64,000 nucleotides of DNA, taken from positions 310,001 to 374,000 of the forward strand of contig NZ_AP021901.1 of the NCBI RefSeq assembly GCF_018325905.1, read 5' to 3'. Origin of the DNA: Pseudomonas sp. St316 (GTDB lineage: Bacteria; Pseudomonadota; Gammaproteobacteria; Pseudomonadales; Pseudomonadaceae). This document shows positions 1 to 64,000 of the stretch, one piece after another. The position numbers and the translations under genes were made by a program. Below the pieces are notes generated by a model. That model did no database searches, was not told the DNA's origin, and was given only the letters and a program-made list of their open reading frames with translations. The number at the start of each line of letters is the position of its first letter. Position 1 is the stretch's first letter.

Positions 1-1174
1 TCGAACCGCCTTCGGTGATGGTGTTGCTGGCGGTCAGGGTCAGGCCAGTGGCATCCGCCGAATCGGTAATCGTGGTAACCGCAGGCGCAGTGCTCGGCAC
101 TAGGTTTTCAAAGTTGCCACCGGTCGCACCGGTAATGGTGGTGCTGACCGTGCTGCCGTTGTTGTAGACGTCATTGGCCGGGGTGTCGACGTTGACGGTG
201 CCAGTGGTCTGGCCCGCAGCGATGGTGATGACCGAGCCGTTGCTCAGGGTCACGGTCACTGGGGTCTGGGCCGGGTTGGTCAGGGTGGCGGTGTAGGTGA
301 TCTGGCCGCCTTCGGTGACGGTATTGCCCGCGCTCAGGGTGACGGTGGTGGTGTCGATGGTGTCGGTGATCTGGGTCACGGCCGGCGTGGTGGGCACGGT
401 CACGGCAATGCCAGCGCCACCGGTAGTACCAGTGACGGTCACGCTGATTTGGCTTGGGTCGTTGTAGACCGTGTCATTCGGCGCGAGTGGAACGTTGACG
501 CTGCCGGTCAGCTGACCGGCCGGGATCACGATGACCGCGCCGTTGGACAAGGTCACGGTCAGGTTGGTCTGCGGGGCCTGGGTTACGGTCGCGGTGTAGA
601 CCAGCACGCCGCCGGCCTCGGTCAGGGTCGGCGTGGCGCTCAGGGTCATCGTCGCATTGAGCACGGCGTTGGCGGTCGTATTGGCCGTGGTATCGCCACC
701 CAGGATGTTGTTACCGGTGGCGGCAGCCGCAGCGAGGCCCTCAGTTGGGAAACCGACAGTAGGGTCGACGCTACCAGCGGTGGCATCGAGCACCACAAAG
801 CTGTGGCCACCACCGGCGGCACCACCGGTACCCGCGGCGGTAGCGCCGGCGGCGGTGGCTTCCAGGGCGGTCGTCGGGTCGACGCCAGCGGTGATGGCTT
901 GTTGCAACTCTTCTACCGACGGCGCGGCCTGGGCAGCGGCCTGTTCAAGATCGGTGGACGAGTCCGGGGCATTGGCGCTCCACTGGGTGTCGCGGCCCAG
1001 GTCCAGCGTGCGGCCATCGGCCAGTTCCAGTGTGACGGCGCCGGCAGGCCCGGTGTCCAATTGGTCGCCTGGGTTCAGGTGGTCACCTTCAATGAGTACC
1101 CGCCGGATGCCCTCTGGGGATACGACGAAAACCTGACCAACAATGCTTTTGACAACGGCAATAACACTGCTCAT
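1..1174 (-). CDS. lapA: LapA giant biofilm adhesin, N-terminal part (truncated by window edge)
   Basis: The first 391 codons of a very large surface adhesin that anchors cells to surfaces and is exported by LapEBC. It starts MSSVIAVVKSIVGQVFVVSP, the retention-module start of LapA-family adhesins. ATG at 1174 is preceded by GGAGAG. Residues 107-110 read TAAG, the position and motif of the LapG protease cleavage site known for P. fluorescens LapA; a second TAAG follows at 112-115. From about residue 160 the protein becomes roughly 100-residue Thr/Val-rich Ig/Calx-beta-like repeats with recurring T-EGG, VTLSNG and AGQ-TG-V motifs. The repeats run off the window at base 1. It diverges from lapE across a 358-bp gap. 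lapD and lapG are not in the window. Confidence 0.93.
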   Translation of the reverse strand, partial: MSSVIAVVKSIVGQVFVVSPEGIRRVLIEGDHLNPGDQLDTGPAGAVTLELADGRTLDLGRDTQWSANAPDSSTDLEQAAAQAAPSVEELQQAITAGVDPTTALEATAAGATAAGTGGAAGGGHSFVVLDATAGSVDPTVGFPTEGLAAAAATGNNILGGDTTANTTANAVLNATMTLSATPTLTEAGGVLVYTATVTQAPQTNLTVTLSNGAVIVIPAGQLTGSVNVPLAPNDTVYNDPSQISVTVTGTTGGAGIAVTVPTTPAVTQITDTIDTTTVTLSAGNTVTEGGQITYTATLTNPAQTPVTVTLSNGSVITIAAGQTTGTVNVDTPANDVYNNGSTVSTTITGATGGNFENLVPSTAPAVTTITDSADATGLTLTASNTITEGGS

Positions 1175-1532
1175 TGAAGACTCTCCGGGTGCCACGCTCA
1201 GTAGACTTCCATGGACCCGGCAGCTTGTAGGCGGCAGCGGTCTGGACGTTCATGTTCACAAAATAAGGTTATTTGACGCTTTCATGTGTCAATGTTTTGG
1301 CTCTTGTTTTTCGATCATTTTGTTTGTGCCAAACTATTGACCTTCTGCCGGCCATCCTAAACAATCATTGGCGTAATGTCACATTGATATTTAAGCGGCG
1401 ACCTGTTCTTTCGGTGCGTATTCCAGCTCCTGTTTTGAACTTTCCGATATACGGTCATTCCGGTTGCCATCATCCGATGCAGCGCCACGTTTCGCTGTGA
1501 TCCAAGACAAGTGTTTCAGGAAGAAATCCACC
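1175..1532. promoter_or_regulatory. lapA-lapE divergent intergenic region
   Basis: This 358-bp stretch separates the divergent lapA and lapE genes and is AT-richer than its surroundings between about 1260 and 1400. It must carry both promoters. One inverted repeat stands out: TTGAC at 1273-1277 and GTCAA at 1288-1292, separated by 10 bases. FleQ and c-di-GMP are known to control lap genes in other pseudomonads, but these arms are not in the orientation of the FleQ consensus I know, so no regulator is assigned. I see no credible gene here. Confidence 0.5.
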
Positions 1533-2882
1533 ATGCGTTCGCCCCTGTTCATGGTTTTACCCTTCGCCCTCGCCGCCAGTTTTGTACAAGCACAAACCTT
1601 GCCGCAGGCCATGCAACAGGCGCTGGATGTCCATCCTGAAATCCAGGCTGGCGTGAACAGTCGCCTCGCGGCGGATTACCAACTCAAGGCGGCCAAGGGC
1701 GGCTACCTGCCTAGAGTGGACCTTGCAGCCGGATACGGCCGTGAAGGCACCGACAGCGTCACCACTCGTTCGGGCGGGACCAATCATTGGGAAACCCTGA
1801 ACCGCAGCGAGTCGAGCCTGCGCCTGTCGCAAATGGTTTTTGACGGTTTTGCGACGTCCAGCGAAGTGGGGCGTCAACAAGCCACCGTCAATGCCCGTGC
1901 CTACTCGTTGCTGGACGCGTCCGAGCGCACCGGGTTGACGGTGGCCCAGGTCTACCTGGACGTGCTGACCCGTCGCGAGTTCGTGCGCCTGGCCGAGGAA
2001 AACCTCAAGAGCCACGAGCGCATCTTCGACCAGATCAAGCTGCGCACTTCCCGTGGCGTGGGCAGCGGCGCTGACCTGGACCAGGCCGAAGCGCGCATGG
2101 CCCAGGCCCGCAACAACCTGATCACCGAACAAACCAACCTGGCCGATGCCGAGACCAACTACCTCAGCGCCGTTGGTCAACTGCCCGATCAACTGGAACG
2201 CCCTGCCGATTTTCTGGCGTTGCTGCCGGCCAACCTGACCGAAGCCCGCGCCCAGATGCTGGAAAACAGCCCGGTGCTGCGTTCGGCCGAAGCTGACATC
2301 GCCGCTGCCGAGCAACAGTACGAAGCCGCCAAATCGAGTTTCTACCCACGCTTTGACGCCGAGCTGGGCCGCACTGCCGATAACGACCTGGATGGCCAGA
2401 ACGGCCACAACAATGAATGGCAAGCCATGTTGCGCATGCGTTTCAACCTGTATGCCGGCGGCAGCAACAAGGCGGATCTGGAATCCAAGTCGTACCTGTC
2501 CAACCAGGCCCTGGATATCCGCAACAACGCGCTGCGCCAGCTGAACGAAGAGCTGGGACTGGCCTGGAACGCTTTGAACAACGCCAATGCCCAGGTGCCG
2601 GTCGCCCAGCAATACGTGGATCGCAGCGCTAACGTGCGCACTGCCTATCAGAAGCAGTTCAGCCTCGGCGAGCGGACCCTGCTCGACTTGCTCGACAGCG
2701 AAAACGAGCTGTTCAGCGCGTCCCGGCGCCTGGCGGAAATCAAGAATGTGCAGCTGTTCACCCAGTACCGGATCAAGGCAACCATGGGCCAGCTGCTGAA
2801 AAGCCAGGGTGTGGTAGCGCCGTTGGCATCGGTTGTGCAGAACGACATGAAGCCCAAGGTCCAGTTGCCTGGGATGAATTGA
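1533..2882 (+). CDS. lapE: LapE, TolC-family outer-membrane channel of the LapA type I exporter
   Basis: A 449-aa outer-membrane efflux protein that should form the exit duct for LapA. The start at 1533 gives a clean signal peptide (MRSPLFMVLPFALAASFVQA, then QTLPQA) and has AGGAAG nine bases upstream; an in-frame ATG at 1464 would hide the signal peptide. TolC-type repeats are visible: two long coiled-coil halves with EARMAQARNNLITEQTNL and a second LGERTLLDLLDSENELF motif typical of the family. It is the first gene of a tight lapE-lapB-lapC operon, 37 bp before lapB. Adjacency to lapA and to a type I ABC/HlyD pair makes the LapE assignment secure. Confidence 0.93.
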   Translation: MRSPLFMVLPFALAASFVQAQTLPQAMQQALDVHPEIQAGVNSRLAADYQLKAAKGGYLPRVDLAAGYGREGTDSVTTRSGGTNHWETLNRSESSLRLSQMVFDGFATSSEVGRQQATVNARAYSLLDASERTGLTVAQVYLDVLTRREFVRLAEENLKSHERIFDQIKLRTSRGVGSGADLDQAEARMAQARNNLITEQTNLADAETNYLSAVGQLPDQLERPADFLALLPANLTEARAQMLENSPVLRSAEADIAAAEQQYEAAKSSFYPRFDAELGRTADNDLDGQNGHNNEWQAMLRMRFNLYAGGSNKADLESKSYLSNQALDIRNNALRQLNEELGLAWNALNNANAQVPVAQQYVDRSANVRTAYQKQFSLGERTLLDLLDSENELFSASRRLAEIKNVQLFTQYRIKATMGQLLKSQGVVAPLASVVQNDMKPKVQLPGMN

Positions 2883-2919
2883 GTCCTACCACCCGTTTTA
2901 ATCAGTCAGAGTGCCGAGC

Positions 2920-5076
2920 GTGGAATCAGAAGTCAGTCCAGTCGAACTAGTTCATGACCCGCGCACGCTGCACGACGACCCGCTGCTGGACGGCTTGCTG
3001 GCGCTCTGCATGCTGCACCAGAAGCCGGCCAGCGCGGCGATGCTCACCACCGGCCTGCCGCTGCCCAAGCAGCGCCTGAGCGTCGAATTATTGTCGCGCG
3101 CGGCGGCCCGTGCCGGGCTGCAAGGTCGGGTACTGCAACGCAAGCTCGAGCAGATCCCGACCATCGCCATGCCAGCGCTGTTGTTGCTCAAGGAAGGCCG
3201 CAGTGCCGTGCTGCTGGGCTGGGTCGGTGACGATCAGGCGCGCTTGCTGCTCAGCGAAAGCGACGGCGGTGAGGTGACCATCAGCCGTGAACTGCTGGCC
3301 GATGACTACAGCGGCAAGGTGTTCTTCGCCCAGCCGCAGCATAAATTTGACGTTAACCACGGCACGCTGATCCCACGGGCGCGTTCGTGGTTTCGCGATA
3401 CCCTCAAACGGTCCCGCTGGCTGTATGCCGATGCCATTGCCGCGAGCCTGCTGATCAACATCATCGCCATGGCCGCGCCACTGTTCGTGATGAACGTCTA
3501 CGACCGCGTGGTGCCGAACCAGGCCGAATCGACCCTGTGGGTATTGGCCGTGGGTATCTGCGGCGCCTATGTGTTCGACCTGATCCTCAAGATGCTACGC
3601 AGCCTGTGCCTGGACCTGGCCGGCAAGAAAACCGACCTGATCATCTCGGCGACGCTGTTCGAACGCATCGTCGGCATGTCCATGAAATACCGCCCGGCGC
3701 GGGTCGGCAGCTTTGCCCAGAACATCCATGAGTTCCAGAGCCTGCGGGACTTCCTCGCTTCGCTGACCCTCACCAGCCTGATCGACTTGCCGTTCACCCT
3801 GCTGATCTTCATGGTCATCGCGATTATCGGCGGGCACCTGGTGTGGATTCCGGTGCTGGCGTTCCCGATTGCCCTGCTGATCGGCTACGCCTTGCAGAAG
3901 CCCCTGGTGGCGACCATGGAGCGCACCATGGCTCTGGGCGCCGAGCGCCAATCCAGCCTGATCGAAACCCTGGCCGGCCTTGACGCGGTGAAGGTCAACA
4001 ACGCCGAGAGCGAACGCCAGTACCAGTGGGAACAGACCATCGGCACCCTCAGCCGCCTCGAACTGCGGGTGAAAATGCTGTCCGGCCTGGCGATGAACAT
4101 CACCTTGCTGATCCAGCAACTGGCCGGGGTGATCATGATCGTCTTCGGCGTTTACCTGATCATCGCCGGTAGCCTGAGCATGGGTGGACTGGTGGCCTGC
4201 TACATGCTCAGCGGCCGAGCCCTCAGCCCGTTGGCTTCGCTGTCGGGCCTGCTGACCCGCTACCAACAGGCGCGGGTGACCATGACATCCGTCGACCAGA
4301 TGATGGAGCTGCCCCAAGAGCGCAATTTCGACGAGCGCCCGCTGAGCCGCAAGGTCCTGCAGGGTGCCATTGAATGCCGTCAGTTGAATTTCACTTATCC
4401 GAACCAGCAGAACCCCGCGCTGAAGAACATCAACCTGGTGATCAAGCCGGGCGAGAAAATCGGCATCATCGGCCGCAGCGGCTCGGGCAAGAGTTCCTTG
4501 GCCAAGTTGCTGGTGGGCCTGTACCAGCCGGACGACGGCGCGCTGCTGGTGGACGGCGTGGATATCCGCCAGATCGACGTCAGCGAACTGCGCTACAACA
4601 TTGGCTATGTGCCCCAGGACATCCAACTGCTGGCCGGTACCCTGCGCGACAACCTGACCTCCGGCGCCCGTTACGTCGAAGACGAGCTGGTGCTCCAAGC
4701 CGCCGAGCTGGCGGGCGTGCATGAATTTGCCCGCCTGCATCCGCAAGGTTATGAACTGCAAGTCGGTGAGCGCGGACAGAACCTGTCCGGTGGTCAGCGC
4801 CAGAACGTCGCCCTGGCCCGCGCGCTGCTGCTCAACCCGCCCATCCTGTTGCTGGATGAACCCACCAGCGCCATGGACAACACCGGTGAAGAACGCTTGA
4901 AACAGCGCCTGGCCGCCGTGGTGGAGAACAAGACCGTACTGCTGGTGACGCACCGGGCGTCCTTGCTGTCGCTGGTGGACCGCCTGTTGGTGATCGACCG
5001 TGGACAGATTCTCGCCGATGGCCCGAAAGCCGCTGTCATGGAAGCGTTGAAGAAGGGGCAGATCAGTGTTGCTTAA
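2920..5076 (+). CDS. lapB: LapB, type I secretion ABC transporter (permease-ATPase) for LapA
   Basis: An inner-membrane ATPase of 718 aa that powers LapA export. Domains in order: a degenerate C39-peptidase-like N-terminal domain (about 1-145, without an obvious catalytic Cys), a six-helix ABC membrane domain (about 160-450), and a nucleotide-binding domain with Walker A GRSGSGKSS at about 518, signature LSGGQ at about 622 and Walker B ILLLDEPTSAMD. The GTG at 2920 gives MESEVSPVEL and the family's usual length; a GTG nine bases upstream (2911) is the alternative, and neither has a strong ribosome site. It overlaps lapC by 11 bases. Confidence 0.94.
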   Translation: MESEVSPVELVHDPRTLHDDPLLDGLLALCMLHQKPASAAMLTTGLPLPKQRLSVELLSRAAARAGLQGRVLQRKLEQIPTIAMPALLLLKEGRSAVLLGWVGDDQARLLLSESDGGEVTISRELLADDYSGKVFFAQPQHKFDVNHGTLIPRARSWFRDTLKRSRWLYADAIAASLLINIIAMAAPLFVMNVYDRVVPNQAESTLWVLAVGICGAYVFDLILKMLRSLCLDLAGKKTDLIISATLFERIVGMSMKYRPARVGSFAQNIHEFQSLRDFLASLTLTSLIDLPFTLLIFMVIAIIGGHLVWIPVLAFPIALLIGYALQKPLVATMERTMALGAERQSSLIETLAGLDAVKVNNAESERQYQWEQTIGTLSRLELRVKMLSGLAMNITLLIQQLAGVIMIVFGVYLIIAGSLSMGGLVACYMLSGRALSPLASLSGLLTRYQQARVTMTSVDQMMELPQERNFDERPLSRKVLQGAIECRQLNFTYPNQQNPALKNINLVIKPGEKIGIIGRSGSGKSSLAKLLVGLYQPDDGALLVDGVDIRQIDVSELRYNIGYVPQDIQLLAGTLRDNLTSGARYVEDELVLQAAELAGVHEFARLHPQGYELQVGERGQNLSGGQRQNVALARALLLNPPILLLDEPTSAMDNTGEERLKQRLAAVVENKTVLLVTHRASLLSLVDRLLVIDRGQILADGPKAAVMEALKKGQISVA

Positions 5077-6433
5077 AACCGGTTTGAAGGGCGCTGTCGG
5101 CCGTTATTTCAAAGGCTCCGACTCGCTGCACGGGCAACCGCTGCCCGAGGTCAACAAGGCCCTGATCGAAGACGCCCCACGAGTGGTGCGCCTGACCATC
5201 TGGGGGATCATCGGCTTCTTTATATTCCTCGGGCTATGGGCCAATTTCGCCGTGATCGACGAAGTGACCAAGGGCGACGGCAAGGCGATTCCCTCGTCCA
5301 AGATCCAGAAAATCCAGAACCTGGAGGGCGGGATCGTCGCCGAGCTGTTCGTCAAGGAAGGGCAAATCGTTGAAGCCGGCGCGCCGTTGATTCGCCTCGA
5401 CGACACGCGGTTTGTCTCCAACGTGGGCGAAACCGAGGCCGATCGCCAGTCCATGCTGTTACGTGTTGAACGGCTGAGTGCCGAGGTGGATGACCGGCCG
5501 CTGAACTTCCCCGCCGATGTACTCAAGGCCGTACCGCGCCAGGCGGCCAGCGAAGAGTCGCTGTACCTCAGCCGCCGCCAGCAACTGCACGATGAAATTG
5601 GCGGCTTGCAGGAACAGTTGATCCAGCGCCAACAAGAACTGCGCGAGTTCATTTCCAAGCAGGCGCAGTACCGCTCCGGCCTGGCGCTGCAACGCCAGGA
5701 AATCAACATGTCCGAGCCGCTGGTGGCCCAGGGCGCGGTGTCGCCGGTGGAAGTGCTGCGACTCAAGCGCGCTGAAGTTGAAACCCGCGGGCAACTGGAC
5801 GCCACGACGCTGGCGATCCCTCGTGCCGAATCGGCGATCAAGGAAGTGCAGCGCAAGATCGACGAGACCCGCGGTAAATTCCGCAGCGACGCCCTGACCC
5901 AGCTCAATGAGGCCCGCACCGACCTGAACAAGGCCCAGGCCACCGGCAAGGCTTTGGAAGATCGGGTGAGCCGGACCCTGGTCACTTCACCGGTACGCGG
6001 TATCGTCAACAAGTTGCTGGTGAACACCATCGGCGGGGTGATCCAGCCCGGCAGCGACCTGGTGGAAATCGTGCCGCTGGACGACACCATCCTGGTGGAA
6101 GCGAAAATCCGTCCCCAGGACATCGCTTTCCTGCATCCCGGCCAGAGTGCCACGGTGAAATTCACCGCGTACGACTACACCATCTACGGCGGGCTGAAAG
6201 CCAAGCTGGAACAGATCGGCGCCGACACCATCACCGATGAAGACAAGAAAACCACCTACTACATCATCAAGCTGCGCACCGAACGCAGCCACCTGGGCAC
6301 CGATGACAAACCGCTGCTGATCATCCCGGGCATGGTCGCCTCGGTGGACATCATCACCGGCAAGAAAACCGTGCTCAGCTACCTGCTCAAGCCGATCATC
6401 AAGGCCCGGGCCGAGGCGTTGCACGAGCGGTAG
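5066..6433 (+). CDS. lapC: LapC, HlyD-family membrane-fusion protein of the LapA exporter
   Basis: A 455-aa periplasmic adaptor linking LapB to LapE. One transmembrane helix near residues 42-62 (LTIWGIIGFFIFLGLWANFA) is followed by a split lipoyl/barrel-sandwich motif (IQNLEGGIVAELFVKEG ... SPVRGIVNKLLVNTIGGV), a coiled-coil hairpin between them, and a C-terminal beta-barrel. It starts at a GTG that overlaps the end of lapB and has AAGGGG in front, showing translational coupling. It is the last gene of the operon; a short 8-bp tandem repeat and REP hairpins follow. Confidence 0.94.
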   Translation: MLLKTGLKGAVGRYFKGSDSLHGQPLPEVNKALIEDAPRVVRLTIWGIIGFFIFLGLWANFAVIDEVTKGDGKAIPSSKIQKIQNLEGGIVAELFVKEGQIVEAGAPLIRLDDTRFVSNVGETEADRQSMLLRVERLSAEVDDRPLNFPADVLKAVPRQAASEESLYLSRRQQLHDEIGGLQEQLIQRQQELREFISKQAQYRSGLALQRQEINMSEPLVAQGAVSPVEVLRLKRAEVETRGQLDATTLAIPRAESAIKEVQRKIDETRGKFRSDALTQLNEARTDLNKAQATGKALEDRVSRTLVTSPVRGIVNKLLVNTIGGVIQPGSDLVEIVPLDDTILVEAKIRPQDIAFLHPGQSATVKFTAYDYTIYGGLKAKLEQIGADTITDEDKKTTYYIIKLRTERSHLGTDDKPLLIIPGMVASVDIITGKKTVLSYLLKPIIKARAEALHER

Positions 6434-6449
6434 GCTCCTCACCCTGGCT

Positions 6450-6479
6450 GCTTGAGAGCTTGAGAGCTTGAGAGCTTCA
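6450..6479. repeat. 8-bp tandem repeat GCTTGAGA, three full copies plus a decayed one
   Basis: Three perfect copies of GCTTGAGA (6450-6473) run into GCTTCAG. The repeat begins 17 bases after the lapC stop codon and is noncoding. Such arrays can vary in copy number by slippage. Confidence 0.85.
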
Positions 6480-6508
6480 GGCTTGATGATTTGGGTGTTA
6501 GAGGTTCT

Positions 6509-6602
6509 TGTGGCGAGGGAGCTTGCTCCCGCTTGAGTGCGAAGCGCTCATCGCTTTTCGGGGCCGCTGCGCGACCCAGCGGGAGCAAGCTCCCTCGCCA
6601 CG
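6509..6602. repeat. Large REP-like hairpin (GTGGCGAGGGAGCTTGCTCCC type)
   Basis: The outer arms GTGGCGAGGGAGCTTGCTCC and GGAGCAAGCTCCCTCGCCAC are perfectly complementary and enclose about 50 bp including GAAGCGCTCATCGCTTTT. A near-identical copy in the opposite orientation lies at 59863-59959. Confidence 0.85.
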
Positions 6603-6623
6603 GTAATTGACCCCTGTGGGATC

Positions 6624-6711
6624 CTGTGGGAGCGAGCTTGCTCGCGATGGCGGTGTCTCAGCGACAAAGAAGTGTCTGACCTGACGCCATCGCGAGCAGG
6701 CTCGCTCCCAA
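6624..6711. repeat. REP doublet (GGGAGCGAGCTTGCTCGCGATGGCG type)
   Basis: Two inverted copies of the Pseudomonas REP unit, TGTGGGAGCGAGCTTGCTCG and its complement, separated by about 35 bp. Confidence 0.85.
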
Positions 6712-6891
6712 AAAAAAATGCCATATCGTTATTCGCTAACGGTATTTAAATTCAAGTTCTTATAGCCTTAAAGTCATCCTCCTGCGTACCTGCCGACCAA
6801 TCGGCGCGCCGCACGACACAAACCAACACGGTAACGCCGTGAGTTTTGATCGATTGCGCGCCCGTTAGCGCGCTGTGCGTGGGAGTGATGT

Positions 6892-7794
6892 ATGCCAGCC
6901 GTCTCTTATTCTCCAGATTCACCTATCGCGAACATTGCGCCGCAGTCGTTCGACATCCGCCCGTTTCGCGATGCCGTAGGCGCCGAGATCGTTGGCCTGG
7001 ACCTGTCCCGACCGCTCAACGACCAGGACTTCGCCCGCATCCACCGTGCGCACCTGGACTATCACGTCGTGGTGTTCCGCGACCAACGCATCACCCCCGA
7101 ACAACAGATCGCCTTCAGCCGCCGTTTCGGCGTGCTGCAAATCCATGTGCTCAAGCAGTTCCTGTTGGCCGGGTATCCGGAAATCCTCATCGTCTCCAAC
7201 ATCATCGAAAACGGCCAATCCATCGGCCTGGGGGATGCGGGCAAGTTCTGGCATTCGGACCTTTCCTATAAAGAATTGCCGAGCCTGGGTTCGATGCTCC
7301 ACGCCCAGGAGTTGCCGAGCGAAGGCGGCGACACGCTGTTCGCCGATATGCACAAGGCCTGGGAAGGCTTGCCCGAAGCGCTGCGCAAGGCCGTGGAAGG
7401 GCGTTCGGCGGCGCACTCCTACACGGCGCGCTACAGCGAAACCAAATTCGAAGGCAACTGGCGCCCGACGCTGACGCCGGAGCAACTGGCCCAGGTCGCC
7501 GAAGTCGTTCATCCGATCGTGCGCACCCACCCGGAAACCGGGCGCAAGGCGTTGTTCGTCAGCGAAGGCTTCACCACCCGCATTGTTGGCCTGCCGGAAG
7601 ACGAAAGCACAGCGCTGCTGGCCGAGCTGTATGCCCACAGCGTGCTGCCGCAGAACATCTATCGCCATCAATGGCAGCCCCATGACCTGGTGTTCTGGGA
7701 CAACCGCTCGCTGATCCACTTGGCCGCCGGTTGCCCGAGCCATCTGCGCCGCAAGCTGTACCGCACCACCATCCAGGGCGATGCCCCCTTCTGA
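6892..7794 (+). CDS. TauD/TfdA-family alpha-ketoglutarate-dependent dioxygenase
   Basis: A 300-aa Fe(II)/alpha-ketoglutarate dioxygenase of the taurine/alkylsulfate group. The iron-binding triad is intact: His121 and Asp123 in WHSDLSY and the distal His276 in SLIHLAAG, with the 2-oxoglutarate Arg at about 291 (RRKLYRT). The ATG at 6892 has GGGAG upstream. It leads an operon with a nitrate/sulfonate-type ABC importer, so it probably oxidises an organosulfur or related compound brought in by that importer to release a sulfur source. The arrangement resembles P. aeruginosa PA2310-PA2307 and P. putida atsK/atsRBC. The exact substrate (taurine, alkylsulfate, other) cannot be read from the sequence. 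Confidence 0.85.
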   Translation: MPAVSYSPDSPIANIAPQSFDIRPFRDAVGAEIVGLDLSRPLNDQDFARIHRAHLDYHVVVFRDQRITPEQQIAFSRRFGVLQIHVLKQFLLAGYPEILIVSNIIENGQSIGLGDAGKFWHSDLSYKELPSLGSMLHAQELPSEGGDTLFADMHKAWEGLPEALRKAVEGRSAAHSYTARYSETKFEGNWRPTLTPEQLAQVAEVVHPIVRTHPETGRKALFVSEGFTTRIVGLPEDESTALLAELYAHSVLPQNIYRHQWQPHDLVFWDNRSLIHLAAGCPSHLRRKLYRTTIQGDAPF

Positions 7795-7831
7795 TCGGCT
7801 GCGCCTCGCGCAAAGAGCCCGGAGAATCACC

Positions 7832-8857
7832 ATGTCCAAACGCATCGTTTTTGCACCGCTGGCCGCCGCCATCGGCCTGGGTTTCAGCCTGCTGGCCGGC
7901 AGCCTGGTAGCGCCCGCCAGTGCCCAGGCCGAGGGCGAGATTCGTATCGCTGAACAATTCGGCATCGTTTACCTGTTGCTGAACGTGGTCCGCGACCAGC
8001 AACTGATCGAAAAGCACGGCAAGGAGGAAGGCATCGATATCAAGGTCGATTGGACTCAACTGTCGGGCGGCGCGGCGGTCAACGACGCGTTGCTGTCGGG
8101 GTCCATCGACATTGCCGGGGCTGGCGTCGGGCCGTTGTTGACGGTCTGGGACCGCACCCGTGGCAAGCAGAACGTCAAAGCCGTGGCCTCCCTGGGCAAT
8201 TTTCCCTATTACCTGTTGAGCAACAACCCGAAGGTCAAGACCATCGCCGACTTCACCGAGCAGGACCGCATCGCGGTGCCGGCGGTGGGCGTTTCGGTGC
8301 AGTCGCGCTTCCTGCAATACGCCGCCGCCAAGCAGTGGGGTGACAAGGACTTCAATCGCCTCGACAAGTACACCTTGGCGGTCCCCCACCCGGACGCCAC
8401 GGCGGCGTTGATTGCCGGCGGCACCGAGTTGACCGGGCATTTTTCCAACCCGCCGTTCCAGGACCAGGCCCTGCAAAACCCCAACGTCCACGTGGTGCTC
8501 AATTCCTACGATGTGCTGGGTCCGAACTCGCCCACGGTGCTGTTCGCCACGGAAAAATTCCGCGATGAAAACCCGAAGACCTACAAGGCGTTCGTCGAGG
8601 CGCTGACCGAAGCGGCCGAATTCGCCCAAAGGGATAAAGGCGCGGCGGCGGACACCTATTTGCGGGTGACCAAGGCCAAGATCGACCGGGCCACCTTGCT
8701 GAAGATCATCGACAACCCGCAGATCGAATTCACTGTCACGCCAAAGAACACCTACCCGCTGGCCGAGTTCCTCTACCGCGTCGGCGCGATCAAGAACAAG
8801 CCGGCGTCGTGGGAAGACTATTTCTTCCAGGACGTCAAACCGCTGCAGGGGAGCTGA
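7832..8857 (+). CDS. ABC transporter substrate-binding protein (SsuA/TauA/NMT1-like)
   Basis: A 341-aa periplasmic binding protein with a Sec signal peptide (ends about residue 30, APASAQA). The mature start EIRIAEQFGIVYLLLNVV and the segments LSGGAAVNDALLSGSIDIAGAG and IAVPAVGVSVQSRFLQY are typical of the sulfonate/nitrate/thiamine-precursor binding family. The start at 7832 has GGAGA ten bases upstream. It sits 37 bp after the dioxygenase and immediately before the ATPase gene. Predicted role: capture of an organosulfur-type ligand for the dioxygenase upstream. Confidence 0.83.
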   Translation: MSKRIVFAPLAAAIGLGFSLLAGSLVAPASAQAEGEIRIAEQFGIVYLLLNVVRDQQLIEKHGKEEGIDIKVDWTQLSGGAAVNDALLSGSIDIAGAGVGPLLTVWDRTRGKQNVKAVASLGNFPYYLLSNNPKVKTIADFTEQDRIAVPAVGVSVQSRFLQYAAAKQWGDKDFNRLDKYTLAVPHPDATAALIAGGTELTGHFSNPPFQDQALQNPNVHVVLNSYDVLGPNSPTVLFATEKFRDENPKTYKAFVEALTEAAEFAQRDKGAAADTYLRVTKAKIDRATLLKIIDNPQIEFTVTPKNTYPLAEFLYRVGAIKNKPASWEDYFFQDVKPLQGS

Positions 8858-8862
8858 TTGCC

Positions 8863-9723
8863 ATGAACGCGCTTTTGCAAGGCCACGCGGCCAGCAACCC
8901 CACTCGCACCGGCACGGCGTTGTTGTCGGTGGATAACGTCAGCCTGGAATACCGCACCCCGCAGCGGGTGGTGCGGGCCACCCATCAAGTGAGTTTCGAA
9001 GTCGACCCGGCAGACCGTTTTGTACTGCTCGGCCCGTCGGGGTGCGGCAAGTCCACCTTGCTCAAGGCCATTGGCGGCTTCATCACGCCGTGCGAGGGCG
9101 AGATTCGCTTGCAAGGCCAGACCGTCAACGCGCCGGGGCCGGACCGGATCGTGGTGTTCCAGGAGTTCGATCAACTGCCACCGTGGAAAACCGTCAAGCA
9201 GAACGTGATGTTTGCGCTGTTGGCGTCCCATACCCTCAAGCGCCGCGAGGCTGAGGAGCGGGCGCTGCATTACCTCGATAAAGTCGGCCTGGCGGGGTTT
9301 GCCGATGCCTATCCACACACCTTGTCCGGTGGCATGAAGGCCCGCGTGGCGATTGCCCGAGCGCTGGCGATGCAGCCGAAAATCCTGCTGATGGACGAGC
9401 CCTTCGCCGCCCTCGATGCCCTGACCCGACGCAAGATGCAGGAAGAATTGCTGCTGCTCTGGGAAGAGGTGCGCTTCACCCTGCTGTTCGTCACTCACTC
9501 CATCGAGGAGGCGCTGGTGGTGGGCAATCGCATTCTGTTGTTGTCGCCGCACCCGGGGCGAGTGCGGGCGGAAATCCACAGCCATCAATACGATTTGCAC
9601 AGCCTTGGGGGCGTGGGGTTCCAGCACACGGCGCGGCGGATTCATTCGCTGTTGTTCGAACAAGGCCAGTCGCCGGAGACCGAGCGCGAGCTGGATTTCG
9701 CCGACATTCGTATCGCGTATTAA
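8863..9723 (+). CDS. ABC transporter ATP-binding protein (SsuB/TauB-like)
   Basis: A 286-aa cytoplasmic ATPase. Walker A is GPSGCGKSTLL, the signature is TLSGGMKARVAIARAL, Walker B is ILLMDEPFAALD, and the switch His is in FVTHSIEEA. All motifs are intact. ATG at 8863 is preceded by AGGGGAG and lies five bases after the binding-protein stop. The C-terminal tail of about 50 residues beyond the core is usual in this subfamily. Partner of the flanking binding protein and permease. Confidence 0.88.
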   Translation: MNALLQGHAASNPTRTGTALLSVDNVSLEYRTPQRVVRATHQVSFEVDPADRFVLLGPSGCGKSTLLKAIGGFITPCEGEIRLQGQTVNAPGPDRIVVFQEFDQLPPWKTVKQNVMFALLASHTLKRREAEERALHYLDKVGLAGFADAYPHTLSGGMKARVAIARALAMQPKILLMDEPFAALDALTRRKMQEELLLLWEEVRFTLLFVTHSIEEALVVGNRILLLSPHPGRVRAEIHSHQYDLHSLGGVGFQHTARRIHSLLFEQGQSPETERELDFADIRIAY

Positions 9724-9736
9724 GGGGGAACGAACC

Positions 9737-10603
9737 ATGAGCCAGTTATCGCCTGCGCGCCAAGAGTATGAAGTCGACCTGCAACCCCTGACCCATGTGC
9801 CGCTGGAGCGCGAGTTGCCCTTGGGCCAGCGCCTCTGGCAACAGGGTTGGCTGCGCAAGAGTTTGATCCTGTTCGTGCTGGCGCTGGTGTGGGAGGGCGT
9901 GGCGCGCTACCAGAACAACGACCTGCTGCTGCCGAGCTTCCTGCAGACCGCCAGCGCGTTGTACGACGGTTTGCTCAGCGGCGAGCTGCTGGGCAAGGTG
10001 TGGATTTCCCTGGTGGTGTTGCTCAAGGGCTATCTGCTGGGGATTATCCTGGCGTTCGGCCTGACCACCCTGGCGGTGTCGACGCAGTTGGGCCGTGACC
10101 TGCTCAGCACACTGACGTCGATGTTCAACCCGTTGCCAGCCATTGCCCTGTTGCCGTTGGCACTGCTGTGGTTCGGCCTGGGGCAGAACAGCCTGATCTT
10201 CGTACTGGTGCATTCGGTGCTGTGGGCCCTGGCGTTGAACATGTACGCGGGGTTTCTCGGTGTGTCGGAAACGCTGCGCATGGCTGGGCGCAACTATGGG
10301 CTCAAGGGCCTGCGCTTCGTGTTGTTCATCCTGATCCCGGCGGCGCTGCCGTCGATCCTCGCCGGGTTGAAGATCGGCTGGGCGTTCGCCTGGCGCACCT
10401 TGATCGCCGCTGAACTGGTGTTCGGCGCCACCAGCGGCAAGGGTGGATTGGGCTGGTACATCTTCCAGAATCGCAACGAGCTGTACACCGACAAGGTATT
10501 TGCCGGGTTGGCGGTGGTGATTTTGATTGGGTTGCTGGTGGAGAACCTGGTGTTCGACAGTTTGGAGCGGGTGACGGTGAAGCGTTGGGGGATGCAGCGT
10601 TAG
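9737..10603 (+). CDS. ABC transporter permease (SsuC/TauC-like)
   Basis: A 288-aa inner-membrane permease with about six transmembrane helices after a hydrophilic N-terminus of about 45 residues. The BPD-transporter loop is visible as MAGRNYGLKGLRFVLFILIPAALPSILAGLKIGWAFAWRT (EAA-type motif). ATG at 9737 follows AAGGGGGAA. It ends the four-gene dioxygenase-importer operon; REP units follow. Confidence 0.87.
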   Translation: MSQLSPARQEYEVDLQPLTHVPLERELPLGQRLWQQGWLRKSLILFVLALVWEGVARYQNNDLLLPSFLQTASALYDGLLSGELLGKVWISLVVLLKGYLLGIILAFGLTTLAVSTQLGRDLLSTLTSMFNPLPAIALLPLALLWFGLGQNSLIFVLVHSVLWALALNMYAGFLGVSETLRMAGRNYGLKGLRFVLFILIPAALPSILAGLKIGWAFAWRTLIAAELVFGATSGKGGLGWYIFQNRNELYTDKVFAGLAVVILIGLLVENLVFDSLERVTVKRWGMQR

Positions 10604-10621
10604 CCCGTGGGTTGAATGAAC

Positions 10622-10775
10622 CCTGTGGCGAGGGAGCAAGCTCCTACGCTACACGGATTTGGGTTGTCTGGGCTGGCGTCATCGCGAGCAAGCTCGCTCC
10701 CACAGTTGAGCGGTGTTGATCTCACATTTTCAAATGACACAAAACCCCTGTGGGAGCGAGCTTGCTCGCGATGGC
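10622..10775. repeat. REP cluster: one half-decayed unit plus an inverted doublet
   Basis: A partial GTGGCGAGGGAGCAAGCTCC unit at 10623-10650 is followed by an inverted doublet (arms at about 10678-10705 and 10748-10775). The cluster lies between the converging permease and DUF6124-like genes and could fold in both transcripts. Confidence 0.8.
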
Positions 10776-10799
10776 AATCGTCCATTCACCGCAGGAGTG

Positions 10800-11171
10800 T
10801 CAGCCCGCCGCTTGAACCTCAAGCCGATCCATCGCCCGCTCCACCAGCAAATGCACCCCATCGGCCATCCGGCTGATCGCCAGGATCACACTGCGACGAC
10901 TGCCCTCAACATCATCCGCCAGATCGGCAGCGATGGCGCTGATGGACCGCAGGTCTTCGGAGGCATTGGCCAGCAGCGTTTCGGTGTCGATGTCCGGGGC
11001 GACCATGAAGAGCTGGGCGGTTTGGGTTTTGCCCGAGGTTTCATCGGCCGGTTTGGGGTTGAGGTAGTAGTCGAGGGCGCGTTCGGCGGCTTCGTCGAGC
11101 TTTTTGGTCTTCGAAGATTTATCGCAGGCGCTGCCAGGGTTTCCTGGCGGATTTGGCGTGACCTTGAACAT
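10800..11171 (-). CDS. DUF6124-like small Pseudomonas protein
   Basis: A 123-aa cytoplasmic protein of unknown function. It starts MFKVTPNPPGNPGS and continues with KKLDEAAERALDYYLNP, the N-terminal pattern of a family found in many copies in Pseudomonas (I recall it as DUF6124). The C-terminal half is a predicted alpha-helical repeat with TETLLANASEDLRSISAIA and ILAISRMADGVHLLVERAMD. The ATG at 11171 has GGAG nine bases upstream; an upstream in-frame ATG at 11207 is less likely. It is a single-gene unit facing the permease. Confidence 0.7.
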   Translation of the reverse strand: MFKVTPNPPGNPGSACDKSSKTKKLDEAAERALDYYLNPKPADETSGKTQTAQLFMVAPDIDTETLLANASEDLRSISAIAADLADDVEGSRRSVILAISRMADGVHLLVERAMDRLEVQAAG

Positions 11172-11646
11172 GTCGTGTAGCTCCATCTGTAATGTTGGAA
11201 CTGACACCCTTCGCTTGCACGCAAATGAGGTGGCAGTTGTACGTAGGTGTGCAAGACCGGGCAGACGGAACCCCGGCAGATTTCACCTTGCGGAAAAATC
11301 TCCCACGCACAACCGCCATAAAGAGAGCCTTGATCAAGGCTCATAGCGATGTGCGACGTCTTTTACCCGGACTTGCACGTCCGTGTCACCGTTTTTTCAG
11401 TGACAAACCCAGACTAGCGGTGAGCCCGAAGCCGGACAAGTTCATCAACATCGCCGCAACTCGAAGGAAATCTCCTAGGACTCCGCTGCACGAAAGCAGC
11501 ACACAAACCTGTGGCGAGGGTTCGGCTTAGGTTTCATGTGCACCAGACGGCGGATTTTATTTATCGCTGCCCGGCCCATTAGCCAAGTAAAGCCCTCTCC
11601 ATTTCCTTTAGACTGGCCGCCCTCAAGCAAGCCTTCAGGACACGGA
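11172..11646. other. Intergenic region upstream of the DUF6124-like gene
   Basis: This 475-bp stretch has no credible gene. It contains a perfect 16-bp palindrome AGCCTTGATCAAGGCT at 11326-11341 and, near 11385-11406, short GTCAC/GTGAC arms around a TTTTTT run that could form a weak hairpin. A fragment CTGTGGCGAGGG at 11510-11521 is a REP remnant. Promoters for the genes on both sides must lie here. Confidence 0.5.
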
Positions 11647-12138
11647 ATGCCAACCCCTCCCAGTACCCTTCGCAAAGCCCTGGTCGTTTGGCTCTATGCC
11701 GCCGCCCTGATGCACCTGCTCGCCGGTGTCACGCTGACCTGGGCCGGTCATTCGGGCTTGCTCGACGGTTATCTGCAGAACATCGAACAAGCTTTCTGGG
11801 GCGCCGACACGGTGGTGCCCGCGATGGCCCATGCGCAGCAGGTCTGGTGGCTGGCCTTGTTCGGCGCCACGCTGCAAAGCTATGCGCTGTACATGCTCGC
11901 CCTCGTGCACATCGGCAATCGTTTGAAGAACGCCATGCCTTGGGGCTGGTTGATCGCCGGCATCCTGCTCTGGGCACCCCAGGACATGCTGATTTCCGCC
12001 CAGGCACAGGTCTGGTCACACTTGTGGTTCGACAGCGTCGCACTGCTCGTTTTATTGCCGCCGCTGTTCTGGCTCTATCGCCACGACCGCCGCACATCCC
12101 TGACTGCCAATGCGTCGAGTGATTCAAACCATGCCTGA
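11647..12138 (+). CDS. Small multi-pass membrane protein of the SDR/PEP-enzyme gene set
   Basis: A 163-aa protein with about four transmembrane helices (around 10-30, 65-90, 97-117, 130-150) and no recognised catalytic motif. The start at 11647 has CAGGA upstream. Its stop overlaps the next gene by eight bases, so the two are translated together, and the SDR encoded next also has an N-terminal membrane part. I do not recognise a function; it may be a membrane partner of the epimerase. Confidence 0.7.
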   Translation: MPTPPSTLRKALVVWLYAAALMHLLAGVTLTWAGHSGLLDGYLQNIEQAFWGADTVVPAMAHAQQVWWLALFGATLQSYALYMLALVHIGNRLKNAMPWGWLIAGILLWAPQDMLISAQAQVWSHLWFDSVALLVLLPPLFWLYRHDRRTSLTANASSDSNHA

Positions 12139-13573
12139 CTTTTCACCGCTGGACTGGGCCATCGCGCTGCTGATTGCCCAGGCAATCCTGGGCGCGCTGG
12201 ATACCCTGTATCACCACGAACTCACCGTCGCGTTGCCCTATCGCCACAGCGCTCGCCTGGAACTTTCCATCCACGCCCTGCGCTCGTGCTTCTACGGGAT
12301 TCTGTTCCTGGGTATCGCCCATCTGGCCTTCCAGGGGACATGGGCGATTGTCATCGCGCTGTTGTTTGCGCTGGAGATCGGCCTGACGCTCTGGGATTTT
12401 GTGGTCGAGGATCGCAGCCGCAAGTTGCCGCCCATCGAGCGCATCATGCACACGGTGTTGGCGGTCAATGGCGGCGCCTTCTTCGCGTTGTACGGGGTGC
12501 AACTGGCGCAGTGGGCGAGTTTGCCGACCGGCCTGGGCGCGATTGACTTGGGCTGGCGTGGCTGGTTGCTGACCTTGTTCGCCGTTGGGGTCACGGCCTC
12601 GGGAATTCGAGACGGGTTGGCAGCGCTGCGCATGCAACGCGCGGGCAAGCCCGCCAACCCGTTTGCCGGTGGCGCCTACAAGCGCGTGTTGGTCACGGGA
12701 GGCACCGGGTTTATCGGCGAAACCCTGGTCAATCAACTGCTTGACGCCGGGCACACGGTCAGCGTGTTGGCCCGCGATCCATTGAAGGCCGCCTACCTGT
12801 TCGACGGCCGTGCCCGGTGCCTGCGCTCGCTGGGCAAGCTGGGCCATGACGAAACCTTCGACGTGGTGATCAACTTGGCGGGCGCGCCGGTGGCCGGCCC
12901 GCGCTGGAGCCCCAAGCGTCAGGCGCAACTCATCGCCAGCCGGGTCAATACCACCGAAGCGTTGATGGCTTGGCTGAAGAACGCCCGGCACAAACCGGCG
13001 TTGTGGGTTCAAGCGTCTGCCATCGGCTTCTACGGCGTGCGGGATGCCAGCGAAAGCCTCGATGAAAGCGCCAGCCGGGGCGATGGCTTCATGGCCGAAC
13101 TCTGTGCGCGCTGGGAAGCTTCGGCGCTGCCCGCCACCGAACTGGGTGTACGCCAGTTGGTGATGCGCCTGGGTGTGGTGTTTGGTCCGGGCGGCGCGTT
13201 GCTGCCGCTGCTGATTCCATTTCGGCTGGGGTTCGGCGGGCGGATGGGCGATGGTCGGCAAATCATGAGCTGGGTGCACCGCGACGACGTGATTGCCGTC
13301 ATCGCCCGCGCCTTCGATGACGCAAGCCTGAGCGGTACCTACAACCTGGTGGCACCGGAAACTGTCAGTCAGGCACTGTTCGCCGAAAGCGTCGGCAAGG
13401 TGCTCAAGCGCCCGGTGTGGTTCCACATTCCCGCCGCGCCGGTGCGCGCCCTGGCAGGCGAAATGGCCCAGTTGTTTTTCGACGGTCAACGTGTGCTACC
13501 AAGCCGTCTCGTCGAGGCGGGCTATACGTTCCGTTACCCGACCCTCGACGCTGCCCTGCGCGACCTGGCCTGA
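12131..13573 (+). CDS. Membrane-anchored NAD(P)-dependent epimerase (YfcH/TIGR01777 family) with extra N-terminal membrane domain
   Basis: A 480-aa two-part protein. Residues 1 to about 170 form four or so transmembrane helices. From about 185 a short-chain dehydrogenase of the YfcH/TIGR01777 type begins with the nucleotide-binding loop VLVTGGTGFIGETLV and continues with NLAGAPVAGPRWSPKR, the family signature YGVRDASESLDESA, MRLGVVFGPGGALLP and SWVHRDDVIAVI. Ordinary YfcH proteins are about 300 aa and lack the membrane part. Proteins like this are often mis-named cell-division inhibitor SulA; nothing here supports that role. It lies nine bases before the hydrolase-phosphotransferase fusion. 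Confidence 0.8.
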   Translation: MPDFSPLDWAIALLIAQAILGALDTLYHHELTVALPYRHSARLELSIHALRSCFYGILFLGIAHLAFQGTWAIVIALLFALEIGLTLWDFVVEDRSRKLPPIERIMHTVLAVNGGAFFALYGVQLAQWASLPTGLGAIDLGWRGWLLTLFAVGVTASGIRDGLAALRMQRAGKPANPFAGGAYKRVLVTGGTGFIGETLVNQLLDAGHTVSVLARDPLKAAYLFDGRARCLRSLGKLGHDETFDVVINLAGAPVAGPRWSPKRQAQLIASRVNTTEALMAWLKNARHKPALWVQASAIGFYGVRDASESLDESASRGDGFMAELCARWEASALPATELGVRQLVMRLGVVFGPGGALLPLLIPFRLGFGGRMGDGRQIMSWVHRDDVIAVIARAFDDASLSGTYNLVAPETVSQALFAESVGKVLKRPVWFHIPAAPVRALAGEMAQLFFDGQRVLPSRLVEAGYTFRYPTLDAALRDLA

Positions 13574-13582
13574 GGAGCGCCC

Positions 13583-16018
13583 ATGAGCAAGCCCCGGATG
13601 TACCTGCTGGCCGGCAACGGCAGCGCCGCCGATTGGTGGGACGACGCGTTGCCGCACTTTGAATGCTACGACGTGGTGCCGCTGGAGTTGCCGGGTTTTG
13701 GCAGCAACCCGCAAGCCCCTTGCGAGGACCTGGCGGCCTACGCCCAGGCCTTGCTGGCGGCGACGGAAAAGGGCAGCGCGATCATGGCGGTTGGCGTGAA
13801 CGCCTTGTTGGTGCTGCACGCCTTGCAACGTCAACCGGGGCACTTTTGCCGTAGCGTGTTGCTGGCACCGGTGGGCGCGTTTTTGTGGCAGCGACGACTG
13901 CCGGCGTTGATGTCGCCGCTGCCGATTCGCAAGACCATTCACTGGCTGCTCTCCAACAAGCCGACGCTGTTTGCCCACAAGTTTTCCCGCCAGACCTGGA
14001 CGCCCGCGCAGTACCAACGCATGGGCGCCGGGTACGCCCGCTGCCGGGCCTTTGTGCCGCATTGGGACCTGGTGCGTGCCGACACCGCGTTGCCGCTGCT
14101 GGAATGGATCACCGACCCGGTCGAACTGGTGTGGGGCGATCAGGACAACGTGCTGGGCGTCGAGCAGGCAGCGGCCTGGTCTGCCATTCTTGCTCGGGCC
14201 GACTTGACCATCAGCCTGAAGCCCGGTTGGGGCCACTACCCTTGGATCGACGCACCGGCCGAGTTCGCCGCCTGGCTGGAATCGGGCGAGCGTGGGTTCG
14301 TCGCGCACACCAAGGGCGGGCGCCTGCGCCTGGCGGAACTGGCCGGGCAAGCGGTGCCGTCGGCGCTGACCCTCAATGATTGCCACGACCTGCGCCTGCC
14401 AACGTTTCTTGCCAGCCAACCGAACGCGACCTGGGCAGTGCGCTCCTCGAGCTACGGCGAGGATCAGGCGGATGCGGCGAATGCCGGCCTGAGCACCACG
14501 TTCCTGCGTGAGCCGACCGGCAACGTGCCGGCGCGCATCGCCGAGCTGACAGCGGCGGGCGTCGAGGAAGTGGTGGTGCAGCGGTTCATCACACCGCGAC
14601 TGTCCGGGATCGCCTTCGTTCGCCACCTGGCGGTCGAACTGGAGTGGGTCGAGGGGCACCTGGAGTCGTTGGCCGATGGCCAGGCGAGCCCCGAGCGCGC
14701 GACCCTTTCCCGCCTCGGCGCGGCCTGGAGCAGCGGCACCTTCAAGCCCGCCCATGGCCTGACCGAAGAGGCGCTGTGGCGTTTTCTCCAAGGCGTGTTG
14801 CGGGTGTTCCACTATGTGCCCGGCGACGTTGAATGGGCGTGGGACGGCACGCAGCTCTGGTTGCTGCAATACCGGCCGATCAGTGACTACGGCTGGCGCC
14901 GCCACCTGACCGCCGCCAACATCGCCGAAATCCTGCCGCCGCAACCCAGCGTCCTGGTGGAGTACACCCAACGCCGGGCGGCGGCGAGCATTCCGGCAAT
15001 CATGGCGCGCTGGGACGCACGGGTATTGCAGGACAACGAGCCGTTCACGGCAGTGTTTGGCGGCGCGTCGTACATCAACAACGACCTGTTCCTTGCCCGG
15101 CTGGCCGACTGGGGCATCAGCGCCAACCGCTATGCGGGAGAGGTCGGCGGCGCGGCGCCGCACCTGCCCTGGCGGCCGTTGCGCCTGATACGTTCGCTGC
15201 CGTTGTTCCTGCGCATGCAACGCATCGCGCGTGGGCATTTGCTGACGCTCGAGACGGGCTTGCGGCGTTTCGACCGGGAGCTGTTCGAACTGACCGCACA
15301 AGGCGCCGACGGCCAGCGATTGGCCGACTGGTTCACCCGTTTCTACGTGTTCGTGGTGCAAGGCAACCTGTGCATCGCCAGTGCGTTGGCCAGCAGCGGC
15401 GGCGACCTCTTGGGCCGCCCGCCGACCGCCTATGACGACCTTGAGCACAGCCCCCATCGCCTGCCCTGGGAAACCGACCCGGCGACACTGCGACCGGCCT
15501 CGACCGAGCTGCCCTTGCAGGCATTCCCCCAGTGGCCCCTGGCGATTCGCCTGGCCCATGGAGCCGGGCTGCCGGGCTTGCGCGGTTACTACCTGCAAGT
15601 GCGTGAGTGGTACCGCGACAACCTGATGCGGATGTTCTTTCGCCTGCACCACGCCATGCCACTGGCCGATCGAGCCTATTGGTTTGCGCCGCACCCGGAC
15701 ATCCGCACCCGCGACGGCAGTTTCTGGCAGGACGGCCGCGAAGGCACCGAGCAGGCGAACGGCTTCCTGATCTACCCGGGTCAAGCCCAAGGCATTCTCG
15801 GCGAGGATATCCTGCTGGAAGACACCCTCGACCCTGGCCGCCACGCCCACTATCAACGCGCCCGGGCAGTGATCGCGCGCATGGGCGGGCGCCTGTCCCA
15901 TGGATCGACGCTGCTGCGCGAATTGCGCAAGCCCTCGGCGGTACTGCCGCAGGTTGATGTGGCATGGTTGGGACGTGAGGTGCGCTATAGCGATGGTGAG
16001 TTGACGCTGGTGGAGTAG
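13583..16018 (+). CDS. Alpha/beta-hydrolase domain fused to a PEP-synthase/rifampicin-phosphotransferase-like enzyme
   Basis: An 811-aa fusion. Residues 1 to about 235 have an alpha/beta-hydrolase fold with the acid (WGDQD, 184-188) and His218 (GHYPW), but the nucleophile elbow reads G-V-N73-A-L, with Asn where Ser is expected. Residues about 280-440 match the ATP-grasp domain of PEP synthase: VRSSSYGED (Arg287), VVVQRFITPRLSGIAF and DVEWAWDGTQLWLLQYRPI. A long helical middle part of no clear family follows. The C-terminus has the swivelling phosphohistidine motif GGRLSHGSTLLRE with His773. The layout recalls rifampicin phosphotransferase, which moves a phosphate from ATP to a small molecule. 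The substrate is unknown. It is the last gene of the set starting at 11647. Confidence 0.8.
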   Translation: MSKPRMYLLAGNGSAADWWDDALPHFECYDVVPLELPGFGSNPQAPCEDLAAYAQALLAATEKGSAIMAVGVNALLVLHALQRQPGHFCRSVLLAPVGAFLWQRRLPALMSPLPIRKTIHWLLSNKPTLFAHKFSRQTWTPAQYQRMGAGYARCRAFVPHWDLVRADTALPLLEWITDPVELVWGDQDNVLGVEQAAAWSAILARADLTISLKPGWGHYPWIDAPAEFAAWLESGERGFVAHTKGGRLRLAELAGQAVPSALTLNDCHDLRLPTFLASQPNATWAVRSSSYGEDQADAANAGLSTTFLREPTGNVPARIAELTAAGVEEVVVQRFITPRLSGIAFVRHLAVELEWVEGHLESLADGQASPERATLSRLGAAWSSGTFKPAHGLTEEALWRFLQGVLRVFHYVPGDVEWAWDGTQLWLLQYRPISDYGWRRHLTAANIAEILPPQPSVLVEYTQRRAAASIPAIMARWDARVLQDNEPFTAVFGGASYINNDLFLARLADWGISANRYAGEVGGAAPHLPWRPLRLIRSLPLFLRMQRIARGHLLTLETGLRRFDRELFELTAQGADGQRLADWFTRFYVFVVQGNLCIASALASSGGDLLGRPPTAYDDLEHSPHRLPWETDPATLRPASTELPLQAFPQWPLAIRLAHGAGLPGLRGYYLQVREWYRDNLMRMFFRLHHAMPLADRAYWFAPHPDIRTRDGSFWQDGREGTEQANGFLIYPGQAQGILGEDILLEDTLDPGRHAHYQRARAVIARMGGRLSHGSTLLRELRKPSAVLPQVDVAWLGREVRYSDGELTLVE

Positions 16019-16041
16019 ACGGTCACCCGGCAGCGGGGTCG

Positions 16042-16731
16042 TTACCAGTAATCCGGCTTGATGGCGGGGGCCTTGTGCGTGGGGACTCGGTGGGGGAACT
16101 GGTGGGATTGGAGTTCTTCGCAGGTGACCACGCGGCGCATCCAGTGGGCATGTTCCTTCAAGGAGCCTGGTGCGAGGCGCTTGGAACCGGTTTGGTAGGG
16201 GAGCACCACACCCACTTTCAAGTGAGGGAAATCTTCTCGGATAGCCCTCAATGCTGGGGCCATGTCGGTGTCGCCAGAGACCAGCACGAGTTGCTCGATA
16301 CGCTCTTCTACTGGCAGTGTTTCTTGTCTTGAGGCCATGCGATACATGCTGATTGCAATATGGACGTCCGTTTCCTTTTCTTCCAGCTTCCAAATAGCCA
16401 CTGTGTCCTGGCGTGAGGCACCGACGCTTCTGCTGATAAAGCGAGGGGCATTGGCCCGCTCGAGCTGATGGCGACCATAATGAACGGCGACTTTGCTGGC
16501 CTTCAGTGCGCGGACATACGAGTCTTGAGCTTCCTTGGAAAGGATCCCTCGTGTCGCCAACTCCGGTTTGACCGAAGACGTAAAGTAATCAACGGAGGCG
16601 AGTGAGCTTTGAGGATTTTCGACGCGAGCGATGTGCGCCAATAGCTGCGCCAGGTTCAACCATTTGTAAGGTGTGTCGGCAAGCAGTCCATAAAAAACGT
16701 TATAGCCGTCAACGAAAAAAGCGGTGCGCAC
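16042..16731 (-). CDS. NYN-domain (PIN-like) nuclease, LabA/DUF88 type
   Basis: A 229-aa protein with the acidic residues of NYN/PIN-like ribonucleases: Asp in AFFVDGYN at the N-terminus, KETDVHIAISMYRMA in the middle, and LVSGDTDMAPALRAI. These three sites would bind the metal for RNA cleavage. The C-terminal part (LKEHAHWMRRVVTCEELQSHQFP) is typical of the family. It converges with the fusion gene and stands alone. The RNA target is unknown. Confidence 0.85.
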   Translation of the reverse strand: MRTAFFVDGYNVFYGLLADTPYKWLNLAQLLAHIARVENPQSSLASVDYFTSSVKPELATRGILSKEAQDSYVRALKASKVAVHYGRHQLERANAPRFISRSVGASRQDTVAIWKLEEKETDVHIAISMYRMASRQETLPVEERIEQLVLVSGDTDMAPALRAIREDFPHLKVGVVLPYQTGSKRLAPGSLKEHAHWMRRVVTCEELQSHQFPHRVPTHKAPAIKPDYW

Positions 16732-16751
16732 AAACTCAATCCCCAGAAACG

Positions 16752-16772
16752 AAAAAACCGGCCGAAGCCGGT
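16752..16772 (-). terminator. Rho-independent terminator (minus strand)
   Basis: Read on the minus strand, ACCGGC-TTCG-GCCGGT is followed by TTTTT. The stable UUCG tetraloop and T-tract make a textbook terminator. It sits just upstream of the NYN gene, so it must end a transcript arriving from the right. Confidence 0.75.
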
Positions 16773-16797
16773 GTTTTCACCCCAACGGCCAGAGAAC

Positions 16798-16884
16798 TTA
16801 ATCTCTGCGTACGAGGTTGAGCAGTGAGCGAATCCTAAGCCTGGGATGACGCTGAGTCAACCGCAGGGGAACAAGCTCAAGCAC
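16798..16884 (-). other. Possible 28-codon peptide or remnant of a gene end
   Basis: An open frame reads from a GTG at 16884 to TAA at 16798 and ends ...RIRSLLNLVRRD, very rich in Arg and Leu. The frame has an in-frame stop 27 bp upstream of the GTG and only a weak ribosome site. The strong terminator that follows 26 bp later suggests a real short transcript: a small peptide, a small RNA or a decayed gene end. I cannot choose between these. Confidence 0.3.
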
Positions 16885-17154
16885 CGGCCTGCTGAGTTTT
16901 GTGCGCTATTACGACCAAAGATCAAGACGTTTCCAGCTAGATTTGTCAGCGATTATTTCAGTTTTTATTGAAATGAATGGAAGCGGTTCAACGAAAGGAA
17001 TAATCCATCATTCGGTGCTGTTTTGAATGAGCGGCTCTTCTTGAGTCACTGTGGGATTTATTACGGATATACCTCAGAAAAAAACCTCGAGCATTCTCGA
17101 CCACTGTTCAGTCTTTTTTAAACAAGATATTTCACCCTTCATAAGGCTATTCCC

Positions 17155-17182
17155 TTGACGCTCCCCACCGCTGTCGTAGACT
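17155..17182 (+). promoter_or_regulatory. Sigma-70-like promoter of the export locus
   Basis: TTGACG (17155-17160) and TAGACT (17177-17182) are separated by 16 bases, about 27 bp before the ATG at 17210. It would drive the four-gene adaptor/M50/GNAT operon. Confidence 0.5.
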
Positions 17183-17209
17183 CCGCCCATCCGTCAGGGA
17201 GTAACGGTC

Positions 17210-17989
17210 ATGCGACGTTTGAGTAGTTGGGTTGTGGGATTGGCCTTTGTAACGTGCGGCGTCCAGGCGCAAACGCCTGCGGCAGATGATCCATTGCTCG
17301 GCAGCAACGTCGCGGCCAGTGCATCGGGCGGCAACGAGGCGCGTGGGGTGCTTCGGGCGCGGGACCAGGCGGTGCTGGCCAGCGAGTTGGCCGGGCGCAT
17401 CGTCGAGTTGCCCTTCAGCGAGGGCGAGTCGTTCAAGAAGGGCGATACCCTGGCGCGTTTCGATTGCTCGGCGTACCAGGCCCAGCTCAACGCGGCCCAG
17501 GCGGCCAGCCGTGGCGCCAGTGAAGAGTTGGCCCATAACCGGCAACTGGCGGAGTTGAAGTCGGTCGGGCGTTTCGAAGTGTCGCGGGCCGAGGCGCGGG
17601 TCAGCGAGGCGCAGGCGCAGTCCCAGGTCTACCAGGTGCAGGTCAAGCGTTGCAGTGTGGTCGCACCGTTCGACGGGCAGGTGGTGGCGCGCAAGGTCCA
17701 GCGTTATGAAAGTGTGGCGGCCGGCGCACCGTTGCTGGATGTGGTCGACAACCGCTCCCTGGAAATCCATCTGCTGGTGCCTTCGCGCTGGATGGACCGG
17801 CTCAAGCCCGGCCAGCCGTTCACCTTTATCCCCGATGAAACCGGCAAGCCGTTGCAGGCGACGGTCAAGCGCCTGGGCGCGCGCATCGATGAGGGCAGCC
17901 AGACCCTGCTACTGGTGGCGAGTGTGCCGGATGCCAGCGGCTTGCTGTCCGGCATGAGTGGCACGGCGCGTTTTGCGGAGCCCAAGTGA
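17210..17989 (+). CDS. Periplasmic adaptor (RND/HlyD-type membrane-fusion protein), first gene of the export locus
   Basis: A 259-aa secreted protein with a signal peptide (cleavage after GVQA, about residue 23). The two halves of a lipoyl domain (VLASELAGRIVELPFSEGESF and CSVVAPFDGQVVARKVQRYE) flank a short alpha-hairpin, and a beta-barrel follows (VDNRSLEIHLLVPSRW). It is shorter than RND adaptors (about 370 aa) and lacks a lipobox, so it is a minimal adaptor. The ribosome site AGGGAG lies 9 bases before ATG. Its TGA overlaps the GTG start of the next gene, showing co-translation with the GAF-HlyD protein. Confidence 0.85.
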   Translation: MRRLSSWVVGLAFVTCGVQAQTPAADDPLLGSNVAASASGGNEARGVLRARDQAVLASELAGRIVELPFSEGESFKKGDTLARFDCSAYQAQLNAAQAASRGASEELAHNRQLAELKSVGRFEVSRAEARVSEAQAQSQVYQVQVKRCSVVAPFDGQVVARKVQRYESVAAGAPLLDVVDNRSLEIHLLVPSRWMDRLKPGQPFTFIPDETGKPLQATVKRLGARIDEGSQTLLLVASVPDASGLLSGMSGTARFAEPK

Positions 17990-19305
17990 ACGCGCCGATA
18001 TCGGGCAGCGCCGAGCAGGTGTTTGCCCGTTTTCTCGACCTTGAGCGCCAGACGCGGGCTGCCCGCACCCCGGCGCAATTGAGCTACAGCCTGGTCAATG
18101 ACGGCCAGGCGCTGTTCGGGTTTCGCCATGCCGCGCTCTTGATTGCCGGCAAGGTGCAGGCGGTGACTGGCGTCAGCGCCGTGGAGCCTAATGCGCCGTT
18201 CGTGGCGTTCGTCGAGCAGGCGGTGGCCCAGTTGTTCAAACAAGGGCTGCTCAATCAGGCCCGGGTGATCGCCGCTGACGGGGTCAGTGAATCCATCCGG
18301 GCGGACTGGCGCAGTTTGTCGGCGGGGCAGGTGTTCTGGCTGCCGTTGGTCGATCATCAAGGCCAGGTGTTCGGGGGGTTGTGGCTGGCCCGTGATTTGC
18401 CGTGGACCCCGTCTGAACAAGTGCTGTTGTCGCAGTTGGGCGATACCTACAGCCATGCCTGGCTGGCCCTGCAACCGCGCAAGCCGTGGCGCCTGCGCTG
18501 GACGCGCAAACGGCAGGTGGCGCTGGCCGCCATGCTGTTGCTGGGCTTGCTGATTCCGGTCCGCCAATCGGTACTGGCCCCGGCCGAAGTGGTGCCGCTG
18601 GGCGGGCAAGTGGTGGCGGCACCGTTGGACGGCGTCATTGCCGAGTTCATGGTCAAGCCCAACCAGGCCGTGAAGAATGGCGACCTGTTGCTGCGTTTCG
18701 AAAGCACCAGCCTCAAGGCTCAGGCCGATGTGGCCGAGCGCGCGTTGGGCGTGGCCGAAGCGGAGCTCAAGGCCAACTCCCAGCGCTCGTTCGCCGATGC
18801 GGAGTCGAGCTCCAAGGTTGACCTGCTGGCCGCCCGCGTCGAACAGAAACGTGCCGAGCGTAACTATGCGATGGAGCTGCTCAAGCGCAGCGAGGTGCGT
18901 GCCGAGCGGGACGGTATTGCGGTGTTTGCCGATGCCGAGCGCTGGCTCGGCAAGCCGGTGCAGACCGGCGAGCGGCTGATGGAAATTGCCGATCCGAACC
19001 AGGCTGAGTTGCGTATCGAGCTGGCGGTGGGCGACGCGATCGCCCTGGAGCCCGGCGCACAAGTGGCGCTGTTTCTTGACAGCGACCCATTGCAGCGGCA
19101 TCTGGCCTGGCTCGAACGTTCGGCCTATGAAGCGCAGCCCACGGCGGCCGGGCAATTGGCCTATCGGCTGGACGCGCGCTTCGATGCCACGGCGCCGCGC
19201 ATCGGCCTGCGAGGCACGGCAAAGGTCTTTGGCGAGCGCGCCCCATTGGCACTGTACCTGTTGCGCCGGCCACTGGCCGGGCTGCGCCAGAGCGTAGGCC
19301 TGTAG
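17986..19305 (+). CDS. GAF-like domain / HlyD-family membrane-fusion protein
   Basis: A 439-aa protein. Residues about 5-165 are predicted cytoplasmic and GAF-like (LSYSLVNDGQALFGFRHAALLI ... VFGGLWLARDLPWTPSEQVLLSQLG). One transmembrane helix follows (QVALAAMLLLGLLIPV, about 180-196), then a periplasmic lipoyl/hairpin/beta-barrel HlyD region (VVAAPLDGVIAEFMVKPNQAVKNGDLLLRF ... VRAERDGIAVFADAERWLGKPV). A GAF sensor attached to an adaptor is unusual and suggests cytoplasmic gating of export. The start is GTG at 17986, overlapping the previous gene by four bases; the M50 gene starts one base after its stop. Confidence 0.8.
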   Translation: MNAPISGSAEQVFARFLDLERQTRAARTPAQLSYSLVNDGQALFGFRHAALLIAGKVQAVTGVSAVEPNAPFVAFVEQAVAQLFKQGLLNQARVIAADGVSESIRADWRSLSAGQVFWLPLVDHQGQVFGGLWLARDLPWTPSEQVLLSQLGDTYSHAWLALQPRKPWRLRWTRKRQVALAAMLLLGLLIPVRQSVLAPAEVVPLGGQVVAAPLDGVIAEFMVKPNQAVKNGDLLLRFESTSLKAQADVAERALGVAEAELKANSQRSFADAESSSKVDLLAARVEQKRAERNYAMELLKRSEVRAERDGIAVFADAERWLGKPVQTGERLMEIADPNQAELRIELAVGDAIALEPGAQVALFLDSDPLQRHLAWLERSAYEAQPTAAGQLAYRLDARFDATAPRIGLRGTAKVFGERAPLALYLLRRPLAGLRQSVGL

Positions 19306-19306
19306 C

Positions 19307-21403
19307 ATGAACCTGCCGAGCCTGCGGCCCGATTTGCAGTTGTCCCCGGCGGCTCCAGACCCTGACGGTTCGCCGCAATGGACCCTGGCCGACCCGGTGC
19401 GCGGGCGCTATTTCAAGCTGGGTGCGGCGGCGATGCGCATGCTGCGTCATTGGTCCCTGGGCGACCCGGAACGGGTGCTGCAAGCGGCGAACCGTGAGCC
19501 GGGCCTGCCCCTCAATGGTGAGTCGCTGGAGCAGTTGCTGGGTTTTCTGCGTGGCCACGATCTGATCAGCGCGATGGACCCGCAACAGCGCGCCAGCTAC
19601 TCATTCAAGACGGCGGCCCGGCGCCAGAGCCTGTGGCAAATACTGCTGCACCAATACCTGTTTTTCCGCATTCCGCTGTGGCGCCCGGACGCCTTCCTCA
19701 ACCGCGCCTGGCCCTGGCTGGCACGGTTAGGTCCCAAGCTCTTGCGCTATGGGCTGCCGTTGACCCTGGGGCTCGGTATTTTCCTGGTGTCACGGGATTG
19801 GCAGCGGTTCCTGGCGACGTTTCCGCACCTGTTCAGCCTGGGCGGTGCGCTGGCGTTCGGGGTGGCGTTGTTTTTCGCCAAGCTGTGCCATGAGTTCGGC
19901 CATGCCTTCATGGCCAAGCGCGCCGGTTGTCGGGTGCAGAGCATGGGTGTGGCGTTCATGGTGCTGTTGCCGATGTTCTATACCGATGTCAGTGATGCTT
20001 GGCGGATCAACGACCGACGGGCGCGGTTGCTGATCGGCGCCGGTGGCGTATTGGCAGAATTGCTGCTGGCCTGCGTCGCCCTGCTGGCCTGGTCGCTGTT
20101 ACCCGACGGGCCGGCGCGCACTGCCGCGTTCATGCTGGCCAGCGCCACCTGGATCACCACGCTGATCATCAACCTGAATCCTTTCATGCGCTTTGACGGG
20201 TATTTCCTGCTCAGTGATTTCTGGGCGGTGGATAACCTTCAAGGCCGTGCGTTCGCCCTGTGTCGCTGGCGCCTGCGCGAAGCCTTGTTCGGCTATGGCT
20301 TGGCGGCCCCGGAGCCCTGGTCGCCGAAGATGCGCCGTCGCTTGCTCGTCTGGGGATATGGCTCGTGGTTGTGGCGCGCGGCGTTGTTTTTCGGTATTGC
20401 CCTGGCGGTCTATCACCTGTTCTTCAAGGTGCTGGGCATTTTCCTGATGATGGTGGAATTGGTCTGGTTCATCTTTATGCCCATCGTGAATGAGTGGCGG
20501 CAATGGTGGAGTCGCCGTGAACAGGCCCACGGTCCGCGGGTGCTGCTGAGCGGCCTGGTCTTGCTGGCGTTGGTGCTGGCGTTGCTGCTGCCCTGGCGCA
20601 GCGCCGTGGAAGTGCCGGCGATGCTGGAGGCCGGTCGTGCCAGTGCGTTGTATGCGCCGGTGGCGGCACGGGTCAAGCAAGTGAATGTGCACGACGGCCA
20701 GACCGTGGCCCAAGGCGACGTCCTGGTTGAACTGGAGTCGCCGGACATGGCGTCGCGCCTGGTCATCGTGCGCCGGGAAATCGAGATCCAGCAGTTGCAG
20801 ATGCGTCGTCAGGCCGGGCGCAGCGAGACCGCCGCCGATGCTGGCATCATTGAACAGCAGTTGGCCGAGGCGGTGGCGGAATACCGCGGCCTGGTCGCCC
20901 AGCGGGAACGCCTGTTGCTGCGCGCGCCCCATGCCGGCCAGGTGCGCGACCTGCTGCCGCAACTGTCGGTGGGGCGTTGGCTATCGCCAACGCAGCCGCT
21001 GGCGCGAGTGGTGCAGACCGATTCTCGCCTGCGTGGGTACCTGACCGAGGCCGAGCTGTGGCGGGTCAGTGCCGGTGCCACGGGCCGGTTCATTGCCGAC
21101 GATCCGATGCACCCTTCGATTGCCGTGCAACTGAATGAGATCGACACCAACGGCGTGGCCTGGGTCGAGCAACAGGCGCTGACTTCCGATCACCACGGGC
21201 CGATCGCGGTGCGCCGTGATTCGCAGCAGCGGGCCGAACCGGTGCAGGCGCAGTACGGCGTGCGCTTGAGTGCGATCGAGGACGGGGCTGCGCCGCTGCA
21301 ACCGCTGCGTGGCGTGGTGGTGCTGCAGGGGCGGGGGGAGTCGGTACTGGGAGCGGCTTGGCGCCGGTTGGCGGCGCTGGGTGTGAGGGAAAGCGGATTT
21401 TAA
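19307..21403 (+). CDS. M50 (site-2) zinc metalloprotease membrane protein with PqqD/RRE-like N-terminus and HlyD-like C-terminus
   Basis: A 698-aa multidomain membrane protein. Residues about 5-95 resemble a PqqD/RiPP-recognition domain (LRPDLQLSP ... RGRYFKLGAAAMRMLRHW ... LEQLLGFLRGHDLI). Residues about 130-430 hold six to eight transmembrane helices with the zinc motif HEFGH at 195-199 and the second M50 motif N291-P-F-M-R-F-D297-G. After a last helix (about 415-432) a periplasmic lipoyl/hairpin segment follows (ALYAPVAARVKQVNVHDGQTVAQGD). It belongs to the peptide zinc metalloprotease (YydH-like) group. It probably cleaves or handles a membrane-inserted or exported peptide together with the adaptor proteins encoded just before it. 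Confidence 0.85.
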   Translation: MNLPSLRPDLQLSPAAPDPDGSPQWTLADPVRGRYFKLGAAAMRMLRHWSLGDPERVLQAANREPGLPLNGESLEQLLGFLRGHDLISAMDPQQRASYSFKTAARRQSLWQILLHQYLFFRIPLWRPDAFLNRAWPWLARLGPKLLRYGLPLTLGLGIFLVSRDWQRFLATFPHLFSLGGALAFGVALFFAKLCHEFGHAFMAKRAGCRVQSMGVAFMVLLPMFYTDVSDAWRINDRRARLLIGAGGVLAELLLACVALLAWSLLPDGPARTAAFMLASATWITTLIINLNPFMRFDGYFLLSDFWAVDNLQGRAFALCRWRLREALFGYGLAAPEPWSPKMRRRLLVWGYGSWLWRAALFFGIALAVYHLFFKVLGIFLMMVELVWFIFMPIVNEWRQWWSRREQAHGPRVLLSGLVLLALVLALLLPWRSAVEVPAMLEAGRASALYAPVAARVKQVNVHDGQTVAQGDVLVELESPDMASRLVIVRREIEIQQLQMRRQAGRSETAADAGIIEQQLAEAVAEYRGLVAQRERLLLRAPHAGQVRDLLPQLSVGRWLSPTQPLARVVQTDSRLRGYLTEAELWRVSAGATGRFIADDPMHPSIAVQLNEIDTNGVAWVEQQALTSDHHGPIAVRRDSQQRAEPVQAQYGVRLSAIEDGAAPLQPLRGVVVLQGRGESVLGAAWRRLAALGVRESGF

Positions 21404-21412
21404 GGAGCGAAC

Positions 21413-21904
21413 ATGGATTCAGTGGCGGCAGAAGGCTTGGTGGTGCGGCCATCGCGGGTCAGCGATGGTCCGTTCCTGCAGAGCCTTTACCAGGCGGCGC
21501 GTCCGGATCTGCAATGGATCGACGGTGAGCACGAGCAGGTGCAACAGGTAATCGCCCAGCAGTTCCAGGTGCAAGAGCAGGGGCTGGGGGAGAACTTTCC
21601 CAATGCCATGCATTACGTGGTGGAAAAGCTCGGCACCGCCATCGGCGCCCTGAGCACGGATTTCGGGCCGAATGAAATCCGCGTGCTGTACCTGGCCTTC
21701 ATCCCCCAGGCCCGCGGGCAGGGTTATGGCCGGACGGTGTTGCAAGGGGTGCAGAAAGCCGCACAGCAGATTCGCTGCCCGGTGGCGACCGTGGTCTGGG
21801 CCAGCAACCCCCACGCACGGCGGCACTACCTGGCGCTGGGGTTCGAAGTGCAAGAACGCAACCCGGCGGCTGAGCGGTTGGTGTGGTACCCGAAAGGCGA
21901 TTGA
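21413..21904 (+). CDS. GNAT-family N-acetyltransferase
   Basis: A 163-aa cytoplasmic acetyltransferase. The acetyl-CoA loop is visible as LAFIPQARGQGYGRTVLQGV, followed by ATVVWASNPHARRHYLALGFEVQERN, the usual GNAT end. ATG at 21413 follows AAGGAGCG, nine bases after the M50 stop, so it is part of the same operon. It may modify a cargo protein of the locus; the acceptor is not evident. Confidence 0.85.
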   Translation: MDSVAAEGLVVRPSRVSDGPFLQSLYQAARPDLQWIDGEHEQVQQVIAQQFQVQEQGLGENFPNAMHYVVEKLGTAIGALSTDFGPNEIRVLYLAFIPQARGQGYGRTVLQGVQKAAQQIRCPVATVVWASNPHARRHYLALGFEVQERNPAAERLVWYPKGD

Positions 21905-21920
21905 GGGTCTTGTGAGCTTG

Positions 21921-22006
21921 TTGGAGCGGGCATGCTCACGAACGCACTGGGTCAAAAGGCATTGATTCGACTGACCCAACGCTTTCGCGAGCAGGCTCGT
22001 TCCCAA
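21921..22006. repeat. Degenerate REP doublet
   Basis: Diverged inverted arms (TTGGAGCGGGCATGCTC and GAGCAGGCTCGTTCCCA) with inner arms CTGGGTCA/TGACCCA, between the converging GNAT and tail-collar genes. Confidence 0.7.
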
Positions 22007-22036
22007 TGGGGCGGGCCACGGCCCTGCGGCGGGTGA

Positions 22037-22624
22037 TCAGTTGCGGGACGGGAAGAGACCGTTCAAAGCGATGCTGAAATTGATCGCCAGGAACGGGTTC
22101 ATGATCGCCATCGGCAGGCCATTGCCCGTCGGGGACACCGTTCCACTAACCGTCGTTGTCACGCCTTTGAGCGGCACTGGCGAGGCGCCGACCTGGTCGG
22201 AATAGATATTCGCCGCACCTGGCCCGGTGCCCGAGGTGCCGATGAACGAGTTGGTGGCCGTGGGTGTATTCGCCGGATTGCTGGCCGGGTTCGCCAGTTG
22301 CAGGGTGGTCGAGGCAGTGATACCGGCGAGGGCGTGAGTGTGGTTGGGCAGGTTGTTCAGGGTTGCGGTGACGTTTTCGGTGCCCGCAACCTCGCCGATG
22401 ACGCGCGGGGTCAGGCCCAGGCCGTTGCCCTGGCCCATCGGCAGGCGGCCTTGCAGATCGGGGAGCGTGAAGTTGGTCGTGCCATTGCCTCCGTAGTAGG
22501 TGCCGAGCAGTGAGAACAACGCCTGGTATTGCGAGACGGCGAGTGTCTGTCCATTGCACAGCGCCCAGCCATTGGGTGCGAAGTTAAAGGCAAAAGACTG
22601 GATAGTGCCCATGAATACTTCCAT
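22037..22624 (-). CDS. Phage tail-collar domain protein (MdpB-like), copy 1
   Basis: A 195-aa protein starting MEVFMGTIQSFAFNFAPNGWALCNGQ, the tail-collar fold start found in microcystin-dependent MdpB-type proteins, with LPDLQGRLPMGQGNG and the LNNLPNHTHAL motif. The C-terminal half (TATNSFIGTSGTGPGAANIY ... MNPFLAINFSIAL) is the trimeric fibre-like part. No signal peptide is seen. GAGGAAT precedes the ATG. It is 195 aa like copy 2 (23250-23837), and the middle segments are almost identical in DNA. No phage genes surround it, so it is not a prophage remnant. Confidence 0.85.
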   Translation of the reverse strand: MEVFMGTIQSFAFNFAPNGWALCNGQTLAVSQYQALFSLLGTYYGGNGTTNFTLPDLQGRLPMGQGNGLGLTPRVIGEVAGTENVTATLNNLPNHTHALAGITASTTLQLANPASNPANTPTATNSFIGTSGTGPGAANIYSDQVGASPVPLKGVTTTVSGTVSPTGNGLPMAIMNPFLAINFSIALNGLFPSRN

Positions 22625-22785
22625 AAATTCCTCATCCCTCAGGTTATTGGTCTGGTGTCGCCAGAGAAGAAGATTGCGTTCGGCCCGATTCCCTATTCCC
22701 TGGCCTGATCACGCACGGCTGAGCGGTTGCGGCATTCTGCCGGGCGAGATCTTTGGGGCGGTGGTCTCCGATTGATGTGTCTATG

Positions 22786-22869
22786 GGGTGAGCCTGCTCG
22801 CGAACGCAGTGGGGTCAGTTGTCGTCATGTTGGATGTGCTACCGCCTTCGCGAGCAGGCTCGCACAGGG
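22786..22869. repeat. Degenerate REP doublet
   Basis: Inverted arms TGAGCCTGCTCGCGAACG and CGCGAGCAGGCTCGCA, between tail-collar copy 1 and the small protein gene on the minus strand. It could separate transcription within this group. Confidence 0.7.
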
Positions 22870-22892
22870 GCTGGCGGTAGCAGCTCCACTCG

Positions 22893-23204
22893 CTAATTGA
22901 ACGCGATGTAGAAATAGCCAATCGTGGGGTCCCGTCCCATCGGCGGGATCCGTGACACGAACACGCCTTCGAGCCTGCCCAGTTCGGGCACGTCCAGCGC
23001 ACACAGGCCATCGACGAACTCGGTGGCCTGCAAGCTGTTGAGCTCCACGCTGAACGGCATGCGCTCGGTGTTCGGCAGCTTGGCCCTGGGCGTCTCCTCG
23101 AGGGTCTCGACCCGTATGGGCAGGCAACTGCCGTCGGGCAGGGTCAGGCTGCTGGTCTGGCCCAGCAACGATTGGAAATGGTGGCTATGAACCGCTTGCA
23201 GCAT
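22893..23204 (-). CDS. Small DUF6916-like protein
   Basis: A 103-aa protein. It begins MLQAVHSHHFQSLLGQTSSL, contains PFSVELNSLQATEFVDGLCALDVPELG and ends GRDPTIGYFYIAFN. I recall this pattern, with a GRDP.GYF.I.FN end, as DUF6916, found beside tail-collar genes; function unknown. The mix of beta-rich segments suggests a compact folded protein. GGAG lies seven bases before the ATG. It is 45 bp after tail-collar copy 2 and probably in the same transcript. Confidence 0.7.
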   Translation of the reverse strand: MLQAVHSHHFQSLLGQTSSLTLPDGSCLPIRVETLEETPRAKLPNTERMPFSVELNSLQATEFVDGLCALDVPELGRLEGVFVSRIPPMGRDPTIGYFYIAFN

Positions 23205-23249
23205 GTTGATACTCCAACGGACCCGAGGGCCGGGCCCTGCGGTGGGTCA

Positions 23250-23837
23250 TCAGTTACGGGACGGGAAGTAACCTTGAAGGGCGATGCTGAAGTTGATCGC
23301 CAGGAACGGGTTCATGATTGCCATCGGCGTGCTGCCGCCTGTGGGCGAGACCGTGCCGCTGACCGTCGTTGTCACGCCTTTGAGTGGCACCGGCGAGGCG
23401 CCGACCTGATCGGAATAAATATTCGCCGCACCTGGTCCGGTGCCCGAGGTGCCGATGAACGAGTTGGTGGCCGTGGGTGTATTCGCCGGATTGCTGGCCG
23501 GGTTCGCCAGTTGCAGGGTGGTCGAGGCGGTGATGCCAGTGAGGGTGTGGGTGTGGTTGGGCAGGTTATTCAGTGTCGCGCTGACGTTTTCGGTGCCGGA
23601 AACCTCGCCGATGACGCGTGGGCTCAGGCCCGGGCCGTTGCCTTGCCCTATGGGCATGCGCCCTTGCAGGTTGGGCAACATGAAGTTGGTTTGGCCGTTG
23701 CCCCCGTAGGTCACGCCGATCAGGGCGAAAAGGGTCTGGTACTGGGCAAGGCTGAGCGTTTGCCCCTGGCATAGAGCCCAATCCCTGGGCGCGAAATTGA
23801 AGGCAAATGCTTGAATGGTTCCGATGAATACTTCCAT
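23250..23837 (-). CDS. Phage tail-collar domain protein (MdpB-like), copy 2
   Basis: A 195-aa paralogue of the gene at 22037-22624. It starts MEVFIGTIQAFAFNFAPRDW at 23837, where GAGGAATCT precedes the ATG; a longer in-frame start at 23939 would add an unrelated extension. The collar motifs LPNLQGRMPIGQGNG and LNNLPNHTHTL are present, and it ends ALQGYFPSRN (copy 1: ALNGLFPSRN). The first gene of the minus-strand group, it diverges from the sulfotransferase. The nearly unchanged middle segment against diverged ends points to gene conversion between the copies. Confidence 0.85.
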   Translation of the reverse strand: MEVFIGTIQAFAFNFAPRDWALCQGQTLSLAQYQTLFALIGVTYGGNGQTNFMLPNLQGRMPIGQGNGPGLSPRVIGEVSGTENVSATLNNLPNHTHTLTGITASTTLQLANPASNPANTPTATNSFIGTSGTGPGAANIYSDQVGASPVPLKGVTTTVSGTVSPTGGSTPMAIMNPFLAINFSIALQGYFPSRN

Positions 23838-24067
23838 AGATTCCTCATCCCTCAGGTGATTGCTCTGCTGTTGGGCGGGCAAGGTATGGGGGGAAAGGTC
23901 GATCAGCCCGACGCCTTCATTCCCTGGCCTGTCACGCACGGCTGAGCGTAGACCGGGATATCTGATTTTGCCGGGAGAGACGTCAGGAAAATTCTTCTGG
24001 ATCGGCTAAATCGATTCAGGTGTGGCGAGAGCCTGTACCGTCCATCTTTTTTACGGGATGAGGTCTA

Positions 24068-24079
24068 TTTGATATCAAA
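24068..24079. promoter_or_regulatory. Perfect 12-bp palindrome upstream of the sulfotransferase
   Basis: TTTGATATCAAA lies 58 bp before the sulfotransferase ATG in the 299-bp divergent gap between it and tail-collar copy 2. It could be an operator half-way between the two promoters, but a 12-bp palindrome can occur by chance. Confidence 0.3.
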
Positions 24080-24136
24080 GTACTACTATGCGGCGCTTGT
24101 TTCCTAAGCTACGCTTCGGACACAAAAGGACTACAA

Positions 24137-24985
24137 ATGGTGAAAGGATTGTCACAGTTTCACTTTATTTCCGGCTTGCCGCGCTCAGGCTCGACCCTGC
24201 TTTCTGCGATTCTGTTGCAGAACCCGCGCTTTCACGCCGGTATGACCAGCCCCGTCGGTTCGCTGTTCAGCAGTGTGCTGCAGCAGTGCAGCGCCGGCAG
24301 CGAGTTTGGCTCGGTGATCGACACCGACCTGCGCCGCCGCCTGTTGCGTGGGCTGTTCGACTCCTACTACGCCGACAAGGCCGACAAACCCGTCATCTTC
24401 GATACCAACCGCCAATGGTGCGCGCGCCTGCCGGCCCTGCAAGACCTGTTTCCCCAAGCCAAGACCATCGCCTGTGTACGCAATGTCGCCTGGGTGCTCG
24501 ACAGTCTGGAGCGGCTGTATCGCGCCAACCCCTTCGAGAACACCAAGCTGTTCATCGACGATGACGAGCGCAATACCGTCTACAGCCGTTGCGAAACCCT
24601 GGCCCAGCGCAACCGCTTGGTGGGGTTTGCCTGGACGGCGCTCAAGGAAGCCTATTACGGCGAGCACGCCGAGTCGCTGCTGATCGTCGATTACGACCTG
24701 CTGAGCCAGGCGCCCGAGCGGGTGATGCGGCTGGTCTACGAGTTCATCGGCGAGCCCTGGTTCGAACACGACTTCAATCACTTGACCTACGACGCACCGG
24801 CCTTCGACCAGGCCTTGGGCGTTGCCGGCCTGCACAAGGTCAAGCCCAAGGTCGCGCCGCAAACCCGGCGGACCCTGCTGCCGCCGGATCTGTTCGAAAA
24901 ATATGCCGAGTTGTCGTTCTGGCGCGATGGGGCTGCCAGCGCCGCCAATGTCATTCGTATGAAAACCGACGCCGCGATCAGTTGA
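24137..24985 (+). CDS. Sulfotransferase (first of two in the locus)
   Basis: A 282-aa sulfotransferase-fold protein. The 5'-phosphosulfate loop is FISGLPRSGSTLLSAIL near residues 9-25, and the 3'-phosphate site is IACVRNVAWVLDSLERL near 113-130. The ATG at 24137 has AAAGGA upstream. It is transcribed toward the giant repeat protein, but a terminator overlaps its stop codon. It would transfer sulfate from PAPS to a protein or glycan; given its position, the giant surface protein or the collar proteins are candidate acceptors (inference). Confidence 0.85.
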   Translation: MVKGLSQFHFISGLPRSGSTLLSAILLQNPRFHAGMTSPVGSLFSSVLQQCSAGSEFGSVIDTDLRRRLLRGLFDSYYADKADKPVIFDTNRQWCARLPALQDLFPQAKTIACVRNVAWVLDSLERLYRANPFENTKLFIDDDERNTVYSRCETLAQRNRLVGFAWTALKEAYYGEHAESLLIVDYDLLSQAPERVMRLVYEFIGEPWFEHDFNHLTYDAPAFDQALGVAGLHKVKPKVAPQTRRTLLPPDLFEKYAELSFWRDGAASAANVIRMKTDAAIS

Positions 24986-24998
24986 TCGCGGTTTTTTT
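24972..24998 (+). terminator. Rho-independent terminator overlapping the sulfotransferase stop
   Basis: CCGCGATCA-GT-TGATCGCGG is followed by seven Ts. The stop codon TGA (24983-24985) is inside the stem. Only 39 bp separate the T-tract from the start of the next gene. Confidence 0.85.
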
Positions 24999-25037
24999 CA
25001 TTTGCGTGTTCAAGCAGTTCGAGTCCAGGTGAACGTC

Positions 25038-28000
25038 ATGTGGTGGAGCAAAGGTAAATCGCGGGTAATCGAGGGCGCACAGGCCCTGGCATCGCCAATG
25101 ATCATGTCACTGGAGCCGCGCATGCTGTTCGACGGCGCGGTGGCCGCGACCGTGGCCGAGGCCGCGCAACCGGAGGCTCATCCCACTGCTGATGCGGCCA
25201 AGACGCCGACGGCTGACCAGCCTGCCGATACACATGCGCCCCAGGGGCAGGTCGATGCCACCGAGGCTGCCGTTCCGGGCAAGTCCGTGGTGTTTGTCGA
25301 TTCCCGGGTCAAGGACGCTGCCAGCCTGCTCGATGGCGTCGCGCCCGGCACCCAAGTGGTGCAGCTCGATGCCACCAAGGACGGCCTGCAACAGATTGCC
25401 GACTACCTGGACACCCACCAGGGCGTGAGCTCGGTGCAAATCATCGCCCACGGCAATGCCGGCGATTTGTGGCTGGGCAACGCCTACCTGTCGGCGGACA
25501 ACGTCCAGGCCCGCAGCGAGGTGCTGGCGCAGATCGGCCAGGACATGAACGCCGGTGGCGATATCCTGATCTACGGCTGCTACACCGCCGAGGGCGACCG
25601 TGGCTTGGCGCTGGTCGATTCGTTGGCGCAGTTGACCGGCCGCGACGTGGCGGCCTCCAATGACCGCACAGGCCTGGGCGGTGACTGGGACCTGGAAATT
25701 GCCACCGGCAATATCGAAAGCGCCAACGTGCTGTCGGCCAATGCGATGAGCGAGTACCAATGGGGTCTTGCCACCTGGACGGCTACCAACAACGCCAACA
25801 CTGGTGTGGGCTCGTTGCGTGCGGCCCTGGCTTCCGCGCAGAACGGCGATATCGTGACCTTCAACAGTGGCATGACCGTCGCGCTGACCCAGGTGCTGGT
25901 GGTCAACAAGAACGTGACCATCGATGGCGACCTCAATAACGACAATGTCGCCGACGTGACCCTCGACGGACAATTCCGCACGCAGATCCTCAATGTGACG
26001 TCCGGCACGACGGCTACCCTCGATGGCCTGGTGATCACCCGCGGCATGGTGGCGGGTAACGGCGGCGACGGCGGCACGGATGCGCTGGTAGCCAAGGGCG
26101 GCGGGATCTACAACGCCGGGACGTTGACCCTGAAGAACGTCACGGTCACCGCGAACGCCGCGTCGGGCGGTGGCGGCGGTGGCGGTGTGACGCCGCAATA
26201 CGCCGGTGGCGGTGGCGGTGGCGGTGGTGCGATCAGCGGTTTCGGCAACGGCGGCAACGGCGGCAATACGCTCAACGCCACAGGTTCCATCGGCTCGTCT
26301 GGTCAAGGCGGGGCCGGTGGTGGCTTCTCCAACATGGGCGGGCGAGGCGGTTCTTCTACTGCCGGGGCTGGCGGTGCCGCCTATCCGGGCTACAGCACCG
26401 GTTCGGCCGGCGGCACGGCGTCCAGCGGCGGCCGGTCCATCGGCGGCGGTGGCGGTGGTGATGGCTACAACGAGATCGGCGGCGCCGGTGGCGGAGCCGT
26501 CGGCGGTATCTACAACGATACGGGTGCAACCCTGCGGATCATCGGCAACTCGGTGATTTCCAACAACATCGGTGCGGGCGGTGGCGGCGGTGGCGGCGGG
26601 GCCGGTGGCGGCTACAACCACACCGGTGGTGCCGGCGGCGTCGGTGTTGGTGCGATCTGGAACAAAGGTTCGATCCTGATTACCGCCGCCAACTTCGCGG
26701 CCCTGGCCGGCAACGTCGGGGGCAGTGGCATTGGTGGGGCGAGTGCGGGTACCGCAGGTACTTCGCCATCGTCGGTGACCAACGTCTATGGTGACGGCGG
26801 TACCATCAACACCAACTATGTGCCGGACCTGACGCCACCGACCGCGACTGTCGTGGTAGCCAATACCAACCTGAACTCCGGCGGTACGTCGCTGGTGACC
26901 ATCACCTTCTCCGAGGCCGTGACCGGCCTTACGGCGTCGGACCTGACGGTGCAGAACGGCACTGTCGGCACCCTCACCAGTGGTGACGGCGGTATCACCT
27001 GGACCGGCACGTTGACGGCGGCCAGCAACATTGCCGACACCACCAACGTGATCACCCTGGACAACACTGGCGTCGCCGACCTGGCCGGCAACGCTGGCGT
27101 GGGCACCACCAGCTCGAACAATTACGTGGTCAACGACACCGTGGCGCCAACCGCGACCATCGTGGTGGCCGATACCGCGCTCAAAAGCGGTGAAACCTCG
27201 GCAGTGACCATCACTTTCTCTGAAGCGGTGACTGGTTTCACCACCGCCGACCTGACGGTGGCGAACGGCACGATCACCGGCCTGAGCAGCGCCGACGGTG
27301 GCATCACCTGGACCGCGACCCTGACGCCGGGCGCTGATATCACCGATACCACCAACCTGGTGGTCCTGGACAAGACCGGCGTCGCCGACCTGTCCGGCAA
27401 CGCCGGGGTAGGCTCCACCAACTCCAACAACTACGCCATCGATACCCTGCTGCCGACCGCCACCATCGTGGTGGCCGATACGTCGCTGAGCGTCGGTGAA
27501 ACGTCCCTGGTAACCATCACGTTCAATGAGGCGGTGACTGGTTTCACCGCCGCCGACCTGACGGTCGCCAACGGCTCGGTGACCGGACTGAGCAGCGCCG
27601 ATGGTGGCATCACCTGGACCGCGACCCTGACCCCGACCGCCAGCGTCAGTGACACCACCAACGTGATCACGTTGAACAGCGGCGGCATTGCCGATCTCTC
27701 CGGCAACGTCAACGCGGGCACCACCGACTCCAACAACTACGCGATCGACACGCTGCGCCCGACCGCCACGATCGTGGTGGCCGACACCGCGCTGGCCGCC
27801 GGCGAAACCTCACTGGTGACCATTACCTTCAGCGAGGCCGTGAGCGGCTTCACCCTGGCCGATCTGACGGTCGCCAACGGCTCCTTGAGTGGCCTGAGCA
27901 GCAGCGATGGCGGCATCACCTGGACCGCGACGCTCACGCCGACCGCCAGCATCGCCGATGCCACCAACCTGGTCGTGCTGGCCAACACGGGTGTGGTCGA

Positions 28001-31000
28001 CGCTGCCGGTAATGCCGGCACCGGCACCACCAGCTCCAACAACTACGCCGTCGACACCCAGCGTCCGACCGCCACCGTCGTCGTGGCCGATACGTCGTTG
28101 AGCGTCGGCGAAACGTCGCTGGTGACCATCACCTTCAACGAGGCGGTGACCGGCTTCACCACAGCCGACCTGAGCGTTGCCAACGGTACCGTCACCGGGC
28201 TGAGCAGCAGCGACGGCGGTATTACCTGGACCGGGACCCTGACCCCGACCGCCAGCATCAGTGACGCCAGCAATGTCATTACCCTGGACAATACCGGCGT
28301 CAGCGATGCCGCCGGCAACGCCGGCAGCGGCACCACCACGTCCAACAACTATGCCATCGACAACGTTCGGCCGACCGCGACGATCGTGGTCGCCGACAGC
28401 ACCCTCAGCATCGGCGAGACGTCCGTGGTGACGATCACCTTCAGTGAAGCGGTGACCGGCTTCACCCTGGCCGACCTGACGACGGCGAACGGTGTCTTGA
28501 GCAACTTGAGCACCAGCGACAACATCACCTACACCGCGACCTTCTCCCCGAGCGCGGGCATCAGCGACACCAGCAACCTGATCACCCTGGATAACACCGG
28601 GGTCGTGGACGGAGCAGGCAACGCCGGCAGCGGCACCACCGACTCGAACAACTACGTCGTCGACACACTGCGCCCGACCGCCACCATCGTGGTGGCGGAC
28701 ACCGCGCTGAGCGTTGGCGAAACGTCGCTGGTGACCATCACCTTCTCCGAAGCGGTCAGTGGTTTCAATAACTCGGACTTGTCCGTGGCCAATGGCACGC
28801 TCAGCGCGGTCAGCAGCAGCGACGGCGGCTTGACCTGGACCGCCACCCTGACCCCGAACCTGGGGGTCAGCGACGTCAGTAACCTGATTACCCTGAACAA
28901 CACCGGCGTCAGCGATGCAGCAGGCAACACCGGCACTGGCACCACCAACTCCAACAACTACGCCATCGACACCAACGTGCCGACGGCGACCATTGTGGTG
29001 GCCGATACGTCCCTGAGTATCGGGGAAACGTCCCTGGTGACCATCACCTTCAACGAAGCGGTGAGCGGTTTCGACAACAGTGACCTGCTCGTCGGCAATG
29101 GCACACTGAGCAACGTCAGCAGCAGCGACGGTGGCGTGACCTGGACCGCCACGTTCACTCCGAGCGCCAGCATCAGCGACACCACCAATGTGATCACCCT
29201 GGACAACACCGGTGTGACCAACGGTTCAGGCAATGCCGGGGTCGGTACCACCGATTCCAACAACTACGCCATCGACAACGTGCGCCCGAGCGCGACCATC
29301 GTCGTCGCCGACACGGCCATCGCCGCGGGCGAGACGTCGCTGGTGACCATCACCTTCAGCGAAGCCGTGACCGGTTTCACCACGGCCGACCTGAGCGTGG
29401 CCAACGGTACGCTCACCGGGCTGAGCAGCAGCGATGGCGGCATCACCTGGACGGCCACGTTCACGCCGACCGTCGGTATCAACGACACCAGCAACCTGAT
29501 CACGCTGGATAACACGGGCGTGGCCGACCTGGCGGGTAATACGGGCAGCGGCACCACCGACTCGAACAACTACGCCATCGACACCTTGCGCCCAACGGCG
29601 ACGATCGTCATGGCCGACACCAACCTCAGCGTCGGTGAAACGTCACTGGTCACCATCACCTTCAGCGAGGCGGTGAGCGGCTTCGACAATTCGGACCTGA
29701 GCGTGGCCAACGGCACCCTGAGCGCCGTCAGCAGCAGCGACGGTGGTATCACCTGGACAGCGGTCTTCACCCCGACCATCGGCACACGGGATGCGACCAA
29801 CCTCATCGTCCTGAACAACAGTGGCGTGAGCGATGTGGCGGGCAATGCCGGTACGGGCACGACCAACTCCAACAACTACGCCATCGACACCCAGGTTCCG
29901 ACCGCCACCATCGTGGTGGCCGATACGTCGCTGAGCATCGGTGAAACGTCGCTGGTGACCATCACCTTCAGCGAAGCCGTGACCGGTTTCACCGCTGCCG
30001 ACCTGAGCGTGGCCAACGGTACGCTGAGCAACGTTTCGTCCAGCGACGGTGGCGTGACCTGGACCGCTACGTTCACCCCGAGCGCCAGCGTTTCCGACAC
30101 CAGCAACCTGATCACCCTGGACAACACCGGTGTGACCAACGGTTCAGGCAATGCCGGGGTCGGCACCACCGATTCCAACAACTATGCCATCGACACCGTG
30201 CGTCCGACCGCGACCATCATCGTCGCCGACACGGCCATCGCCGCGGGCGAGACGTCGCTGGTGACCATCACCTTCAGCGAAGCCGTGACCGGTTTCACCG
30301 CTGCCGACCTGAGCGTGGCCAACGGTTCGCTCACCGGGCTGAGCAGCAGCGATGGCGGCATTACCTGGACGGCCACGTTCACGCCGACCGTCGGCGTCAA
30401 CGACACCAGCAACCTGATCACGCTGGATAACACGGGTGTGGCCGACCTGGCGGGTAATACGGGCAGCGGCACCACCGATTCCAACAACTACGCCCTCGAC
30501 ACCCAGTTGCCAACCGCCACCATCGTGCTCAGTGATTCAACGCTGAGGCCGGGTGAAACCGCCCAGGTCACCATCACCTTCAGCGAAGCAGTGACCGGTT
30601 TCACCAACGCTGACCTGACGGTGGCCAACGGCACCCTGAGCGCTGTCAGCAGCAGCGACGGTGGCCTGACCTGGACGGCCACGTTCACCCCGACCCTGGG
30701 TGTGAGCGACGCCACCAACCTGATCAGCCTGGACAATACCGGGGTGAGCGACGTGGCAGGCAATGTCGGCGCGGGGACCACCGACTCGGCTAACTACGCG
30801 GTCGAGACCCGGGTGCCCAGCGCCACGATCGTGGTGGCCGACAACGCCCTCAACGTCGGTGAAACCTCATTGGTGACCATCACCTTCTCGGAAGCGGTCA
30901 GCGGCTTCGACAACAGCGACCTGAGCGTGAGCAACGGCACCCTGAGCAACGTTTCGTCCAGCGATGGCGGCGTGACCTGGACTGCGACCTTCACCCCGGC

Positions 31001-32279
31001 GAGCAACATCACCGACACCAGCAACCTCATCAGCCTGGACACCAGCGGCGTGGTCAATGCCTCGGGCAACAGCGGCGTCGGGGTGGTGAACTCCAACAAC
31101 TACGCGGTCGACACGGTGCGCCCGGGCGCCACCATCACCCTGGGCGATACCAGCCTGGGCATCGGTCAGACCACCACCGTGACCATCAGCTTCACCGAAG
31201 CGGTGTCGGGCTTCGACCTGTCGGATCTGAGCGTGGCCAACGGCGTGCTGTCGAACCTCGCCAGCAATGACGGCGGCCTGACCTGGACGGCGACCCTGAC
31301 GCCGACCGCGGGCGTCAATGATGCCACCAACCTGATCCTGCTCGACAGCAGCAATGTCCAGGACCTGGCCGGCAACGCGGGCGCTGGCATCGCGATCTCG
31401 GCGAACTACGCCCTGGATGCCAGCCGGCCGACAGCGACCATCGTGGTCGCCGACCCGAACCTGAGCGTGGGCGAGACGACCCAGGTGACCATCACCTTCA
31501 GCGAGGCGGTGAGCGGTTTCGACCTGTCGGATCTCAGCGTCACCAACGGTGAACTGACCAACCTGGCCAGCAGTGACGGCGGCAAGACCTGGACGGCGAC
31601 GTTCACGCCGACGGGCAACCTCACCGACCCGAGCAATTTCATCGCCCTGGACACCAGCAACGTCAGCGACCTGTCGGGCAACGCCGGCTCTGGGGTGTCG
31701 GTGTCCAACAATTACCAGATCGACACCGTGGTGCCCAACGATGTGAAGCCGCCACCGGAGTTCCTGATCTCGGACCCGGTTACCGTGGTGCCACCGTCCG
31801 ACGTGCCGTTGCAGCCGATCATCTTCACGCCGCCCACCGGCAACCTGGGCTCGCCGCTGGGCTTCCCGCCGCTGTTCGAGCAACGGGATGTGGGCGGTGG
31901 CCTGGATCCGATAGGCGATATTTTCATCAACCGGGGTGAACTGGCGCCGAGCTACATCGCCCAGGTCTTTAGCAGCGATGCTGCCGGCGACGGCTCGGGC
32001 CATGGGTTCCTGGGCTTTGGCGGTGGCGATGGCGGGGTGTTCGGCAGCAGCACGCTGTCGACGCTGTTCAACCAGGACGCCGCTTCCGAGGGCGAATCGA
32101 TGGACGCCTTCGGCAATTCATCGATGCAGGGGGGCGATGTGTCCCAGGGCTTGCGCGGGATGTTTGGCGCACCGACCTTGGGCCAGCAACTGCAACACCT
32201 CAAGGACACTGAACAACGTCAGGTAGACAGCCTGGCGATGGCTTTGCAACAGGTCGGCATCAGCCAGGTACAGGCCTGA
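25038..32279 (+). CDS. Giant LEPR/DUF4347 surface protein with Gly-rich region and 16 Ig-like repeats
   Basis: A 2413-aa protein. It starts at 25038 (AGGTGA six bases upstream) with a basic N-terminus and the LEPR motif MSLEPRMLFDGA. Residues about 85-255 form a DUF4347 domain with IIAHGNAG (His138) and IYGCYTAEGD (Cys181). A region of about 80 residues with beta-helix-like features follows, then a Gly-rich stretch (about 340-570) with runs of GGGG. Sixteen repeats of about 102 residues cover roughly 594-2225 (Big_12-like: GETSLVTITFSEAV, DLSVANGTL, DGGITWTATFTP, SNNYAIDT). The Pro/Gly-rich tail of about 185 residues ends GISQVQA. I see no RTX repeats and no classic Sec signal. A secreted adhesin or matrix protein is likely. 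The TolC gene follows directly. Confidence 0.85.
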   Translation: MWWSKGKSRVIEGAQALASPMIMSLEPRMLFDGAVAATVAEAAQPEAHPTADAAKTPTADQPADTHAPQGQVDATEAAVPGKSVVFVDSRVKDAASLLDGVAPGTQVVQLDATKDGLQQIADYLDTHQGVSSVQIIAHGNAGDLWLGNAYLSADNVQARSEVLAQIGQDMNAGGDILIYGCYTAEGDRGLALVDSLAQLTGRDVAASNDRTGLGGDWDLEIATGNIESANVLSANAMSEYQWGLATWTATNNANTGVGSLRAALASAQNGDIVTFNSGMTVALTQVLVVNKNVTIDGDLNNDNVADVTLDGQFRTQILNVTSGTTATLDGLVITRGMVAGNGGDGGTDALVAKGGGIYNAGTLTLKNVTVTANAASGGGGGGGVTPQYAGGGGGGGGAISGFGNGGNGGNTLNATGSIGSSGQGGAGGGFSNMGGRGGSSTAGAGGAAYPGYSTGSAGGTASSGGRSIGGGGGGDGYNEIGGAGGGAVGGIYNDTGATLRIIGNSVISNNIGAGGGGGGGGAGGGYNHTGGAGGVGVGAIWNKGSILITAANFAALAGNVGGSGIGGASAGTAGTSPSSVTNVYGDGGTINTNYVPDLTPPTATVVVANTNLNSGGTSLVTITFSEAVTGLTASDLTVQNGTVGTLTSGDGGITWTGTLTAASNIADTTNVITLDNTGVADLAGNAGVGTTSSNNYVVNDTVAPTATIVVADTALKSGETSAVTITFSEAVTGFTTADLTVANGTITGLSSADGGITWTATLTPGADITDTTNLVVLDKTGVADLSGNAGVGSTNSNNYAIDTLLPTATIVVADTSLSVGETSLVTITFNEAVTGFTAADLTVANGSVTGLSSADGGITWTATLTPTASVSDTTNVITLNSGGIADLSGNVNAGTTDSNNYAIDTLRPTATIVVADTALAAGETSLVTITFSEAVSGFTLADLTVANGSLSGLSSSDGGITWTATLTPTASIADATNLVVLANTGVVDAAGNAGTGTTSSNNYAVDTQRPTATVVVADTSLSVGETSLVTITFNEAVTGFTTADLSVANGTVTGLSSSDGGITWTGTLTPTASISDASNVITLDNTGVSDAAGNAGSGTTTSNNYAIDNVRPTATIVVADSTLSIGETSVVTITFSEAVTGFTLADLTTANGVLSNLSTSDNITYTATFSPSAGISDTSNLITLDNTGVVDGAGNAGSGTTDSNNYVVDTLRPTATIVVADTALSVGETSLVTITFSEAVSGFNNSDLSVANGTLSAVSSSDGGLTWTATLTPNLGVSDVSNLITLNNTGVSDAAGNTGTGTTNSNNYAIDTNVPTATIVVADTSLSIGETSLVTITFNEAVSGFDNSDLLVGNGTLSNVSSSDGGVTWTATFTPSASISDTTNVITLDNTGVTNGSGNAGVGTTDSNNYAIDNVRPSATIVVADTAIAAGETSLVTITFSEAVTGFTTADLSVANGTLTGLSSSDGGITWTATFTPTVGINDTSNLITLDNTGVADLAGNTGSGTTDSNNYAIDTLRPTATIVMADTNLSVGETSLVTITFSEAVSGFDNSDLSVANGTLSAVSSSDGGITWTAVFTPTIGTRDATNLIVLNNSGVSDVAGNAGTGTTNSNNYAIDTQVPTATIVVADTSLSIGETSLVTITFSEAVTGFTAADLSVANGTLSNVSSSDGGVTWTATFTPSASVSDTSNLITLDNTGVTNGSGNAGVGTTDSNNYAIDTVRPTATIIVADTAIAAGETSLVTITFSEAVTGFTAADLSVANGSLTGLSSSDGGITWTATFTPTVGVNDTSNLITLDNTGVADLAGNTGSGTTDSNNYALDTQLPTATIVLSDSTLRPGETAQVTITFSEAVTGFTNADLTVANGTLSAVSSSDGGLTWTATFTPTLGVSDATNLISLDNTGVSDVAGNVGAGTTDSANYAVETRVPSATIVVADNALNVGETSLVTITFSEAVSGFDNSDLSVSNGTLSNVSSSDGGVTWTATFTPASNITDTSNLISLDTSGVVNASGNSGVGVVNSNNYAVDTVRPGATITLGDTSLGIGQTTTVTISFTEAVSGFDLSDLSVANGVLSNLASNDGGLTWTATLTPTAGVNDATNLILLDSSNVQDLAGNAGAGIAISANYALDASRPTATIVVADPNLSVGETTQVTITFSEAVSGFDLSDLSVTNGELTNLASSDGGKTWTATFTPTGNLTDPSNFIALDTSNVSDLSGNAGSGVSVSNNYQIDTVVPNDVKPPPEFLISDPVTVVPPSDVPLQPIIFTPPTGNLGSPLGFPPLFEQRDVGGGLDPIGDIFINRGELAPSYIAQVFSSDAAGDGSGHGFLGFGGGDGGVFGSSTLSTLFNQDAASEGESMDAFGNSSMQGGDVSQGLRGMFGAPTLGQQLQHLKDTEQRQVDSLAMALQQVGISQVQA
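26816..31711 (+). repeat. Sixteen tandem ~306-bp repeats encoding Ig-like domains
   Basis: The unit is 306 bp (102 codons) with one shorter 303-bp copy (28349-28651). Units 8-9 (28958-29569) and 11-12 (29876-30487) are nearly identical at DNA level and offset by exactly 918 bp (three units), a sign of recent segmental duplication. The last two units are the most diverged. Confidence 0.9.
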
Positions 32280-32318
32280 TAAAACTAAAAAATGGGGCAG
32301 CCAGGGGCAATCCAGGGA

Positions 32319-33833
32319 ATGAATAGAAGTCAGAAGTTATTCGCAGTGAGTGCGCTGGCGTTGGTGGTCAGCGGATGTGCCGTCACCAGTGAGCCGATCG
32401 ATCGAAGCGTCAGCGAACAGCGCGCCCGGACCGACCTGCAGAATATGTACAAGGGCCAGGAGCCCCTCAGTGGCCCGCTGACCCTGCACCAGGCCATGGC
32501 CCGCGCGGTGAAGTACAACCTCGAAGGTCGCTTGAAGATCATGGAGGAGGCCCTGGCAAAACGGCAACTGGACCTCGCCAGTTTCGACATGCTGCCGCGC
32601 ATGGCGCTGGATGCCGGTTATGTCGGCCGCAACAATGTCAGCGCCTCCAGTAGCCAGAGTGTCGAAACCGGCACCCAGTCCCTGGAACCGTCGACCTCCC
32701 AGGACCGCGACCGTGAGGTGGCGGACCTGACCATGGTCTGGAACGTGCTCGACTTCGGCGTGAGCTACATCAGCGCCAAGCAGGCCGGCGACCAGCGGCT
32801 GATCGTGCAGGAGCGTCGTCGCAAGGTGATCAACACCATCGTCCAGGACGTGCGTTCAGCCTACTGGCGCGCCATGGCCGCCGAGCGCCTGCTCAAGCAG
32901 ATCGACAGCTTGATGGCCCGGGTCGAGTCGGCACGCGGCAACAGCCAGAGCATGAGCGAGCAACGCATCGGTGACCCGGTTCAGGCCCTGGGTTACCAGC
33001 GCTCGCTGATCCAGGCCACCCGCCAGCTCGAAGAGCAGCGCCGGGCGCTGTCGCTGGCCAAGACCGAACTGGCGACCCTGATCAACCTGCCCCTGGGCAC
33101 CGAGTTGACCCTGGCGACCCAGGATGAGTACGAGATTCCGGAGCTCAAGGTCGACCTGTCCCGCCTCGAACAGGAAGCCCTGGCCAGCCGTCCGGAACTG
33201 CGCGAGCAGGACTATCAGACGCGCATTACCGCCGCCGAAACCCGCAAGGCCATGCTGCGCCTGCTGCCAGGCCTGGAGTTCTCCGCCGGCGGGCACTACG
33301 ACAGCAACTCGTTCCTGGTGGAACAGGGCTGGGCCGACTATGGCGTGAAAGTCACCTGGAACCTGTTCAACGTGATTTCCGCCCCGGCGGCCATCGACGT
33401 GGCCAAGGCCGGTGAAGAAGTGGCGTCGGCGCGGCGCCAGGCGATGTCGATTGCCGTGTTGGCGCAGTTGTACGTGGCCAATGCCAACTATCGCGAAGCG
33501 CTGCGCCAGTTCAAGACCAGCCAGCAACTGTCGGACATCGACGGGCAGATTGTCGGTCAATTGCGCAGTCGTCACCAGGCTGCCGGCATTGGCGAGCTCG
33601 ATCTGATCCAGGGTGAACTCAATACCCTGCAGGCCGATCTGCGCCGGGACCTGGCCTACGCCGACCTGCGCAACGCCTACGGGCAGATCTTTGCCAGTGC
33701 CGGTCTCGACCCACTGCCAAACGAAGTGCAATCGACCGAAGTCCAGTCGATTGCCACGGCGCTGGCTAACCGCGAAGCGGCCTGGGCCCAGGGCAATATC
33801 ACGGTGCCGACCACGGCCACGGTGCCCCAATAA
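32319..33833 (+). CDS. TolC-family outer-membrane lipoprotein
   Basis: A 504-aa outer-membrane efflux protein. The start at 32319 gives a lipoprotein signal with lipobox VVSGC (Cys20), as in OprM-type channels. The two OEP repeats are visible (LTLHQAMARAVKYNLEGRLKIM ... LDLIQGELNTLQADLRRDLAYADLRNAYGQIFASAG). AGGGG lies about ten bases upstream, and the gene follows the giant protein by 39 bp. It gives the locus its own outer-membrane duct, expected to pair with the HlyD-like proteins at 17210-21403. No ABC or RND pump gene lies in the locus. Confidence 0.88.
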   Translation: MNRSQKLFAVSALALVVSGCAVTSEPIDRSVSEQRARTDLQNMYKGQEPLSGPLTLHQAMARAVKYNLEGRLKIMEEALAKRQLDLASFDMLPRMALDAGYVGRNNVSASSSQSVETGTQSLEPSTSQDRDREVADLTMVWNVLDFGVSYISAKQAGDQRLIVQERRRKVINTIVQDVRSAYWRAMAAERLLKQIDSLMARVESARGNSQSMSEQRIGDPVQALGYQRSLIQATRQLEEQRRALSLAKTELATLINLPLGTELTLATQDEYEIPELKVDLSRLEQEALASRPELREQDYQTRITAAETRKAMLRLLPGLEFSAGGHYDSNSFLVEQGWADYGVKVTWNLFNVISAPAAIDVAKAGEEVASARRQAMSIAVLAQLYVANANYREALRQFKTSQQLSDIDGQIVGQLRSRHQAAGIGELDLIQGELNTLQADLRRDLAYADLRNAYGQIFASAGLDPLPNEVQSTEVQSIATALANREAAWAQGNITVPTTATVPQ

Positions 33834-33845
33834 CCGGGCGCTGGC

Positions 33846-34631
33846 ATGACGCGCCCGGCGTTTTCCCGGCTGCCGGTGGCGGTGAACCTGCCGTTGCTGT
33901 TGCAGGCACTGGCCGCCATTGAAGACGAGCGCTGGCAGGGGCATTTCAACAGTGCCTATTACAGCGGCGACTGGAGCGGTGTGGCGCTGATTTCAGCAGC
34001 CGATGCCGTCACCGAGCTGTCGCCCGGGCGCGGCCAGCCCCTGCATCGCGCGCCTTGGTCAAGGGATGGCCGCTGGCATGAAGCGTTGCGCGACTGGCCC
34101 CTGGAGATCGTCTCGGCCCGGCTGCTGCGGCTCGGGCCCGGCGGGTGCATCCACGAACATCGCGACTATGACCTGGACGGGCCGGACGCCGACCTGCGCC
34201 TGCACGTGCCGCTGCTCAGCTCGCCTGGCGTGGACTTCTTCCTGGATGGGCAAATCATTGCGATGACGGCAGGCGAGTGCTGGTTCCTCGACCTGGCGCG
34301 GCCTCATCGGGTTGTGAATCGAAGTGCTCACTCGCGGGTTCACCTGGTACTCGATTGTCGCCCCGGGCCTTGGCTGGCACAGCAGATTGCCAATGGGCTG
34401 CCCACCACACCCGCCGCGGGCGTCGGGCCAAGCGACTTTGTCCGTTTTCAGCAGCGTGTGGAAACGGATCCTCATCTCGCCCGAACCTTGCAGAACTTGC
34501 CTGAGCTGGAAGCGTTCATTGACTCTGCCCTGGCGCTGGGGGCCGAACAAGGGCTTCATTTCACCCGGGAAGAATTGCGGGCGGCGATGCGCACAGGTCG
34601 CCAGCAGTGGAGAGACCAGTGGAAGACCTGA
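33846..34631 (+). CDS. Aspartyl/asparaginyl beta-hydroxylase with C-terminal Nif11-like domain
   Basis: A 261-aa two-part protein. Residues about 30-180 are an Asp/Asn beta-hydroxylase with iron ligands in IHEHRDYDLD and in RPHRVVNRSAHSRVHLVLD (His and the 2-oxoglutarate Arg). Residues about 197-255 match the Nif11-like pattern FVRFQQRVETDPHLA ... LALGAEQGLHFTREELRAAM (helix, 'DP.L', a G...F.T.EEL end). Nif11-like domains are best known as leaders of RiPP precursors and recognition modules. It begins 12 bp after the TolC stop and overlaps the second sulfotransferase, so it is operonic. It would hydroxylate Asp or Asn in a protein of the locus. Confidence 0.82.
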   Translation: MTRPAFSRLPVAVNLPLLLQALAAIEDERWQGHFNSAYYSGDWSGVALISAADAVTELSPGRGQPLHRAPWSRDGRWHEALRDWPLEIVSARLLRLGPGGCIHEHRDYDLDGPDADLRLHVPLLSSPGVDFFLDGQIIAMTAGECWFLDLARPHRVVNRSAHSRVHLVLDCRPGPWLAQQIANGLPTTPAAGVGPSDFVRFQQRVETDPHLARTLQNLPELEAFIDSALALGAEQGLHFTREELRAAMRTGRQQWRDQWKT

Positions 34632-35572
34632 ACCTGCACGGCTGGTTGCCGATCCGCGTATGGCAAGAGGCCGGGCTGTGGCGGGTCGATTGGTGCTGGT
34701 TTGGCGACGCGCGACTGTCGCAGCCGTTCTTCGGCGATGCCGTGGAAGACGCCCTGCGCTTGCCCTTCAACCAGGCATTGCGCCGCCAGACACCCTTGGA
34801 CGTACTCGGTCAGTGGCAACGACAAAGCCCGGGGCTGGCGCCCAGTGCGTTCATTTTCCATGCCTCCCGTTGCGGTTCGACATTGATCAGCCAGATGCTT
34901 GCCCAATTGGACGATCACATCGTCATATCGGAACCACCGCCCCTGGATACGTTGCTGCGCAGTGATTTGCCGTCGCCCGAGCGGGGCGTGGCGCTCAAGG
35001 GCTTGATGTCGGCCTATGGGCAGCGCCGCCGAGGCGTGGAGCAACGCCTGGTGGTCAAGCTCGACGCCTGGAACATCGGTGAGCTGGCGCTGTTGCGAGA
35101 ATGTTTTCCCGACACGCCCTGGCTGTTCCTGTACCGCGACCCCTTGGAAATCGCCGTCTCCCATCTGCGCCGTCCTGGTATGCACATGGTGCCGGGGATG
35201 ATCGGGACGAGTGTCTTGGACGATGGGTTGCCGTTCAGTAGCCGGGAAGATTTCATCTCGCGTCGGGTAGGGCGGTTGTTGGCGACGGGTTTGGAATACT
35301 GTCGGGTATTGGGTGCAATGGCGGTCAACTACACCGAACTGCCTGGGGCAATGACGGGCAGGCTGGCGGCGTTTTTCGGCCTCGATGATGAGCAATGCAG
35401 GCGGGTGTTCGCGACGGTGGGGCAGCATGCCAAGCAGCCGGCGCAGGCGTTTGTTGGTGATAGCGAGGACAAGCACCGGGAGGCTTCGGCGCTGTTGCGT
35501 GAGCAGGTCCTGCGCTGGGCGCAGGGGCCCTATGAAGCACTCGAAACATTGCGCTGTGGCGAGGGGATTTAG
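34619..35572 (+). CDS. Sulfotransferase (second of two in the locus)
   Basis: A 317-aa sulfotransferase-like protein. The PAPS loop is FIFHASRCGSTLISQML and the 3'-phosphate site FLYRDPLEIAVSHLRRP. An N-terminal region of about 80 residues (LNLHGWLPIRVWQEAGLWRVDWCWFGD) precedes the catalytic fold and is absent from the first sulfotransferase, so the two are distant relatives, not a recent duplication. The GTG at 34619 has GGAGAG six bases upstream; GTG at 34607 is the alternative. It overlaps the hydroxylase gene by 13 bases. The last gene of the locus; a REP doublet follows. Confidence 0.8.
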   Translation: MEDLNLHGWLPIRVWQEAGLWRVDWCWFGDARLSQPFFGDAVEDALRLPFNQALRRQTPLDVLGQWQRQSPGLAPSAFIFHASRCGSTLISQMLAQLDDHIVISEPPPLDTLLRSDLPSPERGVALKGLMSAYGQRRRGVEQRLVVKLDAWNIGELALLRECFPDTPWLFLYRDPLEIAVSHLRRPGMHMVPGMIGTSVLDDGLPFSSREDFISRRVGRLLATGLEYCRVLGAMAVNYTELPGAMTGRLAAFFGLDDEQCRRVFATVGQHAKQPAQAFVGDSEDKHREASALLREQVLRWAQGPYEALETLRCGEGI

Positions 35573-35592
35573 CGAAGCGTCGCACTTCCCCT

Positions 35593-35680
35593 TGTGGGAG
35601 CAAAGCTTGCTCGCGAAACAGGCGCCTCGATTTCTGAAAGACCGCATCGCCGCCATCGCGGGCAAGCCTTGCTCCCACAG
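35593..35680. repeat. REP doublet closing the export locus
   Basis: Inverted arms TTGTGGGAGCAAAGCTTGCT and GCAAGCCTTGCTCCCACAG, between the converging sulfotransferase and slipin genes. Confidence 0.8.
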
Positions 35681-35691
35681 TGGGCAACGCA

Positions 35692-36453
35692 TCAAGATTT
35701 GTTGGGCGACAACTCCGCCATTCCCTTGAGCAATTCAATCGGCAGGGGGAAGACGATGGTGGAGCTTTTATCCCCGGCAATCGAGCCCAGCGTCTGCATG
35801 TAGCGCAGCTGCATGGCACCGGGCTGACGACCGAGCATTTCGGCGGCCTGCATGAGTTTTTCCGAGGCTTGCAGTTCGCCTTCGGCGTGGATCACCTTGG
35901 CCCGGCGTTCGCGCTCGGCTTCGGCTTGGCGGGCGATGGCGCGGATCATGGATTCGTTGAGGTCCACGTGCTTGATCTCGACGTTCGCGACCTTGATGCC
36001 CCAGGCGTCGGTCTGGGCGTCGAGCACCTGCTGGATGTCGCCGTTCAATTGCTCGCGCTCGGCCAGCAGTTGGTCCAGGTCATGTTTACCGAGGACCGCG
36101 CGCAGTGTGGTCTGGGCCAGTTGGCTGGTGGCCATGAGGAAGTTCTCGACCTGGATGATGGCTTTCTGCGGATCGAGCACGCGGAAATACAGTACCGCGT
36201 TGACCTTCACCGAGACGTTGTCGCGGGTGATCACGTCCTGGGGCGGCACGTCGAGGACAATGGTACGCAGGTCGACGCGGATCATCTGTTGCACCACCGG
36301 AATCAGCAGGATCAACCCTGGCCCCTTGACCTGCCAGAACCGACCGAGCTGGAACACCACCGCTCGTTCGTATTCGCGCAGGATCCGGAACGTCGCACCC
36401 GCCAGGGCGATCAACAGCAACAACAGCAGCACAAAACCGATTTGCATGCCCAT
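35692..36453 (-). CDS. SPFH/stomatin-family membrane protein (slipin)
   Basis: A 253-aa protein with one N-terminal membrane segment ([20 protein letters not shown]) and an SPFH/band-7 domain ([38 protein letters not shown] ... [18 protein letters not shown]), then a coiled-coil tail rich in Arg, Glu and Ala. GGAGGGG precedes the start at 36453; the frame extends upstream without a ribosome site. The gene begins two bases after the stop of the NfeD gene, the common partner of slipins. Predicted role: membrane microdomain scaffolding. Confidence 0.9.
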
Positions 36454-36454
36454 C

Positions 36455-36979
36455 TCATACCCCTCCGGAGTCAGCGGCGGCCACTTCCAGCAGCAACCCC
36501 TTGCGTGCGATGACCCGCACCGCTTGCCCAGGCCGCAGCGGCGTCGCACTTGCCACCTGCCAGCGTTCGCCTTCCAACTGGACCCAGCCATGATGATTAT
36601 TGCCGGCTTGCAACGCGGTCACCGCCGTGACGCTGCCCAACAGCGCGGCATCGCCGCTGACAGGTTGGCGCGGTCGTGTTTTCAACGCACGGACCAACAG
36701 GATGATCAGCAGCAAGGCGCTGACCAGGCCCAGGCCGAGCATCAGCGGAGCCGGTACATCGGCGTTGGTCAGGATGACCGCGCCAATCACGCACAGGACA
36801 ATGCCACCCAGCCCCGCGACGCCATAATTGGGCAGGGCCGCCTCGAAGACCAGCAAGGCCACGCCAACGGCAACCAGCCAGAACCCCAGGGGATCGGTGC
36901 CTGGCAGCACGAGCCCATCGGCGCCGAACGCAGGCCCGCTGATCGCCAGCAGCGCGACCGTCAACCAGTGAATGTTCAC
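36455..36979 (-). CDS. NfeD-family membrane protein
   Basis: A 174-aa protein with a signal-like N-terminus (ends GPAFGA), three or four transmembrane helices ([54 protein letters not shown]) and a C-terminal OB-fold NfeD domain ([25 protein letters not shown]). It lacks the ClpP-like protease part of long NfeD proteins. The start is GTG with GGAGGG upstream. It forms an operon with the slipin gene. Confidence 0.88.
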
Positions 36980-37128
36980 GGGACCCTCCGCAACGTGTAT
37001 TCGTCGGGATGTTTATTCAAAGTCTAGTCGAGGTGTGGGTTGATTGAATTTTGATCAGTCTGACGGTCGTCGAGGGGCTAGACTGCGCAGAAACACCCCG
37101 CCATCTCCATTATGTTCAGGAGGCCCGT

Positions 37129-37374
37129 ATGGAAACCCCAATTCACCCTCTTTCCTCATTATTCAAGCAGCTGGGCTTGCCCGATGACGCTCAGGGCATT
37201 GATCAATTTATCACCAGCCATTCCCCCCTCAAGCCTGGGCTGCACCTGGCCGATGCGTTTTTCTGGAGCGAGGGCCAGCGGCAAATGCTGCGCGACGAGA
37301 TCCTCGAGGATGCGGACTGGGCGGAAGTGATAGACCAGTTGGATGTTTTGTTGCGCAAGGGGCGCAGCGAGTGA
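37129..37374 (+). CDS. DUF2789 family small protein
   Basis: An 81-aa protein of unknown function. It starts METPIHPLSSLFKQLGLPDD and has HSPLKPGLHLADAFFWSEGQ and EDADWAEVIDQLD, the conserved DUF2789 pattern, at full family length. A strong AGGAGG precedes the ATG. Single gene, diverging from the NfeD gene. Confidence 0.85.
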   Translation: METPIHPLSSLFKQLGLPDDAQGIDQFITSHSPLKPGLHLADAFFWSEGQRQMLRDEILEDADWAEVIDQLDVLLRKGRSE

Positions 37375-37405
37375 GGCACGCACCATTTTGAAAAAGAACC
37401 AAAAC

Positions 37406-37497
37406 CTGTGGGAGCGAGCCTGCTCGCGATAACGGAGTGTCTGGTACGACAATGGTGAATGACAGGCTGCTATCGCGAGCAGGCTCGCTCCCACAGT
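37406..37497. repeat. REP doublet
   Basis: Inverted arms TGTGGGAGCGAGCCTGCTCG and CGAGCAGGCTCGCTCCCACA, perfect over 20 bases, with about 50 bp between. Confidence 0.85.
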
Positions 37498-37598
37498 TTC
37501 TTATTCTTTAATTGCATTAATAAATAGCTTCTTATTCCTTAAGCAATATGGCTCTCCTCCCTATACTCGTCCGGGAACAGACACGCAGGAGAGCACCC

Positions 37599-38180
37599 AT
37601 GCGCAACGAATCGATTCGCTACCTGATTGTGCCGGGCTGGCAAGGATCGCCGGAAAATCATTGGCAAACCCACTGGCAAAACAGCCTGCCCAACAGCGCC
37701 AGGGTCGAGCAGGCCGACTGGGTCACGCCTCGGCGTGAAGACTGGGTCGCGGCGCTGGCCGAGGCCGTGGCCGCCGATAGCACGCCAGTGATCCTGATTG
37801 CCCATAGCCTGGGCTGCATCACGGTGGCCCATTGGGCCGCCACCGCGCCGGTGCAGTTTCTGCGACAGGTGCGCGGGGCGTTGCTGGTGGCGCCGGCGGA
37901 TGTCGAGCGGCCGGCCTGTGTCCCGGCGCTGCGCAACTTCGCGCCGATTCCCACTGATCTGTTGCCGTTCCCAAGCCAAGTGGTCAGCTCCGACAACGAC
38001 GCTGCCGTGAGCGCCCCGCGCGCCCTGGAACTGGCCCGTAACTGGGGCGCAGAGGCCGGGATCCTGGCGGGGGCGGGGCATATCAACGTGAAGTCTGGCC
38101 ACCAACGATGGGAGCAGGGTTTCGCTTACCTCTATCGTCTGCAAAACCGCATGGAGCATCACGCCCTGCGTCGCGCCTGA
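37599..38180 (+). CDS. RBBP9/YdeN-family serine hydrolase
   Basis: A 193-aa alpha/beta-hydrolase. The family start YLIVPGWQGSPENHWQTHWQ, the nucleophile elbow AHSLGC, and the catalytic His in AGAGHIN are present, with the Asp in SSDNDAA. AGGAGAG precedes the start at 37599. The physiological substrate is unknown. The gene is 47 bp before the sigma-54 activator and may be transcribed with it. Confidence 0.87.
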   Translation: MRNESIRYLIVPGWQGSPENHWQTHWQNSLPNSARVEQADWVTPRREDWVAALAEAVAADSTPVILIAHSLGCITVAHWAATAPVQFLRQVRGALLVAPADVERPACVPALRNFAPIPTDLLPFPSQVVSSDNDAAVSAPRALELARNWGAEAGILAGAGHINVKSGHQRWEQGFAYLYRLQNRMEHHALRRA

Positions 38181-38227
38181 ATTTTTAGCGCCCCCCGTCT
38201 CCCGGCGGTCTGGGGCGGGAGCCTGCC

Positions 38228-39163
38228 ATGAGTTTGCATGAAACCTTCGGTCAGCCCTTGCTGACCTTTCCCGATGCGGAAAAAAGCCCCCTGAGCATTC
38301 GCGCCAAGGCGCTGGTGTTTGTCGACCCTCGTTCGCGGCAGTTGCGCCAGGCGTTGGAGCAACTGGCGCCGCGTGCGGTCTCGGTGCTGATACGGGGTGA
38401 AACCGGTAGCGGCAAGGAACTGCTGGCCCGGCATATCCATCGCGAAAGTGATCGCGGTGGGTTGTTTGTGTCGGTTAACTGCGGTGCGATCAGCCCGACC
38501 TACGCCGACGCCGAGCTGTTCGGTTATGCCGCCGGCAGCTACAGCGGTTCGGCCAGCAGCCGGGCCGGTTGGTTCGGTTCGGCCAATGGCGGCACCCTCT
38601 ACTTGGATGAAATCGGTGATTTGCCGCTGCCGATCCAGATCAAATTGCTGGCGGCCCTGGAAAACCATGAAGTCACCCGTGTGGGGGCGCATCAGCCCAG
38701 CCCGGTGGATGTCCGCCTGGTGGCAGCGACCAGCATCGACCTGGCGCAAGCGGTGGCGGCCGGGAAATTCCACGAACGGCTCTACCATTACCTTGGCGAA
38801 GGCCAGCTCGAACTGCCAGCCCTGCGCGAACGGGTGGGCGATATCTTGTCCCTGGCCGAATATTTCCTGGGCATCTACAGCCAGCGACTCGGCCTCAGCG
38901 TGCCGCTGATCAGCGAGGCGGCGCAGCATACCCTTGAACAGCACAGTTGGCCGGGCAACACCCGCGAGCTGGAAAACGTCATTCACTTCGCGTTGTTGGT
39001 GAGCACAGGGGATGAAATCTTGCCGGAGCACTTGAATCTGCCGTCCCAGCCTTCAGCCCTGAAGTTGATTGATCAGCAGGTGGCGCAGGTCATTGCCCAA
39101 GGTTCGCAAGCCGAGCGCCTAGCCCTCAAGGCGCTGCTCAATCGACTGGAGCAAACGCTATAG
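38228..39163 (+). CDS. Minimal sigma-54-dependent activator (AAA+ domain only)
   Basis: A 311-aa bacterial enhancer-binding-type protein consisting almost only of the AAA+ domain: Walker A GETGSGKE, Walker B GGTLYLDEIGDLP, the sensor WPGNTRELENV. The sigma-54 contact loop, GAFTGA in most relatives, reads GSYSGS. There is no N-terminal receiver or GAF domain, and the last 60 residues show no clear Fis-type helix-turn-helix. It resembles SfnR-type regulators of sulfur-compound use; the MetQ-type binding protein next door fits a sulfur link (inference). The start ATG has GGGCGGGAG upstream. Confidence 0.82.
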   Translation: MSLHETFGQPLLTFPDAEKSPLSIRAKALVFVDPRSRQLRQALEQLAPRAVSVLIRGETGSGKELLARHIHRESDRGGLFVSVNCGAISPTYADAELFGYAAGSYSGSASSRAGWFGSANGGTLYLDEIGDLPLPIQIKLLAALENHEVTRVGAHQPSPVDVRLVAATSIDLAQAVAAGKFHERLYHYLGEGQLELPALRERVGDILSLAEYFLGIYSQRLGLSVPLISEAAQHTLEQHSWPGNTRELENVIHFALLVSTGDEILPEHLNLPSQPSALKLIDQQVAQVIAQGSQAERLALKALLNRLEQTL

Positions 39164-39344
39164 ACCTTCGCCACAAAAACAGCGTTTTTCTATATGAGCA
39201 AAATGAATATGAACTTGAATAAAAGATATTGTTAAGGAATAAAAAATATCGGTATTGTCCGCATCACGCCAGCGATAGCACTTCACTGGCACTCCACATT
39301 TGGCCGTCGTCCATGACGACAGTGATTTTCGATAAGGACACTGC

Positions 39345-40127
39345 ATGAAAAAGGTTCTGTTGTTCACCGCACTGGCGGCAGCCCTGGCCTCTGGCCTGGC
39401 CCAGGCCGCAGAGAAACTGGTCGTGGCGGCCACCCCGGTGCCCCATGCTGAAATCCTCGAGCTGATTAAGCCGGCCCTGGCCAAAGAAGGCGTGGACCTG
39501 GAAATCAAGGTCTTCACCGACTACGTCCAACCCAACGTACAGGTTGATCAGAAGCGTCTGGACGCCAACTACTTCCAGACCCTGCCGTACCTGACGAACT
39601 TCAACGAAGGCAAAGGCACCCATCTGGTAACCGTGATCGGCGTTCACGTCGAACCGTTCGGCGGCTACTCGAAGAAGTACAAAAAATTGGCTGATCTGCC
39701 AGACGGCGCAACCATCGCGCTTCCCAACGAAGGCAGCAACAGCGGCCGCGCCCTGATCCTGCTGCAGAAGGCTGGGCTGATCGAGTTGAAAGACCCGAAA
39801 AACGCTTTGGCGACCCCGAAAGATATCGCCAAGAACCCGCGCAACTTCAAGTTCAAGGAACTGGAGTCGGCCATGCTGCCGCGCGTGCTGGACCAGGTCG
39901 ACCTGGACCTGATCAACACCAACTATGCCTTGGAAGCGGGGCTTAACCCGGCCAAGGATGCCTTGGTGATCGAAGGTGCGGATTCGCCTTACGTCAACTT
40001 CCTGGTGGCCCGTCCGGACAACAAGGACAGCCCGGCCATCCAGAAACTGGCCAAGGCCCTGACCAGCCCTGAAGTGAAGGCGTTCATCGAGAAGAAATAC
40101 AGCGGCGCGGTACTGCCGGCGTTCTGA
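39345..40127 (+). CDS. MetQ/NlpA-family methionine-type ABC substrate-binding protein
   Basis: A 260-aa periplasmic binding protein with a signal peptide (cleavage after LAQA, about 21). The family pattern LVVAATPVPHAEILELIKPAL, VFTDYVQPNVQVDQKRLDANYFQTLPYL, ALPNEGSNSGRALILLQKAGLI and NTNYALEAGL is complete. No lipobox Cys is present. AAGGA precedes the ATG and a strong terminator follows. The cognate ATPase and permease (metN, metI) are not adjacent, so it either serves a remote transporter or binds a different ligand. Confidence 0.88.
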   Translation: MKKVLLFTALAAALASGLAQAAEKLVVAATPVPHAEILELIKPALAKEGVDLEIKVFTDYVQPNVQVDQKRLDANYFQTLPYLTNFNEGKGTHLVTVIGVHVEPFGGYSKKYKKLADLPDGATIALPNEGSNSGRALILLQKAGLIELKDPKNALATPKDIAKNPRNFKFKELESAMLPRVLDQVDLDLINTNYALEAGLNPAKDALVIEGADSPYVNFLVARPDNKDSPAIQKLAKALTSPEVKAFIEKKYSGAVLPAF

Positions 40128-40156
40128 TTCGCGCGGCAAACCCTTTCACGGTTTCA

Positions 40157-40191
40157 AACGCCGACGGCTGATACAGCGTCGGCGTTTTTTT
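40157..40191 (+). terminator. Rho-independent terminator after the MetQ-like gene
   Basis: AACGCCGACG and CGTCGGCGTT form a 10-bp perfect stem with a 10-base loop, followed by a T-tract. Confidence 0.9.
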
Positions 40192-40192
40192 C

Positions 40193-40292
40193 TGTGGGAG
40201 CGAGCTTGCTCGCGATGGCGATTGGTCAATAAGCACCGATGTGACTGACAGCCCGTTATCGTCGAATTGCCGCCCGGAGCAAGCTCGCTCCC
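40193..40292. repeat. REP doublet
   Basis: Starts two bases after the T-tract of the preceding terminator. Arms TGTGGGAGCGAGCTTGCTCG and GGAGCAAGCTCGCTCCCACC. Confidence 0.8.
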
Positions 40293-40317
40293 ACCAGAGG
40301 CCAATCTGGCCGATGGA

Positions 40318-40413
40318 TCAAACCACCCTGGTCTTCAACGCCCTGCGCAACGCCACCAACAATTTCAGTATTTCCTGCGGTTCCAGTCGCTGCGGCACTT
40401 TTACGTCAGCCAT
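40318..40413 (-). CDS. Possible 31-aa small protein
   Basis: A short open frame starting MADVKVPQRLEPQEILKLLV with AAGGAAG five bases before the ATG, a better ribosome site than most here. It ends RALKTRVV, is basic and helical in character, and is followed by a REP doublet. Nothing longer overlaps it. Not a family I can name; it could be a true small protein or an artefact. Confidence 0.45.
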   Translation of the reverse strand: MADVKVPQRLEPQEILKLLVALRRALKTRVV

Positions 40414-40640
40414 GTTTTCTTCCTTGTAATGGTTCGGGGTTTCGAACAAAAGTCCTCCCTGCGGCGCAAAGAAAATAGTCGTCTTTGGCCCTCGCGGCAA
40501 ATCCTGGGGAAAGTTTTTTGCGTGATATAAATAGGCTTTAATGGTATTTAAGTTACGCTTTTCATACCTTTAAATTCAGTGCCTGCCGAGTAGCTATCTG
40601 CTGCTTCATTGATAAGGCGATTCGTTTGATCAGGCGCCGC
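40414..40640. other. AT-rich gap upstream of the small gene
   Basis: A 227-bp non-coding stretch, AT-rich from 40510 to 40580 (GTGATATAAATAGG...). It probably holds the promoter of the 31-aa gene and the end of the convergent AAA ATPase transcript. No other gene is visible. Confidence 0.4.
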
Positions 40641-41801
40641 TCAATCGGGCCAATGCCAAGCCGGCTCATCCAGCGCCCGCTGCCCGACAATCGCGGTCTG
40701 CCCGAGCTCCTTTTCCAGCACGATGCAGTTGCACTGCTCATCCTGTTCGAGGGCGGCGATCAGGCGCGTGGCATGGGACACCACCCAGACCTGGCAATTG
40801 ACTGAGGCCCGGATGATCAGCCGCGCCAAGGCCGGCAACAGGTCCGGGTGCAGGCTGGTTTCCGGTTCGTTGAGCACCATCAGCGAGGGCGGTCGTGGTG
40901 TGAGCAGGGCGGCCACCAGCAACAGATAGCGCAGGGTCCCATCCGACAGTTCGGCGGCGGACAGCGGCCGCAGCAGGCCATGTTGCTGGAACGCGATCGC
41001 GAAACGCCCACCTTGCAGTTTTTCGATGTGCAGCCGAGCGCCAGGGAACGCATCGCCGATGGTCGCGTGCAAGGCCTCGAAGTCGCCGATTTCAAGGATG
41101 GTCTGCAGGGCGGCGGCCAAGTCGCGGCCATCGTGGTGCAGCACCGGCGTGCGGGTGCCCAGTTGCGGTTGGCGCACCGGGGCATCGGCGTCGCTGCGAA
41201 AGTGATCGTAGAAGCGCCAGCGCCGAATGAATTCACGCATCTGGAACACTTCGGGCGAGGTGCGCAAGCTGCCGACCTGGTCGAACAGGCTGTCGAAGGT
41301 GGGCGTGTGCTGGGCCAATACATCCCAGGAACGGCCTTCGCGGGCACGGATCATCGGGCCGTTGCGGTCCACCAGCAGGCTGGCGGGACGAAACACCGGG
41401 CCGGCCCAGATGCATTCGCGCTTGATTTCAGGGTCCAGTGAAAACGCCGAGCGGCTGGGCTCCGGCAAGCCCAGGGCGATCGAATAGCTGAAGTCTTCAC
41501 CGGCAAAACCCAGGCGCAGGCGCTTGGTGCCTTGTCGCACGATGCCTTGGACAGGTACCTCGCCGTTACGCATGCGTCGGCTTATTTCTTCTGGTCCGGC
41601 CCAGAAGGTCGAGTCCAATCCCCCTTCGCGGGCCAGGGCGTTGACCACTCCACCCTGGGCGGTTTCAGCCAGCAGGCGCAGGGCGCGGTACAGGTTGGAC
41701 TTGCCACTGCCGTTGGGGCCGGTGATCAGGTTCAGCCGCCCCAGTGGGATCACCAGCTTGTTGATGGATCGGTAGTTGGCCACCGCGAGGGTCTTGAGCA
41801 T
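40641..41801 (-). CDS. AAA family (SMC/OLD-like) ATPase
   Basis: A 386-aa ABC-type ATPase: N-terminal LKTLAVANYRSINKLVIPLGRLNLITGPNGSGKSNLYRAL (Walker A), signature-like ELSDGTLRYLLLVAALL, Walker B SLMVLNEPETSLHPD, and the switch region VWVVSHATRLIAAL. It matches the AAA_21 group of RecF/OLD-like ATPases, but no TOPRIM nuclease domain is fused. Its role is unknown; no partner nuclease lies beside it. Confidence 0.85.
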   Translation of the reverse strand: MLKTLAVANYRSINKLVIPLGRLNLITGPNGSGKSNLYRALRLLAETAQGGVVNALAREGGLDSTFWAGPEEISRRMRNGEVPVQGIVRQGTKRLRLGFAGEDFSYSIALGLPEPSRSAFSLDPEIKRECIWAGPVFRPASLLVDRNGPMIRAREGRSWDVLAQHTPTFDSLFDQVGSLRTSPEVFQMREFIRRWRFYDHFRSDADAPVRQPQLGTRTPVLHHDGRDLAAALQTILEIGDFEALHATIGDAFPGARLHIEKLQGGRFAIAFQQHGLLRPLSAAELSDGTLRYLLLVAALLTPRPPSLMVLNEPETSLHPDLLPALARLIIRASVNCQVWVVSHATRLIAALEQDEQCNCIVLEKELGQTAIVGQRALDEPAWHWPD

Positions 41802-41938
41802 GGGCAGACTCCTGCTACCTGGGTTCGTAGGAGGCGATCAGTTTGCCCGACTTGTTGTGTCCATTGTATTCGTTGAACCCTGTTCTAAGCTCACAGTCGT
41901 ATCGTCACTGGCACGTTCGTGCAATGCAAGGAGTCTGC

Positions 41939-43039
41939 ATGGGGGGTCCCCGAATCAAACTGGTTGTTGGCTTGGGCTTGTGTGCATTGTTGGCGGGATG
42001 CGGTGATGAGACGCCTGTGGAAAAAGCCTTGCCACGGGTGTTCGTGCAGCAAGCCGTGCCTAGCGAATATGCTGCCTCGGTGACGCTGACCGGTGATGTC
42101 CAGGCGCGGGTGCAGACCGATCTTTCGTTTCGCGTGGGCGGCAAGATCATCGAGCGCAAGGTGGATGTCGGCGACCGGGTTTCGGCCCAGCAAGTGCTGG
42201 CCCGGCTCGATCCGCGTGACCTGCAGACCAATGTCGACTCCGCCGAGGCCCAGGTCGCCGCCGAGCAGGCGCGGGTCAAGCAGAGTGCGGCGGCGTTTGT
42301 GCGCCAGCAGAAACTTCTGCCCAAGGGCTACACCAGCCAGAGCGAATACGACGCGGCCCAGGCGCAGCTGCGCAGCAGCCAGAGTGCCTTGACCGCAGCC
42401 CAGGCCCAGTTGGCCAACGCCCGCGAACAACTGGGCTACACCGCACTGGTGGCCGAGATGCCGGGCATCATCACGGCGCGCCAGGCCGAGGTGGGCCAGG
42501 TGGTGCAGGCCACCGAGCCGATTTTCAGTCTCGCCCAGGATGGCGAGCGCGATGCGGTATTCAACATTTATGAATCGCTGTTGCGTGAGCCACCATCGGA
42601 CCCGGCGATCATCATCAGCCTGCTGGACAATCCGGCCATCCAGACCACCGGCAAAGTGCGCGAGATCACCCCGGCAGTGTCCGCCCAGACCGGCACGGTT
42701 CAGGTCAAGGTCACCCTTGATAACCTGCCTGAAGGCATGCGTTTGGGATCGGTGGTCAGCGCCACGGCCAAGTCCGCCGGCAAGACCGCCGTGGAGCTGC
42801 CTTGGTCGGCATTGACCAAGAACCTCAGTGAGCCGGCCGTGTGGCTGGTGGATGGCGAGGGCAAGGCGCAGTTGCACCCGGTCACCGTCGGCCGTTACCT
42901 GACCGGCAAGGTCATCATCAGCGACGGGCTCAAGGGCGGCGAGAAAGTCGTCACCGCGGGCGGGCAGTTGCTGCACCCCGGCGTACGCGTCGAAATAGCG
43001 GATAGCGCCGCGAAATCGCCGACAGGAGTCCAGCCATGA
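41939..43039 (+). CDS. triA: TriA-like RND efflux adaptor (lipoprotein)
   Basis: A 366-aa periplasmic adaptor. The start at 41939 has AAGGAG upstream and gives a lipoprotein signal with lipobox LLAGC. The lipoyl halves (LTGDVQARVQTDLSFRVGGKI ... LVAEMPGIITARQAEVGQV), the alpha-hairpin and the beta-barrel are complete. A second adaptor gene follows with a four-base overlap and then the pump, the distinctive two-adaptor arrangement of triABC. Diverges from the AAA ATPase gene. Confidence 0.85.
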   Translation: MGGPRIKLVVGLGLCALLAGCGDETPVEKALPRVFVQQAVPSEYAASVTLTGDVQARVQTDLSFRVGGKIIERKVDVGDRVSAQQVLARLDPRDLQTNVDSAEAQVAAEQARVKQSAAAFVRQQKLLPKGYTSQSEYDAAQAQLRSSQSALTAAQAQLANAREQLGYTALVAEMPGIITARQAEVGQVVQATEPIFSLAQDGERDAVFNIYESLLREPPSDPAIIISLLDNPAIQTTGKVREITPAVSAQTGTVQVKVTLDNLPEGMRLGSVVSATAKSAGKTAVELPWSALTKNLSEPAVWLVDGEGKAQLHPVTVGRYLTGKVIISDGLKGGEKVVTAGGQLLHPGVRVEIADSAAKSPTGVQP

Positions 43040-44100
43040 AAGGTCCATGGACGCTCCTGGTGGCGTTGCTCCTGGTCGCTTGTTCGAAGGAAGAAGCCCC
43101 GCCCGAGCCGGTACGCCCGGTGCTGTCGGTCGAAGTCCAGGCCCTGGATCAACAGGCCCTCGGACGGTTCGCCGGGAATATCCAGGCGCGTTACGAAACC
43201 AACGTGGGTTTCCGCGTGCCAGGACGGATCGCCAGCCGCGATGTCGATGTCGGTGCGCAAGTGAAGAAGGGCGACCTGCTTGCCACCCTCGATCCCACCG
43301 ACCAGCAGAATCAGTTGCGCGCGACCCAAGGCGACCTGGCGCGGATCGAGGCGCAGTACATCAATGCCCAGGCCAATGCCCGTCGCCAGCAGCAATTGTT
43401 CGACCGTGGCGTCGGCGCCCAGGCGCAACTGGACATCGCCCAGACCGACCTGAAAACCACGGGTGCAGCCCTCGAACAAGCCAAGGCAGCGGTGGCGCAG
43501 GCCCGTGACCAACTCAACTACAGCGAACTGCACACCGATCACGACGCAGTCGTCACGGCCTGGAATGCCGAAGTCGGGCAGGTGGTCACCGCCGGCCAGC
43601 AAGTGGTGACCCTGGCTCGCCCGGACATCAAGGAGGCGGTGATCGACCTGCCCGCCGACCTCGTCGACCGGCTGCCCGCCGACGTGGTGTTCGAAGTCGC
43701 CGCGCAACTGGACCCGGCCACCCACACCACCGCCATCGTCCGCGAGATCGAACCCCAGGCCCAGAGCGCCACCCGCACGCGCCGCGCGCGGCTGACGCTG
43801 ACCGAGACGCCGCCGGGCTTGCGCCTGGGCACGGCCATCAGCGTGACCCTGAGCTCGACCATCGAACCGCGCATCGAATTGCCGCTCGCTGCGCTGCAAG
43901 AGGTCGATGGCAAGGCACGGGTCTGGCTGGTCGACCCGCACAGCCAGACGGTCTCACCCCGTGACGTGCGGATTCTCGAACGCTCGGCCAACTCGGTGTT
44001 GGTGGCCAACGGCATCAAGGCCGGCGACCGCGTGGTCACCGCCGGCGTGAACACTCTCCAGCCGGGGCAGAAAGTGAAACTCGATGAGGACGCACGATGA
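43036..44100 (+). CDS. triB: TriB-like RND efflux adaptor (lipoprotein)
   Basis: A 354-aa second adaptor with its own lipoprotein signal (LLVACSK). Lipoyl motifs FAGNIQARYETNVGFRVPGRI and ELHTDHDAVVTAWNAEVGQVV flank a hairpin. It starts on an ATGA overlap with the previous gene and overlaps the pump by four bases. TriA and TriB are both needed for the P. aeruginosa pump, so the pair is expected to act together. Confidence 0.85.
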   Translation: MKGPWTLLVALLLVACSKEEAPPEPVRPVLSVEVQALDQQALGRFAGNIQARYETNVGFRVPGRIASRDVDVGAQVKKGDLLATLDPTDQQNQLRATQGDLARIEAQYINAQANARRQQQLFDRGVGAQAQLDIAQTDLKTTGAALEQAKAAVAQARDQLNYSELHTDHDAVVTAWNAEVGQVVTAGQQVVTLARPDIKEAVIDLPADLVDRLPADVVFEVAAQLDPATHTTAIVREIEPQAQSATRTRRARLTLTETPPGLRLGTAISVTLSSTIEPRIELPLAALQEVDGKARVWLVDPHSQTVSPRDVRILERSANSVLVANGIKAGDRVVTAGVNTLQPGQKVKLDEDAR

Positions 44101-47100
44101 AAGGGCCTTTCAACCTGTCCGAATGGGCCCTGCGGCATCAGTCGTTCGTCTGGTACCTGATGTTCGTGGCGTTGTTGATGGGCGTGTTCTCGTACATGAA
44201 CCTGGGGCGTGAAGAAGACCCGTCGTTCACCATCAAGACCATGGTCATCCAGACCCGTTGGCCCGGTGCGACCCAGGAGGAAACTCTCAAGCAGGTCACC
44301 GACCGCATCGAGAAAAAACTCGAAGAGCTCGATTCCCTCGACTACGTCAAAAGCTACACCCGACCGGGGGAATCGACGGTATTCGTGTACCTGCGCGATA
44401 CCACCGGGGCCAAGGAAATCCCCGAGATCTGGTACCAGGTGCGCAAGAAGATCAACGACATTCGCGGCGATTTTCCGGATGGCCTGCAAGGGCCTGGCTT
44501 CAACGACGAGTTCGGCGATGTCTACGGTTCGGTGTACGCCTTCACCGGCGACGGTTTGTCGATGCGCCAGTTGCGTGACTACGTGGAACAGGTGCGCGCC
44601 GAGATCCGTGACGTACCCGGCCTGGGCAAGGTCGAGATGGTGGGCGAGCAGGACGAAGTGCTGTACCTGAATTTCTCCACGCGCAAGCTCGCCGCCCTGG
44701 GGATCGACCAGCGCCAAGTCGTGCAAAGCTTGCAGACCCAGAACGCCGTGACCCCGGCCGGAGTGATCGATGCGGGGCCGGAGCGGATTTCCGTGCGCAC
44801 GTCCGGGCAGTTCCAGTCGGAAAAAGACCTGGCCAACGTCAACCTGCGGCTCAACGATCGGTTCTATCGCCTGACCGACATCGCCGACATCCGTCGCGGC
44901 TACGTCGATCCCGCCACACCGATGTTCCGCTTCAACGGTACGCCGGCCATTGGCTTGGCCATCGCCATGAAGAAGGGCGGCAACATCCAGGAATTCGGCA
45001 AGGCGTTGCATGCGCGCATGAACGAGTTGACGGCCGACCTGCCAGTGGGCGTTGGCGTGCACACCGTGTCGGATCAGGCCGAGGTGGTGGAGGAGGCGGT
45101 CGGCGGCTTCACCAGTGCCTTGTTCGAGGCGGTGATCATCGTGCTAGTGGTCAGTTTCATCAGCCTGGGCATACGCGCTGGGCTGGTGGTGGCCTGCTCG
45201 ATTCCGCTGGTGCTGGCGATGGTCTTCCTGTTCATGGAATACAGCGGCATCACCATGCAGCGGATTTCCCTTGGTGCGTTGATCATCGCCCTCGGCCTGC
45301 TGGTGGACGACGCGATGATCACCGTGGAGATGATGGTCACGCGCCTGGAGAAGGGCGACAGCAAGGACCAGGCCGCCACGTTCGCCTACACCTCGACGGC
45401 GTTCCCGATGCTCACCGGGACCCTGGTGACCGTGGCCGGTTTCGTGCCCATCGGCCTGAACGCCAGTTCCGCCGGTGAGTACACTTTCACCCTGTTCGCG
45501 GTCATCGCCGTGGCGATGCTGGTGTCGTGGATTGTCGCGGTACTGTTCGCCCCGGTGATTGGCGTGCACATCCTCAGTACCAACATCAAACCCCACAGCG
45601 CCGAACCGGGGCGGATCGGCCGGGCCTTCAACGGCGGCCTGCTGTGGGCGATGCGCAATCGCTGGTGGGCCATTGGCATCACGGTGCTGCTGTTCGTGCT
45701 GGCGGTGTTTTGCATGCGTTTCGTGCAGAACCAGTTCTTCCCGTCCTCGGACCGGCCAGAAATCCTGGTGGACCTCAACCTGCCGCAAAACGCCTCGATG
45801 GACGAGACCCGCAAGGTCGTCGATCGCCTGGAGGCGAGCCTCAAGGGTGATCCGGACATCGAGCGCTGGAGCACTTACATCGGCGAAGGCGCCATTCGTT
45901 TCTATCTGCCGCTGGACCAGCAACTGCAGAACCCGTACTACGCGCAATTGGTGATCGTCAGCAAAGGCCTGGAGTCGCGCACCGCCCTCACCGAGCGCCT
46001 GCAAAAGCGCCTGCGTGAAGACTTCGTCGGCATCGGCAGCTACGTGCAGGCCCTGGAAATGGGCCCGCCGGTGGGCCGGCCGATCCAGTACCGGGTCAGT
46101 GGCAAGGACATCGACCAGGTGCGCAAGCATGCGATCGAACTGGCCACCGAACTGGACAAGAACTCGCACATCGGCGAAATCATTTACGACTGGAACGAAC
46201 CGGGCAAGGTGCTGCGCATCGACATCGCCCAGGACAAGGCGCGGCAACTGGGTTTGTCTTCCGATGACGTGGCCAGGCTGATGAACAGCATCGTCAGCGG
46301 TTCCCCTGTGACCCAGGTCAACGACGATATTTACCTGATCGATGTGGTCGGCCGTGCTGAAGATGCCGAGCGTGGTTCGCCGGAAACCCTGCAGAACCTG
46401 CAAATCGTCACCCCGGGCGGCACCTCGATTCCGTTGCTGGCGTTCGCCACGGTGCGCTATGAACTGGAACAGCCCTTGGTGTGGCGTCGTGACCGCAAGC
46501 CGACCATCACCATCAAGGCGGCGGTGCGCGATGAAATCCAGCCCACCGACCTGGTCAAGCAACTGCAGCCAGCCATCGACAAGTTCGCCGCCGGCCTGCC
46601 GGTGGGCTACAAGGTCGCCACGGGCGGTACGGTGGAAGAGAGCAGCAAGGCCCAAGGGCCGATCGCCAGTGTCGTGCCGCTGATGCTGTTCTTGATGGCG
46701 ACCTTCCTGATGATCCAGCTGCACAGCGTGCAGAAACTGTTCCTGGTGGCGAGCGTCGCGCCCCTGGGCTTGATCGGCGTGGTGCTGGCGCTGGTGCCGA
46801 CGGGCACGCCCATGGGCTTCGTGGCGATCCTCGGGATCCTCGCGTTGATCGGCATCATCATCCGTAACTCGGTGATCCTGGTGACGCAGATCGATGAATA
46901 CGAACGTGACGGCTACGAACCCTGGGATGCGGTGGTGGAAGCCACCGAGCACCGGCGCCGGCCGATCCTGCTCACGGCCGCCGCGGCGAGTCTGGGGATG
47001 ATCCCGATTGCCCGCGAAGTGTTCTGGGGGCCGATGGCCTACGCGATGATTGGCGGGATCATCATCGCCACCTTGCTGACGTTGCTGTTCCTGCCGGCGC

Positions 47101-47144
47101 TGTATGTGGCCTGGTACAAGATTCGCGAGCCCAAGCGTGACTGA
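44097..47144 (+). CDS. triC: TriC-like RND efflux pump
   Basis: A 1015-aa inner-membrane RND transporter at the usual length. Features in order: an N-terminal helix, the porter loop, transmembrane segments with the paired proton-relay Asp residues (GLLVDDAMITVEMM), the second periplasmic loop, and the C-terminal helices. P. aeruginosa TriABC exports triclosan with OpmH as outer-membrane channel; no outer-membrane gene is adjacent here. The natural substrate is not shown by the sequence. Confidence 0.88.
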   Translation: MKGPFNLSEWALRHQSFVWYLMFVALLMGVFSYMNLGREEDPSFTIKTMVIQTRWPGATQEETLKQVTDRIEKKLEELDSLDYVKSYTRPGESTVFVYLRDTTGAKEIPEIWYQVRKKINDIRGDFPDGLQGPGFNDEFGDVYGSVYAFTGDGLSMRQLRDYVEQVRAEIRDVPGLGKVEMVGEQDEVLYLNFSTRKLAALGIDQRQVVQSLQTQNAVTPAGVIDAGPERISVRTSGQFQSEKDLANVNLRLNDRFYRLTDIADIRRGYVDPATPMFRFNGTPAIGLAIAMKKGGNIQEFGKALHARMNELTADLPVGVGVHTVSDQAEVVEEAVGGFTSALFEAVIIVLVVSFISLGIRAGLVVACSIPLVLAMVFLFMEYSGITMQRISLGALIIALGLLVDDAMITVEMMVTRLEKGDSKDQAATFAYTSTAFPMLTGTLVTVAGFVPIGLNASSAGEYTFTLFAVIAVAMLVSWIVAVLFAPVIGVHILSTNIKPHSAEPGRIGRAFNGGLLWAMRNRWWAIGITVLLFVLAVFCMRFVQNQFFPSSDRPEILVDLNLPQNASMDETRKVVDRLEASLKGDPDIERWSTYIGEGAIRFYLPLDQQLQNPYYAQLVIVSKGLESRTALTERLQKRLREDFVGIGSYVQALEMGPPVGRPIQYRVSGKDIDQVRKHAIELATELDKNSHIGEIIYDWNEPGKVLRIDIAQDKARQLGLSSDDVARLMNSIVSGSPVTQVNDDIYLIDVVGRAEDAERGSPETLQNLQIVTPGGTSIPLLAFATVRYELEQPLVWRRDRKPTITIKAAVRDEIQPTDLVKQLQPAIDKFAAGLPVGYKVATGGTVEESSKAQGPIASVVPLMLFLMATFLMIQLHSVQKLFLVASVAPLGLIGVVLALVPTGTPMGFVAILGILALIGIIIRNSVILVTQIDEYERDGYEPWDAVVEATEHRRRPILLTAAAASLGMIPIAREVFWGPMAYAMIGGIIIATLLTLLFLPALYVAWYKIREPKRD

Positions 47145-47169
47145 ATCGTCAGGGCTGCTGTGCAGCCCT

Positions 47170-47267
47170 GTCGCGAGCAAGCTTTGCTCCCACAGCAGAT
47201 CTGCAGTGAGTTCAAAACGCTGTATTCACAACGCTCCAGTTGTGGGAGCAAAGCTTGCTCGCGATAG
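47170..47267. repeat. REP doublet
   Basis: Arms TCGCGAGCAAGCTTTGCTCC and GGAGCAAAGCTTGCTCGCGA, the GCAAAGCTTGC variant, between the converging triC and cadA genes. Confidence 0.85.
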
Positions 47268-47292
47268 GGCCCGTCCAGCCACCCAGGACTTC

Positions 47293-49512
47293 TTATTTAC
47301 GCAACAACCGCAACCCATTGAACACCACCAGCAAGCTCACCCCCATGTCGGCAAACACCGCCATCCACATGGTGGCGACCCCGGCGAAGGTAAACCCGAG
47401 AAAGATCGCCTTGATCACCAACGCCAACGCGATGTTCTGTTTCAGGACCCTTGAAGTCTGCCGCGACAGGCGAATGAAAGCCGGGATCTTGCGCAGATCA
47501 TCGTCCATCAACGCGACGTCGGCGGTTTCAATCGCCGTGTCGGTCCCGGCCGCTGCCATGGCGAAGCCGATTTCCGCCCGGGCCAGGGCCGGGGCGTCGT
47601 TGATGCCGTCACCCACCATGCCGACCCGGTGGCCCTTGGCGTAAAGCGCTTCGATGGCCTGCAGCTTGTCCTCGGGCAACAGATCGCCCCGGGCCTGATC
47701 GATGCCCACCTGCGCGGCAATCGCGTCGGCGGTGTGAGCGTTGTCGCCGGTGAGCATCAAGGTCTTGATACCCAGGTCATGCAGCTGCCGGATGGCTTCG
47801 CGGCTGGAGTCCTTCACGGTGTCGGCCACGGCAAACAGTGCCAAGGGGCCTGTAGCGCCGATCAGCAGCACCACGGACTTGCCTTGTTTTTCCAGGGCGA
47901 AGAGTTTCTCTTCCAGTTCGGCGGAGCACAGACCGAGGTCTTCCACGAGGCGGTGATTGCCCAGGTGATAAGTCTGCCCACCGATGTCGCCGCGCACGCC
48001 GCGCCCGGCAAGTGCCTCAAAGTTATCCACAACCTGCTGTGCCAGTTGCTTATCCACAGCCGCGTTGGCAATCGCCCGGGAAACCGGGTGGTCGGAGCGG
48101 GCGGCGAGGCTGGCGGCCAGGGCCGCAGCGGTGGTTTCCACGCTCGGGTCCAGCGCCACATAGTCGGTTTGCACCGGCTTGCCGTGGGTGAGCGTGCCGG
48201 TCTTGTCCAGGGCCAGGTAGTCAAGCTTGTAGCCGCCTTCCAGGTACACGCCGCCCTTGACCAGGATGCCTTTGCGCGCGGCGGCGGCGAGGCCGCTGAC
48301 GATGGTCACGGGGGTGGAAATCACCAGTGCGCACGGGCAAGCGACCACCAGCAACACCAGCGCCCGGTAGATCCAGTCGAACCACGCCGCGCCCATGAAC
48401 AGCGGTGGGATAATGGCTACAGCCAGCGCCAGGACAAACACCGCCGGGGTGTAGATTTTCGAGAACTGGTCGACGAAGCGCTGAGTCGGTGCGCGAGCGC
48501 CCTGGGCCTGTTCCACGGCGTGGATGATCCGCGCCAGGGTGGAGTGATCGGCCGCCGCGGTCACGGCGTATTCCAATTCGCCGGCCTGGTTGATGGTGCC
48601 GGCGAACACTTTGTCGCCGATGGTTTTTTCCACCGGTAGGCTCTCGCCGGTGATCGGTGCCTGGTCGATGGTCGAGCGACCGGCGACCACGTCACCGTCC
48701 AGGCCAACCCTTTCGCCCGGGCGGACCCGGACCCGTGCACCGAGGGTGATGAGTTTTACGTCTTGCACCTGCCAGCTGCCATCGGCCTGTTGCACGGTGG
48801 CCTGCTCCGGGGCCATCTGCATCAGGCCGCTGATGGCGTTGCGTGCCCGGTCCAGGGATTTGGCTTCGATCAGTTCGGCCACAGTGAACAGGAACATCAC
48901 CATCGCCGCTTCCGGCCACTGGCCGATCAGCACGGCGCCGGTCACGGCGATGCTCATCAGGGCGTTGATGTTCAGGTTGCGGTTCTTCAGGGCGATCCAG
49001 CCCTTCTTGTAGGTACCGAGGCCGCCGCTGAGGATCGACACCAGTGCCACCACGGCCACCACCCAGCTGGGCGCGGCATTGGTGAAATGGATGACCTCGG
49101 CGCCCAGGGCCGTGACACCGGACAGCGCCAACGGCCACCAGGGTTTGGCCGGCGCGGGCAGGTCCTTGGTTGCTTGTTTCTGGCCTGGGGTCAACGGCTC
49201 GGCCTGCATCCCCAAGGATTCGATGGCCTTGATGATCGGCGCGTCGCTGGGCAAATCGTGGGTCACGCCCAGCACGCGGTTGATCAGGTTGAAATCCAGT
49301 TGCTGCACGCCTTCGAGCTTGCCGAGCTTGTTCTGGATCAGCGTCTGTTCGGTGGGGCAATCCATGGCTTCGATGCGGAAACTGCTCAGACGCGCACCGT
49401 CCGTCGGCGTTTTGCCGAGGATGACCACAGGCGGTGCTGCTTTCGAGGCGCAGCAAGAATGCCCGTGGTCATGGCCGTGGTCGGGTTTGTGGATGTGAAG
49501 AGAATCGCTCAT
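47293..49512 (-). CDS. cadA: Heavy-metal P-type ATPase (CadA/ZntA type; Cd/Zn/Pb export)
   Basis: A 739-aa P1B-type ATPase. N-terminal His-rich tail (HKPDHGHDHGHSCC), then a metal-binding domain with MDCPTE, the transport site VVACPCALV, phosphorylation site DKTGTLT and hinge GDGINDAPAL. The MDC..E pattern and CPC motif fit the divalent Cd/Zn/Pb subgroup rather than copper. Divergently transcribed from cadR, with a MerR-type operator between them. This is the efflux part of a two-gene metal-resistance module. Confidence 0.92.
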   Translation of the reverse strand: MSDSLHIHKPDHGHDHGHSCCASKAAPPVVILGKTPTDGARLSSFRIEAMDCPTEQTLIQNKLGKLEGVQQLDFNLINRVLGVTHDLPSDAPIIKAIESLGMQAEPLTPGQKQATKDLPAPAKPWWPLALSGVTALGAEVIHFTNAAPSWVVAVVALVSILSGGLGTYKKGWIALKNRNLNINALMSIAVTGAVLIGQWPEAAMVMFLFTVAELIEAKSLDRARNAISGLMQMAPEQATVQQADGSWQVQDVKLITLGARVRVRPGERVGLDGDVVAGRSTIDQAPITGESLPVEKTIGDKVFAGTINQAGELEYAVTAAADHSTLARIIHAVEQAQGARAPTQRFVDQFSKIYTPAVFVLALAVAIIPPLFMGAAWFDWIYRALVLLVVACPCALVISTPVTIVSGLAAAARKGILVKGGVYLEGGYKLDYLALDKTGTLTHGKPVQTDYVALDPSVETTAAALAASLAARSDHPVSRAIANAAVDKQLAQQVVDNFEALAGRGVRGDIGGQTYHLGNHRLVEDLGLCSAELEEKLFALEKQGKSVVLLIGATGPLALFAVADTVKDSSREAIRQLHDLGIKTLMLTGDNAHTADAIAAQVGIDQARGDLLPEDKLQAIEALYAKGHRVGMVGDGINDAPALARAEIGFAMAAAGTDTAIETADVALMDDDLRKIPAFIRLSRQTSRVLKQNIALALVIKAIFLGFTFAGVATMWMAVFADMGVSLLVVFNGLRLLRK

Positions 49513-49544
49513 CGGGTTGCGTCCGTGAAAAGTGCCTGTTGCAC

Positions 49545-49575
49545 AGTAAAGACCCTGTAGCCACTATAGGGTCAA
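49545..49575 (-). promoter_or_regulatory. CadR-controlled cadA promoter
   Basis: On the minus strand TTGACC (49570-49575) and TTTACT (49545-49550) are 19 bases apart, the long spacer typical of MerR-family promoters. The spacer contains the near-palindrome ACCCTATAGTGGCTACAGGGT, the expected operator. CadR bound to metal would realign the promoter. Confidence 0.75.
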
Positions 49576-49598
49576 GCACCTATTCAGGAGGCACTGCC

Positions 49599-50045
49599 AT
49601 GAAGATCGGCGAACTGGCGAAAATCACCGACTGCCAGGTCGAGACCATCCGCTATTACGAGCGCGAAGGCTTGTTGCCGGAGCCGGCCCGTAGCGACGGC
49701 AATTACCGCGTCTACACCCAGGCCCATGCCGAGCGGCTGACGTTCATCCGCAATTGCCGCACCCTGGACATGACCCTGGAAGAAATCCGCAGCCTCCTGG
49801 CCCTGCGCGACAGCCCCCAGGACCAGTGCGAAAGCGTCAACGCGCTGATCGACGAACACATCCAACACGTCAAGGCCCGTATCGACGGCCTGTTGGCCTT
49901 GCAGACGCAACTGATCGACCTGCGCCATCGCTGTGGCGAAGGGCCGGACCTGGATCAATGCGGGATCTTGCAGCGGCTGGAGGTGAGTGGCGCGGTGGCG
50001 CCGGAGGTGGAGCATTCGCATGTGGGGCGCAGTCACGGGCACTGA
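49599..50045 (+). CDS. cadR: CadR, MerR-family Cd(II)/Pb(II)-responsive regulator
   Basis: A 148-aa regulator. The start MKIGELAKITDCQVETIRYYEREGLLP is the MerR DNA-binding helix-turn-helix. Metal-site Cys residues are visible in DQCESVNALIDEHI and in GEGPDLDQCGILQ, and the C-terminus is His-rich (HSHVGRSHGH), as in CadR/PbrR. AGGAGG precedes the ATG at 49599. It diverges from cadA. Confidence 0.9.
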   Translation: MKIGELAKITDCQVETIRYYEREGLLPEPARSDGNYRVYTQAHAERLTFIRNCRTLDMTLEEIRSLLALRDSPQDQCESVNALIDEHIQHVKARIDGLLALQTQLIDLRHRCGEGPDLDQCGILQRLEVSGAVAPEVEHSHVGRSHGH

Positions 50046-50073
50046 GCCGATCTTGATGCTCATGCCGACCCAA

Positions 50074-50164
50074 TGTGGGAGCGAGCTTGCTCGCGATAGC
50101 GGTCTGTCAGTCAACTTTAATGCTGAATGTAATGGCCTTATCGCGAGCAAGCTCGCTCCCACAG
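50074..50164. repeat. REP doublet
   Basis: Arms TGTGGGAGCGAGCTTGCTCG and CGAGCAAGCTCGCTCCCACA, perfect over 20 bases, between the converging cadR and thyA genes. Confidence 0.85.
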
Positions 50165-50180
50165 GGAGAGGTGGAGTGGC

Positions 50181-51152
50181 TTAGACCGCCATCGGCGCGG
50201 TCATCGGCGCGTGGTGTTGGTAGCCTTCGAGGCTGAAGTCGCTCGGCTCAACCAACTCCAGCCACTCTGGCTGGTACACGCCGGTCTTGGCGAATTCCGG
50301 CACACGCTCGGAAATCACCAGCTTGGGCATCGGGAACGGCTCGCGCCTAAGCTGCTCTTTCAGCATGTCCAGATGATTTTCGTAGACGTGCGCATCGCCG
50401 ATGAAATAGGTGAACCAGCGCGGCGTGTAGCCGGTCAGGCGGCCGATCAGGCTCAGCAGCGCGGCGCCTTCGGTGAGGTTGAACGGCGTGCCCAGGCCCA
50501 GGTCGTTGGAGCGGATGTAGAGGGTCAGGGAAATTTCCTTGGTCTCGACATTGGGGTGGAACTGATAGAGCAGGTGGCACGGCGGCAGGGCCATCTCATC
50601 GAGCTGGGCGCAGTTCCAGCCGTGGAACAGGATGCGCCGGCTGCCCGGGTCCTTGATGATGGTGTCGACGCACTGGCGGACCTGGTCGATGGCCTTGTAC
50701 AGCACCACGTAGGCCTGGCCGTTTTCTTCGCCTTCGGCGATCTGCCGGTAACTCTGGGCCAGCGTCTGCTCAATGGCCGCCGGGTTGCTCAGGGGGATCT
50801 GCTTGTAGGCCGGCCACTTGCGCCATTGCACGCCGTAGATCTCGCCCAGGTCGTCTTCGCCCTGGCGGAACGGGTTGGCCAGCCACTGCGCGTTTTCGTT
50901 GGCGTTCTGGTCCCAGACCTTGCAGCCCAAGGCACGGAATTCGGCGGCGTTGTTCACGCCACGAAGGAAACCGCACATCTCGCCGATGGCCGATTTGAAG
51001 GCCATCTTGCGGGTGGTGATGGCCGGGAAGCCTTTCTTCAGGTCGTAGCGCAACATTGCGCCGGGAAGGCTGATGGTGTTGACGCCGGTGCGGTTGGCTT
51101 GCCGGGTGCCGTGCTCGATGACGTCGGCCACCAGCTCGAGATATTGTTTCAT
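50181..51152 (-). CDS. thyA: Thymidylate synthase
   Basis: A 323-aa enzyme making dTMP from dUMP with methylene-tetrahydrofolate. Catalytic Cys192 is in [11 protein letters not shown], with the dUMP-binding [13 protein letters not shown] segment downstream. It is longer than the 264-aa E. coli enzyme because of an insert in the region [29 protein letters not shown] precedes the ATG. It lies 47 bp downstream of lgt on the same strand, the order conserved in Pseudomonas. Confidence 0.96.
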
Positions 51153-51199
51153 GAATTACCTGTGTCCTTGAAGCCAGGGCAGTGCCCCGGCGTTCGGGT

Positions 51200-52009
51200 T
51201 TAAACTTTGGCCGCCGCAGCCGACGCACGATGATAAGCCAGCCAGATCAGCGCCAGGCCGCCGACGATCATCGGCAAGCACAACACCTGGCCCATGGTCA
51301 GCCAGTTCCACGCCAGATAGCCGAGCTGGGCGTCCGGTACGCGGACAAACTCGACGATGAAGCGGAAGATCCCGTAGAACAGTGCGAACATGCCCGACAC
51401 TGCCATGGTTGGCCGCGGCTTGCGCGAGAACAGCCAGAGGATCAGGAACAATGCCACACCTTCGAGGGCGAACTGATAGAGCTGCGACGGGTGGCGCGGC
51501 AATTGTGCCGGGTCACTGAACGGCGGGAAGATCATTGCCCACGGCACGTCGGTCGGCTTGCCCCACAACTCGGCGTTGATGAAGTTGCCGATGCGCCCGG
51601 CGCCCAGGCCGATCGGCACCATCGGTGCGACGAAGTCCATCAGCTGGAAAAACGATTTGTTGTTTTTCTTGCCGAACCACAACGCTGCCAGCATCACGCC
51701 GATGAAGCCACCGTGGAACGACATGCCGCCCTTCCAGACTTCGAAGATCAGTGTCGGGTTGGCCAGGTACGCGCTCAGGTCGTAGAACAGCACGTAGCCC
51801 AGGCGCCCGCCGACAATCACGCCCATGGACAGCCAGAACACCAGGTCGGAGAGCTTTTCCTTGTTCCAGGTTGGGTCGAAACGGTTCAGCCGACGCGACG
51901 CCAGCAGCCAGGCGCCGCCGATGCCGACCAGGTACATCAGGCCGTACCAGTGGATTTTCAGCGGGCCGATGGCCAGGGCCACCGGATCGATCTGCGGGTA
52001 AGGCAGCAT
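51200..52009 (-). CDS. lgt: Prolipoprotein diacylglyceryl transferase
   Basis: A 269-aa integral membrane enzyme, seven transmembrane helices, adding diacylglycerol to lipoprotein Cys. The Lgt signature [20 protein letters not shown] is present, and [10 protein letters not shown] contains a conserved His. Full-length. Upstream of thyA, downstream of the TSUP gene on the same strand. It would act on the lipoproteins in this window (TriA, TriB, TolC). Confidence 0.96.
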
Positions 52010-52077
52010 TGATATTCCTCGTAAACGTCAAAAATACCCGGGCGACGCTGCCACCTCGGGATTAAGCCAGGATTGCG

Positions 52078-52860
52078 TCAGAACAGGAAACTCAAGCCGA
52101 CGCAGAATAGCAGGGCGGCGAACAGCCTCTTGAGCAAGCGCGGTGACAGGCGATGGGCCAGTCGCGCACCGAAGCGGGCGAAGACCATGCTGGTCAGGGC
52201 GATGCCCAGCAGCGCCGGCAAATACACAAAACCGAGACTATGGGCCGGCAACAGCGGATCGTGCCAGCCCAGAATCATGAAACTTAAAGCGCTGGCCAGG
52301 GCGATCGGCAAACCGCAGGCTGATGAAGTCGCCACCGCCTGCTGCATTGGCACGCTGCGCCAAGTCAGGAACGGCACGGTCAGCGAACCGCCGCCAATGC
52401 CGAAAATCGCCGAGGCCCAGCCGATCACCGTGCCGGCCACGGTCAATGCGGTCTTGCCCGGCACCGTGCGGCTGGCCTTGGGCTTGAAATCCAGGGCCAG
52501 TTGCACGGAGACGATCATGGCAAACACGCCAATGATCTTTTGCAGGTGCGGGCCGGAAATCGCTTCGGCGGTGATCGCGCCGAAACCGGCACCGATCAGG
52601 ATCCCTACGGTCATCCAGGCGAATATTGGCCAGCGCACCGCGCCTTTACGGTGGTGCTCGCGCACGGCATTGACCGAGGTGAAGATGATCGACGCCAGGG
52701 ACGTGCCGACGGCCAGGTGCGTCAACACCTGCGGGTCGAAGCCCTGCAGGGTGAAACTGAACACCAGCACCGGGACGATGATCATCCCGCCACCCACGCC
52801 GAACAACCCGGCCAGCACGCCGGCGCAGGCGCCGAGCAGCAGATAGAGCACAAATTCCAC
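52078..52860 (-). CDS. TSUP-family (TauE/SafE-like) membrane permease
   Basis: A 260-aa inner-membrane protein with about eight helices and the two TauE/SafE repeats, each with its glycine motif (AGLFGVGGGMIIVPVLV and SAIFGIGGGSLTVPFLT). The GTG at 52860 with GGGGAG upstream gives MEFVLYLLLGACAGV; longer in-frame starts run into the intergenic REP zone. The family includes sulfite and sulfoacetate exporters, but the substrate is not shown. Confidence 0.88.
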   Translation of the reverse strand: MEFVLYLLLGACAGVLAGLFGVGGGMIIVPVLVFSFTLQGFDPQVLTHLAVGTSLASIIFTSVNAVREHHRKGAVRWPIFAWMTVGILIGAGFGAITAEAISGPHLQKIIGVFAMIVSVQLALDFKPKASRTVPGKTALTVAGTVIGWASAIFGIGGGSLTVPFLTWRSVPMQQAVATSSACGLPIALASALSFMILGWHDPLLPAHSLGFVYLPALLGIALTSMVFARFGARLAHRLSPRLLKRLFAALLFCVGLSFLF

Positions 52861-52983
52861 CAGCGTCTCCCCGCCCATCCCCGAAATAAGAGCGGCATGG
52901 TAACGGATCCATGGCCCTTGGCTCCACTGAAGGCGATGGATGCATAGGTGATGTGTGGGTAGAGTAGGCACGGCGACAGCTTT

Positions 52984-53137
52984 CGTGGCGAGGGAGCTTG
53001 CTGCCGCTGTAGGAGCTGCCGAGCGAAGCGAGGCTGCGATCTTTCCCCAGGCGCTTGAGTCTCAAGCGAAAGATCAAAAGATCGCAGGCTTCGCCAGCTC
53101 CTATAGCGCCCAGCGCGAGCTTGCTCCCTCGCCACGA
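52984..53137. repeat. Nested REP element (one REP type inside another)
   Basis: Outer arms TCGTGGCGAGGGAGCTTGCT and AGCTTGCTCCCTCGCCACGA enclose a second, different inverted pair: GTAGGAGCTGCCGAGCGAAG ... CTGCGATCTTTC and GAAAGATCAAAAGATCGCAG ... CAGCTCCTATAG (about 53008-53106). The gap 52861-53178 otherwise holds no gene. Confidence 0.8.
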
Positions 53138-53178
53138 AAGCGGTGTTGTTCAGCTTCATCCTTAAACAGGACAACCTG

Positions 53179-53925
53179 ATGTGCCTGATCGTATTTGCCT
53201 GGCGCCCCGGCCATGCCCGGCCGCTGATCGTGGCGGCCAACCGCGACGAGTTCTATGCCCGGCCGACCTTGTCCCTGGCCCAGTGGCCTGATGCGCCCCA
53301 TGTGCATGCCGGTCGCGACCTGGAAGCCGGCGGCACCTGGCTCGGCATTGGCGCCGAGGGGCGCTTTGCCGCCCTGACCAACATCCGCGACCCGGGCCAG
53401 CTCCCGGCGTTCAAGTCGCGCGGCGAACTGGTCGCGCGGTTTCTGACCGGAAATCTGTCGATTGCCGAGTATTTGAGCGAAATCGTGCCCCGTGCCGGTG
53501 AGTTCGGTGGGTTTAACCTGCTGCTCGGTGATGGCGCTGAGCTGTGGCACTTCAACGCTCGCGATAGCCAGCCACAGCGTCTGGCTGAGGGTGTCTATGG
53601 CTTGTCGAACGCTGGGTTGAACACGCCCTGGCCCAAGTTGCTCAAGGCCCGCGCGGCGCTGAGCGAGGTATTGGACGATCCGCAGCCCGAGGCGCTGCTT
53701 GCGCTGCTGAACGACCCGAAGCCTGCTCCGGTGGCTGAGCTGCCTGATACGGGGGTGGGAGTGGCGACCGAGATGCTGTTATCGAGTGTGTTCATCGCCA
53801 GCCCGGCCTACGGGACGCGGGCGAGCACGGCGCTGATCGTCCATGCCGATGGGACGCGGCACTTGGTCGAGCGTAGTTTCGGGCCGCATGGGGGGCATTT
53901 GGGGGAGGTTGAAGTCAGGGTTTAG
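53179..53925 (+). CDS. NRDE-family (TANGO2-like) protein
   Basis: A 248-aa protein beginning MCLIVFAWRPGHARPLIVAANRDEFYARPT, the NRDE motif with Cys2 in the position of an N-terminal nucleophile hydrolase. It continues with AGRDLEAGGTWLGIGAEGRFAALTNIRDP. AGGA lies upstream of the start at 53179; an in-frame ATG at 53143 would bury the Cys2 start. Function in bacteria is unsettled; TANGO2 relatives are linked to haem or lipid metabolism. Confidence 0.88.
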   Translation: MCLIVFAWRPGHARPLIVAANRDEFYARPTLSLAQWPDAPHVHAGRDLEAGGTWLGIGAEGRFAALTNIRDPGQLPAFKSRGELVARFLTGNLSIAEYLSEIVPRAGEFGGFNLLLGDGAELWHFNARDSQPQRLAEGVYGLSNAGLNTPWPKLLKARAALSEVLDDPQPEALLALLNDPKPAPVAELPDTGVGVATEMLLSSVFIASPAYGTRASTALIVHADGTRHLVERSFGPHGGHLGEVEVRV

Positions 53926-53946
53926 TTTGCGGTGTGGTGGCCGGCC

Positions 53947-54042
53947 TCATCGCGAGCAAGCTCGCTCCCACAGTTGATCTTCAGTGAACACCTATTTTGT
54001 GAACAACCGAGATCCCCTGTGGGAGCGAGCTTGCTCGCGATG
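53947..54042. repeat. REP doublet
   Basis: Arms ATCGCGAGCAAGCTCGCTCC and GGAGCGAGCTTGCTCGCGAT, between the converging NRDE and ptsP genes. Confidence 0.85.
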
Positions 54043-54056
54043 GCAGTGCTACTGGC

Positions 54057-56336
54057 TTAGAGGGTCTTGTTCGAAGCCGGATTGATCATCCGCGCCAAAC
54101 CAAGGTTCTTCAGCGCCAGTTGCAGGGAACTGTGGATCACTTGCGGGTTGTCGATGGTCATGACTTCCGCCAGCAATTCCTGGGCCTTGCTGAGGTTGAT
54201 CTGGCGCAGCATCCACTTCACTTTCGGCAAGTTGGTGGCGTTCATCGACAGGCTGTCAAAACCCATCGCCATCAACAGCACGGCCGCTGCCGGGTCGCCG
54301 GCCATTTCGCCGCAGATGCTCACCGGCTTGCCTTCGGCATGGGCGTCGCGCACCACGTTCTGCAAGGCTTGCAGCACCGCCGGGTGCAGGTAGTCGTACA
54401 GGTCCGCCACCCGTGGGTTGTTACGGTCCACGGCCAGCAGGTATTGGGTCAGGTCGTTGGAGCCCACCGACAGGAAATCCACCTGCCGTGCCAGTTCCTT
54501 GGTCTGGTACACCGCTGCGGGAATCTCGATCATCACGCCCACCGGCGGCATCGGCACGTCGGTGCCTTCGTCGCGCACCTCGCCCCAGGCCCGGTGGATC
54601 AGGTGCAGGGCTTCTTCCAGTTCATGGGTGCCGGAGATCATTGGCAACAGGATGCGCAGGTTGTTCAGGCCCTCGCTGGCCTTGAGCATGGCCCGGGCCT
54701 GGACCAGGAAGATTTCCGGGTGGTCGAGCGTCACGCGGATGCCGCGCCAGCCGAGGAACGGGTTGTCTTCCTTGATCGGGAAGTAGGACAGGGACTTGTC
54801 GCCGCCGATGTCCAGGCTGCGCATGGTCACCGGTTGCGGGTGGAACGCGGCCAGTTGTTCGCGGTAGATCGCCAGCTGTTCCTTTTCGCTGGGGAAGCGC
54901 TGGTTGATCATGAACGGCACTTCGGTGCGGTACAGGCCCACACCCTCGGCGCCACGTTTCTGCGCCCGGGCCACGTCGGCCAGCAGGCCGGTGTTGACCC
55001 ACAATGGCATGCGATGGCCGTCGAGGGTCACGCATGGCAGGTCCCGCAGCGCGTCCAGGCCCAGGGACAGTTGCTTTTCTTCCTCGACCACATCGGCAAA
55101 CTGCTTGCGCAGCACGTCGCTGGGGTTGGTATAGACCTCGCCGTGGTAGCCATCGACGATCATCTGGATGCCGTCGACCTTGGAGTACGGCAGGTCCACC
55201 AGGCCCATCACCGTCGGGATGCCCATGGCCCGGGCCAGGATCGCCACGTGGGAGTTGCCCGAACCCAATACCGAGACCAGCCCCGCCAGCTTGCCTTCGG
55301 GCACTTCGCCGAGCATGGCCGGGGTCAGCTCTTCGCTGACCAGGATGGTGTTGTCGGGGTAGACCAGGGTCTGCTGGCGCTCTTGCTGCAAGTAGGCCAG
55401 CAACCGGCGGCCAAGGTCCTTGACGTCCGAGGCCCGCTCGCGCAGGTAGGCGTCGTCCATCAGTTCGAAACGGTTGACGTGGTCGGTCACCACCTGACGC
55501 AGTGCGCCCTGGGCCCACTGGCCAGTCTTGATGACGGTGGTCACTTCGCTGCCCAGGGAGGCATCGTCGAGCATCATCAGGTAAACGTCGAACAACGCGC
55601 GCTCTTCTGGACGCAGCTGTGTTGCCAGCTTGGCCGACAGGGCGCGCATGTCGGCGCGCACGCCTTCAATGGCGGTCTTGAACAACCCCAGTTCGGCGTC
55701 GATATCGGTGATGGCCTTGTCCGGCACCACGTCGAGGTCGGCGGGCGGCAACATGACCACCGCCGTGCCCACTGCCGCGCCCGGTGAACCCGGTACGCCG
55801 ACGAACTTGGCTTCTTGGATGCCCTTGCCCTGGCGACCCAGGCCGCTGATCGAGCCGGTGGCCTCGGCGTGGGCGATAACCCCGGCCAGTTGCGCGCTCA
55901 TGGTCACGAGGAAGGCTTCTTCACCTTCGTCGAACTGGCGGCGCTCTTTTTGCTGGATGACCAACACGCCGACAACGCGGCGGTGGTGGATGATCGGTGC
56001 CCCGAGGAACGAGGCGTAGCGTTCTTCGCCAGTTTCGGCAAAGTAGCGGTAGCGCGGGTGATCCGCGGCGTTTTCGAGGTTCAGGGGTTCTTCACGTGTG
56101 CCGACCAGACCGACCAGGCCTTCATTGGGGGCCATGCTGACTTTGCCGATGGAGCGCTTGTTCAAGCCCTCGGTGGCCATCAGCACGAAACGATTGGTCT
56201 CGGGGTCCAGCAGGTAGACCGAGCAGACCTGGCTGCCCATGGCCTCTTTGACACGCAATACAATAATCCCCAACGCCGCCTTGAGATCCTTGGCGGAGTT
56301 AACTTCCTGGACGATCTTGCGCAGCGTATTGAGCAT
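54057..56336 (-). CDS. ptsP: PtsP, phosphoenolpyruvate-protein phosphotransferase of the nitrogen PTS (EI-Ntr)
   Basis: A 759-aa enzyme I of the regulatory PTS. An N-terminal GAF domain (about 1-165) is followed by the PTS enzyme I fold: the phosphorylated His363 in GSGNSHVAILARAMGIPT, the PEP-binding GLYRTEVPFM and SVGSNDLTQYLLAVDR, and the Cys of ICGEMAGDP. Full length. Directly downstream of rppH (22 bp), a gene order conserved in proteobacteria. Confidence 0.95.
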   Translation of the reverse strand: MLNTLRKIVQEVNSAKDLKAALGIIVLRVKEAMGSQVCSVYLLDPETNRFVLMATEGLNKRSIGKVSMAPNEGLVGLVGTREEPLNLENAADHPRYRYFAETGEERYASFLGAPIIHHRRVVGVLVIQQKERRQFDEGEEAFLVTMSAQLAGVIAHAEATGSISGLGRQGKGIQEAKFVGVPGSPGAAVGTAVVMLPPADLDVVPDKAITDIDAELGLFKTAIEGVRADMRALSAKLATQLRPEERALFDVYLMMLDDASLGSEVTTVIKTGQWAQGALRQVVTDHVNRFELMDDAYLRERASDVKDLGRRLLAYLQQERQQTLVYPDNTILVSEELTPAMLGEVPEGKLAGLVSVLGSGNSHVAILARAMGIPTVMGLVDLPYSKVDGIQMIVDGYHGEVYTNPSDVLRKQFADVVEEEKQLSLGLDALRDLPCVTLDGHRMPLWVNTGLLADVARAQKRGAEGVGLYRTEVPFMINQRFPSEKEQLAIYREQLAAFHPQPVTMRSLDIGGDKSLSYFPIKEDNPFLGWRGIRVTLDHPEIFLVQARAMLKASEGLNNLRILLPMISGTHELEEALHLIHRAWGEVRDEGTDVPMPPVGVMIEIPAAVYQTKELARQVDFLSVGSNDLTQYLLAVDRNNPRVADLYDYLHPAVLQALQNVVRDAHAEGKPVSICGEMAGDPAAAVLLMAMGFDSLSMNATNLPKVKWMLRQINLSKAQELLAEVMTIDNPQVIHSSLQLALKNLGLARMINPASNKTL

Positions 56337-56358
56337 GGCTCGGGGTCGAACTCCGTCG

Positions 56359-56838
56359 TCAGTCGCGCGTCAGCAGGCGCGGGGCAAGCTCTTTGAGAGC
56401 GCGTCGGTAGACTTCGCGCTTGAATGTCACTACCTGGCCCAACGGATACCAATAGCTGACCCAGCGCCAGCCATCGAACTCCGGTTTACCGGTCAAATCC
56501 ATCCGCACCCGCTGCTCGTTGGAGATCAGGCGCAGGAGAAACCATTTCTGCTTCTGGCCGATGCACAGCGGTTGGCTGTGCGTCCTGACCAAGCGTTGCG
56601 GCAAACGATAGCGCAACCAGCCGCGGGTGCAGGCGAGTATTTCGACATCTTCTCGCTCAAGCCCCACTTCTTCATTCAACTCGCGGTACAAGGCCTCTTC
56701 CGGCGTCTCCTGGGGGTTGATCCCACCCTGGGGAAACTGCCAGGCGTCTTGATTGATACGGCGAGCCCATAGCACCTGCCCTGCATCATTCGTCAGAATG
56801 ATCCCCACATTGGGGCGGAAACCATCGGGGTCGATCAC
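56359..56838 (-). CDS. rppH: RppH, RNA pyrophosphohydrolase (Nudix)
   Basis: A 159-aa Nudix enzyme that removes pyrophosphate from mRNA 5' ends to start decay. The Nudix box is [23 protein letters not shown], complete. The GTG at 56838 with GAGG upstream gives the family start [15 protein letters not shown]; a longer in-frame start at 56943 is unlikely. It precedes ptsP on the same strand. Confidence 0.94.
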
Positions 56839-57013
56839 GGCAACAACCTCGCAAACGCATGTCGCCGCATTGTTCCACAAAGGTTGTGAAAGCAGCAACG
56901 AGCCTGCGCAGTGGCCTGTGTAGTTAGCCACACAGGCCATCACCTTATGTGCACTCTTGTGAAAAGTCCGTATTCTGGACGCCTTTCTTCAGATTTTTCA
57001 GCGAGTAACTGCA

Positions 57014-57670
57014 ATGCGGCTGGCTTTATTCGACTTGGACAACACCTTGCTGGGCGGCGACAGCGACCACGCGTGGGGTGATTACCTGTGCGAGCGCGGT
57101 TTCCTGGACGCTGTCACCTACAAGGCACGCAACGACGAGTTCTACCAGGATTACCTGGCCGGCAAGCTCGACAATGCCGAGTACCTGAATTTTTGCCTGG
57201 AAATCCTCGGTCGTACCGAAATGCACGTGCTGGCCCAGTGGCACCTGGACTACATGCGCGACTGCATCGAGCCGATCGTGTTGCCCCAGGCCCTGGACCT
57301 GTTGAAAAAGCACCGTGACGCCGGCGACAAGCTGGTGATCATTACCGCGACCAACCGCTTTGTCACCGGGCCGATTGCCGAGCGCCTGGGCGTCGAGACG
57401 CTGATTGCCACTGAATGTGAAATGATCGACGGTCGCTACAGCGGGCGCAGCACCGATGTTCCATGCTTTCGCGAGGGCAAGGTGACCCGGCTGAACCGTT
57501 GGCTGGAAGAAACCGGGCATTCGCTTGATGGCAGCTATTTCTATAGCGATTCGATGAACGACCTGGCGCTGCTGGAAGTGGTGACGCATCCGGTGGCGGT
57601 GGATCCGGATCCGAATCTGCGGGCCGAGGCTGATAAGCGGGGTTGGCCGGTGATCAGTCTGCGCGGTTGA
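57014..57670 (+). CDS. HAD-superfamily (subfamily IB) phosphatase
   Basis: A 218-aa hydrolase with motif [14 protein letters not shown], motif [11 protein letters not shown], and motif [15 protein letters not shown]. The subfamily IB pattern resembles SerB-like phosphatases. The substrate is unknown. It diverges from rppH across a 175-bp gap. Confidence 0.88.
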
Positions 57671-57676
57671 AATAGC

Positions 57677-57754
57677 TATCGCGAGCAAGCTCGCTCCCAC
57701 AATGGATTTGCGTCAATCACACAACCTCTGTGGGAGCGAGCTTGCTCGCGATGG
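57677..57754. repeat. REP doublet
   Basis: Arms TATCGCGAGCAAGCTCGCTC and GAGCGAGCTTGCTCGCGATG close together, between the converging HAD and membrane-protein genes. Confidence 0.85.
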
Positions 57755-57774
57755 GGGCGACGCGGTCCCAAGCC

Positions 57775-58203
57775 TTAAACCGGCTTGGCCCCCATCAACC
57801 CCGCAATGGCGATAAAGCAGACCATGCTGAACACCGCCAGGGCAAAGGTGAACCTGCCATTGCCCACCGTCGGCGTCTTGCGCAGTTTGTTCAGTCGCAC
57901 CACCAGCCAGAACCCCGCCAGCGCCGCCACGGTGTAGAGCACGCTGGAAGCCAACAGCCAGGTCTGCCCCAGCGGCCAGCCAACCTGATGCACCATCCAC
58001 CAGCCCGTGAAGGGCAGGCTTGCCAGTGCCAGGATCATCACCAGCCAGATGAACAGCCGCGGACGTTGCAGCGTGCGCGCCGCCGCCGTGGCATCGCCGT
58101 TGCGGCGCGTGCGCCAGACCCAGACGGCCAGCCCCAGGGCGCCCGCCAGCAGCAGTACGGTGGCGATGACGTGAGCGATCTTCAGCGCAGTTAATGTTTC
58201 CAT
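57775..58203 (-). CDS. Four-helix membrane protein (DUF2269-like)
   Basis: A 142-aa integral membrane protein with four helices (about 6-26, 48-67, 78-100, 116-138) and a conserved-looking KIAHVIATVLLLAGALG start with His11. It looks like a DUF2269 membrane protein; no function can be stated. It lies 45 bp downstream of ilvA on the same strand. Confidence 0.75.
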   Translation of the reverse strand: METLTALKIAHVIATVLLLAGALGLAVWVWRTRRNGDATAAARTLQRPRLFIWLVMILALASLPFTGWWMVHQVGWPLGQTWLLASSVLYTVAALAGFWLVVRLNKLRKTPTVGNGRFTFALAVFSMVCFIAIAGLMGAKPV

Positions 58204-58248
58204 TGTTGGATTTTCCTTAAGTCTTGCTCACAGCCTAGCCCGGCTTTA

Positions 58249-59763
58249 TCAACCCAGGAACAGTTGATAGGCCGGGTTATCGCTTTCATCCCAGTACGGG
58301 TAGCCGATTTCTTCCAGGGCGGCTGGCACCAGGTGGCGCTCATCGTGCGGTACCTGGAGCCCGGCGACCACACGGCCATCCGCCGCGCCATGGTTGCGGT
58401 AGTGGAACATCGAGATGTTCCAGCGCCCGCCCAGCTTGTTGAGGAAGTTGAACAGCGCACCCGGGCGTTCCGGGAATTCGAAGCGCAGCACCACTTCGTC
58501 GATGACATGGGCCGCATGCCCGCCCACCATGTGGCGAATGTGCAACTTGGCCAGTTCATTGTCGGTCAGGTCCAGCACCGGGAAGCCTTGTTCGGTCAGG
58601 CTGGCGATCAGCGCGCTGCGCGGGTCGTTTTCCGGGTGGGTCTGCACGCCAACGAAGATGTGCGCTTCGCTGCCGGTGTTGTAGCGATAGTTGAATTCGG
58701 TGATCTGGCGCTTGCCGACGGCTTCGCAGAACGCCTTGAAGCTGCCCGGCTTCTCGGGGATGGTCACGGCGATGATCGCTTCGCGGCCCTCGCCCAGTTC
58801 GGCGCGCTCGGCCACGTGGCGCAAGCGGTCGAAGTTGACGTTGGCGCCGGAATCGATGGCCACCAGGGTCTGGCCGCTGACACCCCGCGACTCGACGTAC
58901 TTCTTGATCCCGGCCACGCCCAGGGCGCCGGCAGGTTCGGTGATCGAGCGGGTATCGTCGTAGATGTCCTTGATCGCTGCGCAGATCTCGTCGGTGCTGA
59001 CAGTGATGACTTCGTCCACGTAGTGCTTGCAGATATCGAAGGTGTGCTGGCCGATCTGCGCCACGGCGACGCCGTCGGCGAACAGCCCCACGGTCGGCAG
59101 GACCACGCGCTCGCCAGCAGCCATGGCCGCTTGCAGGCAATTGGAATCGTCCGGCTCGACGCCGATGACCTTGATGTCCGGGCGCAGGTATTTCACGTAG
59201 GCCGCGATCCCGGCAATCAGCCCGCCACCGCCCACCGGGACGAAGATCGCATCCAGGCGCCCCGGGTGCTGGCGCAGGATTTCCATCGCCACGGTGCCCT
59301 GCCCGGCAATGGTGTGGGGATCGTCATACGGGTGAATGTAGACGTAGCCCTTTTCGTCGACCAGTTTCAGTGAGTAGGCCAGGGCTTCGGGGAACGAGTC
59401 ACCGTGCAGCACCACCTTGCCGCCACGCGAGCGCACGCCTTCGACCTTGATTTCCGGGGTGGTCTTGGGCATTACGATGGTGGCCTTGACGCCCAGCACC
59501 TTGGCCGCCAGGGCCAGGCCCTGGGCGTGGTTGCCCGCCGAAGCCGTGACCACGCCGCGTGCGCGCTCTTCGTCGCTGAGCTGGGTCAGCTTGTTGTAGG
59601 CCCCGCGAATCTTGAACGAGAACACCGGCTGCAAGTCTTCACGCTTGAGCAAAATGCTGTTGCCCAGCCGCTCTGAGAGCTGGCGAGCGGTCTGCAGCGG
59701 GGTTTCTACGGCAACGTCGTAAACGCGCGAGGTGAGGATCTTTTTGACGTACTGTTCAAGCAT
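58249..59763 (-). CDS. ilvA: Threonine ammonia-lyase (biosynthetic)
   Basis: A 504-aa PLP enzyme making 2-oxobutanoate for isoleucine synthesis. The PLP lysine is Lys51 in SFKIRGAY, and the glycine loop is VGGGGLIAG. Two C-terminal ACT-like domains (about 330-504) mark the isoleucine-inhibited biosynthetic form. Full length. Divergent from rpiA, the order seen across Pseudomonas. Confidence 0.95.
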   Translation of the reverse strand: MLEQYVKKILTSRVYDVAVETPLQTARQLSERLGNSILLKREDLQPVFSFKIRGAYNKLTQLSDEERARGVVTASAGNHAQGLALAAKVLGVKATIVMPKTTPEIKVEGVRSRGGKVVLHGDSFPEALAYSLKLVDEKGYVYIHPYDDPHTIAGQGTVAMEILRQHPGRLDAIFVPVGGGGLIAGIAAYVKYLRPDIKVIGVEPDDSNCLQAAMAAGERVVLPTVGLFADGVAVAQIGQHTFDICKHYVDEVITVSTDEICAAIKDIYDDTRSITEPAGALGVAGIKKYVESRGVSGQTLVAIDSGANVNFDRLRHVAERAELGEGREAIIAVTIPEKPGSFKAFCEAVGKRQITEFNYRYNTGSEAHIFVGVQTHPENDPRSALIASLTEQGFPVLDLTDNELAKLHIRHMVGGHAAHVIDEVVLRFEFPERPGALFNFLNKLGGRWNISMFHYRNHGAADGRVVAGLQVPHDERHLVPAALEEIGYPYWDESDNPAYQLFLG

Positions 59764-59862
59764 CGGAAAGCATCACTGAGCGGGTTGGGCAGGGCCAAGG
59801 AGTCTAACCCGGCTTTTGGCTGGGCGACCACACGAATTAAGGCACTTTGGGCACAGAAACCC

Positions 59863-59959
59863 CCGTGGCGAGGGAGCTTGCTCCCGCTGGTCGCGTAGCG
59901 GCCCCAGAAAAAGCGATGAGCGCTTCGCACTCAAGCGGGAGCAAGCTCCCTCGCCACGG
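59863..59959. repeat. Large REP-like hairpin, inverted copy of the one at 6509-6602
   Basis: The reverse complement matches the element at 6509-6602 almost base for base, including the inner GAAGCGCTCATCGCTTTT. The outer arms are perfect over 20 bases. It fills most of the ilvA-rpiA divergent gap. Confidence 0.85.
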
Positions 59960-60014
59960 TTTCTACGCCTATAATGCCGGCCTTTCGTTCCCTCTCGGCA
60001 CCTTCGGAGCCCGC

Positions 60015-60689
60015 ATGACCCAGGATCAACTCAAACAGGCCGTGGCCCAGGCCGCTGTCGACCTTATCCTCCCGAAGCTGGATGACAAGAGCATCGTCGG
60101 GGTCGGCACCGGCTCCACGGCCAACTGCTTCATCGACGCGCTGGCCAGGCACAAGGGCGCATTCGACGGCGCGGTCGCCAGCTCCGAAGCCACCGCCGCG
60201 CGCCTCAAGGGCCATGGGATTCCAGTGTACGAGCTCAACACCGTGAGCGACCTGGAGTTCTACATCGACGGTGCCGACGAAAGCGATGCACACCTGAACC
60301 TGATCAAGGGCGGCGGCGCGGCCCTGACGCGCGAGAAGATCGTCGCGGCCGTGGCCAAGACCTTTATCTGCATCGCCGACGCCAGCAAACTGGTGCCGGT
60401 GCTAGGCGCGTTCCCATTGCCAGTGGAAGTCATCCCGATGGCCCGCAGTCATGTGGCCCGCGAACTGGTGAAGCTGGGCGGCGACCCGGTGTATCGCGAA
60501 GGCGTGTTGACCGATAACGGCAATATCATCCTGGATGTGTATAACTTGCAGATCACAAATCCGGTGGCGCTGGAAAGCCAGATCAACGCTATCGTTGGCG
60601 TGGTCACCAACGGCTTGTTCGCTGCCCGGCCGGCGGATGTGCTGTTGCTGGGGACCCCTGAAGGGGTGAAGACCCTGCGGGCTGAATAA
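60015..60689 (+). CDS. rpiA: Ribose-5-phosphate isomerase A
   Basis: A 224-aa enzyme of the pentose-phosphate pathway. The phosphate loop [16 protein letters not shown], the active-site YIDGADESD and the [12 protein letters not shown] motif are all present. GGAG precedes the start at 60015; upstream in-frame codons fall in the REP element. Full length. Confidence 0.96.
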
Positions 60690-60716
60690 CCTGCTCTTTT
60701 GAGTGAAGTAACCCTT

Positions 60717-60743
60717 GTGGGAGCGAGCTTGCTCGCTCCCACA
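60717..60743. repeat. Single REP palindrome
   Basis: TGTGGGAGCGAGCTTGCTCG directly followed by CTCCCACA, one unit not a doublet, between converging rpiA and the beta-propeller gene. Confidence 0.8.
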
Positions 60744-60769
60744 TTGGTTTGTTGTTCAGGGTAAGTGGA

Positions 60770-61684
60770 TCAAGGCTGCGGTTTCTTGAACACGTAGAAC
60801 AGATTCGGCTCGCTCACCAGATACAGGTTGCCATCGTCGTCCATGGCGAGGCCTTCGGCCTGGGGCACGGTTTTTTGCAGGCCCTGGCGCCCCTTGCTCA
60901 ACGACAGCGTGCTCAACGGCCGGCCGTCGATATCCAATTCGATAATCAACCGCGACTCCTCGGACAGCGCCAGCAAATGGCCGCTGCGCTCGTCGTATTG
61001 CAGGCTTGAGAGGTCGCGTACGAACAGCCCGGCATCGCGCTTGGGGTTGTTGATCACATGGACTGCATAGGACTTTTCCGGATTGTGGTGGGGAAACCCA
61101 TGCACTTCATAAATCAGCATCGGGTCGCGTTCCTTCGCCACGAACAGCCGTTTGCCCACCGAATCGTAGGCCAATCCTTCGAACCCCTTGTTGCCGCTCA
61201 TGTGCACGCCCAGGGTCATCTGTTCGGCTTCGGCGGCGTCGAGGAACTGGGTGTTGTCTTCCAGGCGAATCTTGATCAGCCGCTGCTGGCGCTCGTCGGT
61301 GATGACGTAGATGTCTTCGCTGATGAATTCCACCGCCTCCGGATCGCCAAAGCCGATCAGGGCGATGCGCCGCAAAATCTTGCCGTCCAGCGACAACTCC
61401 ACCAGCTCGGCATTCTTATTGGTGACGGTGAAGAGGCTCTTGCGGATCGGGTCGAACGTCAGCGCTGAAACGTCATCGTCCAGGCCTTCGATCACCTGCG
61501 CCTCGACCGTGACCCGGTATTGGTCCAGGGCGATGGCCTGTTCGCTGGTGGTTTTCCAGAGCGTGTTGAGGTTGAACCAGGCGCGTTCGAATAGGCGCAG
61601 ATGCTGGCCGGCGGCGATCAGGCAGATCAGCGCCAGGGTCAGCAGTATCAGGCTCAAGGGCTTGGGGCGGGCGAGTCGACGCAT
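60770..61684 (-). CDS. SdiA-regulated-domain (YjiK-like) beta-propeller, copy 1
   Basis: A 304-aa protein with one N-terminal membrane helix (LSLILLTLALICLIAAG) and a periplasmic beta-propeller. Repeat blades contain FDPIRKSLFTVTNKNAELVELS, EAVEFISEDIYVITDER and NKGFEGLAYDSVGKRLFVAKE, the SdiA-regulated pattern. It ends YLVSEPNLFYVFKK. The downstream gene of a tandem pair with the next entry; both share the same blades and end. Function unknown. Confidence 0.85.
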   Translation of the reverse strand: MRRLARPKPLSLILLTLALICLIAAGQHLRLFERAWFNLNTLWKTTSEQAIALDQYRVTVEAQVIEGLDDDVSALTFDPIRKSLFTVTNKNAELVELSLDGKILRRIALIGFGDPEAVEFISEDIYVITDERQQRLIKIRLEDNTQFLDAAEAEQMTLGVHMSGNKGFEGLAYDSVGKRLFVAKERDPMLIYEVHGFPHHNPEKSYAVHVINNPKRDAGLFVRDLSSLQYDERSGHLLALSEESRLIIELDIDGRPLSTLSLSKGRQGLQKTVPQAEGLAMDDDGNLYLVSEPNLFYVFKKPQP

Positions 61685-61805
61685 GTTGGGGTGGGCTCGG
61701 ATAAGAACAGGTGGGTGGAAATACCACGGCTGCCTGAACTGAAGCTTAATGGCTGTGTGCCACACCCTACAACGAAAGAGGATTTATCCTACAGAGTCAG
61801 TGCTG

Positions 61806-62738
61806 TCAGCGCTGCTTTTCGAAACGATAGAACAGATTCGGTTCGCTGACCATGTACAGATTGCCGGCCTCATCGACGGTGACACCTTCGGCACGAGGGA
61901 TCGTGTCTTTCAAGTCGTTGAAGCCGCCCAGCAGGGTCATGAAGCTGACCTGCTCGCCTTTTTCGTCCAGTTCCAGCAGCAGATGGGAGTCGGCCGAAAG
62001 CACCAGCATGTGCCCGGTGCGCGGGTCGACCGCCAGTGCCGAAAGGTTGCGCAGGTCCAGTTCATTGCTGGTGTGGATCTGCTTGTCGCCCTTGAGCGAC
62101 TGGCTGCCATCGCTTTTCCAGGTGAACAGCGCCGGCGGGCGTTCCTCTCCGAGCACCAGTTGCTGGTTGCGCGGGTCCCAGACGATCCCTTCGAACCCTT
62201 TGTTCTGGTTCTTGGAGGGGCCGAGATCATAGTGAGGGAAGTTGGCATTGTTCAGTTCGCGGGTATCGGCATCAACGTGGACGATGGTCAGCGTGTGACT
62301 TCGTTCGTCGGTGATGGCCAGTAAGCCGTTTTCCATATAGGCCACGCCCTCGGGGTTGCTCCAACCCACCAAGGGCATCTTGCGCAGCACATCGCCTTGC
62401 AGGCTCAGTTCCACCAGGAATGGGTTCTTGCCCATGACGGCGAACAGGGTCTTGGTCTGCGGGTTGTAGGTCACATCGGACGCTTCGTCCTTCTCCATGC
62501 CGGGTAGTGGCTTGGCGTCGATCACGGCGCGGTAGTCCGGGAGCCAGATGCTTTCCTGGCGCTGGGCCGGGCTCTGGAAGTGTTCCGATAGCCAAAGCAG
62601 GCCGCGGTCGTCCCAATGCATCGCGAACGCCAGGCCATAGGCCGCGGCCACCGCCAGCAGCGACCAGGCATACCAGGGCAGGGCGAAGCGGGAGCGGCGG
62701 GCAGGTTTGGCGGCAGACAGTGCTTGGGTTTTGGCCAT
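61806..62738 (-). CDS. SdiA-regulated-domain (YjiK-like) beta-propeller, copy 2
   Basis: A 310-aa relative of copy 1: a basic N-terminus, one membrane helix (WSLLAVAAAYGLAFAM), and the blades YNPQTKTLFAVMGKNPFLVELSL, GVAYMENGLLAITDERSHTL and NKGFEGIVWDPRNQQLVLGEE. Both end with NLYLVSEPNLFY-like strings. The copies are clearly diverged, so this is an old duplication. Start chosen at 62738 (MAKTQALSA); no strong ribosome site is seen. Confidence 0.85.
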   Translation of the reverse strand: MAKTQALSAAKPARRSRFALPWYAWSLLAVAAAYGLAFAMHWDDRGLLWLSEHFQSPAQRQESIWLPDYRAVIDAKPLPGMEKDEASDVTYNPQTKTLFAVMGKNPFLVELSLQGDVLRKMPLVGWSNPEGVAYMENGLLAITDERSHTLTIVHVDADTRELNNANFPHYDLGPSKNQNKGFEGIVWDPRNQQLVLGEERPPALFTWKSDGSQSLKGDKQIHTSNELDLRNLSALAVDPRTGHMLVLSADSHLLLELDEKGEQVSFMTLLGGFNDLKDTIPRAEGVTVDEAGNLYMVSEPNLFYRFEKQR

Positions 62739-62864
62739 CGGGGAATGCGTTCCAGAAAATTCGGCTAGGGGAATGGCTGGCTCAGATGCCGCATTCCCCG
62801 GAATTATCCGGATGGCATGTGAAAAAAATGGCAAAGGGTGGGAGAGGTCTCCACCCGTCCACCC

Positions 62865-62957
62865 TGTGGGAGCGAGCTTGCTCGCGATAGCGGTGTGTCA
62901 GCCAACATCTATGTTGGATGTGATGGCCTCATCGCGAGCAAGCTCGCTCCCACAGGG
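62865..62957. repeat. REP doublet
   Basis: Arms TGTGGGAGCGAGCTTGCTCG and CGAGCAAGCTCGCTCCCACA, perfect over 20 bases, with a short inner ACATCTATGTTGGATGT region. Confidence 0.85.
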
Positions 62958-62972
62958 GAACAGGTTTAACCG

Positions 62973-63638
62973 TTAGCGAACGCTGCTGTCGAAGCGGCTC
63001 GCTCCCGGCAACTCCAGGATCAGTTCATCCCCTGCATTCAACGGCCCGACGCCCGCCGGGGTGCCGGTGAGGATCACGTCGCCGGCCTGCAGCGAGAAGC
63101 AGCCGGCCATGTATTGGATCATCGGCACGATGGGGTTGAGCATCAGGCTGCTGTTGCCGTCCTGGCGCACCTCACCGTTGATGGTCAGGCGAACGGGGAT
63201 GTCGGTCAGGTCGGCAAAGGTGCCGCTCGACACGAACGGGGCGAGCACCGCCGCGCCGTCGAAGGATTTGGCAACCTCCCAGGGCAGGCCCTTGGCCTTG
63301 AGCTCGGCCTGCTTGTCCCGCAGGGTCAGGTCCAGGGCCGGGGCGAAGCCGGAGATGGCGTCCAGCACTTCCTCGGCGCTTGGGCGTGGCGACAGCGGCT
63401 TGCCGATCAGCACGGCGATTTCCGCCTCGTAATGCACCGAGCCGCGGTCGGCAGGAATGCTGAAACCGCCTTCCAGTGGCACCACGCAACTGCCCGGCTT
63501 GATGAACAGCAAGGGTTCGGTGGGCACCGGGTTATCCAGTTCCTTTGCATGTTCGGCGTAGTTGCGGCCAATGCACACCACTTTCCCGACCGGGAAATGA
63601 ATACGTGTACCGTCGACATACTGGTGCTGATAGCTCAT
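62973..63638 (-). CDS. Fumarylacetoacetate hydrolase (FAH) family protein
   Basis: A 221-aa FAH-fold enzyme. It begins VVCIGRNYAEHAKELDNPVP and has the metal-binding acids in SVHYEAEIAVLIGK and the ILTGTPAGVGPL loop. This group includes acylpyruvases and oxaloacetate decarboxylases; which one is not evident. The reading frame is 42 bp downstream of the FAD oxidase on the same strand. Confidence 0.88.
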   Translation of the reverse strand: MSYQHQYVDGTRIHFPVGKVVCIGRNYAEHAKELDNPVPTEPLLFIKPGSCVVPLEGGFSIPADRGSVHYEAEIAVLIGKPLSPRPSAEEVLDAISGFAPALDLTLRDKQAELKAKGLPWEVAKSFDGAAVLAPFVSSGTFADLTDIPVRLTINGEVRQDGNSSLMLNPIVPMIQYMAGCFSLQAGDVILTGTPAGVGPLNAGDELILELPGASRFDSSVR

Positions 63639-63680
63639 TACCGACTCCTGCTTCTGGGATTCATCAGGTGTTTTTAGGCG

Positions 63681-64000
63681 TCAAATCGCGAAAATCTTGC
63701 CCGGGTTCATGATGCCGTTCGGGTCGAATACCGCCTTCACCGCTTTCATGTACTCGATTTCCACTGGCGAACGACTATAGGTCAGGTAGTCGCGCTTGGT
63801 CATGCCCACGCCGTGCTCGGCGGAAATCGAGCCGTTGTACTTCTCGACGGTTTCAAAGACCCATTTGTTCACGGTCGCGCATTTGGCGAAGAACTCATCC
63901 TTGCTCAGGTTTTCCGGCTTGAGGATGTTCAGGTGCAGGTTGCCGTCGCCGATGTGGCCGAACCAGACGATTTCGAAATCCGGGTAGTGTTCGCCGACGA
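63681..64000 (-). CDS. FAD-linked oxidase C-terminus (D-2-hydroxyglutarate dehydrogenase-like), truncated by window edge
   Basis: The last 105 codons of a larger FAD-dependent dehydrogenase. WFGHIGDGNLHLNIL supplies the metal-binding His residues and SAEHGVGMTKRDYL plus FDPNGIMNPGKIF form the C-terminal FAD-oxidase signature. In P. aeruginosa the equivalent gene (PA0317) sits next to serA and encodes D-2-hydroxyglutarate dehydrogenase; serA would be outside this window. The N-terminal FAD domain lies beyond base 64000. Confidence 0.85.
   Translation of the reverse strand, partial: VGEHYPDFEIVWFGHIGDGNLHLNILKPENLSKDEFFAKCATVNKWVFETVEKYNGSISAEHGVGMTKRDYLTYSRSPVEIEYMKAVKAVFDPNGIMNPGKIFAI

Follow-up and report, generated by a model that had tools for sequence, protein, structure and literature searches.

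A conserved gene unit with an RRE-M50-HlyD fusion as a candidate export-and-maturation route for giant surface proteins

Assemblies of TolC and HlyD proteins are described, in the available part of one account (PMC8277102), as built around an ABC, RND or MFS pump. We compared a locus at positions 17210-35572 of a 64,000-nucleotide stretch of Pseudomonas sp. St316 DNA (the window) to the closest described systems. Type I secretion systems (HlyB/HlyD/TolC; LapB/LapC/LapE) likewise combine HlyD-class adaptors, a TolC-class channel and giant repeat cargo, but here no ABC exporter is encoded alongside, the candidate cargo has an N-terminal leader, apparently in place of a C-terminal RTX signal, and a protease fusion makes up the inner-membrane part. 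The adaptor folds match MacA, EmrA and MexA of tripartite efflux pumps (MexAB-OprM, EmrAB-TolC, MacAB-TolC), yet the unit contains no RND, MFS or MacB pump, and its cargo would be a giant protein. RiPP pathways with an RRE and an M50 protease (daptides, epipeptides) share both elements with the locus. In NCBIfam the fusion protein matches the daptide M50 protease family best (NF041824, daptide_HExxH), at 148.6 bits and under the cut-off of 300. Here, however, the protease is fused to HlyD and accompanied by TolC, and a giant takes the place of the short precursor peptide, with no conserved modifying enzyme. Accessory Sec systems (SecA2/SecY2) belong to Gram-positive bacteria. They resemble a sister form of our locus, in which a dedicated SecA paralogue neighbours giant repeat proteins whose N-terminus is unusual, but the setting here is a double membrane with HlyD/TolC, RRE and M50 components, and the window locus has no SecA gene. 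Two further candidates were rejected as matches: the Pectobacterium multi-repeat adhesin, which belongs to a LapG-type type I system (PMC6963963, PMC4018554), and the Ig-like protein RSP of R27, which depends on the type IV ATPase TrhC for its export (PMC6764697), in each case according to the available parts of these sources. PADLOC returned no match (0 in 8 proteins), and no description of this system was found in the literature searched, the reach of which excluded bioRxiv and most subscription journals.

Profile matches placed three adaptors, an M50 protease, a TolC protein and a 2413-residue repeat protein within 17210-35572, at the coordinates given by an earlier, sequence-only reading. 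On the forward strand, a soluble periplasmic adaptor (MFP1, 17210-17989; TIGR01730 RND_mfp 136 bits, cut-off 94.9; HlyD_3 71 bits), with an N-terminal signal sequence read by eye, is followed by an HlyD adaptor with a GAF-like N-terminal domain (17986-19305; HlyD_3 57 bits) and one transmembrane segment at residues 178-196 by hydropathy. The GAF assignment made for this adaptor proved weak: the window protein has no GAF match, and PF01590 is matched in 5/19 homologues, with a best E value of 4.8e-4. Next comes a 698-residue fusion of an RRE, a site-2-type M50 protease and HlyD (19307-21403, forward; Peptidase_M50 33.1 bits, HlyD_3 37.8 bits). The giant, our substrate candidate (25038-32279, forward), carries the leader, DUF4347 and 16 matched stretches of Big_12 repeats (Pfam), and it precedes a TolC-family outer membrane factor (32292-33833, forward; OEP 140 bits in 2 stretches), a predicted lipoprotein whose lipobox was read by eye. 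The remaining genes are accessory. A GNAT acetyltransferase (21413-21904, forward; Acetyltransf_1 38 bits) and sulfotransferase 1 (24137-24985, forward; Sulfotransfer_3 56 bits) flank two reverse-strand tail-collar genes (22037-22624 and 23250-23837; Collar 98 and 92 bits), between which lies a reverse-strand DUF6916 gene (22893-23204; 37.8 bits), a gene missing from the earlier list. Downstream of TolC, the Asp/Asn hydroxylase (33846-34631, forward; Asp_Arg_Hydrox 49 bits) was borne out and has in addition a C-terminal Nif11 domain (29.5 bits) that had been overlooked, and the proposed second sulfotransferase (34607-35572, forward) is borderline at 26.4 bits against a cut-off of 27.

The fusion had been suggested as the inner-membrane component, and it is indeed the one such component conserved with the adaptors. 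The HExxH and NxxPxxxxD motifs of its RseP-like protease core (residues 176-308, 19833-20230, forward) are invariant in 16/16 members, which identifies an M50/site-2 protease by motif. An AF2 model of the whole protein has a pLDDT of 83.9 and a pTM of 0.57; Foldseek matched the adaptor part only, and the RseP part was matched by VIA-align. Hydropathy gave no clear transmembrane topology for the fusion. By profile and predicted fold, its N-terminus (about residues 1-91, 19307-19579, forward) is an RRE, the fold through which peptide-maturation enzymes bind leaders. This feature is new in this analysis. Single-protein Pfam searches found PqqD in only 1/16 members (E 0.0054), and among the matches listed for a genome scan no M50-HlyD protein passed the PqqD cut-off of 23.4 bits; in one genome (G038), a match inside the M50-HlyD frame fell short of it with 20.4 bits. 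We thus used profile and fold tests. The domain matched the PqqD profile with an E value of 2e-5, while 10 controls scored 0.054 or worse, and its AF2 model matched TbiB1, lasso B1 and PqqD in the PDB, which identifies a PqqD-like fold. The RRE is predicted to lie ahead of the first membrane segment and is therefore probably cytoplasmic.

A second new feature is a leader common to the giants, LExRxxFDGA or LEPRxLLSAD, which is related to NCBI's orphan LEPR-XLL family (NF012209), a family without a function in NCBIfam. In the window, regex and leader HMM place the leader at 25038-25166 and its motif LEPRMLFDGA at 25110-25139 (both forward). This FDGA variant scores around or under the NF012209 cut-off of 17 (14.0 bits as a protein, 16.8 in the genome, 17.6 with its neighbours), whereas a sister-form leader (G109) exceeds it with 32.9 bits; the E. 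coli and L154 leaders have no NF012209 match. Among 120 regions, the motif was found in 72, the giant was cut at its 5' end in 24, no candidate was present in 10 and no motif in 14, so that 14/86 loci with a large ORF and its start in view have no leader motif, as judged by a regex and an HMM built from the very loci on which they were counted. The motif ORFs, 77 in 75 regions, were set against 1059 other ORFs of at least 300 residues, with near-duplicates (G021/L108, G007/L120) kept. The giants next to TolC span about 600 to 10,000 residues, carry Ig-like repeats where annotated, and have no clear signal peptide. The window giant contains fewer than three GGxGxD motifs, a count of RTX motifs that leaves room for non-RTX signals. 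A Vibrio giant with LEPR-XLL has C-terminal RTX domains, according to the available part of its description (PMC10868602), and the leader may therefore also occur on type I substrates.

The grouping of these genes in one locus goes beyond chance. A core of giant, TolC, adaptor, HlyD and M50-HlyD is conserved as a unit in Proteobacteria, Nitrospirota and on plasmids, and its order, of which there are two versions, is kept across classes and phyla. The co-occurrence named as a check by the sequence-only reading was borne out: in a further 35 genomes from the genus, DUF4347 is present in 22/23 with M50-HlyD and 0/12 without. Genomes with the LEPR-XLL family also have M50-HlyD in 26/28 cases in gammaproteobacteria (E<=1e-3) and in 16/17 cases in Nitrospirota (over cut-off); for each of these two independent samples, p is below 1e-15. 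In the class sample, 58/369 genomes have M50-HlyD at about 169 bits or more, a count that includes G179, in which a contig end cuts the gene (89 bits), and treats other weaker matches as adaptor-only. The leader is missing over cut-off in 22 of these 58, and M50-HlyD is missing in 13/49 leader genomes; the genome sets behind the genus and class counts were transcribed by hand from listings. TolC was not found at the SAR11 loci. Plasmid units occur in Kosakonia, E. coli, Azospirillum and Magnetospirillum; those of E. coli were found by protein search, and a DNA search of E. coli genomes gave no match, in line with a protein identity of about 36%. The four modifying enzymes, which had been counted as part of the system, do not share this conservation. 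In 18 window-type loci of the genus, GNAT and collar genes are each present in 15/18, DUF6916 in 11/18, sulfotransferase 1 in 12/18, and sulfotransferase 2 and the hydroxylase in 9/18 each. No modifying enzyme is annotated in the four groups of plasmid units; the Kosakonia plasmid has three collar genes. The sulfotransferases, GNAT and hydroxylase are lineage-specific.

We next consider the energy source. The locus had been described as lacking a motor, and profile searches indeed found no ABC, RND or MFS gene in 17210-35572, a result that holds for that interval. In the sister form, new in this analysis, the gene next to M50-HlyD encodes a SecA-like ATPase, which qualifies the description and makes Sec the likely candidate for a motor. 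This gene is present at 25/143 loci, a share that does not reflect its natural frequency, as 40 loci were picked among weaker M50-HlyD matches and gave 23/25 of the cases, and none came from another set of 80 loci. The SecA group of the tree has a node support of 0.16 and includes 10 loci without SecA. Upstream in the same window, positions 1-6433 hold LapE-LapB-LapC-like genes (OEP, ABC, HlyD) together with a partial LapA-domain protein, with the Lap type I exporter at 1464-6433. This LapB (971 bits against type_I_sec_LssB, cut-off 693) is the ABC nearest to the block and sits inside its own LapE-B-C set, which ends 12.9 kb before the M50-HlyD gene; it could serve the window system.

Taken together, we propose, with a probability of roughly 0.55, that the core genes form a dedicated, leader-guided route by which giant surface proteins are exported and matured. 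Each giant would bear the short N-terminal leader LExRxxFDGA. The cytoplasmic RRE of M50-HlyD probably binds it, a step with good but indirect support, bringing the giant to the inner membrane. Sec would then move it across, with the dedicated SecA-like ATPase in the sister form and housekeeping SecA in the window form; that SecA drives this step is possible, with the odds slightly against it. The M50 active site could remove the leader, a step we consider evenly balanced. Together with the other HlyD protein and the soluble adaptor, the HlyD domain of the fusion would connect to the lipoprotein TolC, and the giant rather likely reaches the surface by this channel. Several observations speak against the proposal: the window locus has no SecA, the SecA group has low node support and includes loci without the gene, the upstream LapB could serve, leader and M50-HlyD each occur in some genomes without the other, the window leader scores low as a protein against NF012209 and those of E. 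coli and L154 do not match it, some large ORFs show no motif, a Vibrio giant combines LEPR-XLL with RTX domains, and the SAR11 loci gave no TolC. More tentatively, this may be a distinct double-membrane export system, in which an RRE reads a LEPR-XLL-type leader, SecA instead of an ABC or RND pump provides the drive, M50 cuts, and HlyD/TolC deliver.

Among the alternatives, it is somewhat unlikely that the giants use ordinary Sec export and that the cluster serves to anchor them at the surface or to release them, with M50 cutting a retention segment later, like LapG or RseP, and the GAF-like domain sensing a signal. S2P relatives such as RseP are regulatory, and the fold match to RseP fits this explanation, as does, weakly, the sensing suggested by the GAF-like domain. 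The giants, however, have no clear signal peptide, the probably cytoplasmic RRE suggests that an N-terminal leader is recognized ahead of export, and the giant and M50-HlyD are co-inherited via the leader rather than via one C-terminal anchor. We find it unlikely that the locus is a receiver energized by an unlinked type I ABC, LapB or another, with M50-HlyD only processing or regulating. LapEBC does lie upstream, a LapB-like gene is found upstream at seven listed related loci (G010a, G035, G005, G019, G011, G029, G021), and the adaptors and TolC belong to families of the type I/efflux class. Yet in 8/11 genomes with the system no LssB-class ABC exceeds the cut-off, a count that covers this class only, as distinct from the HlyB class (in G379, full-length ABC exporters are present below the LssB cut-off). 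The annotated neighbours in all four groups of plasmid units include no ABC gene. Every unit also has a TolC of its own and, in addition to the fused adaptor, two more, and the giant C-terminus has no RTX repeats by motif.

The pairing of RRE and M50, together with the daptide match, is a RiPP arrangement, and the nearby Nif11, GNAT and hydroxylase domains are RiPP-like. That leader and a short core peptide are cut from the giant to give a small secreted product, with the rest as carrier, is nevertheless improbable: the conserved payload is the giant itself, beside TolC, and the modifying enzymes are not conserved. Even less credible is a chance grouping of genes that do not work together. Window-type accessory genes do differ between species, but this view is contradicted by the recurrence of the same core, arranged in either of two orders, across several classes, in Nitrospirota and on plasmids, and by the co-occurrence in two samples noted above.

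If the proposed leader-guided route is correct, it would provide the first function for LEPR-XLL and DUF4347 giants. A protease would stand in the place of the pump, together with an RRE as in small-peptide maturation and, in the sister form, SecA. Such a route would show how giant repeat proteins of a large class that lacks a signal peptide leave the cell, and its compact form, present on plasmids, makes the question testable.

The genes of the locus are confirmed as named in the sequence-only reading: an adaptor (window 17210-17989), an HlyD protein (17986-19305), the 698-aa fusion M50-HlyD (19307-21403, plus strand), a 2413-aa giant protein with a DUF4347 domain (25038-32279) and TolC (32292-33833). 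Two of its labels proved weak, with GAF matched in 5 of 19 homologues and the second sulfotransferase scoring 26.4 bits against a cut-off of 27. To these we add a gene for a DUF6916 protein and, on the hydroxylase, a Nif11 domain. As claimed, no ABC, RND or MFS gene was found within 17210-35572. The host genome is a single 6.78-Mb contig, and the locus has its closest named relatives in Pseudomonas of the fluorescens/brassicacearum kind. Elsewhere in the window, 11226-11323 (minus strand) matches the family of C4 antisense RNA, a phage immunity RNA, at 57.8 bits, with otherwise sulfur/taurine-type genes around it. An 811-aa protein at 13583-16018, adjoining an epimerase-like gene, begins like an alpha/beta hydrolase and has weak domains of the pyruvate phosphate dikinase type.

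We searched other genomes for M50-HlyD and DUF4347, and found the two together, an association the sequence-only reading had proposed to check. Among 35 other genomes of the genus, 23 contain M50-HlyD, 22 DUF4347, 22 both and 12 neither (p = 1.6e-8); in a class sample of 369, the counts are 58, 47 and 37 for both (p = 8e-27). Of these 37 genomes, 20 have the two on a single contig no more than 45 kb apart, and 17 have them on separate contigs. DUF4347 occurs without M50-HlyD in 10 genomes, and in G041 of the order sample. This co-occurrence is a firm part of the case, as is the RRE of M50-HlyD.

The giants adjoining the system share a short conserved start that is akin to the NCBIfam family NF012209 (LEPR-XLL). 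For the window's form this start reads LE[PQSK]R-x-x-x-[FL]-D-[GAS]-[AS], and for the sister form LEPRxLLSAD. Used as an independent family for the leader, NF012209 gave our strongest result: at E <= 1e-3 it is found in 28 of the 369 class-sample genomes, 26 of which contain M50-HlyD (over cut-off, 36 of 49; over cut-off in frames of at least 499 aa, 35 of 39). In 148 Nitrospirota, 21 have M50-HlyD, 17 the leader over cut-off and 16 both, at distances of at most 0.5 kb in 11 and at most 10 kb in 15 of the 16. A SAR11 genome has a 23.3-bit leader match inside a 3267-aa frame on contig 5, which also carries the locus; we interpret this frame as the giant encoded upstream of M50-HlyD. At their N-termini the giants show no strong hydrophobic segment, and an ordinary signal peptide is thus unlikely.

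The M50-HlyD of the genus was followed into 57 relatives, with neighborhoods examined for 31 matches; a scan of genome contigs confirmed at least 557 relatives, of which the best 80 were retained. Two gene orders recur, adaptor-HlyD-M50-HlyD-(accessory)-giant-TolC, as in the window, and giant-TolC-adaptor-HlyD-M50-HlyD. Where more than 4.8 kb of sequence precedes M50 (110 loci), the HlyD protein is present in 105, the adaptor in 102 and TolC in 76; in window-type loci TolC frequently lies beyond the fetched stretch. Hosts include Pseudomonas, Pectobacterium, Serratia, Azospirillum, Rhizobium, Nitrospira, Duganella, Azonexus and SAR11, and in two SAR11 genomes of about 1.2-1.3 Mb (L161, L167) TolC was not detected. 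A Nitrospirota genome can carry two M50-HlyD systems, one of each form (L226, L228). M50-HlyD is also found in 54 plasmid records (E <= 1e-20), 18 of them from Escherichia, and the compact unit is seen on Kosakonia, E. coli, Azospirillum and Magnetospirillum plasmids. The E. coli plasmids bearing the core unit (L253:830-1201 and L250) have IncFIA/IncFIB replicons, and an E. coli plasmid giant starts with the leader LESRQLFDGA; the neighbor of the Magnetospirillum unit is a protein of only 492 aa with no leader seen.

The modifying enzymes had been counted as system parts. They are instead local additions: among 18 window-type loci in the genus, GNAT occurs in 15, sulfotransferase 1 in 12, and sulfotransferase 2 and the hydroxylase in 9 each. 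The DUF6916 gene occurs in 11 of the 18. The collar genes (15 of 18) recur in Pectobacterium relatives, and their products may partner the window's subgroup. Three follow M50-HlyD in a row on a Kosakonia plasmid (L249:16131-18238) with signal-peptide-like starts, unlike the window's collar proteins, which have none.

The window's unit contains no ATP-using component. A Lap adhesin exporter lies upstream (1-6433: LapE, LapB, LapC and, on the minus strand, a partial LapA-domain protein). An LssB-class ABC protein is over cut-off in only 3 of 11 system genomes, so a Lap-type exporter is no general partner. In the sister form, a dedicated SecA-like ATPase gene directly follows M50-HlyD in 25 of 143 loci overall, from Gammaproteobacteria and Nitrospirota (L188:17769-19877, L182:18330-19994, L213-L248). 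The protein aligns with residues 51-544 of B. subtilis SecA (E = 3e-84) and retains TGEGKT and DEAD; SecA_DEAD, P-loop and preprotein domains were found in the two proteins scanned. SecA-bearing loci fall within a 36-tip group that excludes the window (weak node support, 0.16), where 10 tips lack the gene, some having another HlyD protein instead. Most parsimoniously, Sec drives both forms, with the sister form using a SecA of its own. We infer the order of events in export and maturation; the proposed export-and-maturation system itself is widespread and, as far as our searches show, undescribed in the literature.
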